Origin: Tabrizicola soli | GTDB lineage: Bacteria; Pseudomonadota; Alphaproteobacteria; Rhodobacterales; Rhodobacteraceae | Direction: 5' to 3' | DNA length: 64,000 bases | Assembly (NCBI RefSeq): GCF_015999335.1 | Contig: NZ_JAEACP010000004.1 | Location: 1-64,000, forward strand | In this document: positions 1 to 64,000 of the stretch, piece after piece | How positions within the stretch are numbered: position 1 is the first letter of the stretch | Layout: each line of letters starts with the position of its first letter | Translations under genes and position numbers: made by a program | Notes under the pieces: generated by a model | What the model saw: only the letters and a program-made list of their open reading frames with translations | Told to the model about the DNA's origin: nothing | Database searches by the model: none

Positions 1-30
1 GACAAGAACCGGGCCTTCGGGTTGCGGCCC

Positions 31-226
31 CCCGCCCCCATCCCCTCCCCACAGAAGGGGATGGGGGGAGGCGTTTGGATGGGTCTGCGGCGTCGGATAG
101 GCTGTAAGGTCGGAGGCTTGCCGCCACCCCACCCCCACCGTGGGGGGGGGGTGGGGGGGGGTGGCGTGGGGGGGGGCCCGGGGGGGGGGGGGGGGGGGCG
201 GCCCCCCCCCCCCCCCCCCCGACTCT
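31..226. repeat. G/C homopolymer tract and hairpin next to serC
   Basis: Positions 36-46 and 56-66 form a perfect 11-bp inverted repeat (CCCCATCCCCT / AGGGGATGGGG) that could act as a hairpin. From about 123 to 220 the sequence is almost only runs of C and G, including G runs longer than 15 and a C run of about 20 bases just before the serC stop. Such runs are unlike the rest of the window. They look like sequencing or assembly artefact (poly-G calls at a contig end), although an extreme hairpin or G-quadruplex region cannot be excluded. No gene is supported here. Confidence 0.6.
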
Positions 227-227
227 G

Positions 228-1385
228 TCACGCAGCCTGCGCCAGCGCGGCGATCTCGGCGTGGAAGGCGTAAGTGATCCAGGGCATCAGCGCCTGCACG
301 TCGGCCGTCTCCACCGTGGACCCGCACCAGATGCGCAACCCCGGAGGCGCATCGCGATAGGCGCCGAGGTCGAAACCCGCGCCCGCCTTCTCGATCCGCT
401 TGGCCACCGCCTTGGCGAAGGCTTCGCCATCGCTGATCCGGGGGTCGGTGAATTTCAGGCAGACCGAGGTGGTGGAGGCGGTCGCCGCGTCTTCCGCCAG
501 GTTGGCGATCCAGGAGTTCGCGGCGCAGAAGTCGTGGACGACCTTCGCATTCGCCTCGGCCCGGGCGATCAGGCCCTTCAGCCCGCCCACCGACTTCGCC
601 CAGTGCAGCGCGACAAGGTAATCCTCGTTGGCCAGCATCGAGGGGGTGTTGATCGTCTCGCCCTGGAAGATCCCTTCGATCAGCTTGCCCTTGGCGGTCA
701 GCCGGAAGATCTTCGGCAGCGGCCAGGCGGGGGTGTAGCTCTCCAGCCGCTCCACCGCGCGGGGGCTGAGGACCAGCATCCCTTGCGCGCCCTCGCCCCC
801 CAGCACCTTCTGCCAGCTGAACGTGGCCACATCCAGCTTGTCCCAGGGCAGGTCCATCGCGAAAGCGGCAGAGGTCGCGTCGCAGATCGTCAGGCCAGCG
901 CGGTCCGCCGGAATCGCATCGCCGTTCGGCAGGCGCACGCCCGAGGTGGTGCCGTTCCAGGTAAAGACCACGTCCTTGTCGAAATCGACCGCGGCGAAGT
1001 CCACGATCTGCCCGTAAGGCGCCTTGCGGACCACCGCATCCAGTTTCAGCTGCTTGACGACATCGGTGACCCAGCCCTCGCCGAAGCTTTCCCAAGCCAG
1101 CATCTCCACCGGGCGCGCACCCAGGAGCGACCACAGCGCCATCTCCACGGCCCCGGTGTCCGAGGCGGGAACGATGCCGATCCGGTAATCGGCGGGGACG
1201 CCGAGAATTTCACGGGTGAGGTCGATCGCCTCTTTCAGCTTGGCCTTGCCGACGGCGGCGCGGTGGCTGCGGCCCAGGGGGGCACCGGCCAGCATGTCGA
1301 GCGAATATCCGGGGATCTTGGCGCAGGGACCCGAGGAAAAGCGCGGGTTGGCCGGGCGCACGGCCGGCGGAGTCAGGTCAGTCAT
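228..1385 (-). CDS. serC: Phosphoserine aminotransferase (SerC)
   Basis: This is a class V PLP-dependent aminotransferase that converts 3-phosphohydroxypyruvate and glutamate to O-phosphoserine and 2-oxoglutarate, the second step of serine synthesis; it is cytosolic. The 385-residue length fits the alphaproteobacterial form, longer than the roughly 360-residue E. coli enzyme. The N-terminal [12 protein letters not shown] phosphate-binding segment is present, and the PLP lysine is expected at K193 in the [13 protein letters not shown] motif. It is divergent from serB, so two serine-pathway genes share the 154-bp region 1386-1539. In related genomes serA usually follows serC, but here the homopolymer tract ends the window. 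Confidence 0.95.
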
Positions 1386-1539
1386 GGTAGCCTTCCAGCT
1401 AAAAGCCCCTCGTTGGGGAGGGGTGTCCCACTGACTTGGCTAAAGACCCGCCCGCTCTAGCGCAAGCGAAAAAATCGCGCTAATGCGCCGCATCGTCGCG
1501 AAAAAGCGACGCCCGTGTTCACTATCGGAAACCCGCCCC

Positions 1540-2418
1540 ATGCATGTCGTGACCCTGCTGACCAACCCCGAAACCCCGGTGCTGGAGCGCGTGACCGTCG
1601 AATCCCTGCGCAACGCCTGGGGCGGAGGCGCGGCGCGCTGGCTCGACCCCGGCGTGGCGGCGGAGTTCGACCTCGCGGCGGTGCCCGGGAACCGCTGGGA
1701 GGTCTGGGAAGGCCTGCAGGCGCTGCGGGTGGACATGGTGGTGCAGAAGGCCGAGGGGCGCAGGAAGCGGCTGCTGATCGCCGACATGGATTCGACGATG
1801 ATCCGGCAGGAATGCATCGACGAACTGGCAGACGAGGCCGGGGTGGGCGCGCGCGTGGCCGACATCACGGCGCGGGCGATGAATGGGGAACTCGACTTCG
1901 AGGGCGCGCTGCGGGAACGGGTGGGGCTCCTGAAGGGCTTGCCGGACGGGGTGATCGCCCAGGTCCTGCGCGACCGGATCACGCTGATGCCGGGGGGCAC
2001 GGCGCTGCTGGCGACGATGAAGGCCAACAGCGCCTATGCCGCGCTGGTTTCGGGCGGCTTCACGGCCTTCACCGCGGCGGTGGCGGCGAGGCTGGGCTTC
2101 GACGAGAACCGGGCGAACACATTGCATGTGGCGGATGGAGTGCTGGCGGGCACGGTGGCCGAGCCCATCCTGGGCAAGGAAGCCAAGCTGCAGGCGTTGC
2201 AGGAGATCACGGCGCGGCTGGGGATCACCCCCGCCGAGGCGATCGCGGTGGGCGACGGAGCCAACGACCTGCCGATGCTGCTGGCCGCGGGCACCGGCGT
2301 GGCGCTGCATGCCAAGCCGAGGGTACAGGCGGAGTGCGAGGTCCGGGTGAACCATGGCGACCTGACGGCGCTGCTGTATCTGCAGGGCTATTCCCGGGAC
2401 GACTTCGCGCCCGGCTGA
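1540..2418 (+). CDS. serB: Phosphoserine phosphatase (SerB)
   Basis: A HAD-superfamily phosphatase that hydrolyses O-phosphoserine to serine, the last step of serine synthesis. HAD motif I is DMDSTM, with nucleophile D82 and acid/base D84. The following ECIDELADEAG is characteristic of SerB. Motif II is the SGG of ALVSGGFTAF and motif III/IV is GDGANDLPML near residue 237. The frame stays open upstream to 1483, but the ATG at 1540 gives 292 residues starting MHVVTLL, the normal form, with a purine-rich GGAAAC upstream. It is transcribed away from serC. About 70 N-terminal residues form the small ACT-like region usual in proteobacterial SerB. Confidence 0.95.
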   Translation: MHVVTLLTNPETPVLERVTVESLRNAWGGGAARWLDPGVAAEFDLAAVPGNRWEVWEGLQALRVDMVVQKAEGRRKRLLIADMDSTMIRQECIDELADEAGVGARVADITARAMNGELDFEGALRERVGLLKGLPDGVIAQVLRDRITLMPGGTALLATMKANSAYAALVSGGFTAFTAAVAARLGFDENRANTLHVADGVLAGTVAEPILGKEAKLQALQEITARLGITPAEAIAVGDGANDLPMLLAAGTGVALHAKPRVQAECEVRVNHGDLTALLYLQGYSRDDFAPG

Positions 2419-2454
2419 CACAGCCGGGGGCGCTTCGCCCCCCGGACCCCCCGA

Positions 2455-2505
2455 GAGTATTTCCGCCAAGAGGAAGGTGCGGGCTTCCTCTTGGCGGAAA
2501 TACTC
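2455..2505. repeat. Perfect 22-bp intergenic palindrome
   Basis: Arms 2455-2476 and 2484-2505 are perfect reverse complements, separated by the 7-base loop GTGCGGG. A second, shorter GC hairpin (CCGGGGGC / GCCCCCCGG, about 2424-2445) lies just before it. Both sit between the serB stop and the start of the TauE/SafE gene. Palindromes containing a GAGTATTT..GCCAAGA core are a familiar intergenic repeat of Rhodobacteraceae. It could end serB transcription or stabilise the 3' end, but no T-run follows, so a classical intrinsic terminator is unlikely. Confidence 0.75.
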
Positions 2506-2637
2506 CCGCCGGAGGCTCCGGCCTTGCCGCCAGCGAAACCCCCGGGCCTCCTTCCGCGGCAGCGCCGTCCGAGGGGCTCGATGCCCCGAGGACGGCTGCC
2601 CCTTGCCCTGTCCCCCGGAAGCGGCGACAAGGGCGGG

Positions 2638-3402
2638 ATGTTCGAGGTCCTCCCGCATCTTGTCCTGCTCCTGATCCTCGCCGCCTTCCTGGCCGGGTTC
2701 ATCGACAGCATCGCGGGCGGGGGCGGGCTGGTGTCGGTGCCGGCGCTGCTCCTCGCCGGGGCCTCGCCGGTCGAGGCGCTGGCGACGAACAAGCTGCAAG
2801 GGACCTTCGGCGCCGGGACCGCCCTGTTCGCCTATGCGCGCGGGGGGCATGTGCGGCCGCGGGAACAGGTCGGCATGGCGGCGATCAGCCTGGGGGCCGG
2901 GGCGGCGGGGGCGATGGTGGCGCATCTCATCCCGGCCGAGGTGCTGCGGGTGATCATGCCGGTGGTGCTGATCGGCGTCGCGGCCTTCTTCGCACTGAAG
3001 CCGGGGCTGTCCGACGACGCCAGCGCCGCGCGGATTCCGTTGCCGGTCTTCGCGCTGACCGTGGTGCCGCTGGTCGGGGCCTATGACGGGTTCTTCGGGC
3101 CGGGCACCGGGTCCTTCTTCATGATGGGCTTCGTCCTCCTGGCCGGTTACGGCGTCCTCAGGGCCACGGCGCATACCAAGATGCTGAACTTCGCCTCCAA
3201 CATCGGCTCGCTTCTGGTCTTCATCCCCTCGGGCGCGATGTGGTGGGGGGTGGGGCTGGCGATGGCGGTGGCGCAGGTCGCGGGGGCCTCGCTTGGCGCG
3301 CGGCTGGCGATGCGGGTGGGGGCGCGGCTGATCCGGCCGCTGCTGGTCGTCGTCTCGACCGCCATGGCGCTGCGGCTGTTGTGGCAGGTCTTCGCCGGAT
3401 AG
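2638..3402 (+). CDS. TauE/SafE family membrane exporter (YfcA-like)
   Basis: A 254-residue hydrophobic protein of the TauE/SafE (DUF81) family, permease-like proteins often linked to export of sulfonates or organic acids across the inner membrane. About eight membrane segments are visible. The two family repeats appear as GFIDSIAGGGGLVSVPAL near the N-terminus and GAYDGFFGPGTGSFFM in the second half. The ATG at 2638 is preceded by AAGGGCGGG. The open frame extends to 2491, but the extra 49 residues are proline- and arginine-rich, run into the palindrome, and look non-coding. The substrate cannot be told from sequence; no sulfur metabolism gene is adjacent. Confidence 0.88.
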   Translation: MFEVLPHLVLLLILAAFLAGFIDSIAGGGGLVSVPALLLAGASPVEALATNKLQGTFGAGTALFAYARGGHVRPREQVGMAAISLGAGAAGAMVAHLIPAEVLRVIMPVVLIGVAAFFALKPGLSDDASAARIPLPVFALTVVPLVGAYDGFFGPGTGSFFMMGFVLLAGYGVLRATAHTKMLNFASNIGSLLVFIPSGAMWWGVGLAMAVAQVAGASLGARLAMRVGARLIRPLLVVVSTAMALRLLWQVFAG

Positions 3403-3406
3403 GCGC

Positions 3407-4495
3407 TCAGCCCGCGTCGGCGCCCCAACCGGCGGATTGCATCTCGCGCAGGCGGCTGGCCGTACGCTCGAATTCGAAGGCCCCGGTCCCTTCCAGGTAC
3501 AGCCGTTCGGGCGTATCGGCGGCCGAGGCCACGAGGCGGACCCTCGCCTCGTAAAGCGCGTCGATCAGGGTGACGAAACGCTTGGCCTCGTTGTAGTTCT
3601 CGGCCGAGAGCTGGGGGATGTCCTCGAGGATCAGGACGCGCAGGGCCTGGGCGACGGCGAGATAGTCGGCCGGACCCAGCGGCCGGGCGCAGAGGTCCCA
3701 GAAGGTCGCGCGGCCAATCCCGTTGGCAAAGCGCGGCAGGACCAGCTCGCGCCCGTTCACCTGCAGCGCCAGCGGGGCCTCGGGCGCGCCGCCGGTCAGG
3801 TCGGACCAGAGCGCGGCGATCTGCCCCCCGGCGGTGCTGGCGGGGTGGAAATAGACCTGCGCGCCCTGCAGCCGGTGCTGGCGGTAATCGGTGGGGCTTT
3901 CCAGCGCGATCACCCGCAACCGCTCTTCGAGCAGCGCGATGAAGGGCAGGAAAAGCACGCGGTTCAACCCGTTGAGGTAGAGGTCCTTCGGCGGCCGGTT
4001 CGAGGTCACCACGACCACCACCCCGGCGGCGAAGAGCTTGTCGAAAAGCCGCCCCACGATCATCGCATCGGTGATGTCGGTGATCTGCATCTCGTCGAAG
4101 GCGAGAAGCCGGGTGTCGCGGATCACCGCCTCGGCCACCGGGGCGAGGGCGTCCTCGACCCCGCGCTGGCGGGCGGCGTGCATGCCGCGATGGATTTCCT
4201 GCATGAAGGCGTGGAAATGCACCCTGCGCTTGCGGGCGATCTCGGTCGCCTCGGTGAAGAGGTCCATGACCATGGACTTGCCGCGTCCTACCCCGCCCCA
4301 GAGATAGATCCCTTTCGGCGGCGTGATCGGCCGCGCGAAAAGCCCGGCGAAGAGGCCGATGCGGCGGTTCGCGTTCTCCTCCAGCCAGCGGCGGATCTCC
4401 TCGAGCGGCTGGAGGACGGCATGTTGCGCCGGGTCGGGGCGCAAGGTGCCGGCGGCGACGCGGGCCTCGTAGAGTTCGGTCAGGGTCTGTCGCAT
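3407..4495 (-). CDS. zapE: Cell division ATPase ZapE (AFG1-like)
   Basis: A 362-residue AFG1/ZapE family P-loop ATPase. In E. coli ZapE acts at the constricting Z-ring under stress; mitochondrial AFG1 relatives act on respiratory complexes. The Walker A is GGVGRGKS and the Walker B LLAFDEMQ; the family's VHFHAFMQEIH and VTSNRPPKDLY stretches are also present. The frame is open far upstream, but the ATG at 4495 (MRQTLTELYEARV) is the family start and lies one base after the stop of the VOC gene, so the two are probably co-translated. It ends 4 bases from the convergent TauE/SafE gene. Confidence 0.92.
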   Translation of the reverse strand: MRQTLTELYEARVAAGTLRPDPAQHAVLQPLEEIRRWLEENANRRIGLFAGLFARPITPPKGIYLWGGVGRGKSMVMDLFTEATEIARKRRVHFHAFMQEIHRGMHAARQRGVEDALAPVAEAVIRDTRLLAFDEMQITDITDAMIVGRLFDKLFAAGVVVVVTSNRPPKDLYLNGLNRVLFLPFIALLEERLRVIALESPTDYRQHRLQGAQVYFHPASTAGGQIAALWSDLTGGAPEAPLALQVNGRELVLPRFANGIGRATFWDLCARPLGPADYLAVAQALRVLILEDIPQLSAENYNEAKRFVTLIDALYEARVRLVASAADTPERLYLEGTGAFEFERTASRLREMQSAGWGADAG

Positions 4496-4496
4496 G

Positions 4497-5132
4497 TCAG
4501 AGCGGGGCGAGAACAAGGCCCTCGGGCCCGTGGATCGGGGTGGCAAGGCCGGTGACGAGGAGCCGCGACCAGAGGCCCGGCGCGGCGCGGGGGGCGGGGG
4601 AAACGGGCTGGTAAAGCTCGACCATGCCGCCCTGGAAGGCGAGGAAGCGCACGGGAATCCTGCCTTCGGGGCGGTCCAGGTCGACGGCGGCGACCAGGCG
4701 GGCGCCCTGCCCTTCGAAGAAGGCCTGCATCGGGGCGAGGTCCGCGCAGGGGATGCCGACATGGTCCTGGCCGGTCTCGGCGGACGCGCCGGTCAGGCGC
4801 TGGCAAAGCTCGATCCGGGCGCCTTCGGGGCCGGCGAGATAGGCGAAGCGCAACCCGCCGGTCCAGAATTCCGGGATCAGCTCGGGGCCGCCCGGCGTGA
4901 CCCCGGCGTCCAACGTCAGGCCGCGCGTGGTGAGATCGGCAAGGGCGCGGTCGATGTCGGGCACGGTCAGCGCGACATGGTCAATGCGGCCGTGGCCCCG
5001 CGGCTCTCCCTGGGTCACGCGCAGGGCCTGGCTGCCCAGGCGCCAGAGGGCCGCGTCGGGACGGAAACCGAAGCGTTCCAGCATCCGGGCACCTGCGTCG
5101 GGCGCGGCCAGCGTCAGTTCGGGGACCAGCAT
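4497..5132 (-). CDS. VOC superfamily (glyoxalase/dioxygenase-like) protein
   Basis: A 211-residue protein with two VOC-type beta-alpha-beta-beta-beta modules, the first around residues 45-110 (DHVALTVPDIDRAL) and the second around 118-178 (DHVGIPCADLAPM). Likely metal ligands are the histidines of the two DHV motifs and the glutamates of IELCQ and VELYQP. It probably belongs to the glyoxalase-I-like VOC domain group seen near hydroxyphenylpyruvate dioxygenases. It sits between an aldo/keto reductase and zapE, with one base to zapE. The substrate is unknown. Confidence 0.8.
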   Translation of the reverse strand: MLVPELTLAAPDAGARMLERFGFRPDAALWRLGSQALRVTQGEPRGHGRIDHVALTVPDIDRALADLTTRGLTLDAGVTPGGPELIPEFWTGGLRFAYLAGPEGARIELCQRLTGASAETGQDHVGIPCADLAPMQAFFEGQGARLVAAVDLDRPEGRIPVRFLAFQGGMVELYQPVSPAPRAAPGLWSRLLVTGLATPIHGPEGLVLAPL

Positions 5133-5145
5133 CGGCGCGCCTCCC

Positions 5146-5967
5146 TCAGCCGAAGACCGCGGGGTCGGGGCCGCTGCGGCAGCCCTCGTCCAGCGTGGCG
5201 ATGGCTGCCATTTCCTCCTCGGTCAACTCCCAGTCGAAAAGATCGAGGTTCTCGGCCTGGCCCGCGGCCCGGGTCGAGCGCGGGATGACGGAAAGGCCAA
5301 GCTGGACATGCCAGCGCAGGATGACCTGCGCCGGGCTGCGGCCGGTGCGCTGTGCGGCGGCGCGGATCGGTTCGGCGTCGAAGCTCCGGCCCTGGCCGAG
5401 CGGCGTCCAGCTCTGGGTGACGATCCCGAGGCTGTCGTGCAGGGCGCGAAGCCCGGCCTGCTGCAGGCGGGGGTTCAGCTCGACCTGGTTCAGGACCGGA
5501 ACCACGCCGGTCTGGTCCACGATCCGGTCGAGATGCGCAGGCAGGAAATTCGACACGCCGATCGAGCGCACCCGCCCCTCCTCCCGCAGGCGGATCAGGG
5601 CGCGCCAGCTGTCGACATAAAGGTCCTGTGCCGGGGCGGGCCAGTGGATCAGGCAGAGGTCGACCTGTTCCACCCCGAGGCGGGCCAGGCTGGCCTCGAC
5701 CGCGCGCAGGGTCTGGTCGTAGCCCTGGTCGCTGTTCCAGACCTTCGTCGTCACGAAGACCTCGTCGCGCGGCACACCGCTGTCGCGCAGGCCCTGGCCG
5801 AGTCCCTCTTCGTTGCCATAGGCTGCGGCGCCGTCCAGAAGCCGGTAGCCCATCCGCAGGGCCTGGGCGACGACTTCCGCCGTGGTTTCGGCCGGAATCT
5901 GCCAGAGGCCAAGGCCAAGCTGCGGGATGGAACGGCCGTCGTTCAGACGGAGTCTGTTGGCTTGCAT
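5146..5967 (-). CDS. Aldo/keto reductase (2,5-diketogluconate reductase type)
   Basis: A 273-residue NADPH-dependent aldo/keto reductase, about the normal size for the AKR5-like bacterial group. The catalytic tetrad is readable: Asp and Tyr in LDGAAAYGNE, Lys in TTKVWN, and His in LIHWP. The NADP phosphate-binding IPRSTR motif is near the C-terminus. The start is the ATG at 5967, preceded by AGGAAGACCC. The same frame stays open far upstream, but only as a shadow of the BKACE gene. It probably reduces a keto-sugar or aldehyde; its neighbours (6PGDH-like and BKACE) suggest sugar-acid or keto-acid metabolism. Confidence 0.9.
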   Translation of the reverse strand: MQANRLRLNDGRSIPQLGLGLWQIPAETTAEVVAQALRMGYRLLDGAAAYGNEEGLGQGLRDSGVPRDEVFVTTKVWNSDQGYDQTLRAVEASLARLGVEQVDLCLIHWPAPAQDLYVDSWRALIRLREEGRVRSIGVSNFLPAHLDRIVDQTGVVPVLNQVELNPRLQQAGLRALHDSLGIVTQSWTPLGQGRSFDAEPIRAAAQRTGRSPAQVILRWHVQLGLSVIPRSTRAAGQAENLDLFDWELTEEEMAAIATLDEGCRSGPDPAVFG

Positions 5968-6029
5968 GGGTCTTCCTGTGCGGTGTCGGGGCGAGGAAGG
6001 GCCAAACCCGCCCCCAAGGCAAGAGGAAA

Positions 6030-6884
6030 TCAACCTGCCGGCTGGCGCAACCCCAGGATGTCCCGCGCCTCGCGCCAGCTGGCGACGGGGCGTTCGTAAC
6101 GGTCGCAGATCTCGACCACCCGGCGGACCAGGGCGGCGTTCGAGGGCGCGAGACGGTCGCGGTCGAGGCGGACGTTGTCCTCCAGCCCCGTACGGGCATG
6201 GCCGCCCGAGGCGACCGCCCAGTCGTTCAGCACGATCTGCTGCGGACCGATCCCGGCGGCGCACCAGGGCGCGTCGGGACCGAACAGGCGACGCACGGTG
6301 TGGATGTAATAGTCGAAGACGTCCCGGTCGGCGGGCATCGCGTTCTTCACGCCCATGACGAACTGGACATAGGGCGTGCCCTTGATCTGGCCCTTCTGCT
6401 GCATCTCGTGCGCCTTGATGATGTGACTCAGGTCGAAGCATTCCAGCTCGGGCTTGACGTCGTATTTCAGCATCTCGGCGGCCAGCCAGTCGATCAGGTC
6501 CGGCGGGTTCTCGTAGACCCTTGTGGGGAAGTTGTTCGAGCCGGTGGTCAGCGAGGCCATGTCGGGCCGCAAGGGCAGCATCCCGCCGCGCGCCTGCCCG
6601 GCACCCGAGCGGCCGCCGGTGGAAAGCTGGACGATCAGGCCGGGGCAATGCTTCTCCAGCCCCTCCTTCAGCCGGGCGAAGCGCTCGGGGTCCGAGGTCG
6701 GTTTGCCCTCGTCGTCGCGGACGTGGCAATGGGCGATGCTGGCGCCGGCCTCGAAGGCCTCATGCGTCGATTCCACCTGTTCGGAGATGGTGATCGGGAC
6801 GGCGGGGTTGTTTTCCTTGGTCGGAAGCGAGCCGGTGATGGCGACGCAGATGATGCAGGGCTTGCCAGCGTGGGGATTGGTCAT
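6030..6884 (-). CDS. BKACE family beta-keto acid cleavage enzyme (DUF849)
   Basis: A 284-residue member of the BKACE/DUF849 family. These zinc enzymes condense a beta-keto acid with acetyl-CoA and cleave it to acetoacetate and a new acyl-CoA; the founding member is the 3-keto-5-aminohexanoate cleavage enzyme Kce. The metal-binding HxH is seen in IAHCHVRDDEG, with further family motifs TGGRSG, LTTGSNNFPTRVYEN and ELECFD. The ATG at 6884 has AAGGA four bases upstream. An alternative ATG at 6911 overlaps the stop of the preceding gene by four bases. The specific keto acid is not predictable. Confidence 0.9.
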   Translation of the reverse strand: MTNPHAGKPCIICVAITGSLPTKENNPAVPITISEQVESTHEAFEAGASIAHCHVRDDEGKPTSDPERFARLKEGLEKHCPGLIVQLSTGGRSGAGQARGGMLPLRPDMASLTTGSNNFPTRVYENPPDLIDWLAAEMLKYDVKPELECFDLSHIIKAHEMQQKGQIKGTPYVQFVMGVKNAMPADRDVFDYYIHTVRRLFGPDAPWCAAGIGPQQIVLNDWAVASGGHARTGLEDNVRLDRDRLAPSNAALVRRVVEICDRYERPVASWREARDILGLRQPAG

Positions 6885-6907
6885 TTCGTCCTTGGTCCGT
6901 CTTTCGG

Positions 6908-8317
6908 TCATATGGATGGCGGGGCCCAGGGACCGTGCGGCTGCGGCAGGCCGTCCAGCCGTTCAAAGCCGTGCAGCCCGAAGAAATCGCGCTGGCCCTG
7001 GATCATGTTGGCGGTCCCGCGGGCGGTGCGCATCAAGTCGAACCAGGCCAGCCCCGCCCCCAGCGCGGGCAGGGCAAGGCCGTTCAGCGCACCCGCCGCC
7101 GCCACCCGGCGCAGGGCGGGCAGGCAGCGGAGCAGGTGATCGGCGAAGAGGGGCGACAGGATCAGGTTGCGCGCGGGCTCCTCGGCCAGGGCGGCGGCCA
7201 TGTCGTTCAGCATGGCCGAGCGGATGATGCAGCCCGCGCGCCAGACCCTGGCGATGGCGGGCATGTCGAGCGGCCAGGAGAACTCGGCCCCCGCCGAAGT
7301 CATCATCGCGAAGCCCTGGGCGTAGCAGAGGATCTTGCCCGCGATCAGCGCCTGTTCCAGATCGTCGAGCGTCAGCTCCTTGGCCAGCGGCCGGGGGGCG
7401 GGGCCGTAAAGCGCCTCGCCTTCGGCCCGCTCCCGCCGCCGGGCGGAGACGTTGCGCGCCATGACGGCGGCCTCGATCACCGGGATCGGCGCGGCAAGGT
7501 TCTGCGCCTCGATCGCGGTCCAGCGGCCGGTGCCCTTCTGTCCGGCGGCATCGACGATGACGTCAAGCATCGGCGCGCCGGTCACGGGATCGACGGTGGC
7601 GGCGACGGTGGCCGAGATCTCGACGAGGTAGGATTGCAGCGGCCCCCGGTTCCAGCGGGCGAAGGTCTCGGCGATGGCGGGGGCCGGCATCGCCATGCCG
7701 TCGCGCATGACGCCGTAGGTCTCGGCGATCATCTGCATGTCGGCGTATTCGATGCCGTTGTGCACCGCCTTGACGAAATGGCCCGCGCCCTCGGGCCCGA
7801 GATGCGAGGCGCAGGGGATCCCGTCCTCGGCCCGCGCGGCGATGGCTTGCAGCACCGGGTCGACGCGAGCCCAGTCGGCGGCATCGCCGCCCGCCATGAT
7901 CGCGGGACCGTGCCGAGCGCCCTCCTCGCCGCCCGAAACGCCGATGCCCATGAAGCGGAACGGCAGGCCCGCGCGGACGCGGCGGTTGGTGTCGTGGAAA
8001 TTGGCGTTGCCGGCGTCGATCACCAGGTCGTGGGCGTCCAGCAAGGGGGCCAGGGCGGCAAGCTGGTCATCCACCACCGGGCCGGCGGGAACCATCAGGA
8101 TGATCGTCCGGGGCGGGGCGATGGCGGCGACCAGTTCGGCCAGGGTGGCGGTGGGGGTGATGCGGGCGGCAAGCTCTCCCGCGCCCGCGTGGAAGCTGTG
8201 GGTGACGGAGGCCGTGCGGTTCCAGACCGCGATTGGAAAGCCCTTCTCGGCGATGTTCAGCGCCAGCGCCGCACCCATGGTACCAAGGCCGATCAGGCCG
8301 ATCTCGGGTTTCGTCAT
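6908..8317 (-). CDS. gnd: 6-phosphogluconate dehydrogenase, decarboxylating
   Basis: A 469-residue enzyme of the dimeric long form that oxidatively decarboxylates 6-phosphogluconate to ribulose 5-phosphate with NAD(P)+. The N-terminal Rossmann motif is GLIGLGTMGAAL. The substrate signature is SGGEEGARHGPAIMAGG and the catalytic Lys/Asn are in FVKAVHNGIEYADMQ. The C-terminal tail carries QRDFFGLHGFER, which reaches the partner's active site. It starts at the ATG 8317 just downstream of an IclR-divergent promoter region and leads the leftward run gnd-BKACE-AKR-VOC-zapE. Coupling with BKACE is unusual for a housekeeping gnd, so a catabolic role is possible. Confidence 0.93.
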   Translation of the reverse strand: MTKPEIGLIGLGTMGAALALNIAEKGFPIAVWNRTASVTHSFHAGAGELAARITPTATLAELVAAIAPPRTIILMVPAGPVVDDQLAALAPLLDAHDLVIDAGNANFHDTNRRVRAGLPFRFMGIGVSGGEEGARHGPAIMAGGDAADWARVDPVLQAIAARAEDGIPCASHLGPEGAGHFVKAVHNGIEYADMQMIAETYGVMRDGMAMPAPAIAETFARWNRGPLQSYLVEISATVAATVDPVTGAPMLDVIVDAAGQKGTGRWTAIEAQNLAAPIPVIEAAVMARNVSARRRERAEGEALYGPAPRPLAKELTLDDLEQALIAGKILCYAQGFAMMTSAGAEFSWPLDMPAIARVWRAGCIIRSAMLNDMAAALAEEPARNLILSPLFADHLLRCLPALRRVAAAGALNGLALPALGAGLAWFDLMRTARGTANMIQGQRDFFGLHGFERLDGLPQPHGPWAPPSI

Positions 8318-8436
8318 GGTCCCCTCCCCTGTCCGGGCATGTGACCTGAAGGATGGCACGGATCCGGGCCGGAGCAACCTTCCCGCCGGTCCGTTGCGCC
8401 GGGATAGGCCGGGGGCGGGGTTTCGTCCATGGCTCT

Positions 8437-8471
8437 TGTGCGGTATGATGTGTTTGTTGATATATCGCACA
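8437..8471. promoter_or_regulatory. Candidate IclR operator in divergent promoter region
   Basis: TGTGCGGTAT (8437-8446) and ATATCGCACA (8462-8471) form a 10-bp imperfect palindrome (one mismatch) just upstream of the IclR start at 8480, between it and divergent gnd. It includes TTGTTGATATA (8454-8464), repeated exactly upstream of the ALDH gene at 9337-9347. A repeated motif at both promoters next to an IclR gene suggests autoregulation plus control of the downstream operon. Confidence 0.5.
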
Positions 8472-8479
8472 GGCCCGTC

Positions 8480-9241
8480 ATGACGATCACCGAACGCGAC
8501 ATCATGGGCGGGCTGGCCAAGGGGCTGGCGGTGATCGAGACCTTCGGCGCCGACCGGCCGAGGCAGTCGATCAGCGAGGTGGCCCTGGCCTCGGGCCTGG
8601 ACCGGGCCACGGCGCGGCGTTGCCTGCTGACGCTGGTGCATCAGGGCTTTGCCGAGTGGGACGGAAAATTCTTCACCCTGACCCCGCGCGTGTTGCGTCT
8701 GGGGACGGCCTGCCTCGCCTCGATGCCGATGCCGGCGATCGTACAGCCGGCGCTGGATGCCTTGTCGGACAGGATCGGGGAAAGCTCCTCGGTCTCGATC
8801 CTGGACGGGGGCGAGATCGTCTATGTCGCCCGCGCGGCGCAGCGGAAGGTGATGTCGATCAGCCTGATGCCGGGCTCGCGCCTGCCGGCCTATTGCACCA
8901 GCATGGGCCGGGTGATGTTGGCAGCCCTGCCCGAGGCCGAGGCGCGGGCGCGGCTGGGCACGCGCGCCCTGCCCGCCCGCACGCCGCTGACGCTGACCGA
9001 ACCTGGAACGATCCTGGCCGAACTGGCCCGGATCCGCACGGACGGCTTCGCCCTGATCGACCAGGAGGTCGAGCTGGGCCTGCGCTCGGTCGCGGTGCCG
9101 CTGGTCAATGCGCGGGGACAGGTGGTGGCGGCGCTGAACCTGGGCCTCGCGGCCGGACCCGAGTCGCTGGCCGCGATGGCTGCGCGGCTGGTGCCGGAAC
9201 TGCGGGCCGTTGCGGCAGGGCTGCGCGGGCTGCTGCGCTAG
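8480..9241 (+). CDS. IclR family regulator, PcaR/PobR-like
   Basis: A 253-residue IclR-type regulator with an N-terminal winged helix-turn-helix (about residues 10-65, including QSISEVALASGLDRATARRCL) and a C-terminal effector domain (SLMPGSRLPAYCTSMGRVMLA, EVELGLRSVAVPL). The layout is nearest the PcaR/PobR subgroup that controls aromatic or acid catabolism. The ATG at 8480 gives the family start (MTITERDIMGGLAKGLAVIE). It is divergent from gnd-BKACE and reads toward the ALDH operon. The motif shared by both promoter regions suggests it controls one or both units. Confidence 0.88.
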   Translation: MTITERDIMGGLAKGLAVIETFGADRPRQSISEVALASGLDRATARRCLLTLVHQGFAEWDGKFFTLTPRVLRLGTACLASMPMPAIVQPALDALSDRIGESSSVSILDGGEIVYVARAAQRKVMSISLMPGSRLPAYCTSMGRVMLAALPEAEARARLGTRALPARTPLTLTEPGTILAELARIRTDGFALIDQEVELGLRSVAVPLVNARGQVVAALNLGLAAGPESLAAMAARLVPELRAVAAGLRGLLR

Positions 9242-9312
9242 GCGGACATTCTGCAGGATCAAGGGCTTGGACCCGGCGCAGGCGCCACGTTTCGGCCTGC
9301 GCCGGAAAAGGA

Positions 9313-9353
9313 TTGACAAATCCTCTTAAATACCGATTGTTGATATAAATATC
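9313..9353 (+). promoter_or_regulatory. Promoter/operator region of the ALDH operon
   Basis: The AT-rich stretch between the IclR and ALDH genes contains TTGACA (9313-9318), the motif TTGTTGATATA (9337-9347) shared with the IclR promoter region, and the perfect palindrome GATAT-AA-ATATC (9342-9353). No clean -10 box occurs 17 bases from TTGACA. It is read as the operator/promoter of the rightward catabolic operon starting at 9372. Confidence 0.5.
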
Positions 9354-9371
9354 GTTTTTCGGGACAAATCC

Positions 9372-10919
9372 ATGACCGCCGACCTGCCTCGCGTCACCTA
9401 TTCCAACATCGGCGCCGATTTCGGCCCGCTGCACGACCATCTGGACCGGGCGATCCCCGCTTTCGCCGCCGACTGGCTGGGCCGGGCCTGGACAAGCCGC
9501 TTTGCCACCGGCCCGGCGCGCAATGTCGCCAGCCCGATCGACCCGGCGCTGGTGCTGGGGGCCTTCCCGGAATCGACGCCCCAGGATGTGCGCGCCGCAG
9601 TCGCCTCGGCAAAGGCAGGGGCGCGGGTCTGGAACAAGAGCAGCCTCGACGACCGGCTGGAATTCGCGGCCCGCTGGCGCGCGGCGCTGGCCGAGGACAA
9701 GGACCTGCTGGCGATGGCCGCGCTGTTCGAGGTCGGCAAGTCGCGGCTGGAGGCGATGGGCGAGGCCGACGAGGCCGTGGACATGCTGGACTATTATCCG
9801 GGCGAGCTGCGGGCCAACCAGGACTACCGCCGCCCGATGAACCAGATGGTGCCGGGGGAAAGCTCGCTCAGCGTGCAGCGGCCCTATGGCGTCTTCGCGG
9901 TGATCGCGCCGTTCAACTTCCCGGTGGCGCTGTCGGTGGGGATGCTGTGCGGGGCGCTGCTGACCGGAAACGCGGTGGTCTACAAGCCCTCGCCCGATTG
10001 CGCGCTGACCGGGCTTCTGCTGGCCGAGACGCTGCGCAAGGCCGGGCTGCCGGAGGGGGTGTTCAACCTGGTCCTCGGCGGCGCCGCGGTGGGCGAGGCG
10101 CTGGCGACGGACGAGGGGATCGACGGGGTGGTCTTCACCGGCTCGCACAAGACGGGCATGGCGATCTTCCGGCATATGGCGGGACGGCCCTGGATGCGGC
10201 CGGTCATCGCCGAGATGGGCGGCAAGAACCCGGCCTACGTGACGCGCAACGCCGACATTGCCCGCGCGGCGGCGGGGGTGGCGCGCTCGGCCTTCGGACT
10301 TCAGGGACAGAAATGCTCGGCCTGTTCGGTGGTCTATGTCGACAGCGCGGTGCGCGACCAGTTCGTCGCGGCGTTCAAGGAATTCGCGGGCAAGCTGGTC
10401 GTGGCCGATCCGCGCGGGCGCGAGGTCTTCATGGGCCCGCTCTACAGCGACGCGACCGCCCGGCGGTTCGAGGCCTCGGTCGCGCAGGCCAGGGCCGAGG
10501 GCAAGGTCCTGTTCGGCGGCGACAGGATCGAGGAACTGGCGGGCAACTATTACCGCCCGGCCCTGGTCGAGATGGACGGACCGTCGAACCTGACCAGGGA
10601 CGAGTTGTTCATGCCCTTCGTCGTCCTGCGCCCGGTCGACGGGCTGGAGGCGGCGCTGGCCGAGGGGAACGCGGTCTCCTACGGGTTGTCGGCCGGGATC
10701 TACACCAATGACGAGGAAGAGCTGCGCCAGTTCCTGGAAGGCGCCGAGGCGGGCGTGCTTTACGCCAACCGCGCCTCGGGGGCGACGACCGGGGCCTGGC
10801 CGGGCGGCCAGCCGTTCTGCGGCTGGAAGGGCACCGGCGTCGGCGGCAAGGGCGGGCTTGGCACCTGGTACCTGCCGCAGTTCATGCATGAGCAAAGCCA
10901 CACGATCATGGCGATCTGA
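9372..10919 (+). CDS. Aldehyde dehydrogenase family protein
   Basis: A 515-residue NAD(P)+-dependent aldehyde dehydrogenase related to delta-1-pyrroline-5-carboxylate or semialdehyde dehydrogenases. Seen are the cofactor segment VIAPFNFPVALSVG, the KPSPDCALTG region, FTGSHKTG, general-base Glu in EMGGKNP, and the nucleophile Cys in QGQKCSACS. The C-terminal region (ANRASGATTGAWPGGQPFCGWKGTG) resembles that of P5C dehydrogenases. It is the first gene of an operon with a class III aminotransferase, an FAD amine oxidoreductase and an amino acid ABC transporter, so its aldehyde is probably a semialdehyde formed by the transaminase or oxidase. Confidence 0.88.
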   Translation: MTADLPRVTYSNIGADFGPLHDHLDRAIPAFAADWLGRAWTSRFATGPARNVASPIDPALVLGAFPESTPQDVRAAVASAKAGARVWNKSSLDDRLEFAARWRAALAEDKDLLAMAALFEVGKSRLEAMGEADEAVDMLDYYPGELRANQDYRRPMNQMVPGESSLSVQRPYGVFAVIAPFNFPVALSVGMLCGALLTGNAVVYKPSPDCALTGLLLAETLRKAGLPEGVFNLVLGGAAVGEALATDEGIDGVVFTGSHKTGMAIFRHMAGRPWMRPVIAEMGGKNPAYVTRNADIARAAAGVARSAFGLQGQKCSACSVVYVDSAVRDQFVAAFKEFAGKLVVADPRGREVFMGPLYSDATARRFEASVAQARAEGKVLFGGDRIEELAGNYYRPALVEMDGPSNLTRDELFMPFVVLRPVDGLEAALAEGNAVSYGLSAGIYTNDEEELRQFLEGAEAGVLYANRASGATTGAWPGGQPFCGWKGTGVGGKGGLGTWYLPQFMHEQSHTIMAI

Positions 10920-10973
10920 TCCGGCCGGGGCGGCCCCGCGCCGCCCCGCTTTCCCCTTTCACTCGGTTCCATC

Positions 10974-12293
10974 ATGCCCAGCTATCCCGACAGCTTCCCG
11001 ACCTCGGCCCGGCTTTTCGAGCGTGCCCGCAAGGTCATGCCCGGCGGCAATACCCGCACCACGGTCTTCATCGACCCGTTCCCGATCTATGTCACCGAAG
11101 GCGAGGGCTGCCGCGTCAAGGATGCCGACGGGCAATGGTTCTACGACTGCATCAACAACTTCACCGCGATGATCCATGGCTATGCCCAGCCGGAACAGGT
11201 CGCGGCGGTCACCGACCAGCTGCGGCTGGGAACGGCCTTCGGCGGCCCGACCCCGTCCGAGATCGAGCTGGCCGAGCTTCTGGTCGGCCGCCTGCCCGCG
11301 ATGGAGCAGATCCGCTTCGCCAACTCGGGGACCGAGGGCGTGATGATGGCGATCAAGGCGGCGCGGGCCTATACCGGACGGCCCAGGATCGTGAAGATCG
11401 AGGGCGCCTATCATGGGTCCTACGACTTTGCCGAGGTGAGCCTGGACAGCGCACCGGGCAACTGGGGCGACATGCCGGCCTCGACCGCCTATGCGCGCGG
11501 CACGCCCCAGGGTGTGCTGGACGACGTGCTGGTGGTGCCGTTCAACGACATCGCGGCGCTTCGGGCGGTCTTTGCCCAGCATGGGGCCACGATCGCCGGT
11601 GTGCTGATCGACCCGATGCCGAACCGGGCCGGGCTGATCCCGGCGCGCAAGGATTACCTTGAGGCGATGGCCGAGACCGCCCATGCGGCCGGTGCGCTGG
11701 TGATCTTCGACGAGGTGATCTCGTTCCGGCTGGGCCATTCCGGGGCGCAGGGGCTGTGGGGCATCCGCCCGGACCTGACCGCGCTTGGCAAGATCATCGG
11801 CGGCGGTTTCCCCGTCGGCGCAGTGGCGGGACGCGCCGAGGTGATGGCGGTCTTCGACCCGACGCGCGGCAAGCCCGCCCTGCCACATGGCGGGACCTTC
11901 ACCGCCAACCCGGTCACGATGCGCGCGGGACTTGCCGCGATGCATGCGCTGACGCCCGAGGCCTTTGCCCATCTGGACGACCTTGGCACGATCCTGCGCG
12001 ACGGCACCAATGCCGCGCTGGCCCGGCTGGGCCTGCCGGGGGCCTGCGTCGGACTGGGGTCGCTGTTCAAGGTGCATTTCACCGCCGGGCCGATCACCGA
12101 CTACCGCAGCGTCTATCCCGGCAAGGTCGAGAAGGCGCGGCTGGAGGCCTTCCACCGCGGCCTTCTGAACCGGGGCGTGCTGTCGGCGAGCTATGGCCTT
12201 TTCGCCCTTTCCACGCCGATGACCCGCGTGGACGCCGGAAAGATCCTTGCCGCGATCGAGGACACGCTTTCCGACGTCGCGCGCGCCGCCTGA
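10974..12293 (+). CDS. Class III PLP aminotransferase (GSA-aminomutase-like)
   Basis: A 439-residue fold-type I, class III aminotransferase. It resembles glutamate-1-semialdehyde 2,1-aminomutase at the N-terminus (MPGGNTRTTVF) and carries the phosphate-binding FANSGTEGVMMAIKAAR. The PLP Asp is in LVIFDEVISFR and the Schiff-base Lys in LTALGKIIGGGFPVGA. It is not expected to be the tetrapyrrole HemL, because it lies within a catabolic operon between an ALDH and an FAD oxidoreductase. A role in deaminating an imported amino acid or amine is inferred. The ATG at 10974 follows a short GC hairpin spacer. Confidence 0.87.
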   Translation: MPSYPDSFPTSARLFERARKVMPGGNTRTTVFIDPFPIYVTEGEGCRVKDADGQWFYDCINNFTAMIHGYAQPEQVAAVTDQLRLGTAFGGPTPSEIELAELLVGRLPAMEQIRFANSGTEGVMMAIKAARAYTGRPRIVKIEGAYHGSYDFAEVSLDSAPGNWGDMPASTAYARGTPQGVLDDVLVVPFNDIAALRAVFAQHGATIAGVLIDPMPNRAGLIPARKDYLEAMAETAHAAGALVIFDEVISFRLGHSGAQGLWGIRPDLTALGKIIGGGFPVGAVAGRAEVMAVFDPTRGKPALPHGGTFTANPVTMRAGLAAMHALTPEAFAHLDDLGTILRDGTNAALARLGLPGACVGLGSLFKVHFTAGPITDYRSVYPGKVEKARLEAFHRGLLNRGVLSASYGLFALSTPMTRVDAGKILAAIEDTLSDVARAA

Positions 12294-12317
12294 CATCAGA
12301 CCGAACGGACCCAATCC

Positions 12318-13478
12318 ATGACTGCCCAGATCCATGTCGCCGTGATCGGCGGCGGTGCCGCAGGCACTTCGACTGCTCTTGCCCTGATCGAACGGGGCGC
12401 GCGCGTGACGCTTCTCGATGCCGATGCGCTTGGCTCGGGCTCGTCCGGGCGCTCGGTCGGCGTGGTCGGCACCCAGATGACCGATCCGTTCCAGATCGAA
12501 CTGCGCCGCCATGCCATCGCCCGCTTCCGCACCTGGGAGAGCCGGGGCCTGCGCTTCAACCATATCGGCTATCTTCGTCTGGCGCGGACCGAAGCGCAGA
12601 TGGAGGCGCTGGAACGCTCGCAGCGGATGCAGGCCGAGGCGGGGTTCGAGGCGCGGCTTTACCGGCGGGACCAGCTGCGTGAGGTGGTGCCGCATCTGTC
12701 CACCGAGGGGCTGGCCGGCGGGATCTTCGGGCCGAACGACGGGTTCCTGGATCCCTATGAGCTGTGCAGCTTCCTTGGCGCGCAGCTCCGCGCACAGGGC
12801 GGCGCGGTGCGCCAGTTCTGCAAGGTGACCGAGGCCCGGCGCATTCCCGGCGGTTACCGGCTGGAGACGACCGGCGGGCCGGTGGATTGCGACGTGGTGG
12901 TGAACGCCGCCGGGGCATGGGCGCCCCGGATCGCCGCGCTGTTCGGCCAGACGCTGCACATCCATGCCGAACGGCACGAGGCGCTGAGCGTGCTTCTGGA
13001 CCGGCCGCTGGGCTATGTGATGCCGATGGTGATGGACCTGATCGACGGCCAGGGCACCGGCCTGAACTTCCGCCACGAAAAGGCGAACGAGCTGATCTCG
13101 GAGATCCACAAGGTCGAGACCGCACCCTCGGAAAACCCCGACGCCTACAACGACCAGTGCGAGGATTCGGCGCGCGAGATGCTGGCCGAGCTCTTGCTGG
13201 AACGTCTGCCCGACCTGCCCGGAGCCCGGCTGGGGCGGGGCTGGGCCGGGCTTTATCCCGAGACCTTCGACCACCGGCCCTTCGTCGGGCCGCTCGACCC
13301 GGCCGAGCCGGGACTGGTCACGGTGGGCGGCGGCGGGGGCTATGGCATCCAGCTTTCGCCGGTCATGGGGCTGATCGGCGCGGACTGGGTACTGCAGGGC
13401 CGTCCGGTCACCGTCGCCGGGGCCGAGGCGCTGCTGCCCACGCCCGACCGCAACCGCCCGCTGCGCGAGGTGCCGTGA
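12318..13478 (+). CDS. FAD-dependent amine/D-amino-acid oxidoreductase (DAO family)
   Basis: A 386-residue DAO-superfamily flavoprotein. The ADP-binding GxGxxG is near the N-terminus (VIGGGAAGTSTALAL), followed by GSSGRSVGVVG. The substrate-side segment DCDVVVNAAGAWAP and the C-terminal FAD motif VTVGGGGGYGIQLSP are typical of sarcosine/glycine oxidase-like enzymes and opine oxidase beta subunits. It probably oxidises the C-N bond of an imported secondary amine, opine or D-amino acid. Its stop overlaps the ATG of the ABC ATPase by one base (TGATG), linking it to the transporter. Confidence 0.87.
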   Translation: MTAQIHVAVIGGGAAGTSTALALIERGARVTLLDADALGSGSSGRSVGVVGTQMTDPFQIELRRHAIARFRTWESRGLRFNHIGYLRLARTEAQMEALERSQRMQAEAGFEARLYRRDQLREVVPHLSTEGLAGGIFGPNDGFLDPYELCSFLGAQLRAQGGAVRQFCKVTEARRIPGGYRLETTGGPVDCDVVVNAAGAWAPRIAALFGQTLHIHAERHEALSVLLDRPLGYVMPMVMDLIDGQGTGLNFRHEKANELISEIHKVETAPSENPDAYNDQCEDSAREMLAELLLERLPDLPGARLGRGWAGLYPETFDHRPFVGPLDPAEPGLVTVGGGGGYGIQLSPVMGLIGADWVLQGRPVTVAGAEALLPTPDRNRPLREVP

Positions 13479-14233
13479 TGACCGATCCCATCGTCTCGCT
13501 GAAGGGTATCAACATCCGCTACGGCACCCATCACGCGGTGCGCGACGTGTCGCTGGACATCGCGAAGGGCGAGGTTGTGGCGATGGTCGGCCCCTCGGGC
13601 GCGGGAAAGAGCACGCTTCTGCGCGCGATCAACATGCTGGAAACCCCGGCCTCGGGCACGCTGCATGTAGGGGATTTCACCTTCGCGCTGGACCGGCCGC
13701 TGGGGCAGAAGGACCTGCTGGCCCTGCGGCGGTCGACGGGGATGGTGTTCCAGCAGTTCAACCTCTTTCCCCACATGACCGTCCAGCGCAACATCTCGCT
13801 CCCGCAGATGCGGGTGCTGGGCCGTTCGCGTGAGGAAGCCGACCGCGTGACCGCGCGGCTGCTGGAGCGGGTGCATCTGGCCGACAAGGCGCAGGCCTAT
13901 CCGGCGCGGCTGTCGGGCGGACAGCAGCAGCGGATCGCCATTGCCCGGGCCCTGGCGCTGGACCCGCAGGTCATGCTGTTCGACGAGCCGACCTCGGCGC
14001 TGGACCCCGAGCTGGGGCTGGAGGTGCTGTCGGTGATGCGGGAACTGGCGGCGGACGGGATGACGATGATCGTCGTCACCCACGAGATCGCCTTCGCGGC
14101 CGAAGTGGCCGACCGGGTGATCGTCATGGCCGACGGCCAGATCATCGAAGAGGGCCCGCCCGAGCAGGTGATCCGCAACCCCAGCCTGCCGCGGACGCAG
14201 AAGTTCTTCCGCGCCATCCTGGAACGCCACTGA
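13478..14233 (+). CDS. Polar amino acid ABC transporter ATP-binding protein
   Basis: A 251-residue GlnQ/HisP-type ATPase. Walker A is GPSGAGKST, the Q-loop FQQFNLFPHMTV, the signature LSGGQQQR, and Walker B VMLFDEPTSALDPE, with the H-loop His in VVTHEI. It energises import through the two permeases that follow. Its start overlaps the preceding stop by one base, and its own stop overlaps the next ATG. The transporter is encoded inside the catabolic operon, so its substrate is probably what the ALDH, aminotransferase and oxidase degrade. Confidence 0.93.
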   Translation: MTDPIVSLKGINIRYGTHHAVRDVSLDIAKGEVVAMVGPSGAGKSTLLRAINMLETPASGTLHVGDFTFALDRPLGQKDLLALRRSTGMVFQQFNLFPHMTVQRNISLPQMRVLGRSREEADRVTARLLERVHLADKAQAYPARLSGGQQQRIAIARALALDPQVMLFDEPTSALDPELGLEVLSVMRELAADGMTMIVVTHEIAFAAEVADRVIVMADGQIIEEGPPEQVIRNPSLPRTQKFFRAILERH

Positions 14234-14874
14234 TGCTGGACACGTTCCTTGCCCTTCTGCACGGCGTGCCGGTCTCGCTGGCGGTGACGGGCCTTGCCTT
14301 CGCCCTGGGCGCGGTGCTGGGCGTGCCGCTGGTGCTGATGCGCCGGGCGGGCCACTGGCTGCCGCGTCTCCTGGCCCGGATCTACATCGAGATCGCCCGC
14401 GGCATCCCGCCGGTGGTCTGGCTGTTCATCATCTTCTTCGGCCTCGGCAGCGGCATCGTCACCCTGACGCCCTTCCAGGCGGCGAGCCTGGGGATGGGGC
14501 TGATCTCGGCCGCCTATCTGGCCGAGATCTACCGGGGTGGATTCCTGACCCTGCCGGCCGGGCAGGATGCGGCGGCGGTCGCCTTGGGGATGACGCGGCT
14601 GGACCGGCTGCGCTTTGTCCTGGCCCCGCAGGTGCTGCGGGTCTCGATCCCGCCGATGGCGACCTTTCTGGTCAGCCTCCTGAAGGACACCACGGTGGCA
14701 TCCACCATCGGGGTGCGCGACGTGATGATGCTGGTGACGCAACAGGCGCAGGCCGCGGGCGGGGGCTTCGCGCCCTTCATCTCGGCCGCGGTGCTTTACA
14801 TCCTCCTGTCGATCCCGGTGGCGCTGCTGGCGCGGAAGATGGACGCCCGCCTGCGCGCGAGGACTTCGCGATGA
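14233..14874 (+). CDS. Amino acid ABC transporter permease (HisM/GlnP type)
   Basis: A 213-residue inner-membrane permease of the polar amino acid family with about five membrane segments. The EAA loop that contacts the ATPase is visible as AAVALGMTRLDRLRFVLAPQVLR, and the N-terminal SLAVTGLAFALGAVLG matches the family. It overlaps the next permease by four bases (ATGA), so the two probably form a heterodimeric channel. Confidence 0.92.
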   Translation: MLDTFLALLHGVPVSLAVTGLAFALGAVLGVPLVLMRRAGHWLPRLLARIYIEIARGIPPVVWLFIIFFGLGSGIVTLTPFQAASLGMGLISAAYLAEIYRGGFLTLPAGQDAAAVALGMTRLDRLRFVLAPQVLRVSIPPMATFLVSLLKDTTVASTIGVRDVMMLVTQQAQAAGGGFAPFISAAVLYILLSIPVALLARKMDARLRARTSR

Positions 14875-15530
14875 CCGATCTTCTGACGAACTGGGCGGAC
14901 TGGCTGCCGCAACTGCTGAAGGGGCTCGGGATCAGCCTGCAACTGACCGGCTTCGCCCTGGCCCTGGGCCTGCCCTTGGGGCTGGTGCTGGCGCTGGCCT
15001 CCTCGGCCAGGGGGCCGGCCCTGCGCTGGCCCGCCATCGCGCTGGTCGAGATCGGGCGCGGCGCCCCGGCGCTGGTGGTGCTGCAGATGGTCTATTACGG
15101 CCTGCCCTCGGCCGGGCTGAACCTGAGCGCCTTCCTCTCGGGGGCGATCGCACTGGCCCTGACCACCGCCGCCTATACCAGCGAGATCCTGCGGGCGGGC
15201 ATCAATGCCGTGCCGCAGGGCGAGGTCGAGGCGGGCCAGGCCTTGGGCATGACCCGGCAGGACATCCTGCGCTTCGTGGTGATCCCGCAGGGCGTGATCT
15301 TCGCGGTGCCGGCGCTGATGGGGTTCGCCATCCTGATCTTCCAGGCCACGGCGCTGACCTTCACCATCGCCATCCCCGAGCTTCTGGCCCGCGCCTATCG
15401 CATCGGGGCGGCGACCTACCTCTACCTCGATGTCCTGATCCTGGCCGGGCTTGTCTACCTGGCCGTCACCATTCCGTTCGGCTGGCTTGTGAACCGGGCC
15501 GCACGGCGCCTTGGCAGCCATCTCGGCTGA
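14871..15530 (+). CDS. Amino acid ABC transporter permease (HisQ/GlnP type)
   Basis: A 219-residue partner permease of the same family. The EAA loop reads GQALGMTRQDILRFVVIPQG, and there are about five hydrophobic segments. The first ATG overlaps the stop of the upstream permease. The solute-binding protein follows after 22 bases with a strong AGGAG. The amphipathic SLQLTGFALALGLPLG start is usual for this subunit. Confidence 0.92.
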   Translation: MTDLLTNWADWLPQLLKGLGISLQLTGFALALGLPLGLVLALASSARGPALRWPAIALVEIGRGAPALVVLQMVYYGLPSAGLNLSAFLSGAIALALTTAAYTSEILRAGINAVPQGEVEAGQALGMTRQDILRFVVIPQGVIFAVPALMGFAILIFQATALTFTIAIPELLARAYRIGAATYLYLDVLILAGLVYLAVTIPFGWLVNRAARRLGSHLG

Positions 15531-15552
15531 CCCCAACCCAACAGGAGAACCC

Positions 15553-16365
15553 ATGAAAGCCACTACCCTGACGAGCCTGGGCCTTGCCCTGACCCTGATC
15601 GGCGCAACCTCGGCCCTGGCGCAGGACTGCGCGCCGAAACATGCCTTCACCACCCTGGCCGAGGGCACCCTGACCGTCGCCCTGACCAACACCCCGCCCT
15701 ATTCGGCCGAAACCGACGGCACGGTCGGCGGCATCGACGGCGACCTGCTGAAGCGTTTTGCCGAAGAGAACTGCCTGACCATCGGCTACGAGATCTTCAA
15801 CTATCCCGGCGCGGTCTCGGCCGTGCAGTCGGGCCGCGCGGATGTCGCCATCGGCGGCTTCTACCGCACCGCCGCGCGCGACCAGGTGGTCACGCTGTCG
15901 ACCCCGGTCTACCTGGACCAGCTGGCCGTCACCTCGAAGGCTGGATATTCGACCGTGGACGAGCTGATCGGCAAGAAGGTCGGCACCGTCGAGGGTTACG
16001 ACTGGGTCATGGAGATGCAGGACACGATCGAGGGTTCGACCACCTATCCCTCGTCGCTGAACCTGGCGCAGGACGTGCAGGCCGACCGGCTGGACGCGGG
16101 GCTTGAAGGGTTCGGCGCGGCGGTGGTGCTGCATGCCGGGACCGATGTGAAGGTGACGCTGCTGCAGGCCGACGAGCGCATCGCGGCGACGACGCTGGCC
16201 TCGCAGACCGCGTTCCTGCTGCCCAAGGACAACGGCGATTTCGTCGCGGCGATGAACGCCAGCATCGAGGACTATCGCGGCGCAGGCGTCATCGCCGAGG
16301 TGCTGACGGCCTATGGTCTCGACCCCTCGGCCGCGACGGTCGGCGACAGCCGCGTGATCGAATAA
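15553..16365 (+). CDS. Periplasmic amino acid-binding protein
   Basis: A 270-residue solute-binding protein of the SBP family 3. The N-terminal signal peptide MKATTLTSLGLALTLIGATSALAQ ends in a likely ALA-Q cleavage site. The mature part contains family motifs GGIDGDLLKRFAEE, AIGGFYRTAARD and GKKVGTVEGYDW. The ATG at 15553 has AGGAG seven bases upstream (15543-15547). It completes the ABC importer with the ATPase and two permeases before it. A terminator follows at 16386. Confidence 0.92.
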   Translation: MKATTLTSLGLALTLIGATSALAQDCAPKHAFTTLAEGTLTVALTNTPPYSAETDGTVGGIDGDLLKRFAEENCLTIGYEIFNYPGAVSAVQSGRADVAIGGFYRTAARDQVVTLSTPVYLDQLAVTSKAGYSTVDELIGKKVGTVEGYDWVMEMQDTIEGSTTYPSSLNLAQDVQADRLDAGLEGFGAAVVLHAGTDVKVTLLQADERIAATTLASQTAFLLPKDNGDFVAAMNASIEDYRGAGVIAEVLTAYGLDPSAATVGDSRVIE

Positions 16366-16385
16366 GCAGCCGTCCAGCCGGACGT

Positions 16386-16420
16386 GGCCCGCCGCGCCAT
16401 GCGGCGGGCCTATCTTTTCC
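16386..16420 (+). terminator. Rho-independent terminator of the catabolic/ABC operon
   Basis: A perfect 10-bp GC stem (GGCCCGCCGC at 16386-16395, GCGGCGGGCC at 16401-16410) with a 5-base loop is followed by TATCTTTTCC. It lies 20 bases after the binding-protein stop and separates the transporter operon from the second IclR gene. Confidence 0.8.
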
Positions 16421-16500
16421 ATGGCAGAAGCGGATTGTTGCCCTTGGCCCCCGCGCCGCCTAAGCAGGGGGACAGACGCATTTCACGGAACACCCACAGG

Positions 16501-17274
16501 ATGCCCGCCCCAGACCAGCGCGACAAACCGCTCGAGCGGTATCTTTCGGTCCTGGAACTCTTGGCGCCGCAGCCCGATGGCCTGACCCCCGGAGAGCTGG
16601 AGCGCGCGCTGGACCTGCCCAAGGCGACGATGAACCGGATCATCCATGTCCTGCTGGACAGCGGATTGATCGCAGGCTCGACCGGGCGGGCGCGGGCCTA
16701 CCGGCTGGGGCCGCGGATCCTGCGGCTGCTGACCGGCGCGCATGACCTGAGCTGGCTGGAACGCATCACCGAGCGCCCGTTGCAGGAACTCGCCGGGGCG
16801 ACCGGGCAGTCGGCCTTTGTCGCCTGCCTGTTCGGAGCCGAGGTCCGCTCGGTCAACTGCGTCGCGCCGGATACGACGGTGCGTTTCCACATCGTGCCCG
16901 GCACCGGGATGCCGCCACATGCCTCGGCGACGGCCAAGTCGATCCTGGCCTTCGCCCCGCCCGAGGTGCTGGAGGCGGCGCTGGCGGTCGAACGGGCGGC
17001 CTTCACCCCGCGCACCATCACCGGGCGCGCCCGGCTGGACGAGGAACTGGCCCAGGTCCGCGCGCGGGGCTATTCCATCGAGCATGGCGAGCATGTGCTG
17101 GGCCTTGCCTCGGTCGCGCGGCCGATTCCCGGCGCGCAGGGCGAGGTCCGCTTTGCCGTGGGGCTGACCGGGCCGGAGGGGAGCATCGTCGGCCCGGAGA
17201 TGGAGCGCAACCTTGCCGCCCTGGCCACGGCGCGGGACCAGCTGGCGAAGGTGCTGTCGCTGCCGATGCCCTGA
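16501..17274 (+). CDS. IclR family transcriptional regulator (second)
   Basis: A 257-residue IclR-type regulator, distinct from the one at 8480. The winged helix is about residues 10-75 (LTPGELERALDLPKATMNRIIHVL). The effector domain follows, with the typical PPHASATAKSILA segment and a C-terminal GLASVARPI. The ATG at 16501 gives a normal start; the frame is open further up to 16384 across the terminator, which argues against the longer form. It stands alone after the operon terminator and could be its local regulator or respond to another ligand. Confidence 0.87.
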   Translation: MPAPDQRDKPLERYLSVLELLAPQPDGLTPGELERALDLPKATMNRIIHVLLDSGLIAGSTGRARAYRLGPRILRLLTGAHDLSWLERITERPLQELAGATGQSAFVACLFGAEVRSVNCVAPDTTVRFHIVPGTGMPPHASATAKSILAFAPPEVLEAALAVERAAFTPRTITGRARLDEELAQVRARGYSIEHGEHVLGLASVARPIPGAQGEVRFAVGLTGPEGSIVGPEMERNLAALATARDQLAKVLSLPMP

Positions 17275-17280
17275 CGGGCC

Positions 17281-18528
17281 TCAGCCGAGGGCAAGCCAGG
17301 CCGTCGTCGCAGCGGTCGCGGCGGCGGCGCTGATCCCGGCCAGGGGCAGCCAGAAGCGTGCAGGCCCGGCCAGTGCGGCCAACGCCAGCCGGCCCATCGC
17401 ATTCGCGGCGATCGCGATCAGGATCGCGGTCCCGAGCATCGGCAGGTCCAGCGACGGCGTCTGGATCCGCAGGGCGCTGAGCACCGCGACATCGACATCC
17501 AGAAGCGCCGACAGCGCGGTGGCGACCGACAGGCTTGCTCCGCCGAAGCGGGCCACCAGCGCCGCGCTGGCGGTGGAGACAAGCGCGAAGACTGCCGCGA
17601 AAACCAGAAGGGTGCGCAGCTCGAACGGGTTGCGCAGCGTGCTCTCGGGCGTGAGCGGCTCGCGCTGGCGCATCAGCATCGCCAGCCCCGCGCCCCCCAT
17701 CACGAAAGCCGCCGCCAGGGCGGGCGGGGCGACCAGCGGCAGGACCTCGGGGCGCAGGAGGGCGATCACAACCTGGACACGCAGGAGCGAGACCAGCGCG
17801 GCCAGCGCCGCCGCGCCGACCAGCGGGCGGACCTGCCCCGCGCCCGCGGCCATCCGCGCCAGCGCCACCGTGACCGCCGTGGAGGAGGCCAGCGACCCGG
17901 CCAGCGCGCTGACCAGAAGACCGCGCGTCGGGCCCAGCACCCTGACCGCGATATAGCCAGCAAAGGAGATCGTGGCGATCAGCACGGTGAAGAACCAGAT
18001 TTCCCAGGGATTCAGCCCGCCCCAGGGATCGACGGCCCGGTCGGGCAGCATCGGCAGGATGATCATGGTCATCACCGCCAGCATCAGCGCCGAGCGCAAC
18101 TCGATCCAGTTCAACCGGCGGAGGCTGGCGTGCAGCATCTCGCGTCCAGCCAGGATCGCGGCCAGCGCCGCCGCCCCCGCCGCCGCGACCTGGGTGTCGC
18201 CGCTGACCGCAAGCCCGCCAAGGCCGAAGACACCAAGGCCGGCCATCACGCTGGTGACGCTGAAATTCTCCTCGTGGCTGGATTCCTTGAGCTGGAACAC
18301 GCCGTAAAGCCCGGCCATGCCAAGGAACCCGGCGGCGAAGACCAGGGGAGAGCCCATCTCCTCGGCCAGCGCGGCAAAGACACCGCCGAGAAGGCCGAAA
18401 AGCCCGAAGGTGCGCAATCCCGCCGTGCGACTGCCGGCCCGCCCCTCACGCTCGCGCCAGCCGCGTTCGAGGCCGACCAGAAGGCCGATTGCCAGCGCCA
18501 CCCCCAGCCGGAAGAACTGATCCTGCAT
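17281..18528 (-). CDS. MgtC/SapB and DUF4010 family membrane protein
   Basis: A 415-residue, very hydrophobic protein. The N-terminal part has the MgtC/SapB signature (FFRLGVALAIGLLVGLERGWRER, TFGLFGLLGG), and the long C-terminal part is DUF4010-like, with about 12 membrane segments in all. The ATG at 18528 is the family start. The function is not established for this architecture; a transport or membrane-homeostasis role is inferred. It is convergent with the IclR gene (7 bases apart) and lies downstream of the alginate-like operon with 59 bases between. Confidence 0.85.
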   Translation of the reverse strand: MQDQFFRLGVALAIGLLVGLERGWREREGRAGSRTAGLRTFGLFGLLGGVFAALAEEMGSPLVFAAGFLGMAGLYGVFQLKESSHEENFSVTSVMAGLGVFGLGGLAVSGDTQVAAAGAAALAAILAGREMLHASLRRLNWIELRSALMLAVMTMIILPMLPDRAVDPWGGLNPWEIWFFTVLIATISFAGYIAVRVLGPTRGLLVSALAGSLASSTAVTVALARMAAGAGQVRPLVGAAALAALVSLLRVQVVIALLRPEVLPLVAPPALAAAFVMGGAGLAMLMRQREPLTPESTLRNPFELRTLLVFAAVFALVSTASAALVARFGGASLSVATALSALLDVDVAVLSALRIQTPSLDLPMLGTAILIAIAANAMGRLALAALAGPARFWLPLAGISAAAATAATTAWLALG

Positions 18529-18587
18529 GTCCGCCCCGATCCCTGCCCGGCCCCAGACTAGGACGGAAGCCGGAGGCGGAACAGGGG

Positions 18588-19628
18588 TCAGCCGTCGGAA
18601 GGGGCCGGACTGCGGCGCGAGGGCCAGAGCAGGCGCTGGTCGCCGCCCAACTTGGAATTGCCGAGCTTCTTGATGCGCCCGACCTGCCCGGCAAGATCGG
18701 GATCGGGCTGCAGCCGCAGATAGGCGGGCACCCAGGCAAGCTCGTGATCCCGGGGCTGTTTTCCGGGGCCACCGACGGATTGCGCCTTGCCGGTGATCGC
18801 CACGACCGGGGCCGGGTCGGCAAGTCCCGCGACGGTGAAGTCGACGATGCGCGGGATCGCCCGGTCGCAGGCGGTGAAAAGGCCCGGCCGGCGCTCTTTC
18901 AGCAAGGCGGCGGTCACCACCAGCGGGGCCACGGCATGAAGCTGGTAATGCAGCGCCAGCTTGCCGCGCCACATCTCGTTCGGCAGGCTGCCATCGGCAT
19001 CGGCGGTGCAGGCCACCAGCTCGGCCGATCTGGCGCCCCAGTCGATCAACACCGGATCTTCCAGGACAAGGCCGACACGCGTCACCGCCAGCCCGGCCCA
19101 GGCGCGCAGGTTGTTCCGCGAGGCGCGGGGCGGAGCCTCGGCGTCGAACCAGGCCATCGTCTGCCGCGCCCGGGCGCGCAGCCAGTCCTCGATCACCGGG
19201 TCGCGCGGCGTGCCGGGGACCTTGTCCAGCACGGCCGCATAGGCGAAGGCGATCCCGCCCACCCGCGACGGGGCCGAGAGGTTGGCGCCCTGCGTGGTCA
19301 GCTTGCCAAGCGCGCCGGCCTTGGCCCAGGCACGGATGCTGTCCATGACGCAGGCCGACGCCTTTTCCACCGCCTCGGGCTTGCTTTTCGGATCGTGCAG
19401 GATATCGGTCTGCCGCGCCAGGTCGGCGATGAAATCGTCGATCGGCTTCAGCGCGGCGGTCACCGCCTTGTCGCCCTCTTCGTCAAAGTCGCTGCGGTTC
19501 CTGCTGTCATCGGCATAGCGGCTGCCGAAACCCAGCGAGACGACGGGTTTACTGTCCGATGGACAGACCTCGGCGGCAAGCGGGCTGGCCAGCAGGCTTA
19601 GCCCGAGGGCAAGGGGGCGCAGGGTCAT
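18588..19628 (-). CDS. AlgL-like (PL5) alginate lyase homologue lacking catalytic His
   Basis: A 346-residue secreted protein with a signal peptide (MTLRPLALGLSLLASPLAAE). It resembles periplasmic alginate lyase AlgL, which clears stray polymer in Pseudomonas. Shared features include IRAWAKAGAL and SLPNEMWRGKLALHY. The AlgL active-site segment NNHSYW reads NNLRAW here (N172-N173-L174), so the catalytic His is Leu and the Tyr is Ala. A second Tyr of the YHNYAL segment is His. These comparisons use the Pseudomonas sequence as remembered. The protein may be inactive, act on another polymer, or serve as a structural part of the secretion complex. It is the last operon gene and overlaps the Sel1 gene by four bases. 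Confidence 0.8.
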   Translation of the reverse strand: MTLRPLALGLSLLASPLAAEVCPSDSKPVVSLGFGSRYADDSRNRSDFDEEGDKAVTAALKPIDDFIADLARQTDILHDPKSKPEAVEKASACVMDSIRAWAKAGALGKLTTQGANLSAPSRVGGIAFAYAAVLDKVPGTPRDPVIEDWLRARARQTMAWFDAEAPPRASRNNLRAWAGLAVTRVGLVLEDPVLIDWGARSAELVACTADADGSLPNEMWRGKLALHYQLHAVAPLVVTAALLKERRPGLFTACDRAIPRIVDFTVAGLADPAPVVAITGKAQSVGGPGKQPRDHELAWVPAYLRLQPDPDLAGQVGRIKKLGNSKLGGDQRLLWPSRRSPAPSDG

Positions 19629-22360
19629 TGTCCGACCTCCGTCGTCAGTTCCAGGGTCCGCAGCCGCTGGGCGGCATCCGTGTTGCCCAGATCGGCGGCC
19701 TTCTGCAACCAGGCCACCGCCTCTTCGCGCGAGGGGGTGACGCCGATGCCGAAGACCAGCGCGTCAGCATAATCGATCATCGCGGCCGGCTCACCCGCCT
19801 CGGCTGCGCGGCGCAGCCATTCGGTCGAATCGAGCACTTCGGCCGGGGTCGCGGCGGATTTGCGCAGGATCAGCGCATATTCGCGCATCGCGACCGCATT
19901 GCCGGATTCCGCCGCCGTCAGATAAAGCGCCGCCTCGTCGATGCTGCGGTAAGCGATGGCGCGGATCTCGGGCGTGGCATTGCGCAGGCGCCCGAGAGCC
20001 GCGGGCAGCTCCTCGGGCGCGCTGAAGCGGACCAGGTCCACGAACAACCCGGCCGAGATCCCGGGATCGTACTGGGGGGAACTGCGGTGCGAATAGATGT
20101 TGAGCAGCCGGTGGATCGCCACCCGGCTGCCGTCGCTGCGGGCGGCCTCGTAGAAGGCAAGGATGCGCGGTTCGTCGGCGTCGGTGCCGTAGCGGCTGAA
20201 GACATCCGCCAGGTCGGCCAGCGCCGCGCCCTTGCCCCGTGCCAGGTATTCGGCAATCCCGAGCCAGCGTTCCAGCAGCGCGCGGTCGCCGGAGCGGCCG
20301 ACGGCATCGGCCAGGCGCAGGGCCTCATCGAAGGTGCAGCCGGTGATCGCGGTGGCGCGGCGCTGGTAGTCGTCGAACACCGCCTTGTCCTTGAGCAGGG
20401 GCAGGGCCAGCAGCAGGGCGTCGAAATCGCCGCGGGAGTCGATCGTCTCGCCGTAGCGGTCATGGACGGCGGCGAGGTTCGGGAAGGTTTCGGGGTCGGC
20501 CAGGGGCAGCAGGGCCATGGCATCGCCGATGCCGCGTTCGGCCAGCGGCAGCAGCAGCTCCAGCGCCTCGGCCTGGGCGTCGGCGTTGATATACCCCTCA
20601 TCCAGCAGGGCTTCGGCCAGCTGGCCGCTGGCCGAGGTTTCGCCCTGACGCACGGCCTGGCGGAACAGGTCGAGCGCCGCTTCGCGCGCCGCCGGACTGC
20701 GGGCGGCCTTCAGCGCAAGGCTGGCGCGGGCGGTGGTCACGCCGGGGAAGCGGGTGGCGTAGTCGGTCCAGAAGGCCAGCGTCCCGGCCGGGGCACCGCG
20801 CTTCTCCAATAGATACATATATTGCGCGATGGCGGAGATACGGCCGTTCAGGGCCTGGGTCTGGACCTCGGCCTCGGCGATCGGGTCGGGCGTCGCGGCA
20901 AGCGCCGCGAGCTCTTCCGGCGTAAAGTCGACGGCAATGGTCGCGGTGCTGTCCGCAGCGCGGACCCAGTAGTCCGCCTCGGCCACCTGCGGCGCATCGG
21001 GCGCGCGGCAGATGAATGCGTTGGAGAGCTCCAGCAGGGGATCCACCTCGCCACCCGAGACGACGACCTGGATCAGCTGGTCCATGACCTTGTAGAAATC
21101 GGCCGGGGTCCGGGCGGCGCGGAAACGCATCGGGGCGGTACGTTCCATCGCGGCGTATTCGCCAAGGGCGATGGCGCGATCCAGAAGCTCTTCCGCCTCG
21201 GCCTCGCCGGCCCAGCGACCCTTCTGCTTCAACACCTCCTCGGCCATGGCGATCAGCGCCCAGGCAGGGGCCTTGGGCGAGGCAGCCAGATCGGACAGGG
21301 CCTCGATATAGCGCGGGGTCCATTGCGGATCGCGGCGGGATTGCGCCTGCAGGAAGAGGACATGGCTGGCCGCGCCGGGCGCCCAGTCGCTTGCGGCGGC
21401 GGCGGCATAGGTCGCGTCGGCAGCCTCCAGATCGCGCGGCACCAGCGCGCCATCGGCCTCGACCCGCGCCAGCGCGACCTGGGCATAGGGCAGCCCGGCA
21501 TCCGAAGCCGCCGTCAGATAGTGCAGGAGGACGTCGTTGTCCTTGGCAATGTCCTCGGCCCGCAGGTGCATCTCGGCCACCCGCCAGGCCGAGATCGCGT
21601 CGCCAAGATCGGCCGAGAAGCGGAACCAGCGCTCGGCCAGGATCGGGTCGCGGGTCACGATGTTGCCGTTCATGTATTCACGGGCGATCCGGTTCACCCG
21701 GTCGCAGATCAGCGGGTCCAGCTTGCCCAGAAGCGCGCCGAAGGCCATGGTGACGCCCAGTTCCGGCGGCACGTCCCAGCCCTCGATCGGCCCGCCCTGG
21801 TTCTCGCGCTCGACCAGATCGAGGATCGCATCGGCATTGCCGCCGAAGGCCGCGGTGAGAAGCAGCGCCTCGCCCCTCTCCATGTCCCTTTCGATGCCGA
21901 CGCCGCGCATCAGGTAGCCCGCAAGCAGATGCTGCGCCCGCGGCGTCTGGCTGAGGTCCATCGCCGCCAGCTTTTCCACCAGCCCCTCCTGCTGCAGTTC
22001 GGCCAGGTGTCCGGTGGCCAGAAGCAGCTCGATCCGGTCGATCAGCATGTTGGCGTCGGAATATTCCGGGTCCAGCGTGCGGAAGCCGGCCTGCACGGCG
22101 CTGGCCACCTCGAACCAGCGCCGCGAGTCCAGCTCGATCAGGCGGCGCAGGTCGCGCTTGATCAGCCCGGTATCGGTTTCCGGCGGGGCGGCGGGATCCG
22201 CACCCTCCCATTTCGCGACCAGAGCCTCGTCGCTGAGGTTCCGGTCGCAGATCGGGGCCGAATCCAGCACCGGCGGCTCGAACACCAGGTCCACGGTCGC
22301 GGCCCGCGCGGCGAGGGGCAGGGCAAGAACCATAAGGGTGGCAAGGGTGGTGCGGAGCAT
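19625..22360 (-). CDS. Large Sel1/TPR-repeat periplasmic protein, AlgK-like role
   Basis: A 911-residue protein with a Sec signal (MLRTTLATLMVLALPLAARAA) but no lipobox Cys. It is built of helical TPR/Sel1-like repeats, clearest near residues 130-260 (LLAGYLMRGVGIERDMERGEALLLTAA) and at the C-terminus (GEPAAMIDYADALVFGIGVTPSREEAVAWLQKAADLGNTDAA). In Pseudomonas the Sel1 lipoprotein AlgK (about 475 residues) scaffolds the periplasmic part of the alginate exporter. This protein is twice as long and not lipidated, so equivalence is inferred from fold and position. It overlaps algL-like by four bases. Confidence 0.75.
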   Translation of the reverse strand: MLRTTLATLMVLALPLAARAATVDLVFEPPVLDSAPICDRNLSDEALVAKWEGADPAAPPETDTGLIKRDLRRLIELDSRRWFEVASAVQAGFRTLDPEYSDANMLIDRIELLLATGHLAELQQEGLVEKLAAMDLSQTPRAQHLLAGYLMRGVGIERDMERGEALLLTAAFGGNADAILDLVERENQGGPIEGWDVPPELGVTMAFGALLGKLDPLICDRVNRIAREYMNGNIVTRDPILAERWFRFSADLGDAISAWRVAEMHLRAEDIAKDNDVLLHYLTAASDAGLPYAQVALARVEADGALVPRDLEAADATYAAAAASDWAPGAASHVLFLQAQSRRDPQWTPRYIEALSDLAASPKAPAWALIAMAEEVLKQKGRWAGEAEAEELLDRAIALGEYAAMERTAPMRFRAARTPADFYKVMDQLIQVVVSGGEVDPLLELSNAFICRAPDAPQVAEADYWVRAADSTATIAVDFTPEELAALAATPDPIAEAEVQTQALNGRISAIAQYMYLLEKRGAPAGTLAFWTDYATRFPGVTTARASLALKAARSPAAREAALDLFRQAVRQGETSASGQLAEALLDEGYINADAQAEALELLLPLAERGIGDAMALLPLADPETFPNLAAVHDRYGETIDSRGDFDALLLALPLLKDKAVFDDYQRRATAITGCTFDEALRLADAVGRSGDRALLERWLGIAEYLARGKGAALADLADVFSRYGTDADEPRILAFYEAARSDGSRVAIHRLLNIYSHRSSPQYDPGISAGLFVDLVRFSAPEELPAALGRLRNATPEIRAIAYRSIDEAALYLTAAESGNAVAMREYALILRKSAATPAEVLDSTEWLRRAAEAGEPAAMIDYADALVFGIGVTPSREEAVAWLQKAADLGNTDAAQRLRTLELTTEVGQ

Positions 22361-22384
22361 GGAATCGGCCTTCCTGTCAGGGGG

Positions 22385-23014
22385 TCACTTCGCGAGCGCG
22401 TTCGGCGCGACCGTGGCGGTGTAGCTGCCGCCGGTGCCGGACAGCACGATGGCAACGCCCTCGCGCCGCTTCAGCGCCACGGCAGGGACGGTGGCCACCA
22501 CGGTCTCGCCGTCGCGCACTTCGAAATCCAGCGTCAGCGGCGCCTTCAGCGCCACCGCGCCGCCGCCGTTCGCCGCAATGCCTTCGATCGCCACGGTCTT
22601 GGCCTGCGGCACATAAAGGTCGGCCGAGGCGATGTCGGAGAGGTTGTAGAAGGTGACATCGGCCTGCGCCGGGTTGTTGGAGATCTTGTCCACCACCAGC
22701 GCCGAGGTGCCATCGGCCCCTACGACGAAGGAGTAGAAGGTCGCCGGTTCGATGGTCTCGGTCGTGGAAGTCTCGCCCGAGGTGATCTTCACCTCGGTCT
22801 CGCCGTCGATCACCACATAGGGGGTGACGCCACCGTCGACGCTGTCGAAACTGGCCGACTGGATCACCGCGACCGGGGTTCCTGCATCGATGACACGGAC
22901 GAAGCTGGCTTCGGGATTGGCGACGTCCTCGTAAAGGCCGCCGTCCTGGGCCAGGGTGGCGGTGGCGGCAGCGGCAAGAGCCACGAGCGACAGGGCGCCT
23001 TGGATGCGTTTCAT
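22385..23014 (-). CDS. algF: AlgF-like polysaccharide O-acetylation protein
   Basis: A 209-residue secreted protein with a signal peptide ending near ATLAQ. The mature start DGGLYEDVANPEASFVRVID matches the AlgF pattern of small beta-rich periplasmic proteins needed for alginate O-acetylation. The start at 23014 overlaps the algX-like stop by four bases (ATGA); an upstream ATG at 23041 would add nine residues and lie inside that gene. In the Pseudomonas model AlgF passes acetyl groups between AlgJ and AlgX. Confidence 0.8.
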   Translation of the reverse strand: MKRIQGALSLVALAAAATATLAQDGGLYEDVANPEASFVRVIDAGTPVAVIQSASFDSVDGGVTPYVVIDGETEVKITSGETSTTETIEPATFYSFVVGADGTSALVVDKISNNPAQADVTFYNLSDIASADLYVPQAKTVAIEGIAANGGGAVALKAPLTLDFEVRDGETVVATVPAVALKRREGVAIVLSGTGGSYTATVAPNALAK

Positions 23015-24378
23015 GAATCGTCTCCTTTCGGGGTTGGGCAAAGGGTGAGGGCCGAGGTCTCGCGCAGGGGCCGGTCGAAGGTGACGGCGACGCGGGTGAG
23101 ATCGGGCCTCCAGTAGGGTTCCAGCCGCAGGAAGAAGCGGCCGGTGGCGCGCAGGCGGTCGCCGCGCTCGATCCGGACGCTGCGGTTGATGCCGTCGGCG
23201 CTTTCCAGCGTGACGGTGGCCACGCGGGATCCCTCGCCGCCGAGGTCGAAGAGGAAGGCATCGGCGGGCTTCAGCTGGCCGGGCTCGAACCGGGCGGCCA
23301 GGGCGTCGGGGCCTTCGGGTTCGGCCCCGGTCTCGATATCGCAGGCGGGACCGGCGGCGGCGATCAGCTCGTCCATCGGGACCGGGCCGAATTGCGCAAG
23401 GCTGTTGTAGATCGGATTCTCCCAGACCAGGAAGGTCGGGCGGTCCTCGGCAAATTCGCGCGAGGTCAGGTAGGAGGTCATCGCGCCGAACTGGTTGCCG
23501 CCGGTGATCGCATAGTTGACCGTCTCGATCCCGGCATATTCCGACAGGAAGCCCGCGAAATTGTTGACGCTGCTGTCCGAGAACGAGGTGCCTACCAGCG
23601 CCAGGCTCGCCTCGGCCTCGCCGGTGCCGAAGATGTCCAGCGCGCCCTCCTCGGCGGGAGCGGACTCGCCCCCCCCGGCGTCGACGAAGATGTCCGAGGC
23701 ATCGTTCACCTCCTCGGCGGCGCGGGTGGTGATCCAGGTGGTCGCCTCGACGGGCGGGAGAGTGTCCTTGCAGAAGGTCTGCAACTCGCGCCGGAGGCCG
23801 GAGAAGGCGACCTCGACCGGGCCTTCCTGCGAGGTGAACGCGACCGGGGCGACATCGGCATAGGCGGGGTGATTGCGGATCATCTCGCCGATGGCCCGGG
23901 CTGCAAGACGCGCGCCGGCGGGCGTCCAGTGGAAGTCGGCCTGGAAGAAGACCTTCTCGTCCGGTCCGGCCCCCAGCATCGCGGTCATCAGGTCGGGCGC
24001 AGCGACGCCGGCCGCGGTCAGGCGGTCGATGACGTCGCGGTAATTGGCCTGCATCATCCCGGCGTCATAGCCATAGGCGGCAGCCTCGGGCGGCAGGTAG
24101 GCGGGCATCGCCTGGCCCTTGGTCGGCACGTTGACGAAGATGAGCGTGGTGCCCTGCTCGGCCAGGACGCGGGACAGATGGGCGAGTTGCCCCACGACGA
24201 TATCGTCCATCGGATGTTGGAGGCGCAGGTCGGACTGTACCCGGTAGAACACCCCGTCCTTGCCCTCGATGCTGGCCGTCGGGGCGTATTGGGTGCGCGA
24301 GCACTGGAACTGCGAGGGCTGGGCCAGGGCGGCACCCGGCAAGAGGATCGCGGAGAGGGCGAGGGCGGCACGCATCAT
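23011..24378 (-). CDS. algX: AlgX-like periplasmic polysaccharide O-acetyltransferase
   Basis: A 455-residue secreted SGNH-like protein. After a signal peptide (to about A19) comes an SGNH/AlgX catalytic domain with the DxH pair D148/H150 in QADFHWTPAGA and the nucleophile S265 in LVGTSFSDS. The C-terminal hundred residues are beta-rich, like the carbohydrate-binding module of AlgX. All three catalytic residues known in Pseudomonas AlgX are therefore present. The ATG at 24378 overlaps the preceding stop by four bases. It is expected to transfer acetyl groups to the nascent polymer in the periplasm. Confidence 0.85.
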   Translation of the reverse strand: MMRAALALSAILLPGAALAQPSQFQCSRTQYAPTASIEGKDGVFYRVQSDLRLQHPMDDIVVGQLAHLSRVLAEQGTTLIFVNVPTKGQAMPAYLPPEAAAYGYDAGMMQANYRDVIDRLTAAGVAAPDLMTAMLGAGPDEKVFFQADFHWTPAGARLAARAIGEMIRNHPAYADVAPVAFTSQEGPVEVAFSGLRRELQTFCKDTLPPVEATTWITTRAAEEVNDASDIFVDAGGGESAPAEEGALDIFGTGEAEASLALVGTSFSDSSVNNFAGFLSEYAGIETVNYAITGGNQFGAMTSYLTSREFAEDRPTFLVWENPIYNSLAQFGPVPMDELIAAAGPACDIETGAEPEGPDALAARFEPGQLKPADAFLFDLGGEGSRVATVTLESADGINRSVRIERGDRLRATGRFFLRLEPYWRPDLTRVAVTFDRPLRETSALTLCPTPKGDDS

Positions 24379-25163
24379 CGGGTGGCTCCTTGCAGGGTCT
24401 CGGGGCGCAGGCGCGGGCGGAGGCTGAGAGAGACGGTGGTCCAATCCTCCGCCGCCGGCGCGGGCGGGGCGGGCGGGAATTCCGGCACGCCGCCGGGCAG
24501 CTGGTTCAGCAGCGTGCGCGCGATGGACTGGACGCCGGGGTCGGGGCTGGACAGCGCCAGCTCCAGCGGCCGGCGGGCGCCCTCGGGATCGGGCGGCAGG
24601 CCGGGGGCGCCGGTGAAATGGCTTTGCGCCAGGCGGATCCCGGCCTTGAAATCCCCGGCCTCGGCCGCGGCCAACAGTAGCTCGCGCGCGCGTGGCACGT
24701 CCTGCTCGAAGGGCTTGCCCCGGAGAAGAAGTTCCGCCAGCCCGGCGGCAGCCACGGGATCGGTGCGGGCCTCGCGGTCCAGCACCTCGCGGATGTTGCG
24801 CAGGCGGGCGGGGCCGAACTCGGCCTGACCGCCGCGCAGGATGGCGATGAGGCGCGGGATGGCGAATTCGCGGTCGGCATAGACGGCGATCGAATAATAA
24901 TGCGCCGCGTCGTCCAGGTATTCGACGAGGCCCCGTTCCTCCAGCCTGCGGGCATAGCGGGCAGCGGCAAGCCCCTCGCCCGCGTCGGCCAGGACCTGCA
25001 ACTGGCGGTCGGAGAGTTCCCTCCCCGCCATCATCGACCGGCGCAGGTCCTTCAGCCGGGGGCTGGCGGCGATGGCCGGGGGCAGCACCACATCGGCCGC
25101 CACCGGCGTTGCCGCCGCCAGCATGGCCAACAGAAGGCCGGTATGCAGCATAGGGTTACGCAC
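24375..25163 (-). CDS. Small Sel1-like secreted protein of the EPS operon
   Basis: A 262-residue protein with a signal peptide (LLLAMLAAATPVAADVV) and a helical repeat region resembling Sel1/TPR units (GLAAARYARRLEERGLVEYLDDAAHYY; AAGLAELLLRGKPFEQDVPRARELL). It ends in a proline-rich stretch PPAPPAP. The best start is GTG at 25163, with AAGGAGG six bases before it, overlapping the algJ stop; an ATG at 25151 lacks such a site. It may be a second AlgK-like scaffold part, placed between AlgJ and AlgX. No lipobox is present. Confidence 0.7.
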   Translation of the reverse strand: MRNPMLHTGLLLAMLAAATPVAADVVLPPAIAASPRLKDLRRSMMAGRELSDRQLQVLADAGEGLAAARYARRLEERGLVEYLDDAAHYYSIAVYADREFAIPRLIAILRGGQAEFGPARLRNIREVLDREARTDPVAAAGLAELLLRGKPFEQDVPRARELLLAAAEAGDFKAGIRLAQSHFTGAPGLPPDPEGARRPLELALSSPDPGVQSIARTLLNQLPGGVPEFPPAPPAPAAEDWTTVSLSLRPRLRPETLQGATR

Positions 25164-26238
25164 CGCTGTCCTCCTTGTCCCCGGCCTCCCAGACCCCGGG
25201 GTCGGTCAGATAGCGGACCGGGAATTCCCAGATCACCAGCTCGGGCGGCGCCGCGCGGAAATCGGCAGAGGCGAGGTAGTCCAGCATCGGCCGGGCAGGC
25301 CCCTGCCCTTCCGCGGCCAGGTTCAGCACGTCCCGCCCCAGCGCAAGCTTCAGCGACTCGGCGAAGCTCCAGGTCGGGTTGGCCGAGTATGAGGTGCCGA
25401 TCAGCAGCGTCGCCCCGGCCTGCGCCCCGGCGAAGATGTCCAGGGTCCCGGCATCGCCCTGCGGATCCGCGGTGAAGGGAACGGCGGCCTCGGGGGCCAG
25501 GCCGACCATCGGGGCCAACTCGTCGGTGGTGACGAAGGAAACGAGATCGCCGGTAAAGGCCTCGGGCCCGGCGCTGCGGACCCTGAAGCGCGCGTCCCCG
25601 GCCTGGACCAGGCCCGAGCCGGCAAGCGCCTGCGCCACGGCCCGCGCGCCTTCGGGCGTCCAGTGGGTATCGGTGCGGAAGAAGGCAAGGTCGCGCCACG
25701 CCTCGGCCCGCAACGCGGCGCGGGCGTCGAGGACCGGCACGTCGCGGGCCTGAAGACCCGCCAGGAATTCGCCGTACAGCGAGGTGATGCCCTCGGCCGC
25801 CTTCGGATCGCCATGGGCGACATGGACGTCCAGCTTGCCCGGCACCGGCACCACGACAAGCGCGGCCCCCGCCCGGGCCAGCCGGTCGCGTACCCCGGCG
25901 ATGCGGTCAAGCTGGCCGTCAAGCGCGCCGGTCAGCGGCCGGACCTCCTCGGCGGTGTAAAGCCAGCCATCCGAGCCGGTGACAACGCCCTTGCGCCCCT
26001 CGCCCATGGTCACGTAGCGCAGCGCGCCCATCACCCCGATCGCCGGGTCGCGGTGCGGCAGCGACCGGCGATAGACCTCGTCCATCCGGGCGGTCAGTGC
26101 GCCGCGCAGCGCGGTCGCGTCCAGCGGCACCTCGTCCGGGCCGGGGAAACGGGCATATTCCAGGTTGAACACGGCCGCATAGCCGAAGAAGGCCACCGGC
26201 AGGACGTAACGCGCGGAACGCAGGACAAGCTGCATCAT
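25156..26238 (-). CDS. algJ: AlgJ-like membrane-anchored O-acetylation protein
   Basis: A 360-residue protein with one N-terminal hydrophobic anchor (about residues 10-24) and a periplasmic SGNH-like domain. The catalytic motif DTH is at D190-H192 (RTDTHWTPEGA) and the serine S283 in LIGTSYS. This matches AlgJ, the acetyl esterase/transfer intermediate of alginate acetylation, and distinguishes it from the AlgX paralogue downstream, which has a cleaved signal and C-terminal module. It starts eight bases after algI. Confidence 0.85.
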   Translation of the reverse strand: MMQLVLRSARYVLPVAFFGYAAVFNLEYARFPGPDEVPLDATALRGALTARMDEVYRRSLPHRDPAIGVMGALRYVTMGEGRKGVVTGSDGWLYTAEEVRPLTGALDGQLDRIAGVRDRLARAGAALVVVPVPGKLDVHVAHGDPKAAEGITSLYGEFLAGLQARDVPVLDARAALRAEAWRDLAFFRTDTHWTPEGARAVAQALAGSGLVQAGDARFRVRSAGPEAFTGDLVSFVTTDELAPMVGLAPEAAVPFTADPQGDAGTLDIFAGAQAGATLLIGTSYSANPTWSFAESLKLALGRDVLNLAAEGQGPARPMLDYLASADFRAAPPELVIWEFPVRYLTDPGVWEAGDKEDSGA

Positions 26239-26245
26239 CGCCTCC

Positions 26246-27676
26246 TTAGAACTGGAAGTAGAGGAAGGGGGAGAAGCTCTGTTCGGCCAGACGCATGACC
26301 GAAAGCGCGAAGATGGCCGAGGTCACCAGCACCGGCACCAGCGTGTCGGTCGCCGACAATGCGCCGCCGGGGCCGGAGGGCACATAGTAGCGCCGGACCA
26401 CGATCTCGCGCGCCATGGGCTCGATGGCGCAGAGGACGATGGCGAAGGCCATGATGACCAGGCTCTCGCGGGTGATCTGCAGCGCGACCTCGACCGGCAG
26501 CGACAGGCCGTTCAGGCCCAGCATCCCGGCGTAGAACCCGACCGCCTGGGTCATGTCCGGCGCGCGGAAGACGACCCAGCCCAGAAGCACGACCAGCAGC
26601 GTCAGCGCGACCCGCGACGCGGTGCGGGGGCGCATCGACCAGCCCAGCCAGCGTTCCGCGGCCAGCCAGCCGCCGTGCCAGACACCCCAGACCACGAAGG
26701 TCCAGTTCGCGCCGTGCCAGAGGCCGCCCAGCACCATGACCGTCATCAGGTTGACATAGGTCCGTCCGCCGCTGATCCGGTTGCCGCCCAGCGGGATATA
26801 CAGGTAGTCGCGCAGCCAGACCGACAGGCTGATGTGCCAGCGCCGCCAGAACTCGGTGATCGAGGCCGAGACATAGGGCGTGTCGAAGTTCTCGCGGAAC
26901 TTGAAGCCCATCATCAGGCCAAGCCCCATGGCCATGTCGCTGTAGCCCGAGAAGTCGAAGTAGAGCTGCAGCATGTAGGCCACCCCTCCGGCCCAGGCGA
27001 GCGGGGCCGAGGGATCGGGCGTGGCGAAGGCCAGGTCGGCCAGGGGCGCCAGCGTGTCGGCGATCAGCACCTTCTTGCCCAGGCCGATAGCGAACCAGGC
27101 CATGCCGTCCGCGAATTTCTGCGGCGTATGGCTGCGGTGCTCGAACTGGTGGGCAAGGTCCTTGAAGCGCAGGATCGGCCCGGCCACCAGCTGCGGAAAC
27201 AGCGCGATGAAGGCGGCGAAGTCGAAGAAGTTGCGCGTGGGCTTCGCATCCTGGCGCAGCACGTCCACCAGATAGCTGATGCAGTGGAAGACGTAGAACG
27301 ACACCCCGATCGGCAGGATCAGGCGCCAGTGGATGTCCAGGCCCTCGGCCGTGGTGCCGAAAAGGGCGGCGAAACTGTCGATGAAGAAGTTGAGATACTT
27401 GAACACCCCCAGCACCGACAGGCAGCCCGCCACGCCGATGCCGCACCAGACCCGCGCCCTGCGGGTGCCGAGGTTGGCCGCGATCCGGTGGCCGATGCCG
27501 TAGGTCCAGAGCGTCGTCAGGAACAGCAGGAGCAGGAAGTCGAAGCGCCACCAGCCGTAGAACAGGTAGGACCCCGCCAGGATCAGCGCCGAGCGGAAGC
27601 GGAAGGGCGTCAGGTAGTAGAGCGCCAGGAAGGTCGGCAGGAACAGGAACAGGAAGATTTCCGAGGAAAAGACCAT
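26246..27676 (-). CDS. algI: AlgI-like MBOAT acetyl-group exporter
   Basis: A 476-residue polytopic MBOAT protein. The conserved histidines are in RRWHISLSVWLRDY (H281) and GGLWHGANWTFVVWG (H321), the pattern shown to matter in AlgI. The N-terminus (MVFSSEIFLFLFLPTFLALYYL) and about ten or more membrane segments fit the family. AlgI moves acetyl groups from a cytoplasmic donor across the inner membrane for AlgJ, AlgX and AlgF, all encoded directly downstream. It starts four bases after the AlgG-like stop. Confidence 0.92.
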   Translation of the reverse strand: MVFSSEIFLFLFLPTFLALYYLTPFRFRSALILAGSYLFYGWWRFDFLLLLFLTTLWTYGIGHRIAANLGTRRARVWCGIGVAGCLSVLGVFKYLNFFIDSFAALFGTTAEGLDIHWRLILPIGVSFYVFHCISYLVDVLRQDAKPTRNFFDFAAFIALFPQLVAGPILRFKDLAHQFEHRSHTPQKFADGMAWFAIGLGKKVLIADTLAPLADLAFATPDPSAPLAWAGGVAYMLQLYFDFSGYSDMAMGLGLMMGFKFRENFDTPYVSASITEFWRRWHISLSVWLRDYLYIPLGGNRISGGRTYVNLMTVMVLGGLWHGANWTFVVWGVWHGGWLAAERWLGWSMRPRTASRVALTLLVVLLGWVVFRAPDMTQAVGFYAGMLGLNGLSLPVEVALQITRESLVIMAFAIVLCAIEPMAREIVVRRYYVPSGPGGALSATDTLVPVLVTSAIFALSVMRLAEQSFSPFLYFQF

Positions 27677-27680
27677 CAGG

Positions 27681-29105
27681 CTACTCCGTCTCGCAGGGAA
27701 CGGCCGCCCCGGGCGTCGCGCCCAGGGCGGCGGGGATCACCAGGGCTTCGCCGGTGCTCAGCCAGGGGCCGAGCCAGGGCGCGAAGTCCCCGGCGAACTG
27801 GCGCGGGGTCTGGTCGGACAGGTCGTTGCCCGAAAGGGTGACCTCGCCCAGACCGGCGGCGCGCAGGCCCTCGCGGTTCCGGGCCAGGAGGTTGTCGGCC
27901 AGAAGCACCGGCCCCTTGCCCGACTGGTCCCGGACCTCGACCCCGGCCGAGCCGTTGGACAGGATCACGTTGTCCTCGACCCGCGCGGCGCCGGTGTGGG
28001 AAAGGCGCAGCCCGGCTGTCCGGTTGGCGGCGACGATGTTGCCCCGGACCGTCACGCAATCCGCATGCCCGATGGAAATGCCAGCCCCGGCATTTGCCAG
28101 CACGACATTGCCGCGCAGATCCAGGTTCCTGACATTGCCCTCGACCTGGATGCCGTTGCCGCCCGCGCCCTGGATGGTGTTCGCGGCGACCCTCACCCCG
28201 TCAAGCTTGCCCGAGAGGCGCAGGCCCGCCCCTTTTCCGCCAGCGCCGATCCGGTTGCCGGCGATCACAAGGTTCCGCCCGTCGCGGACGACGACCGCGC
28301 CCGCCCCGCCCAGCCGGTTCCCGGCGAGGACCAGCCCGTCCGCCCCCTGGAAACCCAGGCTGACGACGCGCTCGAAGCCGCTGCCGGTCACCATCGGGGA
28401 AGAGGGCGATTGCAGGAGGCCCGTGGTCAGGACCGCGACGCCGCGAAAGGCCGTCGGGCCTTGGAAACCCAGGTCGGCGAAGCTGGCGCCCCGGGCGTGA
28501 AGGCTGCCCCGGCCGGTGACCAGAAGGAACGGCCGGAAGGCCTTGACGACCGGGTTCTCGCCGCCATCGCCGCGCAGGCTGGCCCCGTCGATCCGGACCG
28601 CGCCGAAGCTGAGCAGGAAGGCCCCGCCGGCGGTGTCCATCTCCAGCTCCTCCCCCTCGGCCAGGACCAGCGCCGCGCCGGGCCAGACGACGAGGGGACG
28701 CCGCAGATGCCAGACCTCGCCCTCGCGGCCGACCAGCCCGCTTGCGGCCTCCAGATCGGCCAGCCGCGCGGTGCCGGACATGAGGTAGATCACATCCGTC
28801 CGCCCGTCCTGCGCCAGTTGCAGCGCAAGATGCCCGTTGCCGCCCGAGAGGATGGAAAGCTGGGTCAGCGCCACCTGGACCTCTCCCTCGCGCACATCCG
28901 GCGCGACCTCGGCCAGTGCCGGGGGGTCGGGCGGCGCGACGGACGGCAGGCCGCCCGCCAGTTCGCCCGCCAGTGCCGCCAGCCTGCCGGTGTCGGCCTT
29001 GGCGGCAAGCTCGGCGGTAATGGCCTCGTGCAGCCGGGCGTCCGGCTCGGCGCCCAGGGGGGCGGCGAGGAGGCAGGCGGCCAGCACAGGCGGCGCAAGT
29101 CGCAT
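27681..29105 (-). CDS. AlgG-like beta-helix protein lacking the DPHD catalytic motif
   Basis: A 474-residue secreted right-handed beta-helix protein with a signal peptide to about A19. It shares with mannuronan C5-epimerase AlgG the RPFLLVTGRGSLHARGASFADLGF region and repeated helix turns (about residues 235-430, e.g. GLRLSGKLDGVRVAANTIQG). AlgG epimerises mannuronate to guluronate with an Asp-Pro-His-Asp motif. No DPHD occurs anywhere here; the corresponding strand around residues 265-284 reads AGAVVVRDGRNLVIAGN. It may therefore be a polymer-guarding scaffold or act on another residue. The start overlaps the algA stop by one base. Confidence 0.78.
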   Translation of the reverse strand: MRLAPPVLAACLLAAPLGAEPDARLHEAITAELAAKADTGRLAALAGELAGGLPSVAPPDPPALAEVAPDVREGEVQVALTQLSILSGGNGHLALQLAQDGRTDVIYLMSGTARLADLEAASGLVGREGEVWHLRRPLVVWPGAALVLAEGEELEMDTAGGAFLLSFGAVRIDGASLRGDGGENPVVKAFRPFLLVTGRGSLHARGASFADLGFQGPTAFRGVAVLTTGLLQSPSSPMVTGSGFERVVSLGFQGADGLVLAGNRLGGAGAVVVRDGRNLVIAGNRIGAGGKGAGLRLSGKLDGVRVAANTIQGAGGNGIQVEGNVRNLDLRGNVVLANAGAGISIGHADCVTVRGNIVAANRTAGLRLSHTGAARVEDNVILSNGSAGVEVRDQSGKGPVLLADNLLARNREGLRAAGLGEVTLSGNDLSDQTPRQFAGDFAPWLGPWLSTGEALVIPAALGATPGAAVPCETE

Positions 29106-30556
29106 CAGAGAACCTCCGGCAGAACCGGGAGGCCGGTCCGGTGACGCCGGGCGGTCGCGGCGATCTTCGGCGGCTGGGTCTCTGCCGCGCTGCGGAACTG
29201 CAGATGCATCAGCTTCAGCTCGCGCTCGGCCGTATTGGTCAGGGGCAGCGCATGGTCGGCGTCGATCACGATGGTCTGGCCCCGGCGGAGCGCCACCTCG
29301 GCCCCGTCGATCTTGCAGCGCCCCTCGCCCGCCATCACGGTCAGGAGGCTGGGCCCCTGCCCGGTGCCGTTGACCTGCAGGCTTGCGCTGCGGTGCACCG
29401 TCATGATCCGCATGTCGTGGCTGGCATCCGAGGCCAGCGTCTGGATCCGGCCCCAGGGCATCTCGCGCGTGGTGTGGCTGGAAACCTCGCGCCGCTTCTG
29501 CGCCTTCAGTTTCTCGACCACCTGCTTGACGTCCTGGGCATAGGCGCGCTGGGTGACCAGCACGGCATCGGGCGTGTCGATGACCACGGTGTCCTCCATC
29601 CCGATCACCGCGACGAGGCGGGTCTCGCTCTGGATCAGCGAGTTGCGGGTGTTCACTGCCATCACGTCGCCATGCAGCACGTTGCCGTCGCGGTCCTGGT
29701 CCGAGATCTGGTAGACCGCGTTCCAGGCGCCCACGTCGTCCCATTGCACGCCATGCAGCGGCGCCAGGGCGATCTTCGGCGTGCGCTCGAAGACCTGGCG
29801 CTCGGTCGGCTCGTTCGCGGCGCGGCGGAAGGCGGCCTCGTTCAGGACGATCCCGAGCGTCCGCATCTCGGCCCCGTCGACGGCGGCGGTCACCGCGGAA
29901 TGGGTGGTCGGATCCAGACGGCGGAACTCCTCGATCAGGGTGTCGGCCCGCATCAGGCTGATGCCCGAGGCCCAGTAGACGCCCCCGGCCTCGATCAGGC
30001 TTCGGGCGTGGTCGTAACCGGGCTTCTCGACGAAGCGCTCGACGCGGTGCAGCCCGGCGTAATCCTGGTAGGCCCCGCCGTCGGTGATGTAGCCATAGCC
30101 GGTCTCGGGATAGGTCGGGATCACGCCGAAGCTGACGATCCGCCCGTCCTGCGCCGCCGGAAGCATCGCGGCGATGATCCGGTTGATGTCGCCCTTGATC
30201 ATGTGGTCCGAGGGCAGGACCAGGATCACCGCCCCGGGATTCTCGCGGCGGGCGCAGATCGCGGCGGCAAGGACGGCGGGGCCGGTGTTGCGGCCGACCG
30301 GCTCGCCGATGACGCGGCCCTGCAGCTGAAGCTCGTCCAGCTGGCGGTGGACCAGCGCGGCCTGACCGGCGTTGGTGACGACGAGAGGCGGCGCGAATGC
30401 CTCGGAGCGGTGGCGTTGCAGGGTGGCCTGGAAATAGGTGAGACTGCCCTTTCCCAGCGTCGGCTGGAACTGCTTGGGCTGCTCGACCCGGCTCATCGGC
30501 CACAGGCGCGAGCCCATGCCGCCGCACAGAACCACGGGAACAATGCAATGTGTCAT
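29105..30556 (-). CDS. Mannose-1-phosphate guanylyltransferase, PMI domain degenerate (AlgA-like)
   Basis: A 483-residue protein of the AlgA/ManC type. The N-terminal nucleotidyltransferase has VVLCGGMGSRLWPMSR, the FVEKPGYDHA segment and VIVLPSDHM-like DHM (LVLPSDHMI), so GDP-mannose formation is well supported. The C-terminal cupin-like part should carry the type II phosphomannose isomerase motif with Gln-His-His..Glu-His zinc ligands. Here the region at residues 392-412 reads SLQVNGTGQGPSLLTVMAG, with no such ligands. Isomerase activity is therefore doubtful, and mannose 6-phosphate may come from another enzyme. It supplies GDP-mannose for AlgD. Confidence 0.87.
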   Translation of the reverse strand: MTHCIVPVVLCGGMGSRLWPMSRVEQPKQFQPTLGKGSLTYFQATLQRHRSEAFAPPLVVTNAGQAALVHRQLDELQLQGRVIGEPVGRNTGPAVLAAAICARRENPGAVILVLPSDHMIKGDINRIIAAMLPAAQDGRIVSFGVIPTYPETGYGYITDGGAYQDYAGLHRVERFVEKPGYDHARSLIEAGGVYWASGISLMRADTLIEEFRRLDPTTHSAVTAAVDGAEMRTLGIVLNEAAFRRAANEPTERQVFERTPKIALAPLHGVQWDDVGAWNAVYQISDQDRDGNVLHGDVMAVNTRNSLIQSETRLVAVIGMEDTVVIDTPDAVLVTQRAYAQDVKQVVEKLKAQKRREVSSHTTREMPWGRIQTLASDASHDMRIMTVHRSASLQVNGTGQGPSLLTVMAGEGRCKIDGAEVALRRGQTIVIDADHALPLTNTAERELKLMHLQFRSAAETQPPKIAATARRHRTGLPVLPEVL

Positions 30557-31641
30557 GGTTGATCGGCCTCTGCATCAGGGATTGAACGGTGGATCACAGC
30601 CGCCACGGGCTGCAGGACGCCGGGAAGCGGCCGGCGCAGGGTGACCTCGGCCAGCTGGCCCAGAAGGTCGTCGGCCAGGGGTTCGGTCGGGATCAGGCGG
30701 AAGGGAACCGGCTCTCCGGGCGCGGCGGTGCCCAGGCCGTCGGGGGCCAGCCGGGCCGTGACCTCGCGGCCCCCGGCGAAGCTCAGCCCGATGCTTCCGG
30801 CCTGGGCCAGGTCCAGAATCCGGTCCGGCGGCACCGATCCGGTCACGACCACCCCGGCGTCCGGGGCCGAGATGCGCAGGACCGGATCGCCGGCAAAGAC
30901 GGTCGAGCCGGCTTCGACGCCCAGCGCCTGAATCCGGCAGTCGCAGGGCATGGTGACGGAAAGCGCCTGCCCGGTGTTCGAGCGGATCGCGAAGGCGACC
31001 TCGCCCTGCTTTGCCTCGGGGTTCAGAAAGTCGATCTGGCCGGTCGCGGTGGCCGCCAGGGTGCGGCCGTCCAGCCCGGCGACGGCGGGGGTCGGGAGCG
31101 TCACGGTAAAGACGCGCTGGACGACCTTGACGGTGACCAGCCCGGCCAGCCCCGCCGCAAGGACCAGCAGCGCCGCCGTCCCGCCAAGACCGCGCAGCCA
31201 GCGCCGGCGGGCCTGCGGCTGCCCGGCCTTCGGCCTGGCTCCGGCCGGAGGACCGATCGACAGCACATCGCCCAGCGTCACCAGGTCGCCCGCGATATGG
31301 GCGTTCATCAGATGCCGCAGCTGCGGCAGATGATCGCCGAGCGGATCCAGGAACTCCAGCATGGCGGTGCCCCGTGCGGCGTCCAGCTCCTGCATCCGCA
31401 CCTCGATCGAGAGGGCGACGACGAAGCCCTGGAACCGGAACACCACCAATGCAAGCCGCTCGCTCCCGGCCGATTGCGGGTCGATCAGCCCGCTGATCCC
31501 GGCACGCACCAGCGAGATGCCGCGCCCCATGTATTGCCGCCCGGCGATCTCGACATGGAAGGGCATGTCCAGCATCGGATGGTCGGCCGGTCCGGTCAGC
31601 GCCATCGCGGCGGACTTGAGGGAGGGTCTGGCTTGGTCCAA
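30553..31641 (-). CDS. alg44: Alg44-like polymerisation/co-polymerase protein
   Basis: A 362-residue inner-membrane protein laid out like Alg44: a cytoplasmic PilZ-like domain (about 20-105), one membrane helix (about 152-172) and a periplasmic HlyD-like part. In Pseudomonas Alg44 binds c-di-GMP through RxxxR and D/NxSxxG and switches on synthase Alg8. Here no RxxxR precedes the LDMPFHVEI strand, and the second motif reads SLVRAG, so dimeric c-di-GMP binding looks lost. Polymer synthesis may be controlled another way. It overlaps algA by four bases. Confidence 0.82.
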   Translation of the reverse strand: MDQARPSLKSAAMALTGPADHPMLDMPFHVEIAGRQYMGRGISLVRAGISGLIDPQSAGSERLALVVFRFQGFVVALSIEVRMQELDAARGTAMLEFLDPLGDHLPQLRHLMNAHIAGDLVTLGDVLSIGPPAGARPKAGQPQARRRWLRGLGGTAALLVLAAGLAGLVTVKVVQRVFTVTLPTPAVAGLDGRTLAATATGQIDFLNPEAKQGEVAFAIRSNTGQALSVTMPCDCRIQALGVEAGSTVFAGDPVLRISAPDAGVVVTGSVPPDRILDLAQAGSIGLSFAGGREVTARLAPDGLGTAAPGEPVPFRLIPTEPLADDLLGQLAEVTLRRPLPGVLQPVAAVIHRSIPDAEADQP

Positions 31642-31665
31642 GGGTCGGTCCTTTCGCGGCAGGTT

Positions 31666-33165
31666 TCAGACAAGCCCCGACAGCAGCATGATCCCGAAGG
31701 TCAGCCAGCCGAGCGCGAGGGCGTGAACGCAGGTGGAGCCATAGCCGCGCAGCCGGGCGGCAAGGGGCAGGCGGGCGGCGGCGGGGCCGGACTGGCGGGT
31801 CCAGCGCTGCCGGTCGAGGCGGAAGAGGACGTAGCTTTTCACCGCCGCGCCGACGATCTGGCCGAAGTAGAGCAGTATCGGATAGGTGATCGGGAAGCCC
31901 CGGCCCCGGATGCTGGCCAGGACCCAGCAGAAGACATAGCGGGTGGCCATGACCCAGGCGATATAGGCCGGGATCACCAGGGGCTCGACAAAGGCCGCCG
32001 CCAGGATGACCGAGATCGGCCCGGCCAGCGTGGTCCAGATCCCAATCTTCTGGTCAAGGATCGACCACCAGGTGAAAAGGCCGATCTGCGACGGCCGCAG
32101 AGCCAGGGCTCGTCCATTGGTGCGCAGCATGTTGCCGAACCAGCGGATCATCAGGGTGACCGCGCTGTCGACGAAACCGGGCTTCGGCTGGGTCTCCATC
32201 GACAGCGAGGTGACGTCCGGCAGATACAGCATCTTGTAGCCGCGCTGCAGAAGCCAGAACCAGGTCGATTTGTCGTCCCCGGTCAGGAAATCGACCCGGC
32301 CCAGCCGCCAGTGGTCGATATGGTCGTGCTGCACCAGACGGATGAACTCATGCTGGGTGGCCAGGTCGGCGCGGAAGACCGACATGCGCCCGGTCAGGGT
32401 CAGGACCCGGCCCGACAGGCCCATCGAACTCATCATCATCTGGCGCTGGGTGAAGCGCAGGGCGAACCAGTCGGCGAAGAGGCCCGGCTCGCGGATCTCG
32501 ACCGCCTCGTCGGTGGTCAGCGCCCCGACCTCGGGATCGGTGAAGAAGGGCGTGGTGGCGGCGATGATGTCCTGCGGCACGCAGCTGTCGCCGTCGACCA
32601 GCAGCAGGATGTCCCGGCGCGACGGCGCCTGCCGGGCGATCAGCCGCAAGGACCGGGCGAGCGCGTCGCGCTTGCCGGTGCCGGGGATCTGGTCCACCAC
32701 CAGCTCGACCCCGTCCATCGGCACGTCCATCAGCGCGTGGATGCGCTTGATCAGGCGCAGATCGGCGGTGTCGACGACCGAGGCGACGATCGTCGCCCCG
32801 CCCGGCGCCGCCGCAGCAGCCCGGAAGAGCGAGCGGTAGACGCGCTGGGTGGTGTCGGTGTCGATCTTGTAGCTGGTGACCAGGAAATAGGCGTGGCCGC
32901 GCACCGGCTCGGCCGCCTCGGCGGCGAGGGCGCGGGCCTTCAGCCGCGGATAGGCGACGGCCTGATACCAGACCGCGCGCAAATAGTTGATCGCGGCCCA
33001 GCCATAGCGCCAGATCCCGACCGTGCCGACCACGATCAGCCCGTCCGAGACATGGCCCAGCGCCCCCGGCGGGATCGCCAGCACCAGAAGCCCCAGCACC
33101 GCGAGGTAGATCAGATGGCCAAGGATCGCGCGCAGGCGGGTCATCTTACCAGCAGATCCCTTCAT
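31666..33165 (-). CDS. alg8: Alg8-like family 2 glycosyltransferase (polymer synthase)
   Basis: A 499-residue membrane GT2 enzyme like Alg8, which polymerises mannuronate from GDP-mannuronic acid. Nucleotide-binding and catalytic motifs are seen in order: LLLVDGDSC (DxD-like), TGRMSVFRA, TGDDKSTWFWLL (TxDD acid motif) and MIRWFGNML (RW). Hydrophobic segments flank the catalytic loop at both ends. The ATG at 33165 has GGAAGG five bases upstream and overlaps algD; an ATG at 33144 begins one base after the algD stop. Confidence 0.9.
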   Translation of the reverse strand: MKGSAGKMTRLRAILGHLIYLAVLGLLVLAIPPGALGHVSDGLIVVGTVGIWRYGWAAINYLRAVWYQAVAYPRLKARALAAEAAEPVRGHAYFLVTSYKIDTDTTQRVYRSLFRAAAAAPGGATIVASVVDTADLRLIKRIHALMDVPMDGVELVVDQIPGTGKRDALARSLRLIARQAPSRRDILLLVDGDSCVPQDIIAATTPFFTDPEVGALTTDEAVEIREPGLFADWFALRFTQRQMMMSSMGLSGRVLTLTGRMSVFRADLATQHEFIRLVQHDHIDHWRLGRVDFLTGDDKSTWFWLLQRGYKMLYLPDVTSLSMETQPKPGFVDSAVTLMIRWFGNMLRTNGRALALRPSQIGLFTWWSILDQKIGIWTTLAGPISVILAAAFVEPLVIPAYIAWVMATRYVFCWVLASIRGRGFPITYPILLYFGQIVGAAVKSYVLFRLDRQRWTRQSGPAAARLPLAARLRGYGSTCVHALALGWLTFGIMLLSGLV

Positions 33166-34465
33166 AGCTGCCTTCCGACTTCTGGCCGGGCTTGATCCGG
33201 GCCAGATCGATCATCGGGCGGTTGCCCAGGGCCGCCTGCAGCGGCGGGATCGCCTCGTCGTAGCGGTTTCCGACCAGGACCAGATCCGAATCCGCGATCA
33301 ACTCGTCGATCGAGGGCACCAGCCGGCTGCCCAGCGCGATGTCATGCTCCAGCCCCCGGCCTGCGGCGGTGGAATCGTTGGCGAAGGCCTCTCGCACGAA
33401 GGGGTCGTAGACGGAAAGCTGGACCCCGCGCCCGATCAGCCGCGCCGCCAGCTCGGCCAGCGGGCTTTCCCGGATATCATCGGTCCCCGGCTTGAAGCTG
33501 ATCCCCACCATGCCCACCCTGGTCTTGCCCGAGGCCTCGATCATCGCCTCGGCCCGGGCGATCTGCGCCGCGTTGCCCACCAGCACCGCATCCAAGAGCG
33601 GTGAGGCGACCTGCCGACGTGCCGCGAAGGACCGCAGCGCCCGCACGTCCTTGGGCAGGCATGACCCGCCGAAGGCAAAGCCGGGGCGCAGGAAGTCCGG
33701 GCTCATCGAGACCTTGCGGTCCGAGCAGAGGATCGCCATCACGCGCTGGCCATCCAACCCGGCCGCCTTGGCAATGTTCCCGATCTCGTTGGCAAAGCCG
33801 ACCTTGACCGCCCGCCAGGCGTTCGAGGTGTATTTCACCATCTCGGCCGTGCCGACATCGACCAGGTTGATCTCGCAATCGAGGTCCTGGTTCAGCTGGG
33901 TCAAGAGCGCCCCGGTCGCGGCATCCAGCGCGCCGAAGACGATCAGGCCAGGGTCCTGATAATCGCGGATCGCAGTGCTCTCGCGCAGGAACTCGGGATA
34001 GTATCCCACTCCGAAATCCCGCCCGGCCTTCAGGCCCGAGGCCTGTTCCAGCAGCGGGATGCAGGTCCCGGCCATGGTTCCCGGCACGATGGTCGAGCGC
34101 AGGATGACCGAATGGAACCCGCCATGCCCCGGCAGCGCCCGGCCGATCGTCTCGCACACGGCCCGCACATGCCCGAGCCCGACCGAACCGTCGGGGTCGC
34201 TGGGCGTGCCCACGCAGACGAACGAGGCATCGCTATCCTGCACCGCCGCGGCGGCATCGGTGGTGGCGCGCAGCCGGCCCGAGGCGACGACCCGGGCGAT
34301 CAGCTCGGGCAGGCCCTTCTCGACGATGGGCGAGCGCCCGGCATTGATCGCGGCGACCTTGGCCGGGTCCACGTCCACCGCGACGACCTCATGCCCGTCG
34401 CGGGCCAGACAGGCTGCCGACACCACGCCGACGTAGCCGATACCAAAGACTGCAAGCCTAGCCAT
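33146..34465 (-). CDS. algD: GDP-mannose 6-dehydrogenase (AlgD)
   Basis: A 439-residue UDP-glucose/GDP-mannose dehydrogenase family enzyme that oxidises GDP-mannose to GDP-mannuronic acid, the committed precursor step. The NAD motif is VFGIGYVGVVSAACLA and the catalytic Cys is C269 in GGSCLPKDVRAL, the same sequence as in Pseudomonas AlgD. Together with Alg8 downstream this supports mannuronate as the sugar rather than glucuronate. The ATG at 34465 is preceded by GGAAGG. It is the first gene of the operon, with a repeat-rich upstream region at 34605-34668. Confidence 0.92.
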   Translation of the reverse strand: MARLAVFGIGYVGVVSAACLARDGHEVVAVDVDPAKVAAINAGRSPIVEKGLPELIARVVASGRLRATTDAAAAVQDSDASFVCVGTPSDPDGSVGLGHVRAVCETIGRALPGHGGFHSVILRSTIVPGTMAGTCIPLLEQASGLKAGRDFGVGYYPEFLRESTAIRDYQDPGLIVFGALDAATGALLTQLNQDLDCEINLVDVGTAEMVKYTSNAWRAVKVGFANEIGNIAKAAGLDGQRVMAILCSDRKVSMSPDFLRPGFAFGGSCLPKDVRALRSFAARRQVASPLLDAVLVGNAAQIARAEAMIEASGKTRVGMVGISFKPGTDDIRESPLAELAARLIGRGVQLSVYDPFVREAFANDSTAAGRGLEHDIALGSRLVPSIDELIADSDLVLVGNRYDEAIPPLQAALGNRPMIDLARIKPGQKSEGSYEGICW

Positions 34466-34604
34466 ATCCGTTTTCCTTCCTTCGACCCCGCGTCGGGGTC
34501 CTGTCATCCGATGCAGCACCGCAGCATCAACCACAGGGTAGGCACCCGGTTCCGGCCGAAGACAGTCAGGCAAAAACCCGACGTAATATTTGATTTATCA
34601 GGGT

Positions 34605-34668
34605 AATTCCTGACATTCCCTACATGGAACGCTACAGTTAAACCCGCGGTGTAGGGAAATTCCTGACA
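34605..34668. promoter_or_regulatory. Paired repeats upstream of algD
   Basis: AATTCCTGACA occurs twice in the same orientation (34605-34615 and 34658-34668), and between them TTCCCTACA (34616-34624) and TGTAGGGAA (34650-34658) form a perfect 9-bp inverted repeat. This lies between the LuxR-type regulator and the algD start. It is a good candidate binding region for a dimeric activator or repressor controlling the exopolysaccharide operon. The rest of the 281-bp gap (34466-34746) shows no gene. Confidence 0.6.
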
Positions 34669-34746
34669 GAAGGTTTCTGCAGGCGCGAAGGTCGTTGCGC
34701 CGCCGTACGGGCGGCTTTCAGATCTGGTTGAAGGTCGGCGCCTGGC

Positions 34747-35409
34747 TCAGCCGACGGTGAGACGGGTCTTGTCGACCCAACCCTGGGAGATGGCAAATTC
34801 GACGATCTGCCGCCGTCCCGAGAGATTCAGCTTGCTGGAACCGCGCGCCTTGTAGGTCTCGATCGTCTTGCAGGACAGATCCAGTTCCTTGCCGATTTCC
34901 TTCAGCGACTTGCCATGCGCCACGGATTTCAGCACGAAAAGTTCGCGTTCGGACAGACGGGTATCCTGCGAGGCGATGGGCGGGTCTTCGGCGCCGGGTA
35001 GCGCGATCGCCGCCGCAAAGGCTGCATCAATGAATATCCCGCCCTGCGCCGTGGTCAGCAGGGCGATCTTGAGAATGTCGAAGGGCACGGTCCTGGGCAG
35101 GATTCCGCGAAAGCCCGCGGCGATGCAATGCCGCGCGAGATCCACCGAGTCCGAACTGGAATACCCCACCACCGACCGCCCGAAGGGGCCAAGGTCGCGG
35201 ATCAGCGTGGCGGGGGGCACCTCGTTTTGGGCCGGGTCGAGGAGGATGACGTCGAAATCCCCGGCCGCGGCGGGATCGGGCGTCGGTCCAAGAAAGACCG
35301 TCCGCGCCGAAAGGCTCATGTCCTGGGCCAGAAGGGCTGCGATGCCATCGGCAAGCAGCGGGTTGGCATCAATGATGGCGATGTTCAACTGGGTTTCAGT
35401 CGAATGCAT
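34747..35409 (-). CDS. LuxR/NarL-type response regulator, atypical receiver
   Basis: A 220-residue two-domain regulator. The N-terminal receiver-like domain (about 8-125) has a possible phosphorylation site D58 (VILLDPA), but the acidic pair that normally binds Mg2+ reads IIDANP (one Asp) and the conserved Lys is replaced by Arg (PRTVP, R106). The C-terminal LuxR helix-turn-helix (about 150-212) is intact (LSERELFVLKSVAHGKSLKEIGKELDLSCKTIETYKAR). It lies directly upstream of algD on the same strand, so it probably controls the exopolysaccharide operon. No sensor kinase is adjacent. Confidence 0.87.
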   Translation of the reverse strand: MHSTETQLNIAIIDANPLLADGIAALLAQDMSLSARTVFLGPTPDPAAAGDFDVILLDPAQNEVPPATLIRDLGPFGRSVVGYSSSDSVDLARHCIAAGFRGILPRTVPFDILKIALLTTAQGGIFIDAAFAAAIALPGAEDPPIASQDTRLSERELFVLKSVAHGKSLKEIGKELDLSCKTIETYKARGSSKLNLSGRRQIVEFAISQGWVDKTRLTVG

Positions 35410-35650
35410 TTTCGCGCCTCGATCAGGACATTCGGGTCACGCGCACCTGTTGCGTGCAGCGAGAACAGGCTCCGGGTCCGGCGATCAAACCATCCGTGCG
35501 GGGATTGGTTCCAGACAATTGTTTTGAGACCGGCGGAAATACCCGTTGGGGGGCGGGGAAAGCCGCCTATGCGCGTGCGCTTGCGCCATTCCGTCGGGGA
35601 AAAGGACGGTCGGCGGCAGGAATAGGTGCCGCCGATGCCCGCGCCGGGCC

Positions 35651-38600
35651 TCAGCTTTCGCGGAACTGATGCGCGACGGCGCGGTTGTGCCGCTCATGCG
35701 CGGCGTCGCTGCGCGCGATCAGGGTGTAGAACATCGGCACCACGAACAGGGTGAAGACCGTCCCGATCAGAAGCCCGGTGAAGATCACCAGACCCATCGC
35801 CTGGCGCGCGGCCGCGCCGGCGCCTTCGGCGATGATCAGCGGCACGACGGCGAGCACCATCGCCGCCGTGGTCATCAGGATCGGCCGCAGCCGCGTCTTC
35901 GCCGCCGCGACGATGGCCTGCCGCCGCGACGCGCCCTTCGTCTCGCGCTGTTGGTTGGCGAATTCCACCATCAGGATGCCGTGCTTGGTGATCAGCCCGA
36001 TCAGGGTGATCAGCCCGACCTGGGTATAGATGTTCAGGGTGCTGGCCCCGAAGAACAGCGGCAGCAATGCGCCGAAGATCGACAGGGGCACCGACATCAG
36101 GATGATGAACGGGTCGCGGAAGCTTTCGAACTGGGCCGCCAGCACCAGGTAGATCACCACCAGCGCCGCGCCGAAGGCCAGGAGGATGGTGTTCCCCTCG
36201 CTCTTCTCCAGCCGCGACTGGCCGGAATAGTCGATGAAGAACCCGTCCGGCAGGACCTCGGCCGCGATCCGCTCCAACTCGGCCAGGGCGACGCCGGTCG
36301 ACAGGCCGATCATCGGCATGGCCGTCAGGCTGGCCGAGTTCAGCTGGTTGAACTGCTCGATCGAGGCGGCGGCCACCGTGGGGGTGATCGACACCACCGA
36401 GGCCAGCGGCACCATCGCACCCGAGCGGGAGCGGACGAACAGCTGTTCCAGCCGCTCGGGGTTGTCGCGCCATTCGCTCGGGACCTGGGTGATCACGTCA
36501 TAGCTGTTCGAATCCCGGTCGAACTGCGCCACCGCGCCACCGCCGATCAGAAGGCCGAGCGTCGAGCCGATGTCGGCGACCGTCACCCCCAGAAGGGCCG
36601 CCCGGTCGCGGTCGATGGTGACGCGGACCTGCGGCGCGTCGAACGAAAGGCTGTTCTGCACCACGATGAACATGCCCGACTGCATCGCCTTGGCCCGGAT
36701 CTCCTCGGCGATCTCGACCACCCGCTCGGGGGCGTGGATCGACTGGATCACCATGGCGATCGGCAGCCCGCCCCCGGCCCCCGGCAGCGAGGGCGGGGCG
36801 AAGACAAAGCTCTGCAGCCCCGGCGTGCCGTCCAGGATCCCCTGGATCTGCTGCTGGATTTCCTTCTGGCTGCGGTTCCGGTCGGCCCAATCCTTCAGCG
36901 CCCAGATGTAGAAGCCGGTATTCGCCGCCCCCCCCATCCCCGCGACCGAGAACGAGGTCTGCACCTCCTCGATATCGGCGGTTCGGCGGCCGACCTCGCG
37001 GGTGAAGGCGTCGGTATAGGACAGGGTGGCATAGCGCGGCCCGTTCATGATCGCGAACAGGGCGCCGTTGTCCTCTTCCGGCGCCAGCTCGGAGGAGGTG
37101 TTCAGGAACATGAACCCGGTGGCCCCCAGCAGCGACACCACCATCAGCATGGTCACCGGCCGGTAGTCCAGCGAGGAGGAGACCCGCCGCTCGTACCAGT
37201 TCGAGACCCCGGTCAGGGTCCGATCGACGATGCGCTGGAAGCGGCCCGGCTCGCCCTCGTGCAGCAGGCGGGCGGACATGGTGGGGGTGATGGTCAGTGC
37301 CACCACGCCCGAGATGACCACCGATCCGGCCAGCGTCAGCGCGAATTCGGTGAACAGCGCCCCGGTCAACCCGCCGGTGAAGGCCAGGGGCGACAGCACG
37401 GCGGCAAGCGTGATCGTCATCGCGACGACGGGTCCGGTGATCTCCTTCATCCCGGTGATCGCCGCCTGGGCCGGGTGCATCCCGTCGTCGATGTGACGGT
37501 GGATGTTCTCGACCACGACGATGGCGTCGTCGACCACGAGGCCGATGGCCAGCACCATGGCCAGAAGGGTCAGGAGGTTGATCGAATAGCCCAGCGCCAG
37601 CATCACCGCGCAGACGCCGATCAGCGAGAGCGGGATTGTGACGATGGGCATCACCACCGAGCGGAACGAGCCGAGGAACAGCAGGATCACCACCATGACG
37701 ATCACCACCGCCTCGGCGATCGTCTTGAACACCTCCGAGATCGAGGCCGCGATGGTCTCGGTCGAGTCGTAGACGAGGTCGATGGTCATGCCCTGCGGCA
37801 GGGTCGCCACCAGCGCGGGCAGCGCCTCGTTGACGTTGGTGGCGACATCCAGCTGGTTCTCGCCCGGGGCGGGGACGATGCCGATGAAGGTGCCGGGTTC
37901 GCCCGCGAAGGTCACGATGGCGTCGGTCGAGCCCGAGGCAAGCTCGATCCGCGCCACGTCGCGCAGCCGCACCACGCCGTCCGGCCCCTGCACCAGGGGC
38001 AGCGCGCCGAAGGAATCCGGCGTCTGGATCGTGCTGTCCAGCGTCAGCGCATAGCTGAAATACTCGTTCTCGGTCTTGCCTGGGGCCGAAAGGAAGTTCG
38101 ACGACCGGATCGCGGCCAGCACCTCCGAGGCGGTGACCCCGCGGGCGGAAAGCTCCAGCGGGTCAAGCCAGACCCGCATCGCGAATTGCTGCGCCCCCAG
38201 GATCTCCATCTGGGCCACGCCCGCGATGTTCGTCACCCTGGGCCGCACCACCCGCTCGAGGTACTCGTTCAGTTCCTCGGGCGACATGTTGGGGTTCTGC
38301 ACCGCAAGATACATCAGGGCGAAGGTCATCCCCGTGCCCTTGACGATCACCGGATCCTCGGTGTCCTGCGGCAGTTGTCCGCGCACCTGCTGGACCTTGG
38401 ACATCACCTCGGTCAGGGCGATGTCGGGGTCCGCGCCCAGTTTCATCTGCACCGTCACCACCGAGGCCGAGGGCCGCGACTGGCTGGTGACGTAATCCAC
38501 GTTCTCGGTGGTCGAGACCGCCGCCGCGATGGGCGAGGTCACGAAGCCCTGGATCAGGTCGGGCGCGGCGCCGGGATAGACGGTCGTGATCGTGATCACG

Positions 38601-38728
38601 CTTTCCGAGACTTCCGGGTATTGCCGCACCGGCAGGTTCAGGACCGAGGCGAGGCCGACGAACAGGATCATCGCCGCAAGAACGGTGGATAGGACGGGCC
38701 TGCGGATGAAGAGTTCCGAAATATGCAT
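35651..38728 (-). CDS. RND efflux transporter permease (AcrB family)
   Basis: A 1025-residue inner-membrane RND pump. It starts MHISELFIRRPVLSTVLAA, as in MdtB/MuxB/MexW-like transporters. The proton-relay Asp pair is in LAIGLVVDDAIVVVENIHR, and the second-half counterpart is GLITKHGILMVEFAN. Length, two large periplasmic loops and 12 expected membrane segments are normal for a drug-type HAE1 pump. It follows its adaptor by nine bases. No outer-membrane TolC-like gene or local TetR regulator is seen, so it probably uses a TolC encoded elsewhere. Confidence 0.94.
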   Translation of the reverse strand: MHISELFIRRPVLSTVLAAMILFVGLASVLNLPVRQYPEVSESVITITTVYPGAAPDLIQGFVTSPIAAAVSTTENVDYVTSQSRPSASVVTVQMKLGADPDIALTEVMSKVQQVRGQLPQDTEDPVIVKGTGMTFALMYLAVQNPNMSPEELNEYLERVVRPRVTNIAGVAQMEILGAQQFAMRVWLDPLELSARGVTASEVLAAIRSSNFLSAPGKTENEYFSYALTLDSTIQTPDSFGALPLVQGPDGVVRLRDVARIELASGSTDAIVTFAGEPGTFIGIVPAPGENQLDVATNVNEALPALVATLPQGMTIDLVYDSTETIAASISEVFKTIAEAVVIVMVVILLFLGSFRSVVMPIVTIPLSLIGVCAVMLALGYSINLLTLLAMVLAIGLVVDDAIVVVENIHRHIDDGMHPAQAAITGMKEITGPVVAMTITLAAVLSPLAFTGGLTGALFTEFALTLAGSVVISGVVALTITPTMSARLLHEGEPGRFQRIVDRTLTGVSNWYERRVSSSLDYRPVTMLMVVSLLGATGFMFLNTSSELAPEEDNGALFAIMNGPRYATLSYTDAFTREVGRRTADIEEVQTSFSVAGMGGAANTGFYIWALKDWADRNRSQKEIQQQIQGILDGTPGLQSFVFAPPSLPGAGGGLPIAMVIQSIHAPERVVEIAEEIRAKAMQSGMFIVVQNSLSFDAPQVRVTIDRDRAALLGVTVADIGSTLGLLIGGGAVAQFDRDSNSYDVITQVPSEWRDNPERLEQLFVRSRSGAMVPLASVVSITPTVAAASIEQFNQLNSASLTAMPMIGLSTGVALAELERIAAEVLPDGFFIDYSGQSRLEKSEGNTILLAFGAALVVIYLVLAAQFESFRDPFIILMSVPLSIFGALLPLFFGASTLNIYTQVGLITLIGLITKHGILMVEFANQQRETKGASRRQAIVAAAKTRLRPILMTTAAMVLAVVPLIIAEGAGAAARQAMGLVIFTGLLIGTVFTLFVVPMFYTLIARSDAAHERHNRAVAHQFRES

Positions 38729-38737
38729 CTGGGGCCC

Positions 38738-39829
38738 CTATTCGCCGGTGGACAGGTCGACCGACGTGTCGATCGCCACCTTCGCCCCGTTGGAAAGCCG
38801 GTTCTGCCCCGAGGTCACGACACGGTCTCCCGCCGCCAGCCCCTCGGTCACCTCGATCTGGCCGCCGTTGCGCCGGCCGGTCTGGACAAAGACCTGCGCC
38901 GCGGTCAGCGCGTCGCCCTCGCCCGCCTTCACCACATAGGCGTAGCTGCCGTAGAGGCTGGAGACGATGGCCGTCTGCGGAACCGCGATCACCCCCTCCT
39001 CGACCGGCAGCGAGACGCGCACCCGCAGGAACTGCCCCGGCAGAAGCTTGCCCTCGGGATTGTCCACCTCGGCCCGCACCTTCGCCAGGCGCGAGTTCGG
39101 ATCGACCTGCGGCTCGATCGCGATGATCCGTCCGGCCGCGTCGAAAGCGCCGACCTCGGTCTTGACCGTCACCTCGCGCCCCAGTTCCAGCGAGGAAAGC
39201 TGCTGCTCGGGCACGGTGAAATCGACATACATCCGGTCAAGGTCCTGCAGCGTGGCATAGATCGTGCCGGGCACGACATATTGCCCGACCTCGACGCGCG
39301 GAATCCCGATCACCCCGGCGAAGGGCGCACGCAACTGCCTTGCATCCAGCGCCGCCTGCAGCTGCGCCACCTGCGCGCGGGCGCTCTCCACCTGCGCCTC
39401 GGCGCTTTCCAGCGTGTTCGCCGCCCCCACGCCGCGCGTGGTCAGGGTCTCGGCCCGGCTGGCCTCGGCCAGGGCCACGGCAAGCGCGGCCTCGCCGGCG
39501 GCAAGTCCCGCCTTCTCGGCCCTGTCGTCGATCTGCACCAGGACCTGATCCTCGACCACCTCGGCATTGCCCTTGAAGTCGATGCTGCGCACGAGGCCGC
39601 TCGATTCAGTCGCGAGATCCACCCCCCGCGCCGCGATCGCGGTGCCCACCGCCTCGAAGCCCGGCTCCCAGGACTGGGGCTGCACATCAAGCACCGTCAC
39701 CGGCACCGGCGGCGGCACGGCCCCGGCCATGAACTGCGCGATCATGTCGTCGCGGAAGAACTTGAACCAGACGATGCCACCCACGATCAGCCCAAGCAGC
39801 ACGATGGCGATAAGCAGGCGTTTGAACAT
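38738..39829 (-). CDS. RND efflux periplasmic adaptor (MFP) subunit
   Basis: A 363-residue membrane fusion protein. It has one N-terminal anchor (MFKRLLIAIVLLGLIVGGIVWFKFF), lipoyl halves (ESSGLVRSIDFKGNAEVVEDQVLVQIDD and LRAPFAGVIGIPRVEVGQYV), an alpha-hairpin with Ala-rich heptads around 100-145, and a C-terminal beta-barrel. It bridges the RND pump encoded next to a TolC-type channel. It is first in the two-gene unit; no regulator sits immediately upstream. Confidence 0.92.
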   Translation of the reverse strand: MFKRLLIAIVLLGLIVGGIVWFKFFRDDMIAQFMAGAVPPPVPVTVLDVQPQSWEPGFEAVGTAIAARGVDLATESSGLVRSIDFKGNAEVVEDQVLVQIDDRAEKAGLAAGEAALAVALAEASRAETLTTRGVGAANTLESAEAQVESARAQVAQLQAALDARQLRAPFAGVIGIPRVEVGQYVVPGTIYATLQDLDRMYVDFTVPEQQLSSLELGREVTVKTEVGAFDAAGRIIAIEPQVDPNSRLAKVRAEVDNPEGKLLPGQFLRVRVSLPVEEGVIAVPQTAIVSSLYGSYAYVVKAGEGDALTAAQVFVQTGRRNGGQIEVTEGLAAGDRVVTSGQNRLSNGAKVAIDTSVDLSTGE

Positions 39830-40182
39830 GTCGTCTCTCGTTCAGCTGAAAATGGTCAGGCCGGAGGGCGCAGGGCCCCTGTCGAATGGATCAGTGAACC
39901 ATGTGTCGCCCATCGTGGCAAAGGTCAACCTCAGACGGGCGTTATCGCCAACATTCCGTGACGCAAAGGCCCGGCCGGCGACGATGCCAGCTGGCTTCCC
40001 ACCGGCACCTCCCCGGTCGCAACCCCGATGGCCGCCCTTGGACATCGCGGCCCGCCCCTCGTCGATCCAACGTACCTTGCCCCGGCGCATTGTCTCTGGC
40101 AAGTCTGGCGAATTCGTCCCGGATCGACATCTTGCGTTCCTTGACCGTGGCGGCCGCCACATCCGGAACGGGACGAAGTCCG
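39830..40182. other. Intergenic region between the efflux adaptor and metI
   Basis: No convincing gene is seen in these 353 bases. On the minus strand an 82-codon frame (39842-40090, beginning MRRGKVRWIDEGRAAM) is open and not ruled out, but it has only a weak ribosome site and no family resemblance. No strong terminator is visible after metI. Confidence 0.4.
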
Positions 40183-40836
40183 TCAGCGTTTGTCGATCCG
40201 GCGGGCAAGGCTGTCGCCAGCCCATTGCAGCCCGGCCACCATGACGATCAGGATCGCCACCACCGCCAGCATCACCGCAGTCTCGAAGCGCTGGTAGCCG
40301 TAGCGGATGGCAATGTCGCCCAGCCCCCCGGCCCCGACCGCCCCCGCCATGGCCGAGGCGCCGATCAGTGTCACCAGCGTGACGGTGAAGCCCGAGACGA
40401 TGCCGGGCAGCGCCTCGGGGATCAGCACCTCGCGCAGTATGGTCCAGCGGGTCGCCCCCATGGCGCGGGCGGCGTCGATCAGCGCGCGGTCGACCTCGCG
40501 CAGGGAAACCTCGGCCACGCGGGCGTAATAGGGCGCGGCGGCGATGGTCAGCGGCACGATGGCGGCCGCGATCCCGATGGCCGAGCCGGTGATCAGCCGG
40601 GTCAGCGGGATCACCGCGACCAGCAGGATGATGAACGGGACCGAGCGCAGCGCGTTGACCACGAGGCCAAGCACCCGGTTCAGCGCCAGGTTCTGGAAGA
40701 TGCCGTCGCGGTCGGTGGTGACCAGGATCAGCGCCAGCGGCAGGCCGATCACGAAGGACAGCGCACCGGAGACGCCGGTCATCACCAGCGTCTCCCACAG
40801 CCCCTGCACCAGCAGGTCAAACATCGCGCGGGACAT
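40183..40836 (-). CDS. metI: Methionine ABC transporter permease (MetI)
   Basis: A 217-residue inner-membrane permease of the D/L-methionine uptake system, with five hydrophobic segments. The EAA loop is LIDAARAMGATRWTILREVLIPEALPGI. Its start lies inside the end of metN (20-base overlap), consistent with co-translation. Gene order metQ-metN-metI leaves little doubt about the function. The C-terminus GDSLARRIDKR is typical. Confidence 0.93.
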   Translation of the reverse strand: MSRAMFDLLVQGLWETLVMTGVSGALSFVIGLPLALILVTTDRDGIFQNLALNRVLGLVVNALRSVPFIILLVAVIPLTRLITGSAIGIAAAIVPLTIAAAPYYARVAEVSLREVDRALIDAARAMGATRWTILREVLIPEALPGIVSGFTVTLVTLIGASAMAGAVGAGGLGDIAIRYGYQRFETAVMLAVVAILIVMVAGLQWAGDSLARRIDKR

Positions 40837-41860
40837 GGCCCAGCACCTCGATCGCGGTTGTTTCGGGTTGAAGCCGGGCCACCACGGCGGCCACCAGGCC
40901 GGGATCGCTGGTGCCCAGCGCCAGGAACAGGCGGCCGTAAGGCTCGCCCTGGACGTCGTTCAGCCCGCCATGCAGCAGGCGCGGCGGTTGGCCGGTGATC
41001 CCCTCGATGATCGCCAGCAGCGGCTGGCGCGCGGCCGCGCCGTAGACATCGACGCGGATCAGCGCCTGTTCGCCCTGCGCCGTGATGCGCGCGGCCAGAT
41101 CCTGCGGCAGCACCGGCGACAGGCCGCGCAACAGGCTGCGCGTCGTCTCGGCCTGCGGCGAGGCCAGCACCCGCGCGACCGGCCCCTGTTCCACGATCCG
41201 GCCCGCGTCCAGCACCAGCACCCGGTGCGCGATCTGGCGGACGACCTCCATCTCATGCGTGATCATCAGGATCGTGACGCCCAGCTGGCGGTTCACGTCC
41301 TGCAGAAGCGTCAGGATCGCCTGCGTCGTCTCGGGGTCCAGCGCCGAGGTCGCCTCGTCCGACAGAAGGAGCAGCGGATCGGCCGCCAGCGCCCGCGCGA
41401 TGCCGACACGCTGCTTCTGCCCGCCCGAGAGCCGCGCCGGGTAGGCGTCGGCCTTGTCGGCCAGACCGACCAGATCCAGGAGGTCCATCACCTTGGCCCG
41501 GCGCTGCGCCGCAGGCTGGCCCGCGATCTTCAGCGGCAGGGCGACATTCTCGGCCACGGTTTTGGCGGACAAGAGGTTGAAATGCTGGAAGATCATCCCG
41601 ATCCGGCGCCGGATCGGCTGCAGCGCCTGTTCCGACAGGCCGGTGATGTCGGTGCCGTCGATCTCCACCCGCCCCGCCTGCGGCCGGTCCAGCCCGTTCA
41701 GGCAGCGGATCAGCGTCGACTTCCCCGCGCCCGAGCGGCCGATCAGCCCGACGATCTCGCCGGCCTCCAGCCTCAGCGAGATGCCGTCCAGCGCCGGGCG
41801 GTCGGAGAACCGCCGCTCCACCCCCTCCAGCCGCACCACGGGGCGCTTCAAGCCGGTCAT
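40817..41860 (-). CDS. metN: Methionine ABC transporter ATP-binding protein (MetN)
   Basis: A 347-residue ATPase. Walker A is GRSGAGKST, the signature LSGGQKQR, and Walker B LLLSDEATSALDPET, with His in MITHEMEV. Beyond residue 250 lies the C-terminal NIL/ACT-like domain (LIRVDVYGAAARQPLLAIIEG) that senses methionine and trans-inhibits uptake in MetN. It lies 74 bases after metQ. Confidence 0.94.
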   Translation of the reverse strand: MTGLKRPVVRLEGVERRFSDRPALDGISLRLEAGEIVGLIGRSGAGKSTLIRCLNGLDRPQAGRVEIDGTDITGLSEQALQPIRRRIGMIFQHFNLLSAKTVAENVALPLKIAGQPAAQRRAKVMDLLDLVGLADKADAYPARLSGGQKQRVGIARALAADPLLLLSDEATSALDPETTQAILTLLQDVNRQLGVTILMITHEMEVVRQIAHRVLVLDAGRIVEQGPVARVLASPQAETTRSLLRGLSPVLPQDLAARITAQGEQALIRVDVYGAAARQPLLAIIEGITGQPPRLLHGGLNDVQGEPYGRLFLALGTSDPGLVAAVVARLQPETTAIEVLGHVPRDV

Positions 41861-41934
41861 TCCATCTTTTCCTTCAAATGCTGGCAGGCGCCCCCCGTAT
41901 CGGGCGCGCCTGCCGGAAGTTCAAGGGCCAGGGC

Positions 41935-42735
41935 TTACCAGGCCGGGGACGCCGCGCCCTTGTAGGCGGTGGCATAGGCCTCTTTCACCGCGTCGCTCTG
42001 GAAGGCGCTGCGCAGGGTCTCGACCCAGGCCGCGTCCTTGTCCTCGGTCCGGACGGCGATGAAGTTCATGTAGGGGTTGTTCTCGCCCGATTCCTGCGCG
42101 ATGCGGAAGTCCAGGAGCCCGGCCTTGGCGGCCCAGTCGGTGTTGACCACGGCGGCGTCCAGATCGTCGATCGCCCGGCCCACGACGCCCGCGTCCAACT
42201 CGCGCAGGTCGAAGTTCTTCGGATTCTCGGTCACGTCGATCACCGTGGCCAGGATCCCGGCCTCGGGGTTCAGCTTGATCAGGCCCAGCTGCTCCAGCAC
42301 CTTCAGCGCCCGGCCGCCGTTCGACGGATCGTTCGGCAGGCCGATCACCGCGCCTTCGGGCAGCTCTTCCAGCGTCTTGTAGGTCTTGGAATAGACGCCG
42401 ATCGGGAAGATCGCCGTGTCGATCACCGGGGTGATCGCATAGCCATGCGCCTCGACCTGGGCTTCCAGATAGGGGCCGTGCTGGAAGGCGTTCGCGTCGA
42501 TTTCCTTGTTCGCCAGCGCCTCGTTCGGCTGGGTGTAGTCGTTGAAGATCACCGTCTCGAGGGTCAGCCCGGCCGCCTTCGCCTGTTCGGCCACGGCGGC
42601 CCAGACGGTCTCGTCCTCGCCGCCCATGATGCCGACCTTCAGGGTGGTTTCCTGGGCGCTGACGGCAGAGGTCAGGGCCAGTGCGGCCGCAAGGGCAAAG
42701 GCACCGCGGCGGGTGATGGAGATGATGGGCGACAT
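41935..42735 (-). CDS. metQ: Methionine-binding protein (MetQ/NlpA family)
   Basis: A 266-residue NlpA-family solute-binding protein feeding MetNI. The export signal MSPIISITRRGAFALAAALALTSAVSA has twin arginines, so Tat export is possible, and no lipobox Cys, unlike many MetQ lipoproteins. The mature domain has TLKVGIMGGEDETVWA and the family's DVTENPKNFDLRELDA and NPYMNFIAVR. GAGGATACCA precedes the ATG. No SAM riboswitch was recognised in the leader. Confidence 0.92.
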   Translation of the reverse strand: MSPIISITRRGAFALAAALALTSAVSAQETTLKVGIMGGEDETVWAAVAEQAKAAGLTLETVIFNDYTQPNEALANKEIDANAFQHGPYLEAQVEAHGYAITPVIDTAIFPIGVYSKTYKTLEELPEGAVIGLPNDPSNGGRALKVLEQLGLIKLNPEAGILATVIDVTENPKNFDLRELDAGVVGRAIDDLDAAVVNTDWAAKAGLLDFRIAQESGENNPYMNFIAVRTEDKDAAWVETLRSAFQSDAVKEAYATAYKGAASPAW

Positions 42736-42984
42736 TGGTATCCTCGTATCTTCGATGGTCCGGCCAGCGCCGGAGCGGCACGGTTATCACTCGCAGGCGC
42801 AGCAATGACAATGCAGCCGCAGAGAACACTTTGCCGAACTTCGCAGCCGCATTGGAACATCCTGGGCGATTTCGCGCGCTCCGCAGAATACTGACCGATG
42901 GCGCCCGTCCAAAGCGCCGAATCGCCCATTCGCGCTGCTGGACCGGACTGCGGGCGCAGGACGTGACGCCCAAGGGTCCGACGC

Positions 42985-43179
42985 CGGATGAACGCCAGTC
43001 CCTTGCCGCGCTGCAGGCGAGGTCCACGTCCTGTTCGGCGAAACGGGGCAGCGTCATCAAGGGCTGTCGTCGCCCCCCGGTCCAAGACGCGCGCGCCCGG
43101 CATCGGCGCGATGTTCCAGGAGTTCAGCCTGGTGCCGCACCTGACCGTAAAGGAGAATCCCTGGACACGAGAGCGCCAG
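42985..43179 (+). pseudogene. Decayed sugar-type ABC ATPase fragment (RbsA-like)
   Basis: In one plus frame 43084-43179 encodes GIGAMFQEFSLVPHLTVKEN, the Q-loop region of sugar or purine-type ABC ATPases. Just upstream, in a different frame near 43016-43060, GEVHVLFGE followed by a broken lysine-less loop corresponds to the Walker A lead-in (GEVHALLGENGAGKST). The parts are out of frame, and the P-loop itself is truncated by small deletions. No start, signature or Walker B remains, so this is a relic. It occupies part of the 739-bp stretch 42736-43474, the rest of which shows no gene. Confidence 0.7.
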
Positions 43180-43415
43180 GTCCGGCCAACTATCGCGCCA
43201 GCATCAGCGCAGGATGACGACCAGTCAGAGAAAGCAGATGAGTGCGCAAGATTACCCGCCAGAGATTCGGTGATCGGAAATTTCCTTCTATTTCAATTGG
43301 TTATTTACCAGCCGCTCAAAAATGAAACCAATACCCTGCGCAGAAAGCAATAAGGTGCGCATGGTTTTCCCGGGCAAGCAGAGGCCAGGGGTCGAGCGCC
43401 CAGGTTCCCGCGCAT

Positions 43416-43440
43416 GAAAAAACCCGCGCCGAGGCGCGGA
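43416..43440 (-). terminator. Rho-independent terminator after tniB
   Basis: On the minus strand CCGCGC-CTCG-GCGCGG forms a 6-bp GC stem with a 4-base loop (43424-43439), followed by G and six T residues. It lies 35 bases after the tniB stop and would end transcription of the transposition genes. Confidence 0.8.
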
Positions 43441-43474
43441 TTGATCGGATCTTGGATATTGGGCTGGCCTGAAC

Positions 43475-44464
43475 TCAGGTCTCGATGGCAGCCTGGAATG
43501 GCTTGTCCTTACGGAAGAGGGTCCGGTAACCCTCATGGGTAAAGGGGGTTGCTGCCCGGTTCATGCCGGTCTTCTCGACCCAGACCTCGATGAAATGCTC
43601 GGACGTCAGGATTTTCGCCCCTGCTTCGGCCGCAAGCGCGGCCGCATCGAATGTCAGCTTGATGAGATTTCCCCATCTGAAGGCCGCGCCAGTGGCGAGG
43701 GAGTGATAGAAACCCTCGGTCCGCAGCTGATCGCCGGCCTCGAGACCGGCGGCCATCGCGTAACTGCCGACGATCTCGTGGATCGTATTGTAATCGGGGG
43801 CTATCCCACCGTCGGGTTCGGCCGAGAGGTCAATGTCGGCAAAGCGGAGATGGGTCACCAGGCGGTGGAGCTGGGGTTCTTCCTGGATATAACCGGTGAG
43901 TTCCGGCACCCCGGAGAGGATCAGCATCAACGGCCAGTCATGGGATTTCATGAGGGTCTTGAAGGCATCGAGGATCGTCAGCCGCCCGCTTTCGTTCCGG
44001 GAGCGCAGGATGTGCTGAGCTTCGTCGTAATGGATGCCCACGATGCCCTGGAGCCGGGCGTGGCCGACCACCCGCTCCCAGATCTCGGCTTGCGTCTGGC
44101 GGCTGCTGGCTGGGACCGGATAGCCCATGGCATGGAGCGTCTTGCGGCCGAGGTCCTTCCAGCCACCCTTGGAATCCAGTACGCATTCGATGATCCGCGC
44201 CGGCCTGCCGTCGGGCAGTGCCAACCCGCTTTCGTTGAACCGGTGGAGGAGATCGGCGATCTCCCTGGTCTTGCCGCTTCCGGAAGGGCCGGTGACGAGA
44301 AGACACTCGGTCTCGAAGCGCCGACCACCGCGCAGGCTGCCCAGGTGTCTGCTGAACAGGCGGGCGAAGGCAGTCTCCAGCTCCCTGGCACGGGAGAGCG
44401 GGTAGTGCCGGTCGGAGAGCCGGGTCATCAGTTCGGCGATCTCGGGAATTACGAAGGGGGTCAC
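43475..44464 (-). CDS. tniB: TniB/TnsC-like transposition AAA+ ATPase
   Basis: A 329-residue AAA+ regulator of transposition. Walker A is GPSGSGKT (59-66) and Walker B IHYDEAQ (D147-E148), with the sensor segment MLILSGVPEL, the layout of TniB/TnsC proteins that choose target DNA and activate the transposase. It overlaps tniA by four bases. It is intact, unlike the TnsA-like gene of the same operon. A TniQ gene would normally follow and is absent. Confidence 0.88.
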   Translation of the reverse strand: MTPFVIPEIAELMTRLSDRHYPLSRARELETAFARLFSRHLGSLRGGRRFETECLLVTGPSGSGKTREIADLLHRFNESGLALPDGRPARIIECVLDSKGGWKDLGRKTLHAMGYPVPASSRQTQAEIWERVVGHARLQGIVGIHYDEAQHILRSRNESGRLTILDAFKTLMKSHDWPLMLILSGVPELTGYIQEEPQLHRLVTHLRFADIDLSAEPDGGIAPDYNTIHEIVGSYAMAAGLEAGDQLRTEGFYHSLATGAAFRWGNLIKLTFDAAALAAEAGAKILTSEHFIEVWVEKTGMNRAATPFTHEGYRTLFRKDKPFQAAIET

Positions 44465-46674
44465 AGCTTGCTGTCCTTGATTGGGGCGAAATTATTCCGT
44501 GCGGCAGGAACCTGGGTGCGCGTGCCCGACTGGGCGGGCGGTTGAGCGACGCGGTGGGCAGGTGTCTGGCCTGTTCGATCCATGACACCACCCGGGGCGG
44601 CGGTCGGTCCCGAGATCGGCTCTGGTCGGATTGCGACCTGGCTCAGCCGATCAGCCTGTCGCTCGAGGGCCTCGATGGTGCGGAAGCCGGACGGGGAGTT
44701 GGGATCGGTGAGGAAGCCAGATTCACGGACCCGGCGCGCCCTCGCCTCCAACAGGATATCATTGTGCAGTTCGCGCAATTTCGGATTGGCTTCCGCCGCA
44801 TCTTTCTTGATATCGAGGACCTCTTCGAGGTTGAGATCGTTGAAGGCGGTCATGGTCATATTTGCCTCGATCACATCACGATGTCCTTCTGCTGTGATGA
44901 CGACACGTTGAAGGAAATCCGGATCGATGTGGACGGTCGCCTTCTTCGACTGGCCCGCCGCAAAGCGCTGCAAGGCAGTGGAATTGAACGGGATGCCGAA
45001 GGGATTAACCCCTTCCGAGGTCGTACTCATCACGCGTTTCACGCCGAGATGCAGGCAACGGTCGCGCGCCGAAGGCACCTCGATCCCACCATAGGATCGG
45101 GAGATCTCCTCGAACTTTTGCAGAGGCGTAGCCCCGAACATGCCGGTACCCCGATGAGGCCGGAAGGGATGTTCGTCGACGAGAAAACGGGTGATGAAGC
45201 CGTAGAGCGCATCATGTGTGATCTCCGCCGAGGCCTTGGGGTCATAGCCTTCCAGTTCACCTGGGCGGCTGCCGGTGTAACCAGGCAGAAAGTTCAGCAC
45301 CTTCCATTGGATTGGACCGAACGTGCGCTCCACAAAGGGCTTGTCGGTGGCGTGATAGATCCGACCGGTCAAGACGATCGCTCCGATACCGAGTTCGGAA
45401 CCGTAAACGGTGCTATTGCGAATTGCGGTCCCGTTGTCAGCCGAGGTCAGCAGCAGACCCGCAGGCGGTGCAGGGTCATTCTTGCAGCCATAACGGATCC
45501 TTTCCTTCGTCTTGTCCCGCGTCGCCATCCGCAGCAGGGCATGGCTGTGATCAGCATCAGCGCTTTCGGCGATGATCCAGGCCAAGGGCAGGCGCGTCGC
45601 GATATCGACCATAAAATGGAGCCAGAGCCGGCGGATTTCGTTATTTTCAAGCGCCTCTCCCTCCTTGGCGGGGTCGATATTGCGAGCGCAGAGTGCACCC
45701 TTCCCGTCGGTGAAAATCGACAGGTAGGTCTGGTCGATCTCGGCCTTTTCGCCATACATGAGGGCCCGGACATCTGTGGAACCTGCACCCTTCAGGTTTG
45801 CGCCTTGGCGCGTACCACTGCGACCAAGCGCAATGACGACATGCGACATCGCCTTGATCCGGGTGCGGATGGAAGTGATCGAGGGAAAGGTGAAGCCGCG
45901 CGCAAGCTCCGCTGGGGGCACCTGGAACTCCGCCCGCGCGGCCCCCACAAGCGGGCCCAATTTCGGCTTTGTCACTTTAAGCCAGTTTTCCATGACGTAG
46001 GCGATAAACTTCTCCTGGAATGTGCTCATCCTGCGACGGGCCGCACCTTGCGGCCCCTTCTTGTGATCGCAGTCGAGAAGCGCAACCGGATTGCGCCCGT
46101 ACTTGAGGTATAGGTCGACATACTTCCGGAGGGTCTTTCCCTGTGGCCAGTCGAAGCCGGTTGTGACCCGTCCGCCACGTGTCGTCCCCAAGACGTCATC
46201 ACCCTGGGCGAAGGTGCGGGCACGGCGCATGAGCTCTTTGCGAACCGGGCCATTGGTGCCCGTGCGGGCGTTCCGGCTCATGGCCCGCTGGGTGAGTTTC
46301 CACCCTTCCTCCTCCATCTCCAGGATCGCGAGCACCACCGCCAAGCGGGCAAACACGATATCCTGCTGCTCCGAGGGCAGCTGATCGAAATGCTCATAGC
46401 CGCCCGTGTAGGCGAGAAGTGCTTTGCGCTTCTCCTCCTCGGCAGGCTTGGTGACTTTACAGCTTCCTTGCCGGATTGCTTCTTCGATCCGGGAGAAGGA
46501 AAGCGTCAGACATTCCCCGTCCTCCTGCCCCTCCACGGCATAGCCATCCCGATCCAGGCCGGTCACCCGCCAGGGGCGACCGTCAAGGATAAGGCTGGAC
46601 CCCACGGGATATTGAAGAGCGGTGCGGTACTCATCCGGCGAACTGCACCCGGGATTGAAGATTGATGACGGCAT
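44461..46674 (-). CDS. tniA: TniA/TnsB-like DDE transposase
   Basis: A 737-residue transposase of the Mu/TnsB/TniA type. N-terminal DNA-binding regions are followed by an RNase H-fold core with catalytic D314 (EIDQTYL), D413 (TSADNGTAI) and E449 (KPFVERTFG); the 35-residue D-to-E spacing is classical. A Mu-transposase C-terminal beta region and a flexible proline-rich tail complete it. It joins the 3' ends of the element to the target. The start overlaps the TnsA-like gene by 44 bases. The catalytic triad is complete, so the protein may be functional. Confidence 0.9.
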   Translation of the reverse strand: MPSSIFNPGCSSPDEYRTALQYPVGSSLILDGRPWRVTGLDRDGYAVEGQEDGECLTLSFSRIEEAIRQGSCKVTKPAEEEKRKALLAYTGGYEHFDQLPSEQQDIVFARLAVVLAILEMEEEGWKLTQRAMSRNARTGTNGPVRKELMRRARTFAQGDDVLGTTRGGRVTTGFDWPQGKTLRKYVDLYLKYGRNPVALLDCDHKKGPQGAARRRMSTFQEKFIAYVMENWLKVTKPKLGPLVGAARAEFQVPPAELARGFTFPSITSIRTRIKAMSHVVIALGRSGTRQGANLKGAGSTDVRALMYGEKAEIDQTYLSIFTDGKGALCARNIDPAKEGEALENNEIRRLWLHFMVDIATRLPLAWIIAESADADHSHALLRMATRDKTKERIRYGCKNDPAPPAGLLLTSADNGTAIRNSTVYGSELGIGAIVLTGRIYHATDKPFVERTFGPIQWKVLNFLPGYTGSRPGELEGYDPKASAEITHDALYGFITRFLVDEHPFRPHRGTGMFGATPLQKFEEISRSYGGIEVPSARDRCLHLGVKRVMSTTSEGVNPFGIPFNSTALQRFAAGQSKKATVHIDPDFLQRVVITAEGHRDVIEANMTMTAFNDLNLEEVLDIKKDAAEANPKLRELHNDILLEARARRVRESGFLTDPNSPSGFRTIEALERQADRLSQVAIRPEPISGPTAAPGGVMDRTGQTPAHRVAQPPAQSGTRTQVPAARNNFAPIKDSKL

Positions 46675-47409
46675 GCCAGTCGGCCCAGAGAATGCGCCGG
46701 CCGATCAGCCGCATGGCCGCCTGCCAAGCCGTCGCCGGCAGCAGGTCGCACTGGGCGATGAGATCCTTCAGGAGCCAGTAGTTCCCCGCCCGTGCGACGG
46801 CCTCGACATGCGCGTCGGCCGACTGATCCCGGTTCCGGTTGAGGTACCAGATGCGGCGCAGGTTGTCGCAGTACGGCCGGGAATAATGGTCGGCATTCAC
46901 CACCACGGCATCATCGGCGAAGTCAGCCGGGATGGCCTGGAAGATGTCGTCGATTTCGTCCTGCGTCGAAGCCTTGCCGAGACTCCAACCATGCGCACGA
47001 AGATGGCGCGCCGGAAGCCGTCACGGAAGGTGATGCGTAAGTCGAAATGGTGGTCCCGGTTTTTTCGGCTGCGCCGGCACCGGTACGTGATCGCAGGAAG
47101 CTGGACCTCCAGCCCATGAAGGTCTGGATGGAGTAGCGCCTCCAGCGCGGCGGCGGATTCCGCCTCGCTGTCGAAGTGGTAAACCTGGGGCACTCCATCG
47201 GTCGCGAGCGTGCAAGCAGTGAAGGACACCTTGCGGGCAGTGTTGCTGCGGATCAGCGGGTTGCGGGCACCGGCGAAAGGCAGGACACCATGGATGGGCG
47301 CGACATTGAGCGCTCCCTCCTTGCCTTTCTTCTTGCCCTTCCGCGAAGATTCCGGGCCCAGGTCCGGCCCCCAGGAAGGGTCGCAGTTTTTGTCGTGGTC
47401 TTCAGACAT
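46631..47409 (-). pseudogene. TnsA-like endonuclease gene with a one-base frameshift
   Basis: The first frame (from ATG 47409, with AGGAG upstream) encodes about 135 residues resembling TnsA: YHFDSEAESAAALEAL (catalytic Glu segment), LEVQLPAITYRC and HHFDLRITFRDGFRRAIFVR (Asp strand). The usual catalytic Lys position appears as Arg. Near 46993 the reading frame shifts; the sequence continues naturally one frame over as GWSLGKASTQDEIDDIFQAIPADF to a stop at 46631. Restoring one base would give about 259 residues. The 5' cleavage partner of the transposase is therefore broken as sequenced. Confidence 0.75.
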
Positions 47410-47667
47410 GGGTCTCCTGTCCCGGACATTCCTTGCCCGGGGTGTGGGGGTGAACAGGGTGGGTGTGGAAAACCCGAGCGGTTCGTCAGCGACTCCGCTC
47501 GGCGCAATGGCGTTCTGGGCTGGCTCCGGCTCAGACAGAGCCTTTGGGCATTATGATGCAGATCCTCCTTGGTTGTGCGCGCTGGCGCCGGGTTTCTGTC
47601 TGGACAGTTTCCGTCGGGGACCCGAAAATCCTCAGAAAAAACATTGAGAAAATTTCGCGCCCGGGCG

Positions 47668-47691
47668 GAAAAATAAAAAGGCTTATTTTTC
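47668..47691. repeat. AT-rich inverted repeat
   Basis: GAAAAATAA (47668-47676) and TTATTTTTC (47683-47691) are perfect 9-bp arms around a 6-base loop. It lies in the 418-bp gap between the AAA+ gene and the TnsA-like gene, which otherwise has no gene. It could be a weak terminator for the AAA+ gene or part of a transposon end. Confidence 0.5.
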
Positions 47692-47738
47692 TGCAGGTTA
47701 TCTGAGTTCTTCGGCGACCGATGCTCTTGGGGGCAGAG

Positions 47739-47747
47739 TTATCCACA
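47739..47747 (+). promoter_or_regulatory. Consensus DnaA box
   Basis: TTATCCACA matches the DnaA box exactly, beside the AT-rich repeat at 47668-47691. It is a single copy, so it does not by itself define an origin. Confidence 0.4.
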
Positions 47748-47827
47748 GAAAAATCCAGGGGAAGAGCTCAGAGAGTGCGACGATAGCGCATGGCCGGGCA
47801 GGCATTTCACCCGGTTGCCGCGCTCGC

Positions 47828-48927
47828 TCAGTTCAGGAGCGGCCGTCCCTGCATCCAGTCCGCAACTTCCAGCAGACGCATTATCGTCCGCAGGTCTGGC
47901 ACCCGATCCCGCCCCCCCCCGAGCGCTCCAGGGCAGTGCAGATTGCCTCGATGGACAGATCCGATAGGCCGCGACGCAGGCCCTCGCGCGACGCGAAGGC
48001 CTTGAGGTCCCGGATCGTCGGTCGTTCAAGCCGGATCGGCGGACAGCGGCTGAGCAAGGGGGCCGGCAGGCTCGGCCAATCGTTTGACGCCAGGATCCAG
48101 CTGATCCAGCTCATGTCGAACCCGACTTCGAAATAGGGGCAGGACCAGTTCCGGGCAGATATCGGTTCGAGCAGCGGCAACATGGCGTCGGTCAGGGAAT
48201 AGGTCTGCCCCTTGATCGACGTGACGCTGCCCGCTTTCTCGATCTCGTCCAAGACCACCGGGTTTGCAACTCCCTCGGCGATGAGCAAGTTAACCAGGCG
48301 GCCCGGGGCGGCGTTGCCCCAGCCACGTTGGCTGCCGACTAGGCCAAAACTGGCGCTGTCCACTGTGGCTTCGGTGACCATTCCGGGCACTCCAAGCCTC
48401 CGTGCAAGTGATCTCGCCCAGTGGCTCTTGCCAATCCCTGGCGGGCCATCGAGCAGCATTGCCCCGAACCGGGCCGCAGGAACTTCAGACTGCGCCGACC
48501 GACGCAAGCCGTGCCAGGCCTGTTCGGTGGCGCGCCCCATCCAGGGCATCTCGGCATGCAACTCTGCTGCAATCTCATCCGCTCGATGTTCTGGAGAGAG
48601 CACAACGAGGTCCACGCCACCGCGCAGCACCTCGAGCCGCTTCCCGTCCTCGGACTTGAGCCTCGTCAGGGGCGAGCGCTCGTCGATGCGGGCCCTGATC
48701 CGCTCGGCACGGCGCGCTATCCGTTTCTGAGCAGGATAAGGGATATCGAAGTTGTCCGCTGGCTCCTCGGGGAGGTCCGCTTCATCCGTTGTGCCCACTG
48801 CAGACGGAACCTCCTGAGACACTTTACGGGCGTCGAGGCGACGCCAATGTCTGGACAGACGATCCTCGATCCGTTTCTTGAGTCCGGGATCAGGGAAGGT
48901 GGCGTGGATGAGGGGGATACGAAGCAT
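47828..48927 (-). CDS. Lon-like AAA+ ATPase, frameshifted at a G9 tract
   Basis: An AAA+ protein with Walker A GPPGIGKS (161-168), Walker B VVLDEIE (224-230), sensor-1 ILASND and arginine-finger-like LLSRC, resembling the Lon ATPase module without a protease domain. The ATG at 48927 has AAGGA eight bases upstream. The frame as written ends at 47881 after a nine-G run (47912-47920 on the plus strand as C). One frame over it continues naturally as RDRVPDLRTIMRLLEVADW to a stop at 47828, so a one-base loss in the tract truncates about 28 residues. It is next to the Tn7-like genes; its role is unknown. Confidence 0.75.
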
Positions 48928-49053
48928 CTGTGTTTCCTTGGATATGGATATTGAAAGCCTCCGAGCGGCGGGCACCCGTGGGCGGAGGGGACGAAGTCGA
49001 TGGGTAAGCGTGCCAACAGCGCCGAAGCGTCATGGGTGCTGGCGACGAATTCC

Positions 49054-49423
49054 CTATCGGGACGACCAGGGTTCGTGCTGGTCCGTCACGCGAATGATGG
49101 CGCCCTCCGCGCCAAGGGATGTCAGTCGAAACAGAAGACGGCGCCCTCTTCCTGCAATCCCGCAGGGACCGGCCAGACCGGCCAATCCACTCTCGAATGC
49201 CCCGAGGAAACCCCGGGCATGGCATCCGACTGCAGCCACATGAGGACGGTGAAGTTGCCGTCGACGATCAGGACGGGTCGACCCCGGGCAACGGCTCCCC
49301 CTCGATCGGGGATACCAATCCATCCTGTGGAAGAGGGTAGGCACCCCTGACGATACGGCCATGAATGGGCCTTTGGCCTGGGGCTTCACCGCGCTCCTTG
49401 GCCCGATCTGTGTCTTGCGGCAT
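49054..49423 (-). pseudogene. Small unknown gene with two one-base frameshifts
   Basis: From ATG 49423 a frame encodes MPQDTDRAKERGEAPGQRP and goes on to about 49280. After one missing base (near a CCC/GGGG junction) it continues as RGRPVLIVDGNFTVLMWLQ to EEGAVFCF, and after a second missing base (a T run near 49126) as RLTSLGAEGAIIRVTDQHE to a TAG at 49054. Each piece looks protein-like only when joined, giving about 124 residues. I do not recognise the family. It is directly upstream of the AAA+ gene on the same strand and probably belongs with it. Confidence 0.5.
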
Positions 49424-49993
49424 CTGGACATCCTGTGTTGCCGCCCGCTGAGCGCCGAGCAGAAGGGTACCCCTCCCGGCCGCCGTCGTGAGGCGTGATT
49501 CCTTGGGCGCCGATGTGGATCGCATCGAAGAAATAGAGTAGAATCAATAGTTTAGCGAAAAAATGATTCCGCGCTTGCCCTCGGCGGTGTCGCGCGACGG
49601 CCTTCTGGCCCCTGAAATCGGGGGCCAAGTGTCGGCAACCGGCGCGATGCAGCTTGGCCTTCCAGTGTCGTTCCTCCCAAGCAGAACGCACCGCGCGGGG
49701 CTATCGCGTCCAATGTAGCCAGGGTCTTGGCTGCACAGTCGGATGAAGCCGACCCTCGGCTGAGCGCCCCACCCCGAACCGATCACGAGCAGCAGCACCG
49801 TGCGCGAAAAAACGTGGGGTGCTTCCAAGGTAACACGCATCTGGCGGAGCTGGTTGGATGCGGCAGATTGTCGCGGCTCGCAGTTTTGGGCTTTCCTCAG
49901 CGTCAGGGGCCGTGCCCGCAATGGGAGCTCCCGACCCGATTGCTATCCCCGCCTCCATCCGGTTCAATGGCCTCCTAATTGAGGAGACCCGCT
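49424..49993. other. Intergenic region upstream of hsdM
   Basis: These 570 bases between the minus-strand small gene and hsdM show no convincing gene. An AT-rich stretch at about 49530-49570 could hold promoters. A 7-bp hairpin (TGGCCCC 49606-49612, GGGGCCA 49621-49627) is also present. It probably contains the divergent promoters for the restriction locus and the AAA+ unit. Confidence 0.4.
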
Positions 49994-51828
49994 TTGAACC
50001 AGCAAGCCCTTTCGTCCTTCCTCTGGTCCGTGGCCGACCTCCTGCGTGGCGATTACAAGCAGGCCGACTACGGCAAGGTCATCCTGCCCTTCACGTCCTG
50101 CGCCGCCTCGACTGTGTGCTGGGGCCGACCAAGGACGCGGTGCTGGAGGAGCTGGTTACGCGGCAGGCGAAGGGGATGAACCCGGAGCCCTTCCTGCTCC
50201 GCAAGGCCGGGCAGACCTTCTACAACACCTCCCGCCTCGACATGAAGCGGCTGATGGGTGACCAGGACAACATCGCCGCCAATCTCTACACCTACGTCCA
50301 GGCCTTCTCCCCCGCCGTCAGGGACATCTTCGAGCGCTTCGAGTTCTCTGCCCAGGTCGACCGGCTGTCCAAGGCCGGGCTCCTCTATCAGGTCACCGAG
50401 AAGTTCACCCAGATCGACCTGCACCCTACCCGTGTCGACAACCACCAGATGGGCCTGGTCTTCGAGGAACTCATCCGCCGCTTCGCCGAACTCTCGAACG
50501 AGACCGCAGGGGAGCACTTCACCCCCCGCGAGGTCATCCGCCTGATGGTCAACCTCCTCTTCGTCGAGGATGACGACGTCCTGTCGAAGCCCGGCGTGGT
50601 GCGCACGATCTATGACCCGACGGCGGGCACCGGGGGGATGCTCTCGGTGGCTGGGGAATACCTCACTGAACACAACCCCGCCGCCTCGCTGGTCATGTTC
50701 GGGCAGGAGCTCAACCCGGAGTCCTACGCGATCTGCAAGGCCGACATGCTGATCAAGGGGCAGGACGTCTCGAACATCATCTTCGGCAACACGCTCTCGG
50801 ACGACGGCCACCCCGCGCAGAAGTTCGACTACATGCTGTCGAACCCACCCTTCGGCGTCGAATGGAAGAAGGTGGAAAAGGCCGTCCGCGACGAGCATAC
50901 CCGCCAGGGTTTCAATGGGCGCTTCGGTCCCGGTCTCCCGCGCGTCTCGGATGGCTCGCTCCTCTTCCTCATGCACCTTTTGTCCAAGATGCGCCCGGCG
51001 GTGGACGGCGGCAGCCGCTTCGGCATCGTCCTGAACGGCTCGCCCCTCTTCACCGGGGGCGCGGGGTCGGGCGAGTCGGAAATCCGCCGCTATGTGCTGG
51101 AGAACGACCTGGTCGAGGCGATCATCGCCCTGCCCACCGACATGTTCTACAACACGGGCATCGCGACCTATGTCTGGGTCCTGTCCAACCGCAAGCCCGC
51201 CCACCGCCGGGGACAGGTCCAGCTGATCGACGGGTCGCACTTCTGGCAGAAGATGCGCAAGTCGCTGGGCTCCAAGCGGAAAGAGATGGGCGATGCCGAC
51301 ATCGCCACCGTGACGCGGCTCTTCGGCGGGTTCCACACGGCGCAGCTGGCCCGGGTCTTCGATGCCGACGGCAAGGAACTGGCCAAGCATGTCGTCCTGG
51401 CCGGTGAGACCCCGCCCGCGGCCCCGGAAGGGGGCCGCGTGAAGCTGGCTCCCCTGGCCCGCATCTTCCCGAACGAGGCCTTCGGCTACCGTCAGATCAC
51501 CGTGGAGCGGCCCCTGAAGGACACCGCAGGTCGCGTGGTGTTGGGGGAACGCGGCAAACAAAAGGGCAAACCGCAGCCCGACAGCGCTCTGCGGGATACC
51601 GAGACGGTGCCCCTGGGCGAGGACGTGGTGGCCTACTTCCGGCGCGAGGTGCTGCCCCATGCGCCCGATGCCTGGATCGATGAAGAGAAGACCAAGGTCG
51701 GCTACGAGATCCCGTTCAACCGGCATTTCTACGTCTTCGAACCGCCCCGCCCGCTGGAGGAGATCGACGCCGACCTGTCGCAGGTGACCGCGCGCATTCA
51801 GCGGATGCTGACGGAGTTGAGCGCATGA
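49994..51828 (+). CDS. hsdM: Type I restriction-modification methyltransferase HsdM (frameshifted near N-terminus)
   Basis: The N6-adenine methyltransferase subunit of a type I system. The SAM-binding [10 protein letters not shown] and catalytic NPPFG motifs are clear, as is the HsdM N-terminal domain ([21 protein letters not shown]). It starts best at TTG 49994 with GGAG seven bases upstream. At about 50092 the frame shifts: VILPFT is followed out of frame by [11 protein letters not shown], where homologues read ILPFTVLRRLD, so one C of an expected CC is missing. Restored, it is 611 residues. As written the main open part begins after the shift, so activity depends on whether the loss is real. 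It overlaps hsdS by four bases. Confidence 0.85.
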
Positions 51829-53189
51829 GGCGCTATCCGGCCTACAAGGACTCCGGGGTGGAGTGGTTGGCGGAGGTGCCGGAGGGGTGGGTCATGAAGC
51901 GTCTGCGCTTTGCAGCCACCCTGAACCCATCCAAATCCGAACTGGCGGATCTTGATCGTGCCGAGGAAGTCTCCTTCATCCCGATGGAGGCAGTTGGCGA
52001 GAATGGCGAACTCGACACAAGCAGAACGCGGCCAATTGCCGAGGTAGAGACGGGCTATACCTACCTTCGGAATGGCGACATGACCTTCGCGAAGATCACG
52101 CCCTGCCTCGAGAACGGCAAGCGCGCGATGATGCGCGATCTGATCGGTGGGATAGGCTTCGGCACAACGGAACTGACGGTGCTGAGACCGCGTTCGGGGC
52201 AAACGACGACCGAATATCTCTTCTGGCTTTTGTCCTCCCCATCGTTTCGCAAGATTGGCGAAGCCTTCATGTACGGCGCGGGCGGACAGAAGCGCGTTCC
52301 CGATGACTTCGTGCGGGACTTTCCCGTAGCCCTCCCACCCCTCCCCGAACAAACCGCCATCGCGGCTTTCCTTGACCGGGAGACGGCCAAGATCGATGCG
52401 CTGGTGGCCGAGCAGCGGCGGTTGATCGAACTGTTGCGCGAAAAGCGGCAGGCCGTCATCAGCCACGCCGTCACCAAGGGCCTGAACCCCACCGCCCGCA
52501 TGAAGCCCTCGGGCATTGACTGGCTCGGCGACGCGCCGGAGGGGTGGGAGGTTCGCCCAATTAAGTCAGTTGCCAAACTCGCCGGCCGAATTGGATATCG
52601 TGGCTACACCACGGCAGACATCGTCAATGAAGGAGAGGGCGCTGTTACGCTGAGCCCTAGCAATATTCGAGCAGGCGTCGTGTCGTTTCGAGAAAGCACC
52701 TACATCAGCTGGACCAAGTATGAGGAGTCTCCTGAAATTCAACTGGCCCCGCATGATGTTGTTATGGTGAAGACAGGTTCAACATTTGGAGAGGTAGGAT
52801 ATATTGCTGACAGCAGCATTCCCGCCGCCACCATCAATCCGCAGCTCGTGATATTTAAGGAGATCGCGTGCCTGCCCGAATACCTGTTTCTTTCACTAAA
52901 CGCTGCCCACCTTCGTAGTTGCATAGAAGTGAGCAACACGGGCGGGACCATACCTACGATGACACAGGAAACGATTGGCAACTTTAGAGTGGCGCTCCCA
53001 TCACGCCCAGAACAGCAGATGGTCGTTGACCACGTAAGACAGGCAACGGGCAAACTCGACGCCCTCACCGCCACCGCCGAAACCGCCATCACCCTCCTGC
53101 AGGAACGCCGCGCCGCCCTCATCTCCGCCGCAGTCACCGGCAAGATCGACGTGCGCCACCTTGCGCCACAGGAGACGGAAGCCGCATGA
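51825..53189 (+). CDS. hsdS: Type I restriction specificity subunit HsdS
   Basis: A 454-residue S subunit with two target-recognition domains (about 10-180 and 230-400), each ended by a conserved helix: [26 protein letters not shown] and [27 protein letters not shown]. The family PEGW segments begin each half ([20 protein letters not shown]). The two domains recognise the two halves of a bipartite DNA site. The second domain (about 52560-53030) is visibly more AT-rich than its surroundings, a common sign of domain exchange. Confidence 0.93.
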
Positions 53190-54145
53190 ACGCCCTTGGT
53201 ATCGGAAAGCTCCGCCGTGTCGCCCTGCGCGAGGTCTGGAAGCATGAGGCCTATGACTTCACGCAGTGGCTGCAGGAGAACGTTGACGTCCTGAACGACG
53301 CGCTGTCCTTCAACCTAGTCAACGTCGACCGGGAACAGGCGGCAGGAGCCTTCAGCATCGATCTGGTGGCGGAGGATGAGAACGGTGGCAAGGTCATCAT
53401 CGAGAACCAGCTGGAGAAGAGCAACCACGACCACCTAGGCAAGCTGATCACCTACCTGACCGCCATGAACGCGCGGGCGGCGATCTGGATCGTCTCGGAA
53501 CCCCGGCCCGAACATGTGGCGGCGATGTCCTGGCTGAACGACAACTCCAGCGCGGATTTCTACCTCTTGAAGGTCGAGGCGGTGCAGATCGGCGACTCAG
53601 CCCCCGCCGCGCTGATGACGGTGATTGTCGGGCCTTCGGACGACAAGTCGAACGTCGCCCGCACGAACCGTGAGTTCGCCGCCCGCCATGACATCCGCCA
53701 TTCATGGTGGGTGCGGCTGCTGGAGCGGCCCGACAACAAGCTGCATGCCCATATCGCACCGGGGACGGTGTCATGGACTGGGACCAGTTCGGGCGTTCGC
53801 GGGCTGCAGCTCAACTACGTTGTCGGGCAGGACCTGTCCCGCGTCGAACTCTATCTCGACAGGGGCAAGGGTCTGGACGCGGAGAACAAGGCGATCTTCG
53901 ACCAGCTGATGGCGAACAGGGAGACCATTGAGGCGGCCTTTGGCGGGCCATTGGTCTGGGAGAGGCTGGACGGTCAGCGGTCCTGCCGCATCAAGGCTGA
54001 CGTGTCGGGCGGATACAGGTCACCCGAGGAAGAGTGGGACGGCATCCAGGCCAAGTTGGTCAACGCGATGAACCGCCTTGAAACCGCCCTTCGCCCGCAC
54101 CTGAAGACCCTTCGCTGCGTAACGGGTGAGGGAGTGAGCACTTGA
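53186..54145 (+). CDS. DUF4268 protein with PD-(D/E)xK-like N-terminus
   Basis: A 319-residue protein in the middle of the restriction operon. The N-terminal half has the arrangement D59..E73-N-Q75 (FSIDLVAEDENGGKVIIENQ, LEKSNHDHLGKLITYL), a PD-(D/E)xK-type fold with ExQ in place of ExK. The C-terminal half is DUF4268 (EFAARHDIRHSWWVRLLE..., RVELYLDRG). Its function is not established; an accessory nuclease or anti-phage role is inferred from context. It overlaps hsdS and hsdR by four bases each, so it is fully embedded in the operon. Confidence 0.85.
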   Translation: MNALGIGKLRRVALREVWKHEAYDFTQWLQENVDVLNDALSFNLVNVDREQAAGAFSIDLVAEDENGGKVIIENQLEKSNHDHLGKLITYLTAMNARAAIWIVSEPRPEHVAAMSWLNDNSSADFYLLKVEAVQIGDSAPAALMTVIVGPSDDKSNVARTNREFAARHDIRHSWWVRLLERPDNKLHAHIAPGTVSWTGTSSGVRGLQLNYVVGQDLSRVELYLDRGKGLDAENKAIFDQLMANRETIEAAFGGPLVWERLDGQRSCRIKADVSGGYRSPEEEWDGIQAKLVNAMNRLETALRPHLKTLRCVTGEGVST

Positions 54146-57100
54146 GCCTCCATCGGGAAGTCAACCTCGAGGCGGAAATCTGCGCCAAGCTGGCCGCCTC
54201 TGGCTGGCTTCACGCTGAGGGCGATGCAGCCCTCTATGACCGCACCCGAGCGCTCTTCCCGGCGGATGTGGTCGCTTGGGTGCAGGCCAGCCAGCCCAAG
54301 GCCTGGGAGACCCTGACCAAGAACCACGGCGCAGCAGCCGAAGCGATGCTCCTGGACCGAATCCGCAAGCAGCTGGACGAACGCGGCACGCTGGAGGTCC
54401 TTCGCCGGGGGGTGGAGATGATCGGCCTCCGCGCGCCCGTGGCGTTGGCCCAGTTCAAGCCCGCTCTGGCGATGAACAGCGACCTGCAGACGCGCTACGA
54501 TGCCAACCGGCTGCGGGTGGTGCGGCAGGTCCGCTACTCGCTGTCGAACGAGAACAGCATCGATCTGGTCCTGTTCCTGAATGGCCTGCCGGTGGCGACG
54601 GCGGAACTCAAGACCGACTTCACCCAGGGCATCCAGGACGCTGTCGACCAGTACCGCTTCGACCGTCTGCCCGCCCCCAAGGGGAAACCCCCGGAACCCC
54701 TTCTGGGTTTCCCCGGCGGTGCCCTGGTGCATTTCGCGGTAAGCGACAGCGAAGTGATGATGACGACGCGGCTGCAGGGGGCCGACACGCGGTTCCTGCC
54801 GTTCAACAAGGGGGACAACGGGGGCAAGGGCAACCCGGTGAACCCGAGCGGGCACCGGACGGCATATCTCTGGGACGGGGTCTGGCAGCGCGACAGCCTG
54901 CTGGAAATCCTGGGCCGCTACATGGTCGCGACGCGGGACACGAAGAAGCAGGTCACAGGGATGATCTTTCCCCGGTTCCACCAGCTGGACGCGACACGGA
55001 AGCTGCAGGGGGCGGTTCTGGAGGAGGGGCCGGGTGGCAAGTACCTCATCCAGCACTCGGCAGGGTCGGGCAAGACGAACTCCATCGCGTGGTCGGCGCA
55101 TTTCCTGGCCGATCTGCATGACGCGGACCACCGGAAGGTCTTCGACTCGGTGCTGGTGGTGTCCGACCGCAACGTGATCGACACGCAGCTGCAGGAAGCG
55201 ATCTTCAGCTTTGAACGCACGACTGGGGTGGTGGCGACCATTAACAGCGACGCGGGCGCGAAGAGCGGGCAGCTGGCCGAGGCGCTGGCGGGTGGGAAGA
55301 AGATCGTCGTTTGCACCATCCAGACCTTCCCCTATGCCCTGCAGGCGGTGCAGGAGCTGGCCGCGTCTAAGGGGAAGCGGTTCGCGGTGATTGCGGACGA
55401 AGCACATTCCAGCCAGACCGGGGAGGCGGCGTCAAAGGTGAAGCTGGTGCTGTCTGCCGAAGAGGTGGCTGACCTGAACGATGGCGGCGAGTTCAGTGCT
55501 GAGGACCTTCTAGCCGCGCAGATGGCCGTCCGGGCAAGCGACAGCGGCATCACCTATGTGGCCTTCACGGCGACGCCCAAGGCCAAGACGATGGAGCTAT
55601 TCGGGCGCAGGCCCGATCCCAGCCAACCCGCTGGCCCGAACAACCTGCCGGAAGCCTTCCATGTCTACTCGATGCGGCAGGCCATCGAGGAGGGGTTCAT
55701 CCTCGACATCCTGAAGAACTACACGCCCTATGCGCTGGCCTCCCGGCTGGCCAGCGAGGGACAGGAGATCGACGAGGAGGAAGTCGAGCGGAACGAGGCG
55801 GTGAAGGCGCTGATGCGCTGGGTCCGTCTTCACCCCTACAACATCAGCCAGAAGGTGCAGGTGGTGGTCGAGCACTACCGCGCCATGGTGCAGCCGCTGC
55901 TTGCGGGCAAGGCCAAGGCTATGGTCGTCGTCGGGAGCCGCCTTGAGGCCGTGCGGTGGCAACTGGCCATCGAGAAGTACATTAAGTCCAAGGGCTATGC
56001 TCTGGGCACCCTGGTCGCCTTCTCCGGCGAGGTGGTCGACAAGGAGAGCGGCCCGGAGCCCTTCTCTGAGACCAGCAGGGCGCTCAATCCGGGCCTGAGG
56101 GGGGACATTCGGGAGGCCTTCAAGGAACCCGACTATCACATCCTGCTGGTCGCCAACAAATTCCAGACGGGCTTCGACCAGCCGCTCCTCTGCGGGATGT
56201 ATGTCGACCGACGACTGGCGGGCATCCAGGCTGTTCAGACCCTGTCGCGCCTGAACCGGGCATATCAGAGCGGCGGGGTGGCGAAGGACACGACCTATGT
56301 CCTGGACTTCGTGAACAGCAGCGAGGACATCCTGAAGGCGTTTCGGACCTACTACGAGACGGCCACGCTCGAAGACGTCACCGACCCGAACATCGTGTTC
56401 GATCTGCGAGCCAAGCTGGACGCATCGGGTCACTACGACGACTTTGAGGTGGACCGGGTGGTGCGCGTCGAGTTGGACCCGAAGGGAACTCACGGCGATC
56501 TGGTGGCCGCTATCTCCCCCGTCGCCGACCGCCTCCTGAAGGCCTACAGGGCCGCGCAGGAACGTCTTGGAGACGCCCAGAAGCGAGGAGACAGCAACGC
56601 CGCGAAGGACGCCCAGGATGAGCTGAACGCCCTCCTGCTGTTCAAGAACGACATGGAGGCGTTCGTCCGCCTCTACAGCTTCCTGTCCCAGATCTTCGAC
56701 TACGGGAATACAGCCATCGAAGCGAGGAGCATCTTCTACCGGCGCCTCATCCCCTTGCTGGAGTTCGGGCGCGAACGAACATCCCTGGATGTTTCGAAGA
56801 TCGTCCTGACGCATCACAGGCTGAAGTCACAGGGTCAGCAGCAGCTTTCTCTCGGCGGAGACGCAGAAGGTCTGAAGCCCTTGACAGCCACTGGAACTGG
56901 CAGCCTTCAGGAGAAAGAGAAGGCCCGTCTGGAAGAGATACTTGCCAAGCTGAACGACCTCTTCCAGGGCGACGTGACGGACGACGACCAGCTGATCTAT
57001 GTGAACAGCGTCCTGAAAGGGAAGCTCATGGAAAGCGAAACCCTGGTGCAACAGGCGACCCACAACAGCAAGCAGCAGTTCGCGAACTCTCCGGCATTGC

Positions 57101-57279
57101 GGCAGGCAATTCTCGATGCAGTCATCGATGCCTTCGAAGCGCATTCGACGATGAGCAAGCAGGCGCTGGATTCCGAGCAAGTACGTGAAGGGCTTAAGGA
57201 GGTGCTCCTCGGACCTGGACAGCTCTACGAACAACTGCGCGGAAAGGCTTCGGCAGGTATGACAGGGCCCAACATCTAG
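54142..57279 (+). CDS. hsdR: Type I restriction endonuclease/translocase subunit HsdR
   Basis: A 1045-residue R subunit. The N-terminal nuclease has D141, E155 and K157 (SIDLVLF, AELKTDF). The superfamily 2 motor follows: Walker A SAGSGKT (306-312), DEAH (419-422), FTATPK motif III and QTLSRLNRAY motif VI. A C-terminal helical region binds the methylase core. It is intact and of normal length. It cleaves DNA after translocation when the site is unmethylated. Because hsdM is frameshifted as read, an active HsdR would be hazardous, which argues for checking the frameshift. Confidence 0.95.
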   Translation: MSLHREVNLEAEICAKLAASGWLHAEGDAALYDRTRALFPADVVAWVQASQPKAWETLTKNHGAAAEAMLLDRIRKQLDERGTLEVLRRGVEMIGLRAPVALAQFKPALAMNSDLQTRYDANRLRVVRQVRYSLSNENSIDLVLFLNGLPVATAELKTDFTQGIQDAVDQYRFDRLPAPKGKPPEPLLGFPGGALVHFAVSDSEVMMTTRLQGADTRFLPFNKGDNGGKGNPVNPSGHRTAYLWDGVWQRDSLLEILGRYMVATRDTKKQVTGMIFPRFHQLDATRKLQGAVLEEGPGGKYLIQHSAGSGKTNSIAWSAHFLADLHDADHRKVFDSVLVVSDRNVIDTQLQEAIFSFERTTGVVATINSDAGAKSGQLAEALAGGKKIVVCTIQTFPYALQAVQELAASKGKRFAVIADEAHSSQTGEAASKVKLVLSAEEVADLNDGGEFSAEDLLAAQMAVRASDSGITYVAFTATPKAKTMELFGRRPDPSQPAGPNNLPEAFHVYSMRQAIEEGFILDILKNYTPYALASRLASEGQEIDEEEVERNEAVKALMRWVRLHPYNISQKVQVVVEHYRAMVQPLLAGKAKAMVVVGSRLEAVRWQLAIEKYIKSKGYALGTLVAFSGEVVDKESGPEPFSETSRALNPGLRGDIREAFKEPDYHILLVANKFQTGFDQPLLCGMYVDRRLAGIQAVQTLSRLNRAYQSGGVAKDTTYVLDFVNSSEDILKAFRTYYETATLEDVTDPNIVFDLRAKLDASGHYDDFEVDRVVRVELDPKGTHGDLVAAISPVADRLLKAYRAAQERLGDAQKRGDSNAAKDAQDELNALLLFKNDMEAFVRLYSFLSQIFDYGNTAIEARSIFYRRLIPLLEFGRERTSLDVSKIVLTHHRLKSQGQQQLSLGGDAEGLKPLTATGTGSLQEKEKARLEEILAKLNDLFQGDVTDDDQLIYVNSVLKGKLMESETLVQQATHNSKQQFANSPALRQAILDAVIDAFEAHSTMSKQALDSEQVREGLKEVLLGPGQLYEQLRGKASAGMTGPNI

Positions 57280-57585
57280 CTGCCGATATCCTGGCATAGA
57301 AACCGCAAGACCCAGTTCATTGACTCGATTGCAAGACGCCTATTGTCCGGACTTCTCGCCGATCCCTTTGGCAAGTCTCCGCGCCGATTGACACGCCACG
57401 GAACTGGATGGCGATCTGCTTTGGATCAAGCGCCGCAACCAAGTTGCATCCATACCGTTGGCGCCGCTTGTGAGCGATATGGGCAGTGGGCTTTTGTGAC
57501 TGGAGGTGATCCAGGGGCTGACCGGGCCGGCGCACGAGGGCGGAGTGGATTCGAATCGATCTACCGATCAAGTGCGGCCTGCCTC
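57280..57585. other. Region between hsdR and the betaine transporter
   Basis: No supported gene. A short plus-strand frame near 57410-57490 (TELDGDLLWIKRRNQVASI) is protein-like and may be a relic of an unknown gene at the island edge. A TTCGAATC-like string near 57550 is not part of a recognisable tRNA fold. Confidence 0.35.
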
Positions 57586-59091
57586 TCAGTCCCGCTTTCG
57601 GCCCTGAACAATCCGGTCAAGAACGATGGCACACATCAGAATTGCCAGACCGGAGAGTATCCCTTGGCCGACCGCTGCGTATTGCAGCGCCGACAGGACA
57701 TCCTCGCCCAGGCCCTTTGCGCCGATCAGCGAGGCTATGACGACCATCGACAGACACATGAGAAGGGTCTGGTTCACCCCCGCCATGATGGAGGGCATCG
57801 CCAGCGGGATATCGACATTGAAGATCAGGAAGCTTCGGGAGCCACCAAAGGCGATGGCGGCCTCGCGGATGGGCTGGGGGACACCGGCGATGCCAAGGGC
57901 GGTCAGGCGGATCACCGGCGGCGCCCCAAAGATCAGTGTGGCGATGATGCCGGGCGGCTTGCCGATGCCGAAGAAGGCTATCACCGGGATCAGGTAGACG
58001 AAGGCGGGCATCGTCTGCATGAAGTCGAGAACCGGCCGGATCATCGCATAGGCTCGCGGGCTGCGGCCGCACCAGACCCCGACCGGAATTCCGATTGCGA
58101 TGCACAGCGCGGCGGCGGTTCCCAAGAGCGCGACGGTGGCCATGCTCTTCTCCCAGAAGCCGAGGATCGCAAGATAGGCCAGCGCCGCGCCGGAAAGGAT
58201 CGCGACCCTCGGCCCCGCAACCTGCCAGGCGATGGCCAGGATCGCGATCATCACGATGGGCCAGGGCGTGACCACAAGGCAGATTTCCATCAGGTTGAGG
58301 AGCGCATTGATTGCAGCGGTGATGCCGGCGAACATCGCGCCGAAGCTGTCGGCAAGGGCCGAGACGCCCGTGTCGATGCTGCGCGAAAGCTGGTTGCGCA
58401 GGTCGATCGCGGCTGGAAACTCCTGCAGCCAGGCGGGTGGCGCGGGGGTGGCGAAACGATAGACAGCCAGCGGAAAGCAGACTGCCGGCAGAAGCGCCGC
58501 AAGGGCTACCCGGGGCGCAGGCAGTCCATGCGCAAGGCTCCTGTTGCCGCGCCACGCCCGGAAACGACGGGCGAGCAGCGCGTTTCCGATGGTGCCGCAG
58601 GCCCCATGCACGCAGGCGAAAATCAGGGTTCCGGCTAGGATGAACAACGGCGCCCGGGCGCGCTCGCCCGCCGCATCCTCGCGCGCCTTCGCGGCGGCCG
58701 CGGCAATGGACTCGGCCGAGCGTTTCATGCTTTCGCCCAGGCTGTTGCCTTCGGCGATGGCGACCTCAGCGGCGGCCAGGCGCTCGGCGGCCTGCAGGGC
58801 AAGGCGGTCGGCCCTGGCAATGGCGGTGCCGCCGAGGTCGCCGAACAGCCCGATGCCAAGCAGGACCACCGCGAACATCTCGACCACGAAGGCCAGCCAG
58901 AATGCTCCCCACAAAGCGCGGCAGCCCAGCCAGACCGGGCCCAGGATCGCGGCCCAGGGGTTGAAGACCAGGGCAAAGCCCCTGGTCTCCGAGATGCGGG
59001 CAAAGACGCGGTGGTAATATGGCCCGTTCGGTCCCGCGAACTCCGACACCAGATCCGCAAGGCTGTCATCTTTCAGGACTGCCGCGGTCAT
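57586..59091 (-). CDS. proW: Glycine betaine/proline ABC permease (ProW-like) with long N-terminal extension
   Basis: A 501-residue permease. The C-terminal 280 residues are the ProW/OpuAB permease, with the EAA loop AIAFGGSRSFLIFNVDIPLAMPSI and GIPVGVWCGRSPRAYAMIRPVLDFMQTMPAFVYL. About 220 residues precede it: a helix-rich part with hydrophobic segments near 40-85 and 150-215 and an Ala-rich helical stretch at 90-145. Typical ProW is 300-350 residues, so the extension is unusual. It overlaps proV by four bases. It imports betaine or proline-betaine type osmolytes. Confidence 0.9.
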   Translation of the reverse strand: MTAAVLKDDSLADLVSEFAGPNGPYYHRVFARISETRGFALVFNPWAAILGPVWLGCRALWGAFWLAFVVEMFAVVLLGIGLFGDLGGTAIARADRLALQAAERLAAAEVAIAEGNSLGESMKRSAESIAAAAAKAREDAAGERARAPLFILAGTLIFACVHGACGTIGNALLARRFRAWRGNRSLAHGLPAPRVALAALLPAVCFPLAVYRFATPAPPAWLQEFPAAIDLRNQLSRSIDTGVSALADSFGAMFAGITAAINALLNLMEICLVVTPWPIVMIAILAIAWQVAGPRVAILSGAALAYLAILGFWEKSMATVALLGTAAALCIAIGIPVGVWCGRSPRAYAMIRPVLDFMQTMPAFVYLIPVIAFFGIGKPPGIIATLIFGAPPVIRLTALGIAGVPQPIREAAIAFGGSRSFLIFNVDIPLAMPSIMAGVNQTLLMCLSMVVIASLIGAKGLGEDVLSALQYAAVGQGILSGLAILMCAIVLDRIVQGRKRD

Positions 59092-60146
59092 GCCGCATCC
59101 CCCTGAATCCCCCGAAGCAGCCGTGCCTGGTCGATGACACCGATGATCTGGCCGCTGTCATGGATCGCAAGCGGCGTGTCGGCCGCGGCGGCAAGCCTGA
59201 GCAACTCGGAGAGGGCCATTTCGGGCCGGGCGACCGGCAGAAGGGACAGGTCAACGGCATCGGGACGCCGTGCCCGATAGGCCTGCGGATCTTCCATGAT
59301 GCTGTGCGCCGGCACCACATTCAGCCGCGAGGTGTTTGCCACGAAGGCGGCGACATAGGAATCGGCGGGGCGGGCGACGATTTCGGCGGGCGTTCCGATC
59401 TGGATGATTTCCCCGTCCTTCATGATTGCGATCCGGGAGCCGATGCGGATCGCCTCGTCAAGATCATGGGTGATGAAGATCGTGGTCTTCCCCATGCTGC
59501 GCGACAGGTACAGGAACTGATCCTGCAACTGGCGGCGGATGAGCGGATCAAGTGCCGAGAAGGGCTCGTCCATGAGCAGGATGGGTGGGTCCGCCGCAAG
59601 CGCCCGCGCCAGCCCGACGCGCTGCTGCATACCGCCCGACAGGCTGGAGGGGAAACGGTCGCCCCAGCCCGCGAGATCGACCTTTGCCAATGCCGCCTCG
59701 GCAAGATCGTAGCAGCTTTTCAGGGCTTCCCCCTGGATTTCCAGCGGCAGCGATACATTCTCACGCACGGTCCGGTTGGGCAGAAGACCAAAATTCTGGA
59801 ATACCATGCCAATACGGGTGCCCCTGATCCGGCGAAGCTCTGCTTCCGGTTGCCTCAGGATGTCCTCGCCTTCGATCAGGATCTGGCCGGCACTGGGTTC
59901 GAGCAGGCGGTTCACATGCCGGACAAGCGTCGATTTCCCCGAGCCTGAGAGTCCCATGACGCAGAAGATCTCCCCCCGGTTCACCAAGAAACTGGCGTTC
60001 GACACGCCGACCACAGAACCGAACTGCCGCAGGATCTCGGCCTTCGACTGACCGCGTCTTGCAGCCGCCAGGGCCTCATCGGCGCTGCCGCCGAAGATCT
60101 TCCAGACGCCTCTGAATTCGATGACCGTCTCGGTGTTCTGGCTCAT
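59088..60146 (-). CDS. proV: Glycine betaine/proline ABC ATP-binding protein (ProV-like)
   Basis: A 352-residue ATPase of the OpuAA/ProV type. Walker A is GLSGSGKST, the signature LSGGMQQR and Walker B ILLMDEPFSALDP. The ProV-specific N-terminal segment (AAARRGQSKAEILRQFGSVVGVSNASF) is present. The C-terminus has a CBS-like part (LAIHDSGQIIGVIDQARLLRGIQG), which in OpuA relatives senses ionic strength. It follows the binding-protein gene by 58 bases and overlaps proW. Confidence 0.93.
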   Translation of the reverse strand: MSQNTETVIEFRGVWKIFGGSADEALAAARRGQSKAEILRQFGSVVGVSNASFLVNRGEIFCVMGLSGSGKSTLVRHVNRLLEPSAGQILIEGEDILRQPEAELRRIRGTRIGMVFQNFGLLPNRTVRENVSLPLEIQGEALKSCYDLAEAALAKVDLAGWGDRFPSSLSGGMQQRVGLARALAADPPILLMDEPFSALDPLIRRQLQDQFLYLSRSMGKTTIFITHDLDEAIRIGSRIAIMKDGEIIQIGTPAEIVARPADSYVAAFVANTSRLNVVPAHSIMEDPQAYRARRPDAVDLSLLPVARPEMALSELLRLAAAADTPLAIHDSGQIIGVIDQARLLRGIQGDAA

Positions 60147-60204
60147 TTCCCGTCGTGTCTCCCGGTGCCGGAAGCAGCTTTCGCTGCCTCCAGTGCGTTC
60201 AGGC

Positions 60205-61164
60205 CTATTGCGCCATCCAGCTTGCGATGAGATCCGGGTGCGCCTTGACCCAAGCCTGGGTCACCGCGGCGGGATCCTCGCCGTTGACCACCGCCAGGGA
60301 CCATGCGTTCACGTCGTCGGCGGAAAGCTGGATATTCTGCAACAGATGCACAAGCGCCGGCTGACGCTCGGACAGGGTGCTGGACCAGCTGATATGCACG
60401 CTGGTGTCGGCATAGGCCGAGGCCACGTGCGATTTTGCCATCCAGTCGGGGTCTACGCTGGGTTGAACCATCACGAAGTCGTCCGGATTGTGGGGTGGCT
60501 CCTCGAGCATCGCAATGTCGTACATGGCAAAATTCTGGTGCGGGCCATAGCAGTAGCCAACCCAAGGCTTGCCTGCCTTGGTGGCCCGGTCAAGACCTGC
60601 CGTTGCCACCGCCTCGTCGGTGGACTGCAATTCGAAGAAATCCGCAAAGCCATAATCCCGCGCACGGACCATCTCGGTATTGGTGGACTGCCAACCCTGC
60701 GGCCCGATCCAGATCTCACCCTTGCCGTCGCCGTTACTGTCGAAGAGCGCCGCGTTTTCGGGATTTGCCAGGTCGAACACGGATTTGATACCGTACTGGT
60801 CCACAGTGACCTTGGTGACGCAGTAGCCGTTGATCGCCGCGAACGACTTGTCGGACATCGTCACTGTCTTGTCCTGATCGACATATTTCGAGGTCATCCC
60901 CGACTGGTTTGGCAACCAGGTCTCGGTCCAGATGTCGATCTCGCCCTTGCCGCGGGCCATCGCCTCGAAGATCACCGGGACCGCGGTGGTGTTCAACATC
61001 TCCACCTCGAGGCCGAGGGCCTCCTCGATGATCGCCTTGACGGCAAAGGCCGTCGTCCGGCCCGAGATGTAGTTCGGATCCGGGATGACGACATCGGCGG
61101 CCCGGGCGGAAAGTGGTACGACGGCCATCGCAAGGACGGCCAAGGATTTCATGCCGATGTTCAA
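60205..61164 (-). CDS. proX: Glycine betaine-type periplasmic binding protein (OpuAC family)
   Basis: An OpuAC-family solute-binding protein of about 319 residues. The signal peptide (MKSLAVLAMAVVPLSARA) precedes DVVIPDPNYISGRTTAFAVKAIIEE. Aromatic and acidic residues of the DIWTETWLPNQ and GYCYGPHQNF segments could form the quaternary-amine cage. The start is uncertain: TTG 61164 has GGGAGA six bases upstream, ATG 61152 follows four codons later, and ATG 61206 is farther upstream without a site. It leads the proXVW unit. The substrate might be betaine, proline betaine or choline. Confidence 0.9.
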   Translation of the reverse strand: MNIGMKSLAVLAMAVVPLSARAADVVIPDPNYISGRTTAFAVKAIIEEALGLEVEMLNTTAVPVIFEAMARGKGEIDIWTETWLPNQSGMTSKYVDQDKTVTMSDKSFAAINGYCVTKVTVDQYGIKSVFDLANPENAALFDSNGDGKGEIWIGPQGWQSTNTEMVRARDYGFADFFELQSTDEAVATAGLDRATKAGKPWVGYCYGPHQNFAMYDIAMLEEPPHNPDDFVMVQPSVDPDWMAKSHVASAYADTSVHISWSSTLSERQPALVHLLQNIQLSADDVNAWSLAVVNGEDPAAVTQAWVKAHPDLIASWMAQ

Positions 61165-61323
61165 TCTGGTTCTCCCTGTTTTTCGGCCCTTCACGAAAAT
61201 GACCATTCAACAACCGGGCCAAGTTGTAACGCGACAGTTCGAAGGATTAGGAAATCTAATTGAGACCATTCCGGGCGGGGCTGATCCGAACCTTGGCCCA
61301 GCCCCCGGGTCTTGATTCCCGGA

Positions 61324-62091
61324 TCAGACCATCAGGTAGCCGCCATCGACCACCATCTCTGCCCCGGTCACGAAGCCGGATTCGTCGCTGGCAAGGTAGA
61401 GAACCATGTAGGCGATGTCGTCCGGCTTCCCCAGCCGGCCGATCGGGTGCCGCGCCAGGGCCTTCGCCTTCTCTGTCTCCAGAGTGCCAAGCCCGGCAAG
61501 GTAGTTCTCGGTCTGCGGCGTCCAGATGTATCCGGGATGGATCGAGTTGCAGCGGATGCCATAGGCCTGTTCGGCGCAGTGAACCGCGACGGCCTTGGTC
61601 AGCGTTCGGACCGCACCCTTCGAGGCACAATAGGCGGCCAGATCCGCCTCGCCGATAATCCCGTCGATCGAGGAGAGGTTGACGATCGACCCGCCGTGCG
61701 CCTTCATCAGGGCGACAGCGGTCTTGCAGCCCAAGAAGACCCCGTCGGCATTGACAGCCATGCATCTGCGCCACTGGTCCATGTCGCAGCTTTCGATCGT
61801 CCCGATCGGCGCGATTCCGGCATTGTTGACCAGAATGTCCAGGCGCCCCTCGACAGTCCGCACATCAGCCTCGACGCGTGCCCAGTCCTCGGGCGAGGAG
61901 GTGTCCTGAACAATCCCGCGGACCTGGGCACCGGCCGCGCGCAGGGAGGCGACGGCTTTTTCCAGATGGTCGGGGCTGATATCGGTCAGCACCAGCTTCG
62001 CGCCCTCGCGGGCCAGAAGGCCCGCGGAAGCCAGCCCAAGGCCCAGTCCGGCGCCGGTTATCAATGCGGTCTTACCGTCAACGCGTCCCAT
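61324..62091 (-). CDS. SDR-family oxidoreductase
   Basis: A 255-residue classical short-chain dehydrogenase. It has the cofactor motif TGAGLGLG, NNAG, the active-site Ser in NLSSIDG and the YxxxK pair in AAYCASKGA, plus C-terminal GAEMVVDGGY. It presumably uses NAD+, since the acidic residue D36-S in LTDIS follows beta-2. It is downstream of the sulfotransferase and upstream of the betaine transporter, all on the minus strand, so it may act on a hydroxylated osmolyte or its sulfate ester. The substrate is unknown. Confidence 0.9.
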   Translation of the reverse strand: MGRVDGKTALITGAGLGLGLASAGLLAREGAKLVLTDISPDHLEKAVASLRAAGAQVRGIVQDTSSPEDWARVEADVRTVEGRLDILVNNAGIAPIGTIESCDMDQWRRCMAVNADGVFLGCKTAVALMKAHGGSIVNLSSIDGIIGEADLAAYCASKGAVRTLTKAVAVHCAEQAYGIRCNSIHPGYIWTPQTENYLAGLGTLETEKAKALARHPIGRLGKPDDIAYMVLYLASDESGFVTGAEMVVDGGYLMV

Positions 62092-62124
62092 TCGATCGCC
62101 TCCTCCTGATTTTGCGGGTCCGGG

Positions 62125-62877
62125 TCACAGCAGCGCTTCGGCTGCCAACAGGTCATAGAAGGGCTGGTGATGCGCCAGGTGCTCGCGCATCCGGGGATGA
62201 TCCTCCGCCATCCGGTCGAACTTCACTTGCGCCTCGCGGATTTCATCGGCGCTGAGCGGCCGGATGCCGCTTGAGGTGCTGACATCCCCGTGCCAGCCGC
62301 TGACCTGGTCCCAGTCCTTCGGCTTTTCGTTCTGCCAGTCGAAAGCGGCTTCCGAGAAGGGCAGGCCGACGGCGTCCCAGAATCGTGCCATTGCGCCGCG
62401 CGTGTCCTCGCGGATTGCCTCGGCCCGCAGGACGACAGGACTGGAGCCCGCCGCCTTCAGCGCCGAGTAATGTTTCCACTGCGCCTCCAAGCCGATCTCG
62501 TCCAGCGTAACCTCGGGGTCCAGCTTGTGATACGAGGCGATCGACGCGACCGGGTCGCGGATCAGGAAGGTGTTCACCAGCCGTTCCGCGAAGATCGCGT
62601 CATCAAGGATATGCGGCATGACGTAATACGACATGTCCTTGAAGAAGACCGGCCCCTTTGCGGACCGGGCGATCAGGTGGTCGCGGATCGCCCCGTAGCT
62701 GACCGGGTGGTCAGGGCGCACGTCGAAATGCGGCATGACCCGGACGCCGCGATGCACATAGTAATCGTACATGAACGGTTCGTGTGCGCAGTCAAGGTCG
62801 CCCCGCTCGCGCATAACCCGCTCCATCGCCGTCGACATCGAGCGCGGATGTGACCAGAGGGCAAAAATCTTGTTCAT
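62125..62877 (-). CDS. PAPS-dependent sulfotransferase family protein
   Basis: A 250-residue sulfotransferase-fold protein. The 5'-phosphosulfate-binding loop is near the N-terminus (FALWSHPRSMSTAMERVM), with the 3'-phosphate side seen around TFLIRDPVASIASYHK. It is transcribed right after an ATP sulfurylase/APS kinase, which makes PAPS, so a sulfuryl-transfer role is plausible. The acceptor is unknown; the SDR and betaine transporter next door point to a small hydroxylated osmolyte rather than a polymer. Confidence 0.85.
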   Translation of the reverse strand: MNKIFALWSHPRSMSTAMERVMRERGDLDCAHEPFMYDYYVHRGVRVMPHFDVRPDHPVSYGAIRDHLIARSAKGPVFFKDMSYYVMPHILDDAIFAERLVNTFLIRDPVASIASYHKLDPEVTLDEIGLEAQWKHYSALKAAGSSPVVLRAEAIREDTRGAMARFWDAVGLPFSEAAFDWQNEKPKDWDQVSGWHGDVSTSSGIRPLSADEIREAQVKFDRMAEDHPRMREHLAHHQPFYDLLAAEALL

Positions 62878-62889
62878 TTCGATCCTTCC

Positions 62890-64000
62890 TCACGCCTTGA
62901 TGAGTCCCATAGACTCGAGTTTCAGGAGGACTTCGTGGGCGCAGTCGTCCGCGTCCTGCCCTTCGGTGTCGATGCGAAGCTCGGGGTTTTCGGGGATCTC
63001 GTAGGGGTCGGAGATCCCGGTGAACTCCTTAATCTTGCCCTCGCGCGCCAGCTTGTAGAGACCCTTGCGGTCACGACGTTCGCATTCCTCGACGCTGGTG
63101 GCCACATGGACCTCGAGGAAGGCGCCATATTGCTCGATCATCTCACGCACGGCCCGGCGGGTTGCGGTATAGGGGGCGATGGGGGCGCAGATCGCAATGC
63201 CGCCGTTCTTGGTGATCTCGCTGGCGACATAACCGATACGGCGGATGTTGATGTCGCGGTGTTCCTTGGAGAAGCCAAGTTCGGATGACAGATGCTTGCG
63301 CACCACGTCGCCGTCCAGCAGCGTGACCGGACGGCCGCCCATCTCCATCAGCTTGACCATCAGCGCGTTGGCGATGGTGGATTTACCGCTGCCGGACAGG
63401 CCGGTGAAAAAGACGGTAAAGCCCTGCCGGTCCCGCGCCGGCGAGGTCTTGCGCAACTGCGTTACCACTTCGGGGAAGCTGAACCATTCTGGGATTTCCA
63501 GACCTTCGCGCAGGCGGCGGCGCAGTTCGGTGCCGGAGATGTCCAAGACGGTGCAACCTTCCGGCACCTCGTTGGCGGGGAAATACTGCGCTTTTTCCTG
63601 CACATAGACCATGTGCTTGAAATCGACCATAGTCACGCCGATTTCGGCTTCGTGCTTCTTGAACAGTTCCTGCGCGTCGTACGGGCCATAGAAATCCTTT
63701 CCCTGGGAGTTCTTGCCGGGACCGGCATGGTCGCGGCCGACGATGAAATGGGTCACGCCATGGTTGCGGCGGATCAGCCCGTGCCAGACGGCCTCGCGCG
63801 GGCCGGCCATGCGCATCGCCAGGTTGAGAAGCGACATCGTGGTCGTCGAGGAGGGATATTTGTCGATCACCGCCTCATAGCAGCGGACGCGGGTGAAGTG
63901 GTCTACGTCGCCCGGCTTGGTCATGCCGACGACGGGATGGATCAGCAAATTGGCCTGCGCCTCGCGCGCGGCGCGGAAGGTCAGTTCCTGATGCGCGCGG
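62890..64000 (-). CDS. Bifunctional ATP sulfurylase/APS kinase, partial
   Basis: The last 370 residues of a Sat-CysC fusion; the frame is open to the window end. The ATP sulfurylase part has [30 protein letters not shown] and the HxxGRD-type region. The C-terminal APS kinase begins about at [21 protein letters not shown] and includes [17 protein letters not shown] and [11 protein letters not shown]. It makes APS and then PAPS from sulfate and ATP. It precedes the sulfotransferase by 12 bases, which supports PAPS supply for that enzyme. The N-terminus lies outside the window. Confidence 0.95.

Follow-up and report, generated by a model that had tools for sequence, protein, structure and literature searches.

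Because several defining features of the canonical alginate operon failed in our comparisons, we file the 12-gene operon of Tabrizicola soli, on the basis of its sequence, as a divergent sister lineage of the alginate family and not as a classical alginate operon. We consider it fairly probable that the operon encodes an O-acetylated poly-mannuronate system working without c-di-GMP gating at Alg44, without epimerisation and without AlgE export. The window, that is, the whole stretch of DNA analysed, covers the opening 64 kb of a contig of 226,855 bases, within a genome of 4.68 Mb. All 12 genes lie on the minus strand, from the start of algD at 34465 to the end of algL at 18588, in the order algD, alg8, alg44, algA, algG, algI, algJ, sel1a, algX, algF, sel1b, algL; the run at 18588-34465 proposed in a preliminary description of this DNA was thus borne out exactly and on a single strand. 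With the starts chosen, neighboring genes overlap at 6 of the 11 junctions and are separated by gaps of at most 60 bases at the other 5, so the earlier wording of overlapping genes holds for the former and fails for the latter. The alg families named there and the two Sel1 proteins were confirmed by Pfam, TIGR, PDB, profile and fold matches, and the catalytic residues claimed for AlgD, Alg8, AlgI, AlgJ and AlgX are present. The genes and the regulator beside them are as follows:

34747..35409, minus strand: LuxR/NarL-type regulator with a response-regulator-like N-terminus (GerE 55 bits)
33146..34465, minus strand: algD, GDP-mannose 6-dehydrogenase (PDB match 1mfz; GGSCLPKD kept)
31666..33165, minus strand: alg8, GT2 polymannuronate synthase (GT2 Pfam matches, motifs and tree)
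30553..31605, minus strand: alg44, co-polymerase with a predicted PilZ fold, one long helix and an HlyD-like domain (Pfam, AF2 and Foldseek)
29105..30556, minus strand: algA, GDP-mannose pyrophosphorylase with a degenerate PMI cupin domain (TIGR01479)
27681..29105, minus strand: algG homolog, right-handed beta-helix without DPHD (family profile to AlgG 4ozz)
26246..27676, minus strand: algI, MBOAT O-acetyl-transfer membrane protein (PF03062, 105.6 bits)
25156..26238, minus strand: algJ, SGNH O-acetyltransferase-like protein (ALGX domain, 221 bits; D, H and S kept)
24375..25151, minus strand: sel1a, small Sel1-repeat protein (Sel1 28 bits, below the cut-off)
23011..24378, minus strand: algX, SGNH O-acetyltransferase (ALGX, 164 bits; D, H and S kept)
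22385..23014, minus strand: algF, acetylation complex protein (PF11182, 41.9 bits; cut-off 34.4)
19625..22360, minus strand: sel1b, 911-aa Sel1/TPR protein, proposed AlgK stand-in (Sel1 match)
18588..19628, minus strand: algL homolog (PL5) with NNH changed to NNLR and Arg and Tyr kept (PF05426, 86 bits; PL5 structure alignment)

The proteins at the head of the operon agree with a mannuronate pathway. The best PDB match of AlgD was the GDP-mannose dehydrogenase 1mfz, with 428 bits against 238 bits for the best UDP-glucose dehydrogenase. The motif GGSCLPKD was found in all 94 clade loci having AlgD (duplicates included), while the EGICW end occurred in only 42 of the 94 and was hence left unused. 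The Alg8 motifs DGD, TGDD and RWFGN were retained in the rows compared, as in the canonical rows, and the Alg8 tree placed the clade beside canonical Alg8. A UDP-glucose dehydrogenase reading of AlgD and a cellulose- or hyaluronan-type reading of Alg8 were ruled out by the AlgD PDB scores and the Alg8 tree; a closer relationship of these two proteins to UDP-glucose enzymes or other synthases, which the preliminary description had named as the result that would speak against it, did not appear. AlgA reached 379.1 bits against TIGR01479 (cut-off 372.95). Its GMP motif is kept and the PMI ligands QxHxH..E are replaced, so that of a bifunctional AlgA only the GMP half is supported. The same was seen in the PMI columns throughout the clade (Gln in 0, the first His in 3, the second His in 3 and Glu in 0 of 81 rows), while the first His is present in all five canonical controls. 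Of 17 clade genomes, 11, including that of the window, have a separate strong PF01050 isomerase match at another place; the remaining six had no strong second match. Type I phosphomannose isomerase was rejected as a stand-in for the lost PMI half, since it was absent from all 17 genomes.

To place the operon, we searched for relatives of Alg8. Matches at E 1e-40 or better were found in 41 of 295 genomes of the family; 21 of them, including the window's, carry a close relative (at least 54% identity), and 20 have only matches of 31-39%. The survey of Rhodobacteraceae that had been proposed earlier thus indicated that the operon is not specific to this strain, and another Tabrizicola species among these 295 genomes had no Alg8 match. 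The scan of named genomes covered 80 loci of at least 570 stretches encoding a relative. Three arrangements were distinguished: type A, which is that of the window, type B, which lacks algI, algJ and algF, and type C, which lacks algD and algA. In an Alg8 tree of 113 rows, built by a quick method and rooted for drawing only, a single branch with SH-aLRT 100 set the 89 clade rows apart from the others, although many inner forks of the clade were poorly settled. The members belong to Rhodobacterales and Rhizobiales, and loci from Rhizobiaceae, Devosiaceae and Stappiaceae grouped with the window locus. Type B requires three changes on the tree, among type A in Rhodobacterales and as a separate case in Martelella; this suggests two or more losses of the acetylation genes, with type A as the probable ancestral arrangement of the clade as far as its partly open inner forks allow. 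At E 1e-60, Alg8 relatives were also found on 14 plasmid records of PLSDB, and in 8 of these the identity is at least 57%. One, plas2 of Loktanella salsilacus, has the type-A order; this record, the one examined, names AlgF and an alginate lyase and gives the remaining genes generic names, which suggests that the system is easily overlooked.

Functional residues were counted by alignment columns, which replaced simple patterns because those for AlgJ and AlgX were too strict. The controls were five canonical loci and other control loci, with row counts varying by protein. For Alg44, AlgG and AlgA, short rows and loci whose Alg8 ends are identical were left out; the counts for AlgX, AlgJ and AlgL include duplicate locus copies, their 3 type-C rows represent 2 distinct loci, and their type B includes L135, which is labelled C in the tree. 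Pattern matches in AlgG of L042/L106 (one locus) and in Alg44 of L049 were discarded as chance matches outside the sites. Four sites, in Alg44, AlgG, the PMI domain of AlgA and AlgL, were found to be altered in the clade, and all four are retained in the five canonical control loci.

The Alg44 of the window had an HlyD-type Pfam match of 23 bits (cut-off 22) and no PilZ Pfam match, and its PilZ domain was assigned by predicted fold. The AF2 model (mean pLDDT 85.6) matched Alg44 PilZ crystal structures in Foldseek (4xrn, TM 0.84 by target length), and the remaining part of the model matched membrane-fusion proteins. In P. aeruginosa Alg44, R21 and residue 44 are reported to be needed for c-di-GMP binding and R17 for the dimeric ligand, and mutants unable to bind c-di-GMP yield no alginate, according to the passages of PMC8461298 consulted. 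R17, R21 and D44 were mapped onto control row L196, with the fit to P. aeruginosa numbering inferred. Of the 86 clade rows, 2 have the first Arg of RxxxR and 1 has the second; of DxSxxG, Asp was found in 0, Gly in 9 and Ser in all 86. All five c-di-GMP residues are present in the five canonical rows, and the other controls mostly keep them (first Arg 17/18, second Arg 17/18, Asp 15/18). Residue 44 is printed as E44 in the part of PMC8461298 consulted and is Asp in our canonical controls. The Alg44 of the window is thus predicted to have a PilZ fold without most of the c-di-GMP residues, though c-di-GMP could still act through another protein.

AlgG is also altered. As a single sequence the window's protein matched AlgG with only 29 bits, and the NCBIfam AlgG model gave 31 bits (cut-off 700); as a family profile it reached 131 bits, with 4ozz at E 4.6e-37. 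The DPHD histidine of AlgG is described as the probable proton abstractor in the text consulted of PMC4444821. All 83 clade rows have a gap in this column, while the His is present in 5/5 canonical and 6/10 other controls, and the Arg of SREV is kept in 7 of the 83. Among 19 aligned AlgG rows, no invariant Asp, Glu, His, Arg, Lys or Tyr was found. DPHD is missing from the gamma-like controls L197 and L202 too, so loss of the AlgG site alone is not unique to the clade. Judging from the title of a 2003 report by Gimmestad, P. fluorescens reportedly requires the AlgG protein and not AlgG activity, which makes a structural AlgG plausible. In AlgL, all 40 clade rows have Leu, with an Arg after it, in place of the His of NNH, and the Arg and Tyr of the site are kept in all 40; the His is present in 15 of 17 controls. 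These counts include 6 rows of type A, since most fetched type-A loci end before algL, and omit two further short rows. According to the passages of PMC8829089 consulted, the Arg and Tyr are needed in P. aeruginosa, and an H202A mutant had no activity in vitro and wild-type behaviour in vivo, which its authors ascribed to residual activity. As H202A is tolerated in vivo, the AlgL of the clade may still cut, and we do not call it dead.

These residues bear on the possibility that the product is an ordinary acetylated, guluronate-containing alginate, made with an AlgG whose active site has been relocated and an AlgL that clears the periplasm by Arg/Tyr chemistry. The kept fold of AlgG and the purifying selection on it would fit, as would the retained Arg and Tyr of AlgL, the invariant Arg gained beside the lost His, and the tolerance of H202A in P. 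aeruginosa. AlgG might also use another site for epimerisation, or this step might follow later through secreted epimerases. The gap at the DPHD His throughout the clade, the near-complete loss of the SREV Arg and the lack of any invariant residue of these six kinds among the aligned AlgG rows argue against a relocated site, and we regard this explanation as rather unlikely.

The acetylation proteins AlgI, AlgJ and AlgX of the window keep their active residues. AlgI is the sole MBOAT match in the genome, and its WHG motif was retained in 53 of 54 rows, the remaining row being truncated where its locus stops. AlgJ has Ser and His in 50/50 and Asp in 49/50 rows, and the Asp, His and Ser of AlgX are intact in all 48 type-A rows. 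AlgI, AlgJ and AlgX were thus found with their active residues, and AlgF was recognised through its family match only. In type-B loci, which are without AlgI, AlgJ and AlgF, AlgX has the His in 0 of 36 rows (Arg instead in 31) and the Ser in 2 (Glu or Asp instead in 28), and keeps the Asp in 35. The His and Ser of type-B AlgX were lost along with AlgI, AlgJ and AlgF, pairing gene loss with site loss; from the sequences, this is the pattern expected if the acetyl donor path were gone, and the pairing offers a clean natural experiment on acetylation.

Type-B loci also encode a PF14099 lyase whose best PDB match, a weak one, is a glucuronan lyase (E 0.11). This match, and the joint change of AlgG and AlgL, the two enzymes acting on mannuronate C5, would be in line with a different uronan or heteropolymer, in which the specificity of Alg8 has shifted and the changes of AlgG, AlgL and Alg44 reflect a new substrate. 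However, AlgD is clearly a GDP-mannose dehydrogenase, and type-A Alg8 proteins are 58-84% identical to the window's and keep the canonical motifs, so that a new substrate appears quite unlikely to us.

The outer-membrane part of the system was searched for in whole genomes. The AlgE family gave nothing up to E 10 in the window's whole genome, and an AlgE encoded away from the operon was thus rejected. A search with PF13372 at E 0.01 covered 38 genomes, with two partial type-A genomes left out; none of the 8 type-A genomes, the window's included, gave an AlgE match, and neither did 10 of 11 type-B genomes, the other having AlgE away from the locus. In all five canonical controls, AlgE lies in the cluster, at a distance of about 4 kb from the alg8 start. 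No recognisable AlgK was found in the cluster, and the two Sel1 proteins are present instead. The profile of sel1b, which is present in types A, B and C, matched AlgK weakly (26 bits), behind stronger Sel1 proteins; sel1a occupies the same place in most complete relatives. The operon had previously been called complete, which does not stand: there is no algE match and no recognisable algK, and Alg44, AlgG, AlgL and the PMI domain of AlgA lack function-defining residues. Nor is a classical alginate locus with a classical product supported, as neither the porin nor AlgK was found and the sites for epimerase, lyase, c-di-GMP and PMI functions are altered throughout the clade. The terms alginate-type and distinct lineage or product have support, a distinct product being something that we infer.

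A conserved porin in the flanks was considered as well and rejected: the only constantly placed family beside many type-A clusters is the LuxR-type gene. The 14 flank families listed also comprised ABC ATPases (24 loci, scattered), RTX/M10 (12), ParA-like proteins (11) and smaller or shadow-frame sets, and Pfam detected no porin in the five recurring families scanned, type-A downstream flanks being short. A porin unrelated to AlgE might take over its function. The missing porin and a dispensable lyase would also be explained if the polymer stayed in the periplasm, in keeping with the AlgE result in type-A genomes and the porin-free flank families; yet these downstream flanks are short and a porin of another family could lie elsewhere in the genome, and we consider a periplasmic polymer very unlikely. 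The LuxR-type gene lies outside 18588-34465, upstream of algD and in the same direction. Its protein scored far below the cut-offs of response-regulator models. A relative in the same position and direction was found at 41 of the 49 type-A rows in the tree and was not found at the other 8, where some flanks are cut; the family has no type-B member.

In nine locus pairs, each of the genes compared gave a dN/dS below 0.5, the open frames being used without trimming to starts. The values were 0.06-0.47 for algG, AlgG being among the fastest-changing proteins, and 0.05-0.30 for algL (three pairs, all type B). Because dN/dS was below 0.5 throughout, the operon proteins look maintained and not like remnants. 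A decaying, non-functional locus, to which the altered sites in four proteins might point, can be practically dismissed, given that the same changes occur clade-wide, that gene order is conserved and that dN/dS stays below 0.5.

We therefore return to the poly-mannuronate system proposed above, in which an alphaproteobacterial clade would have rebuilt the synthase-dependent machine of the alginate family. Mannose-6-phosphate would come from a separate isomerase elsewhere in the genome, AlgA, with its pyrophosphorylase half only, and AlgD would produce GDP-mannuronate, and Alg8 and Alg44 would polymerise it to poly-beta-D-mannuronate. AlgI, AlgJ, AlgX and AlgF would O-acetylate the polymer in the periplasm. 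The AlgG homolog would have a structural role in the periplasmic complex and would not epimerise; little or no guluronate is thus expected in the product, and the AlgL homolog would be a weak lyase at most. The Sel1 proteins, sel1b above all, may serve as scaffold in place of AlgK, while export of the polymer would follow a route other than AlgE. Synthesis would be ungated by c-di-GMP at Alg44, with the adjacent LuxR-type regulator as the likeliest control point.

With the Pseudomonas/Azotobacter operon, the clade has in common homologs of AlgD, Alg8, Alg44, AlgG, AlgX, AlgL, AlgI, AlgJ, AlgF and AlgA in one cluster, as well as the acetylation residues. It differs in gene order, in that AlgK and AlgE were not found, in the addition of two Sel1 proteins and usually the LuxR-type regulator, and in the altered c-di-GMP, epimerase, PMI and AlgL-His sites. 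The canonical order (L194-L196) is algD-8-44-K-E-G-X-L-I-J-F-A, and comparison with Pseudomonas-like controls upheld the earlier claim of a different order; the grouping of the acetylation genes, put forward as the difference, recurs in two of the five canonical controls, L193 and L198, where X, I, J and F are adjacent. Some PilZ domains, for example PilZ itself, are not known to bind c-di-GMP. The Alg44 of the clade shares with them a PilZ fold without RxxxR, but unlike them it is part of an alginate co-polymerase, where binding is otherwise required. A 2020 survey (Bundalovic-Torma, PMC7112194) describes, in the passages compared, atypical alginate operons without algKE or parts of the modification genes, which share with the clade the loss of outer-membrane genes, rearrangement, and divergent alg44 and algX; those passages contain no site analysis, and they mention deep-sea examples that may or may not belong to our clade. 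They also report alphaproteobacterial cellulose operons without bcsC, which are likewise synthase-dependent with the porin gene missing from the operon and differ in their polymer. Among the matches listed in a search of open-access PMC by title and start of abstract, with subscription journals and preprints outside this scope, we found no description of such an operon in Alphaproteobacteria. One table row seen in PMC7892980 assigns a gene of Yangia (Rhodobacteraceae) to O-acetylation/alginate biosynthesis.

Extended to the clade as a whole, the proposal is more tentative. It is possible, though we would not call it probable, that these loci form a widespread alphaproteobacterial machine making guluronate-free poly-mannuronate, O-acetylated in type A and plain in type B, with ungated synthesis, AlgG and AlgL non-catalytic or re-purposed, and Sel1-based, AlgE-free export. 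Alginate synthesis is a textbook example of direct c-di-GMP action on a polysaccharide synthase; a natural lineage with the Alg44 fold minus most of the ligand site would show in what way such a synthase can work ungated. Bacteria carrying a mutant AlgG serve as the source of pure mannuronan, as stated in the part of PMC4444821 consulted, and native mannuronan makers would therefore be useful.

The LuxR-type regulator of the window (34747 to 35409, minus strand), which lies upstream of algD, was itself preceded on its upstream side by genes for an efflux system, as follows.

35651 to 39829 of the window, same strand as the LuxR-type regulator: RND efflux pump and membrane-fusion genes

A PF14099 polysaccharide lyase was observed directly upstream of algD in the type-B loci, which are those without algI, algJ and algF; two examples are listed here.

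L042, 16973 to 17923: PF14099 polysaccharide lyase of a type-B locus
L115, 7340 to 8605: PF14099 polysaccharide lyase of a type-B locus

This lyase was found at the locus in 10 of the 11 type-B genomes, and the family was divergently oriented in 16 of its 17 loci. A search of the genome containing the window returned no PF14099 match at an E value of 1e-5, and G171, a genome with the window's own arrangement (type A), carried one weak match close to its locus. Genome G183 possessed two clusters, one of type B and one of type C (L040 and L048), and its type-C cluster lacked algD and algA and showed one in-frame TGA in the alg8 reading.

A second group of Alg8-like synthases, with 30-39% identity, was noted within the same family, Rhodobacteraceae (L053-L066), and in 12 of these 14 loci a dehydrogenase 38-42% identical to AlgD was located close by.

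The gamma-like alginate clusters L197 and L202 had their genes arranged in another order (algD, algA, alg8, alg44 ... I, J, F, X, L, G); DPHD was absent from their AlgG, yet NNH was kept in AlgL and the c-di-GMP motif in Alg44. In four minimal loci (L199, L200, L201 and L208), a more distantly related dehydrogenase was accompanied by Alg8, an Alg44 whose c-di-GMP motif was intact, a PL5 lyase with NNH present and a protein resembling the window's 911-aa Sel1/TPR protein, and no modification genes were found in these loci. In the tree, the loci of Microvirga, Chthonobacter and Rhizobium nepotum (L142-L145) adjoined the clade with altered sites; their AlgG retained D.HD, their Alg44 retained RxxxR..DxSxxG, and a similar Sel1/TPR protein was already found in them.
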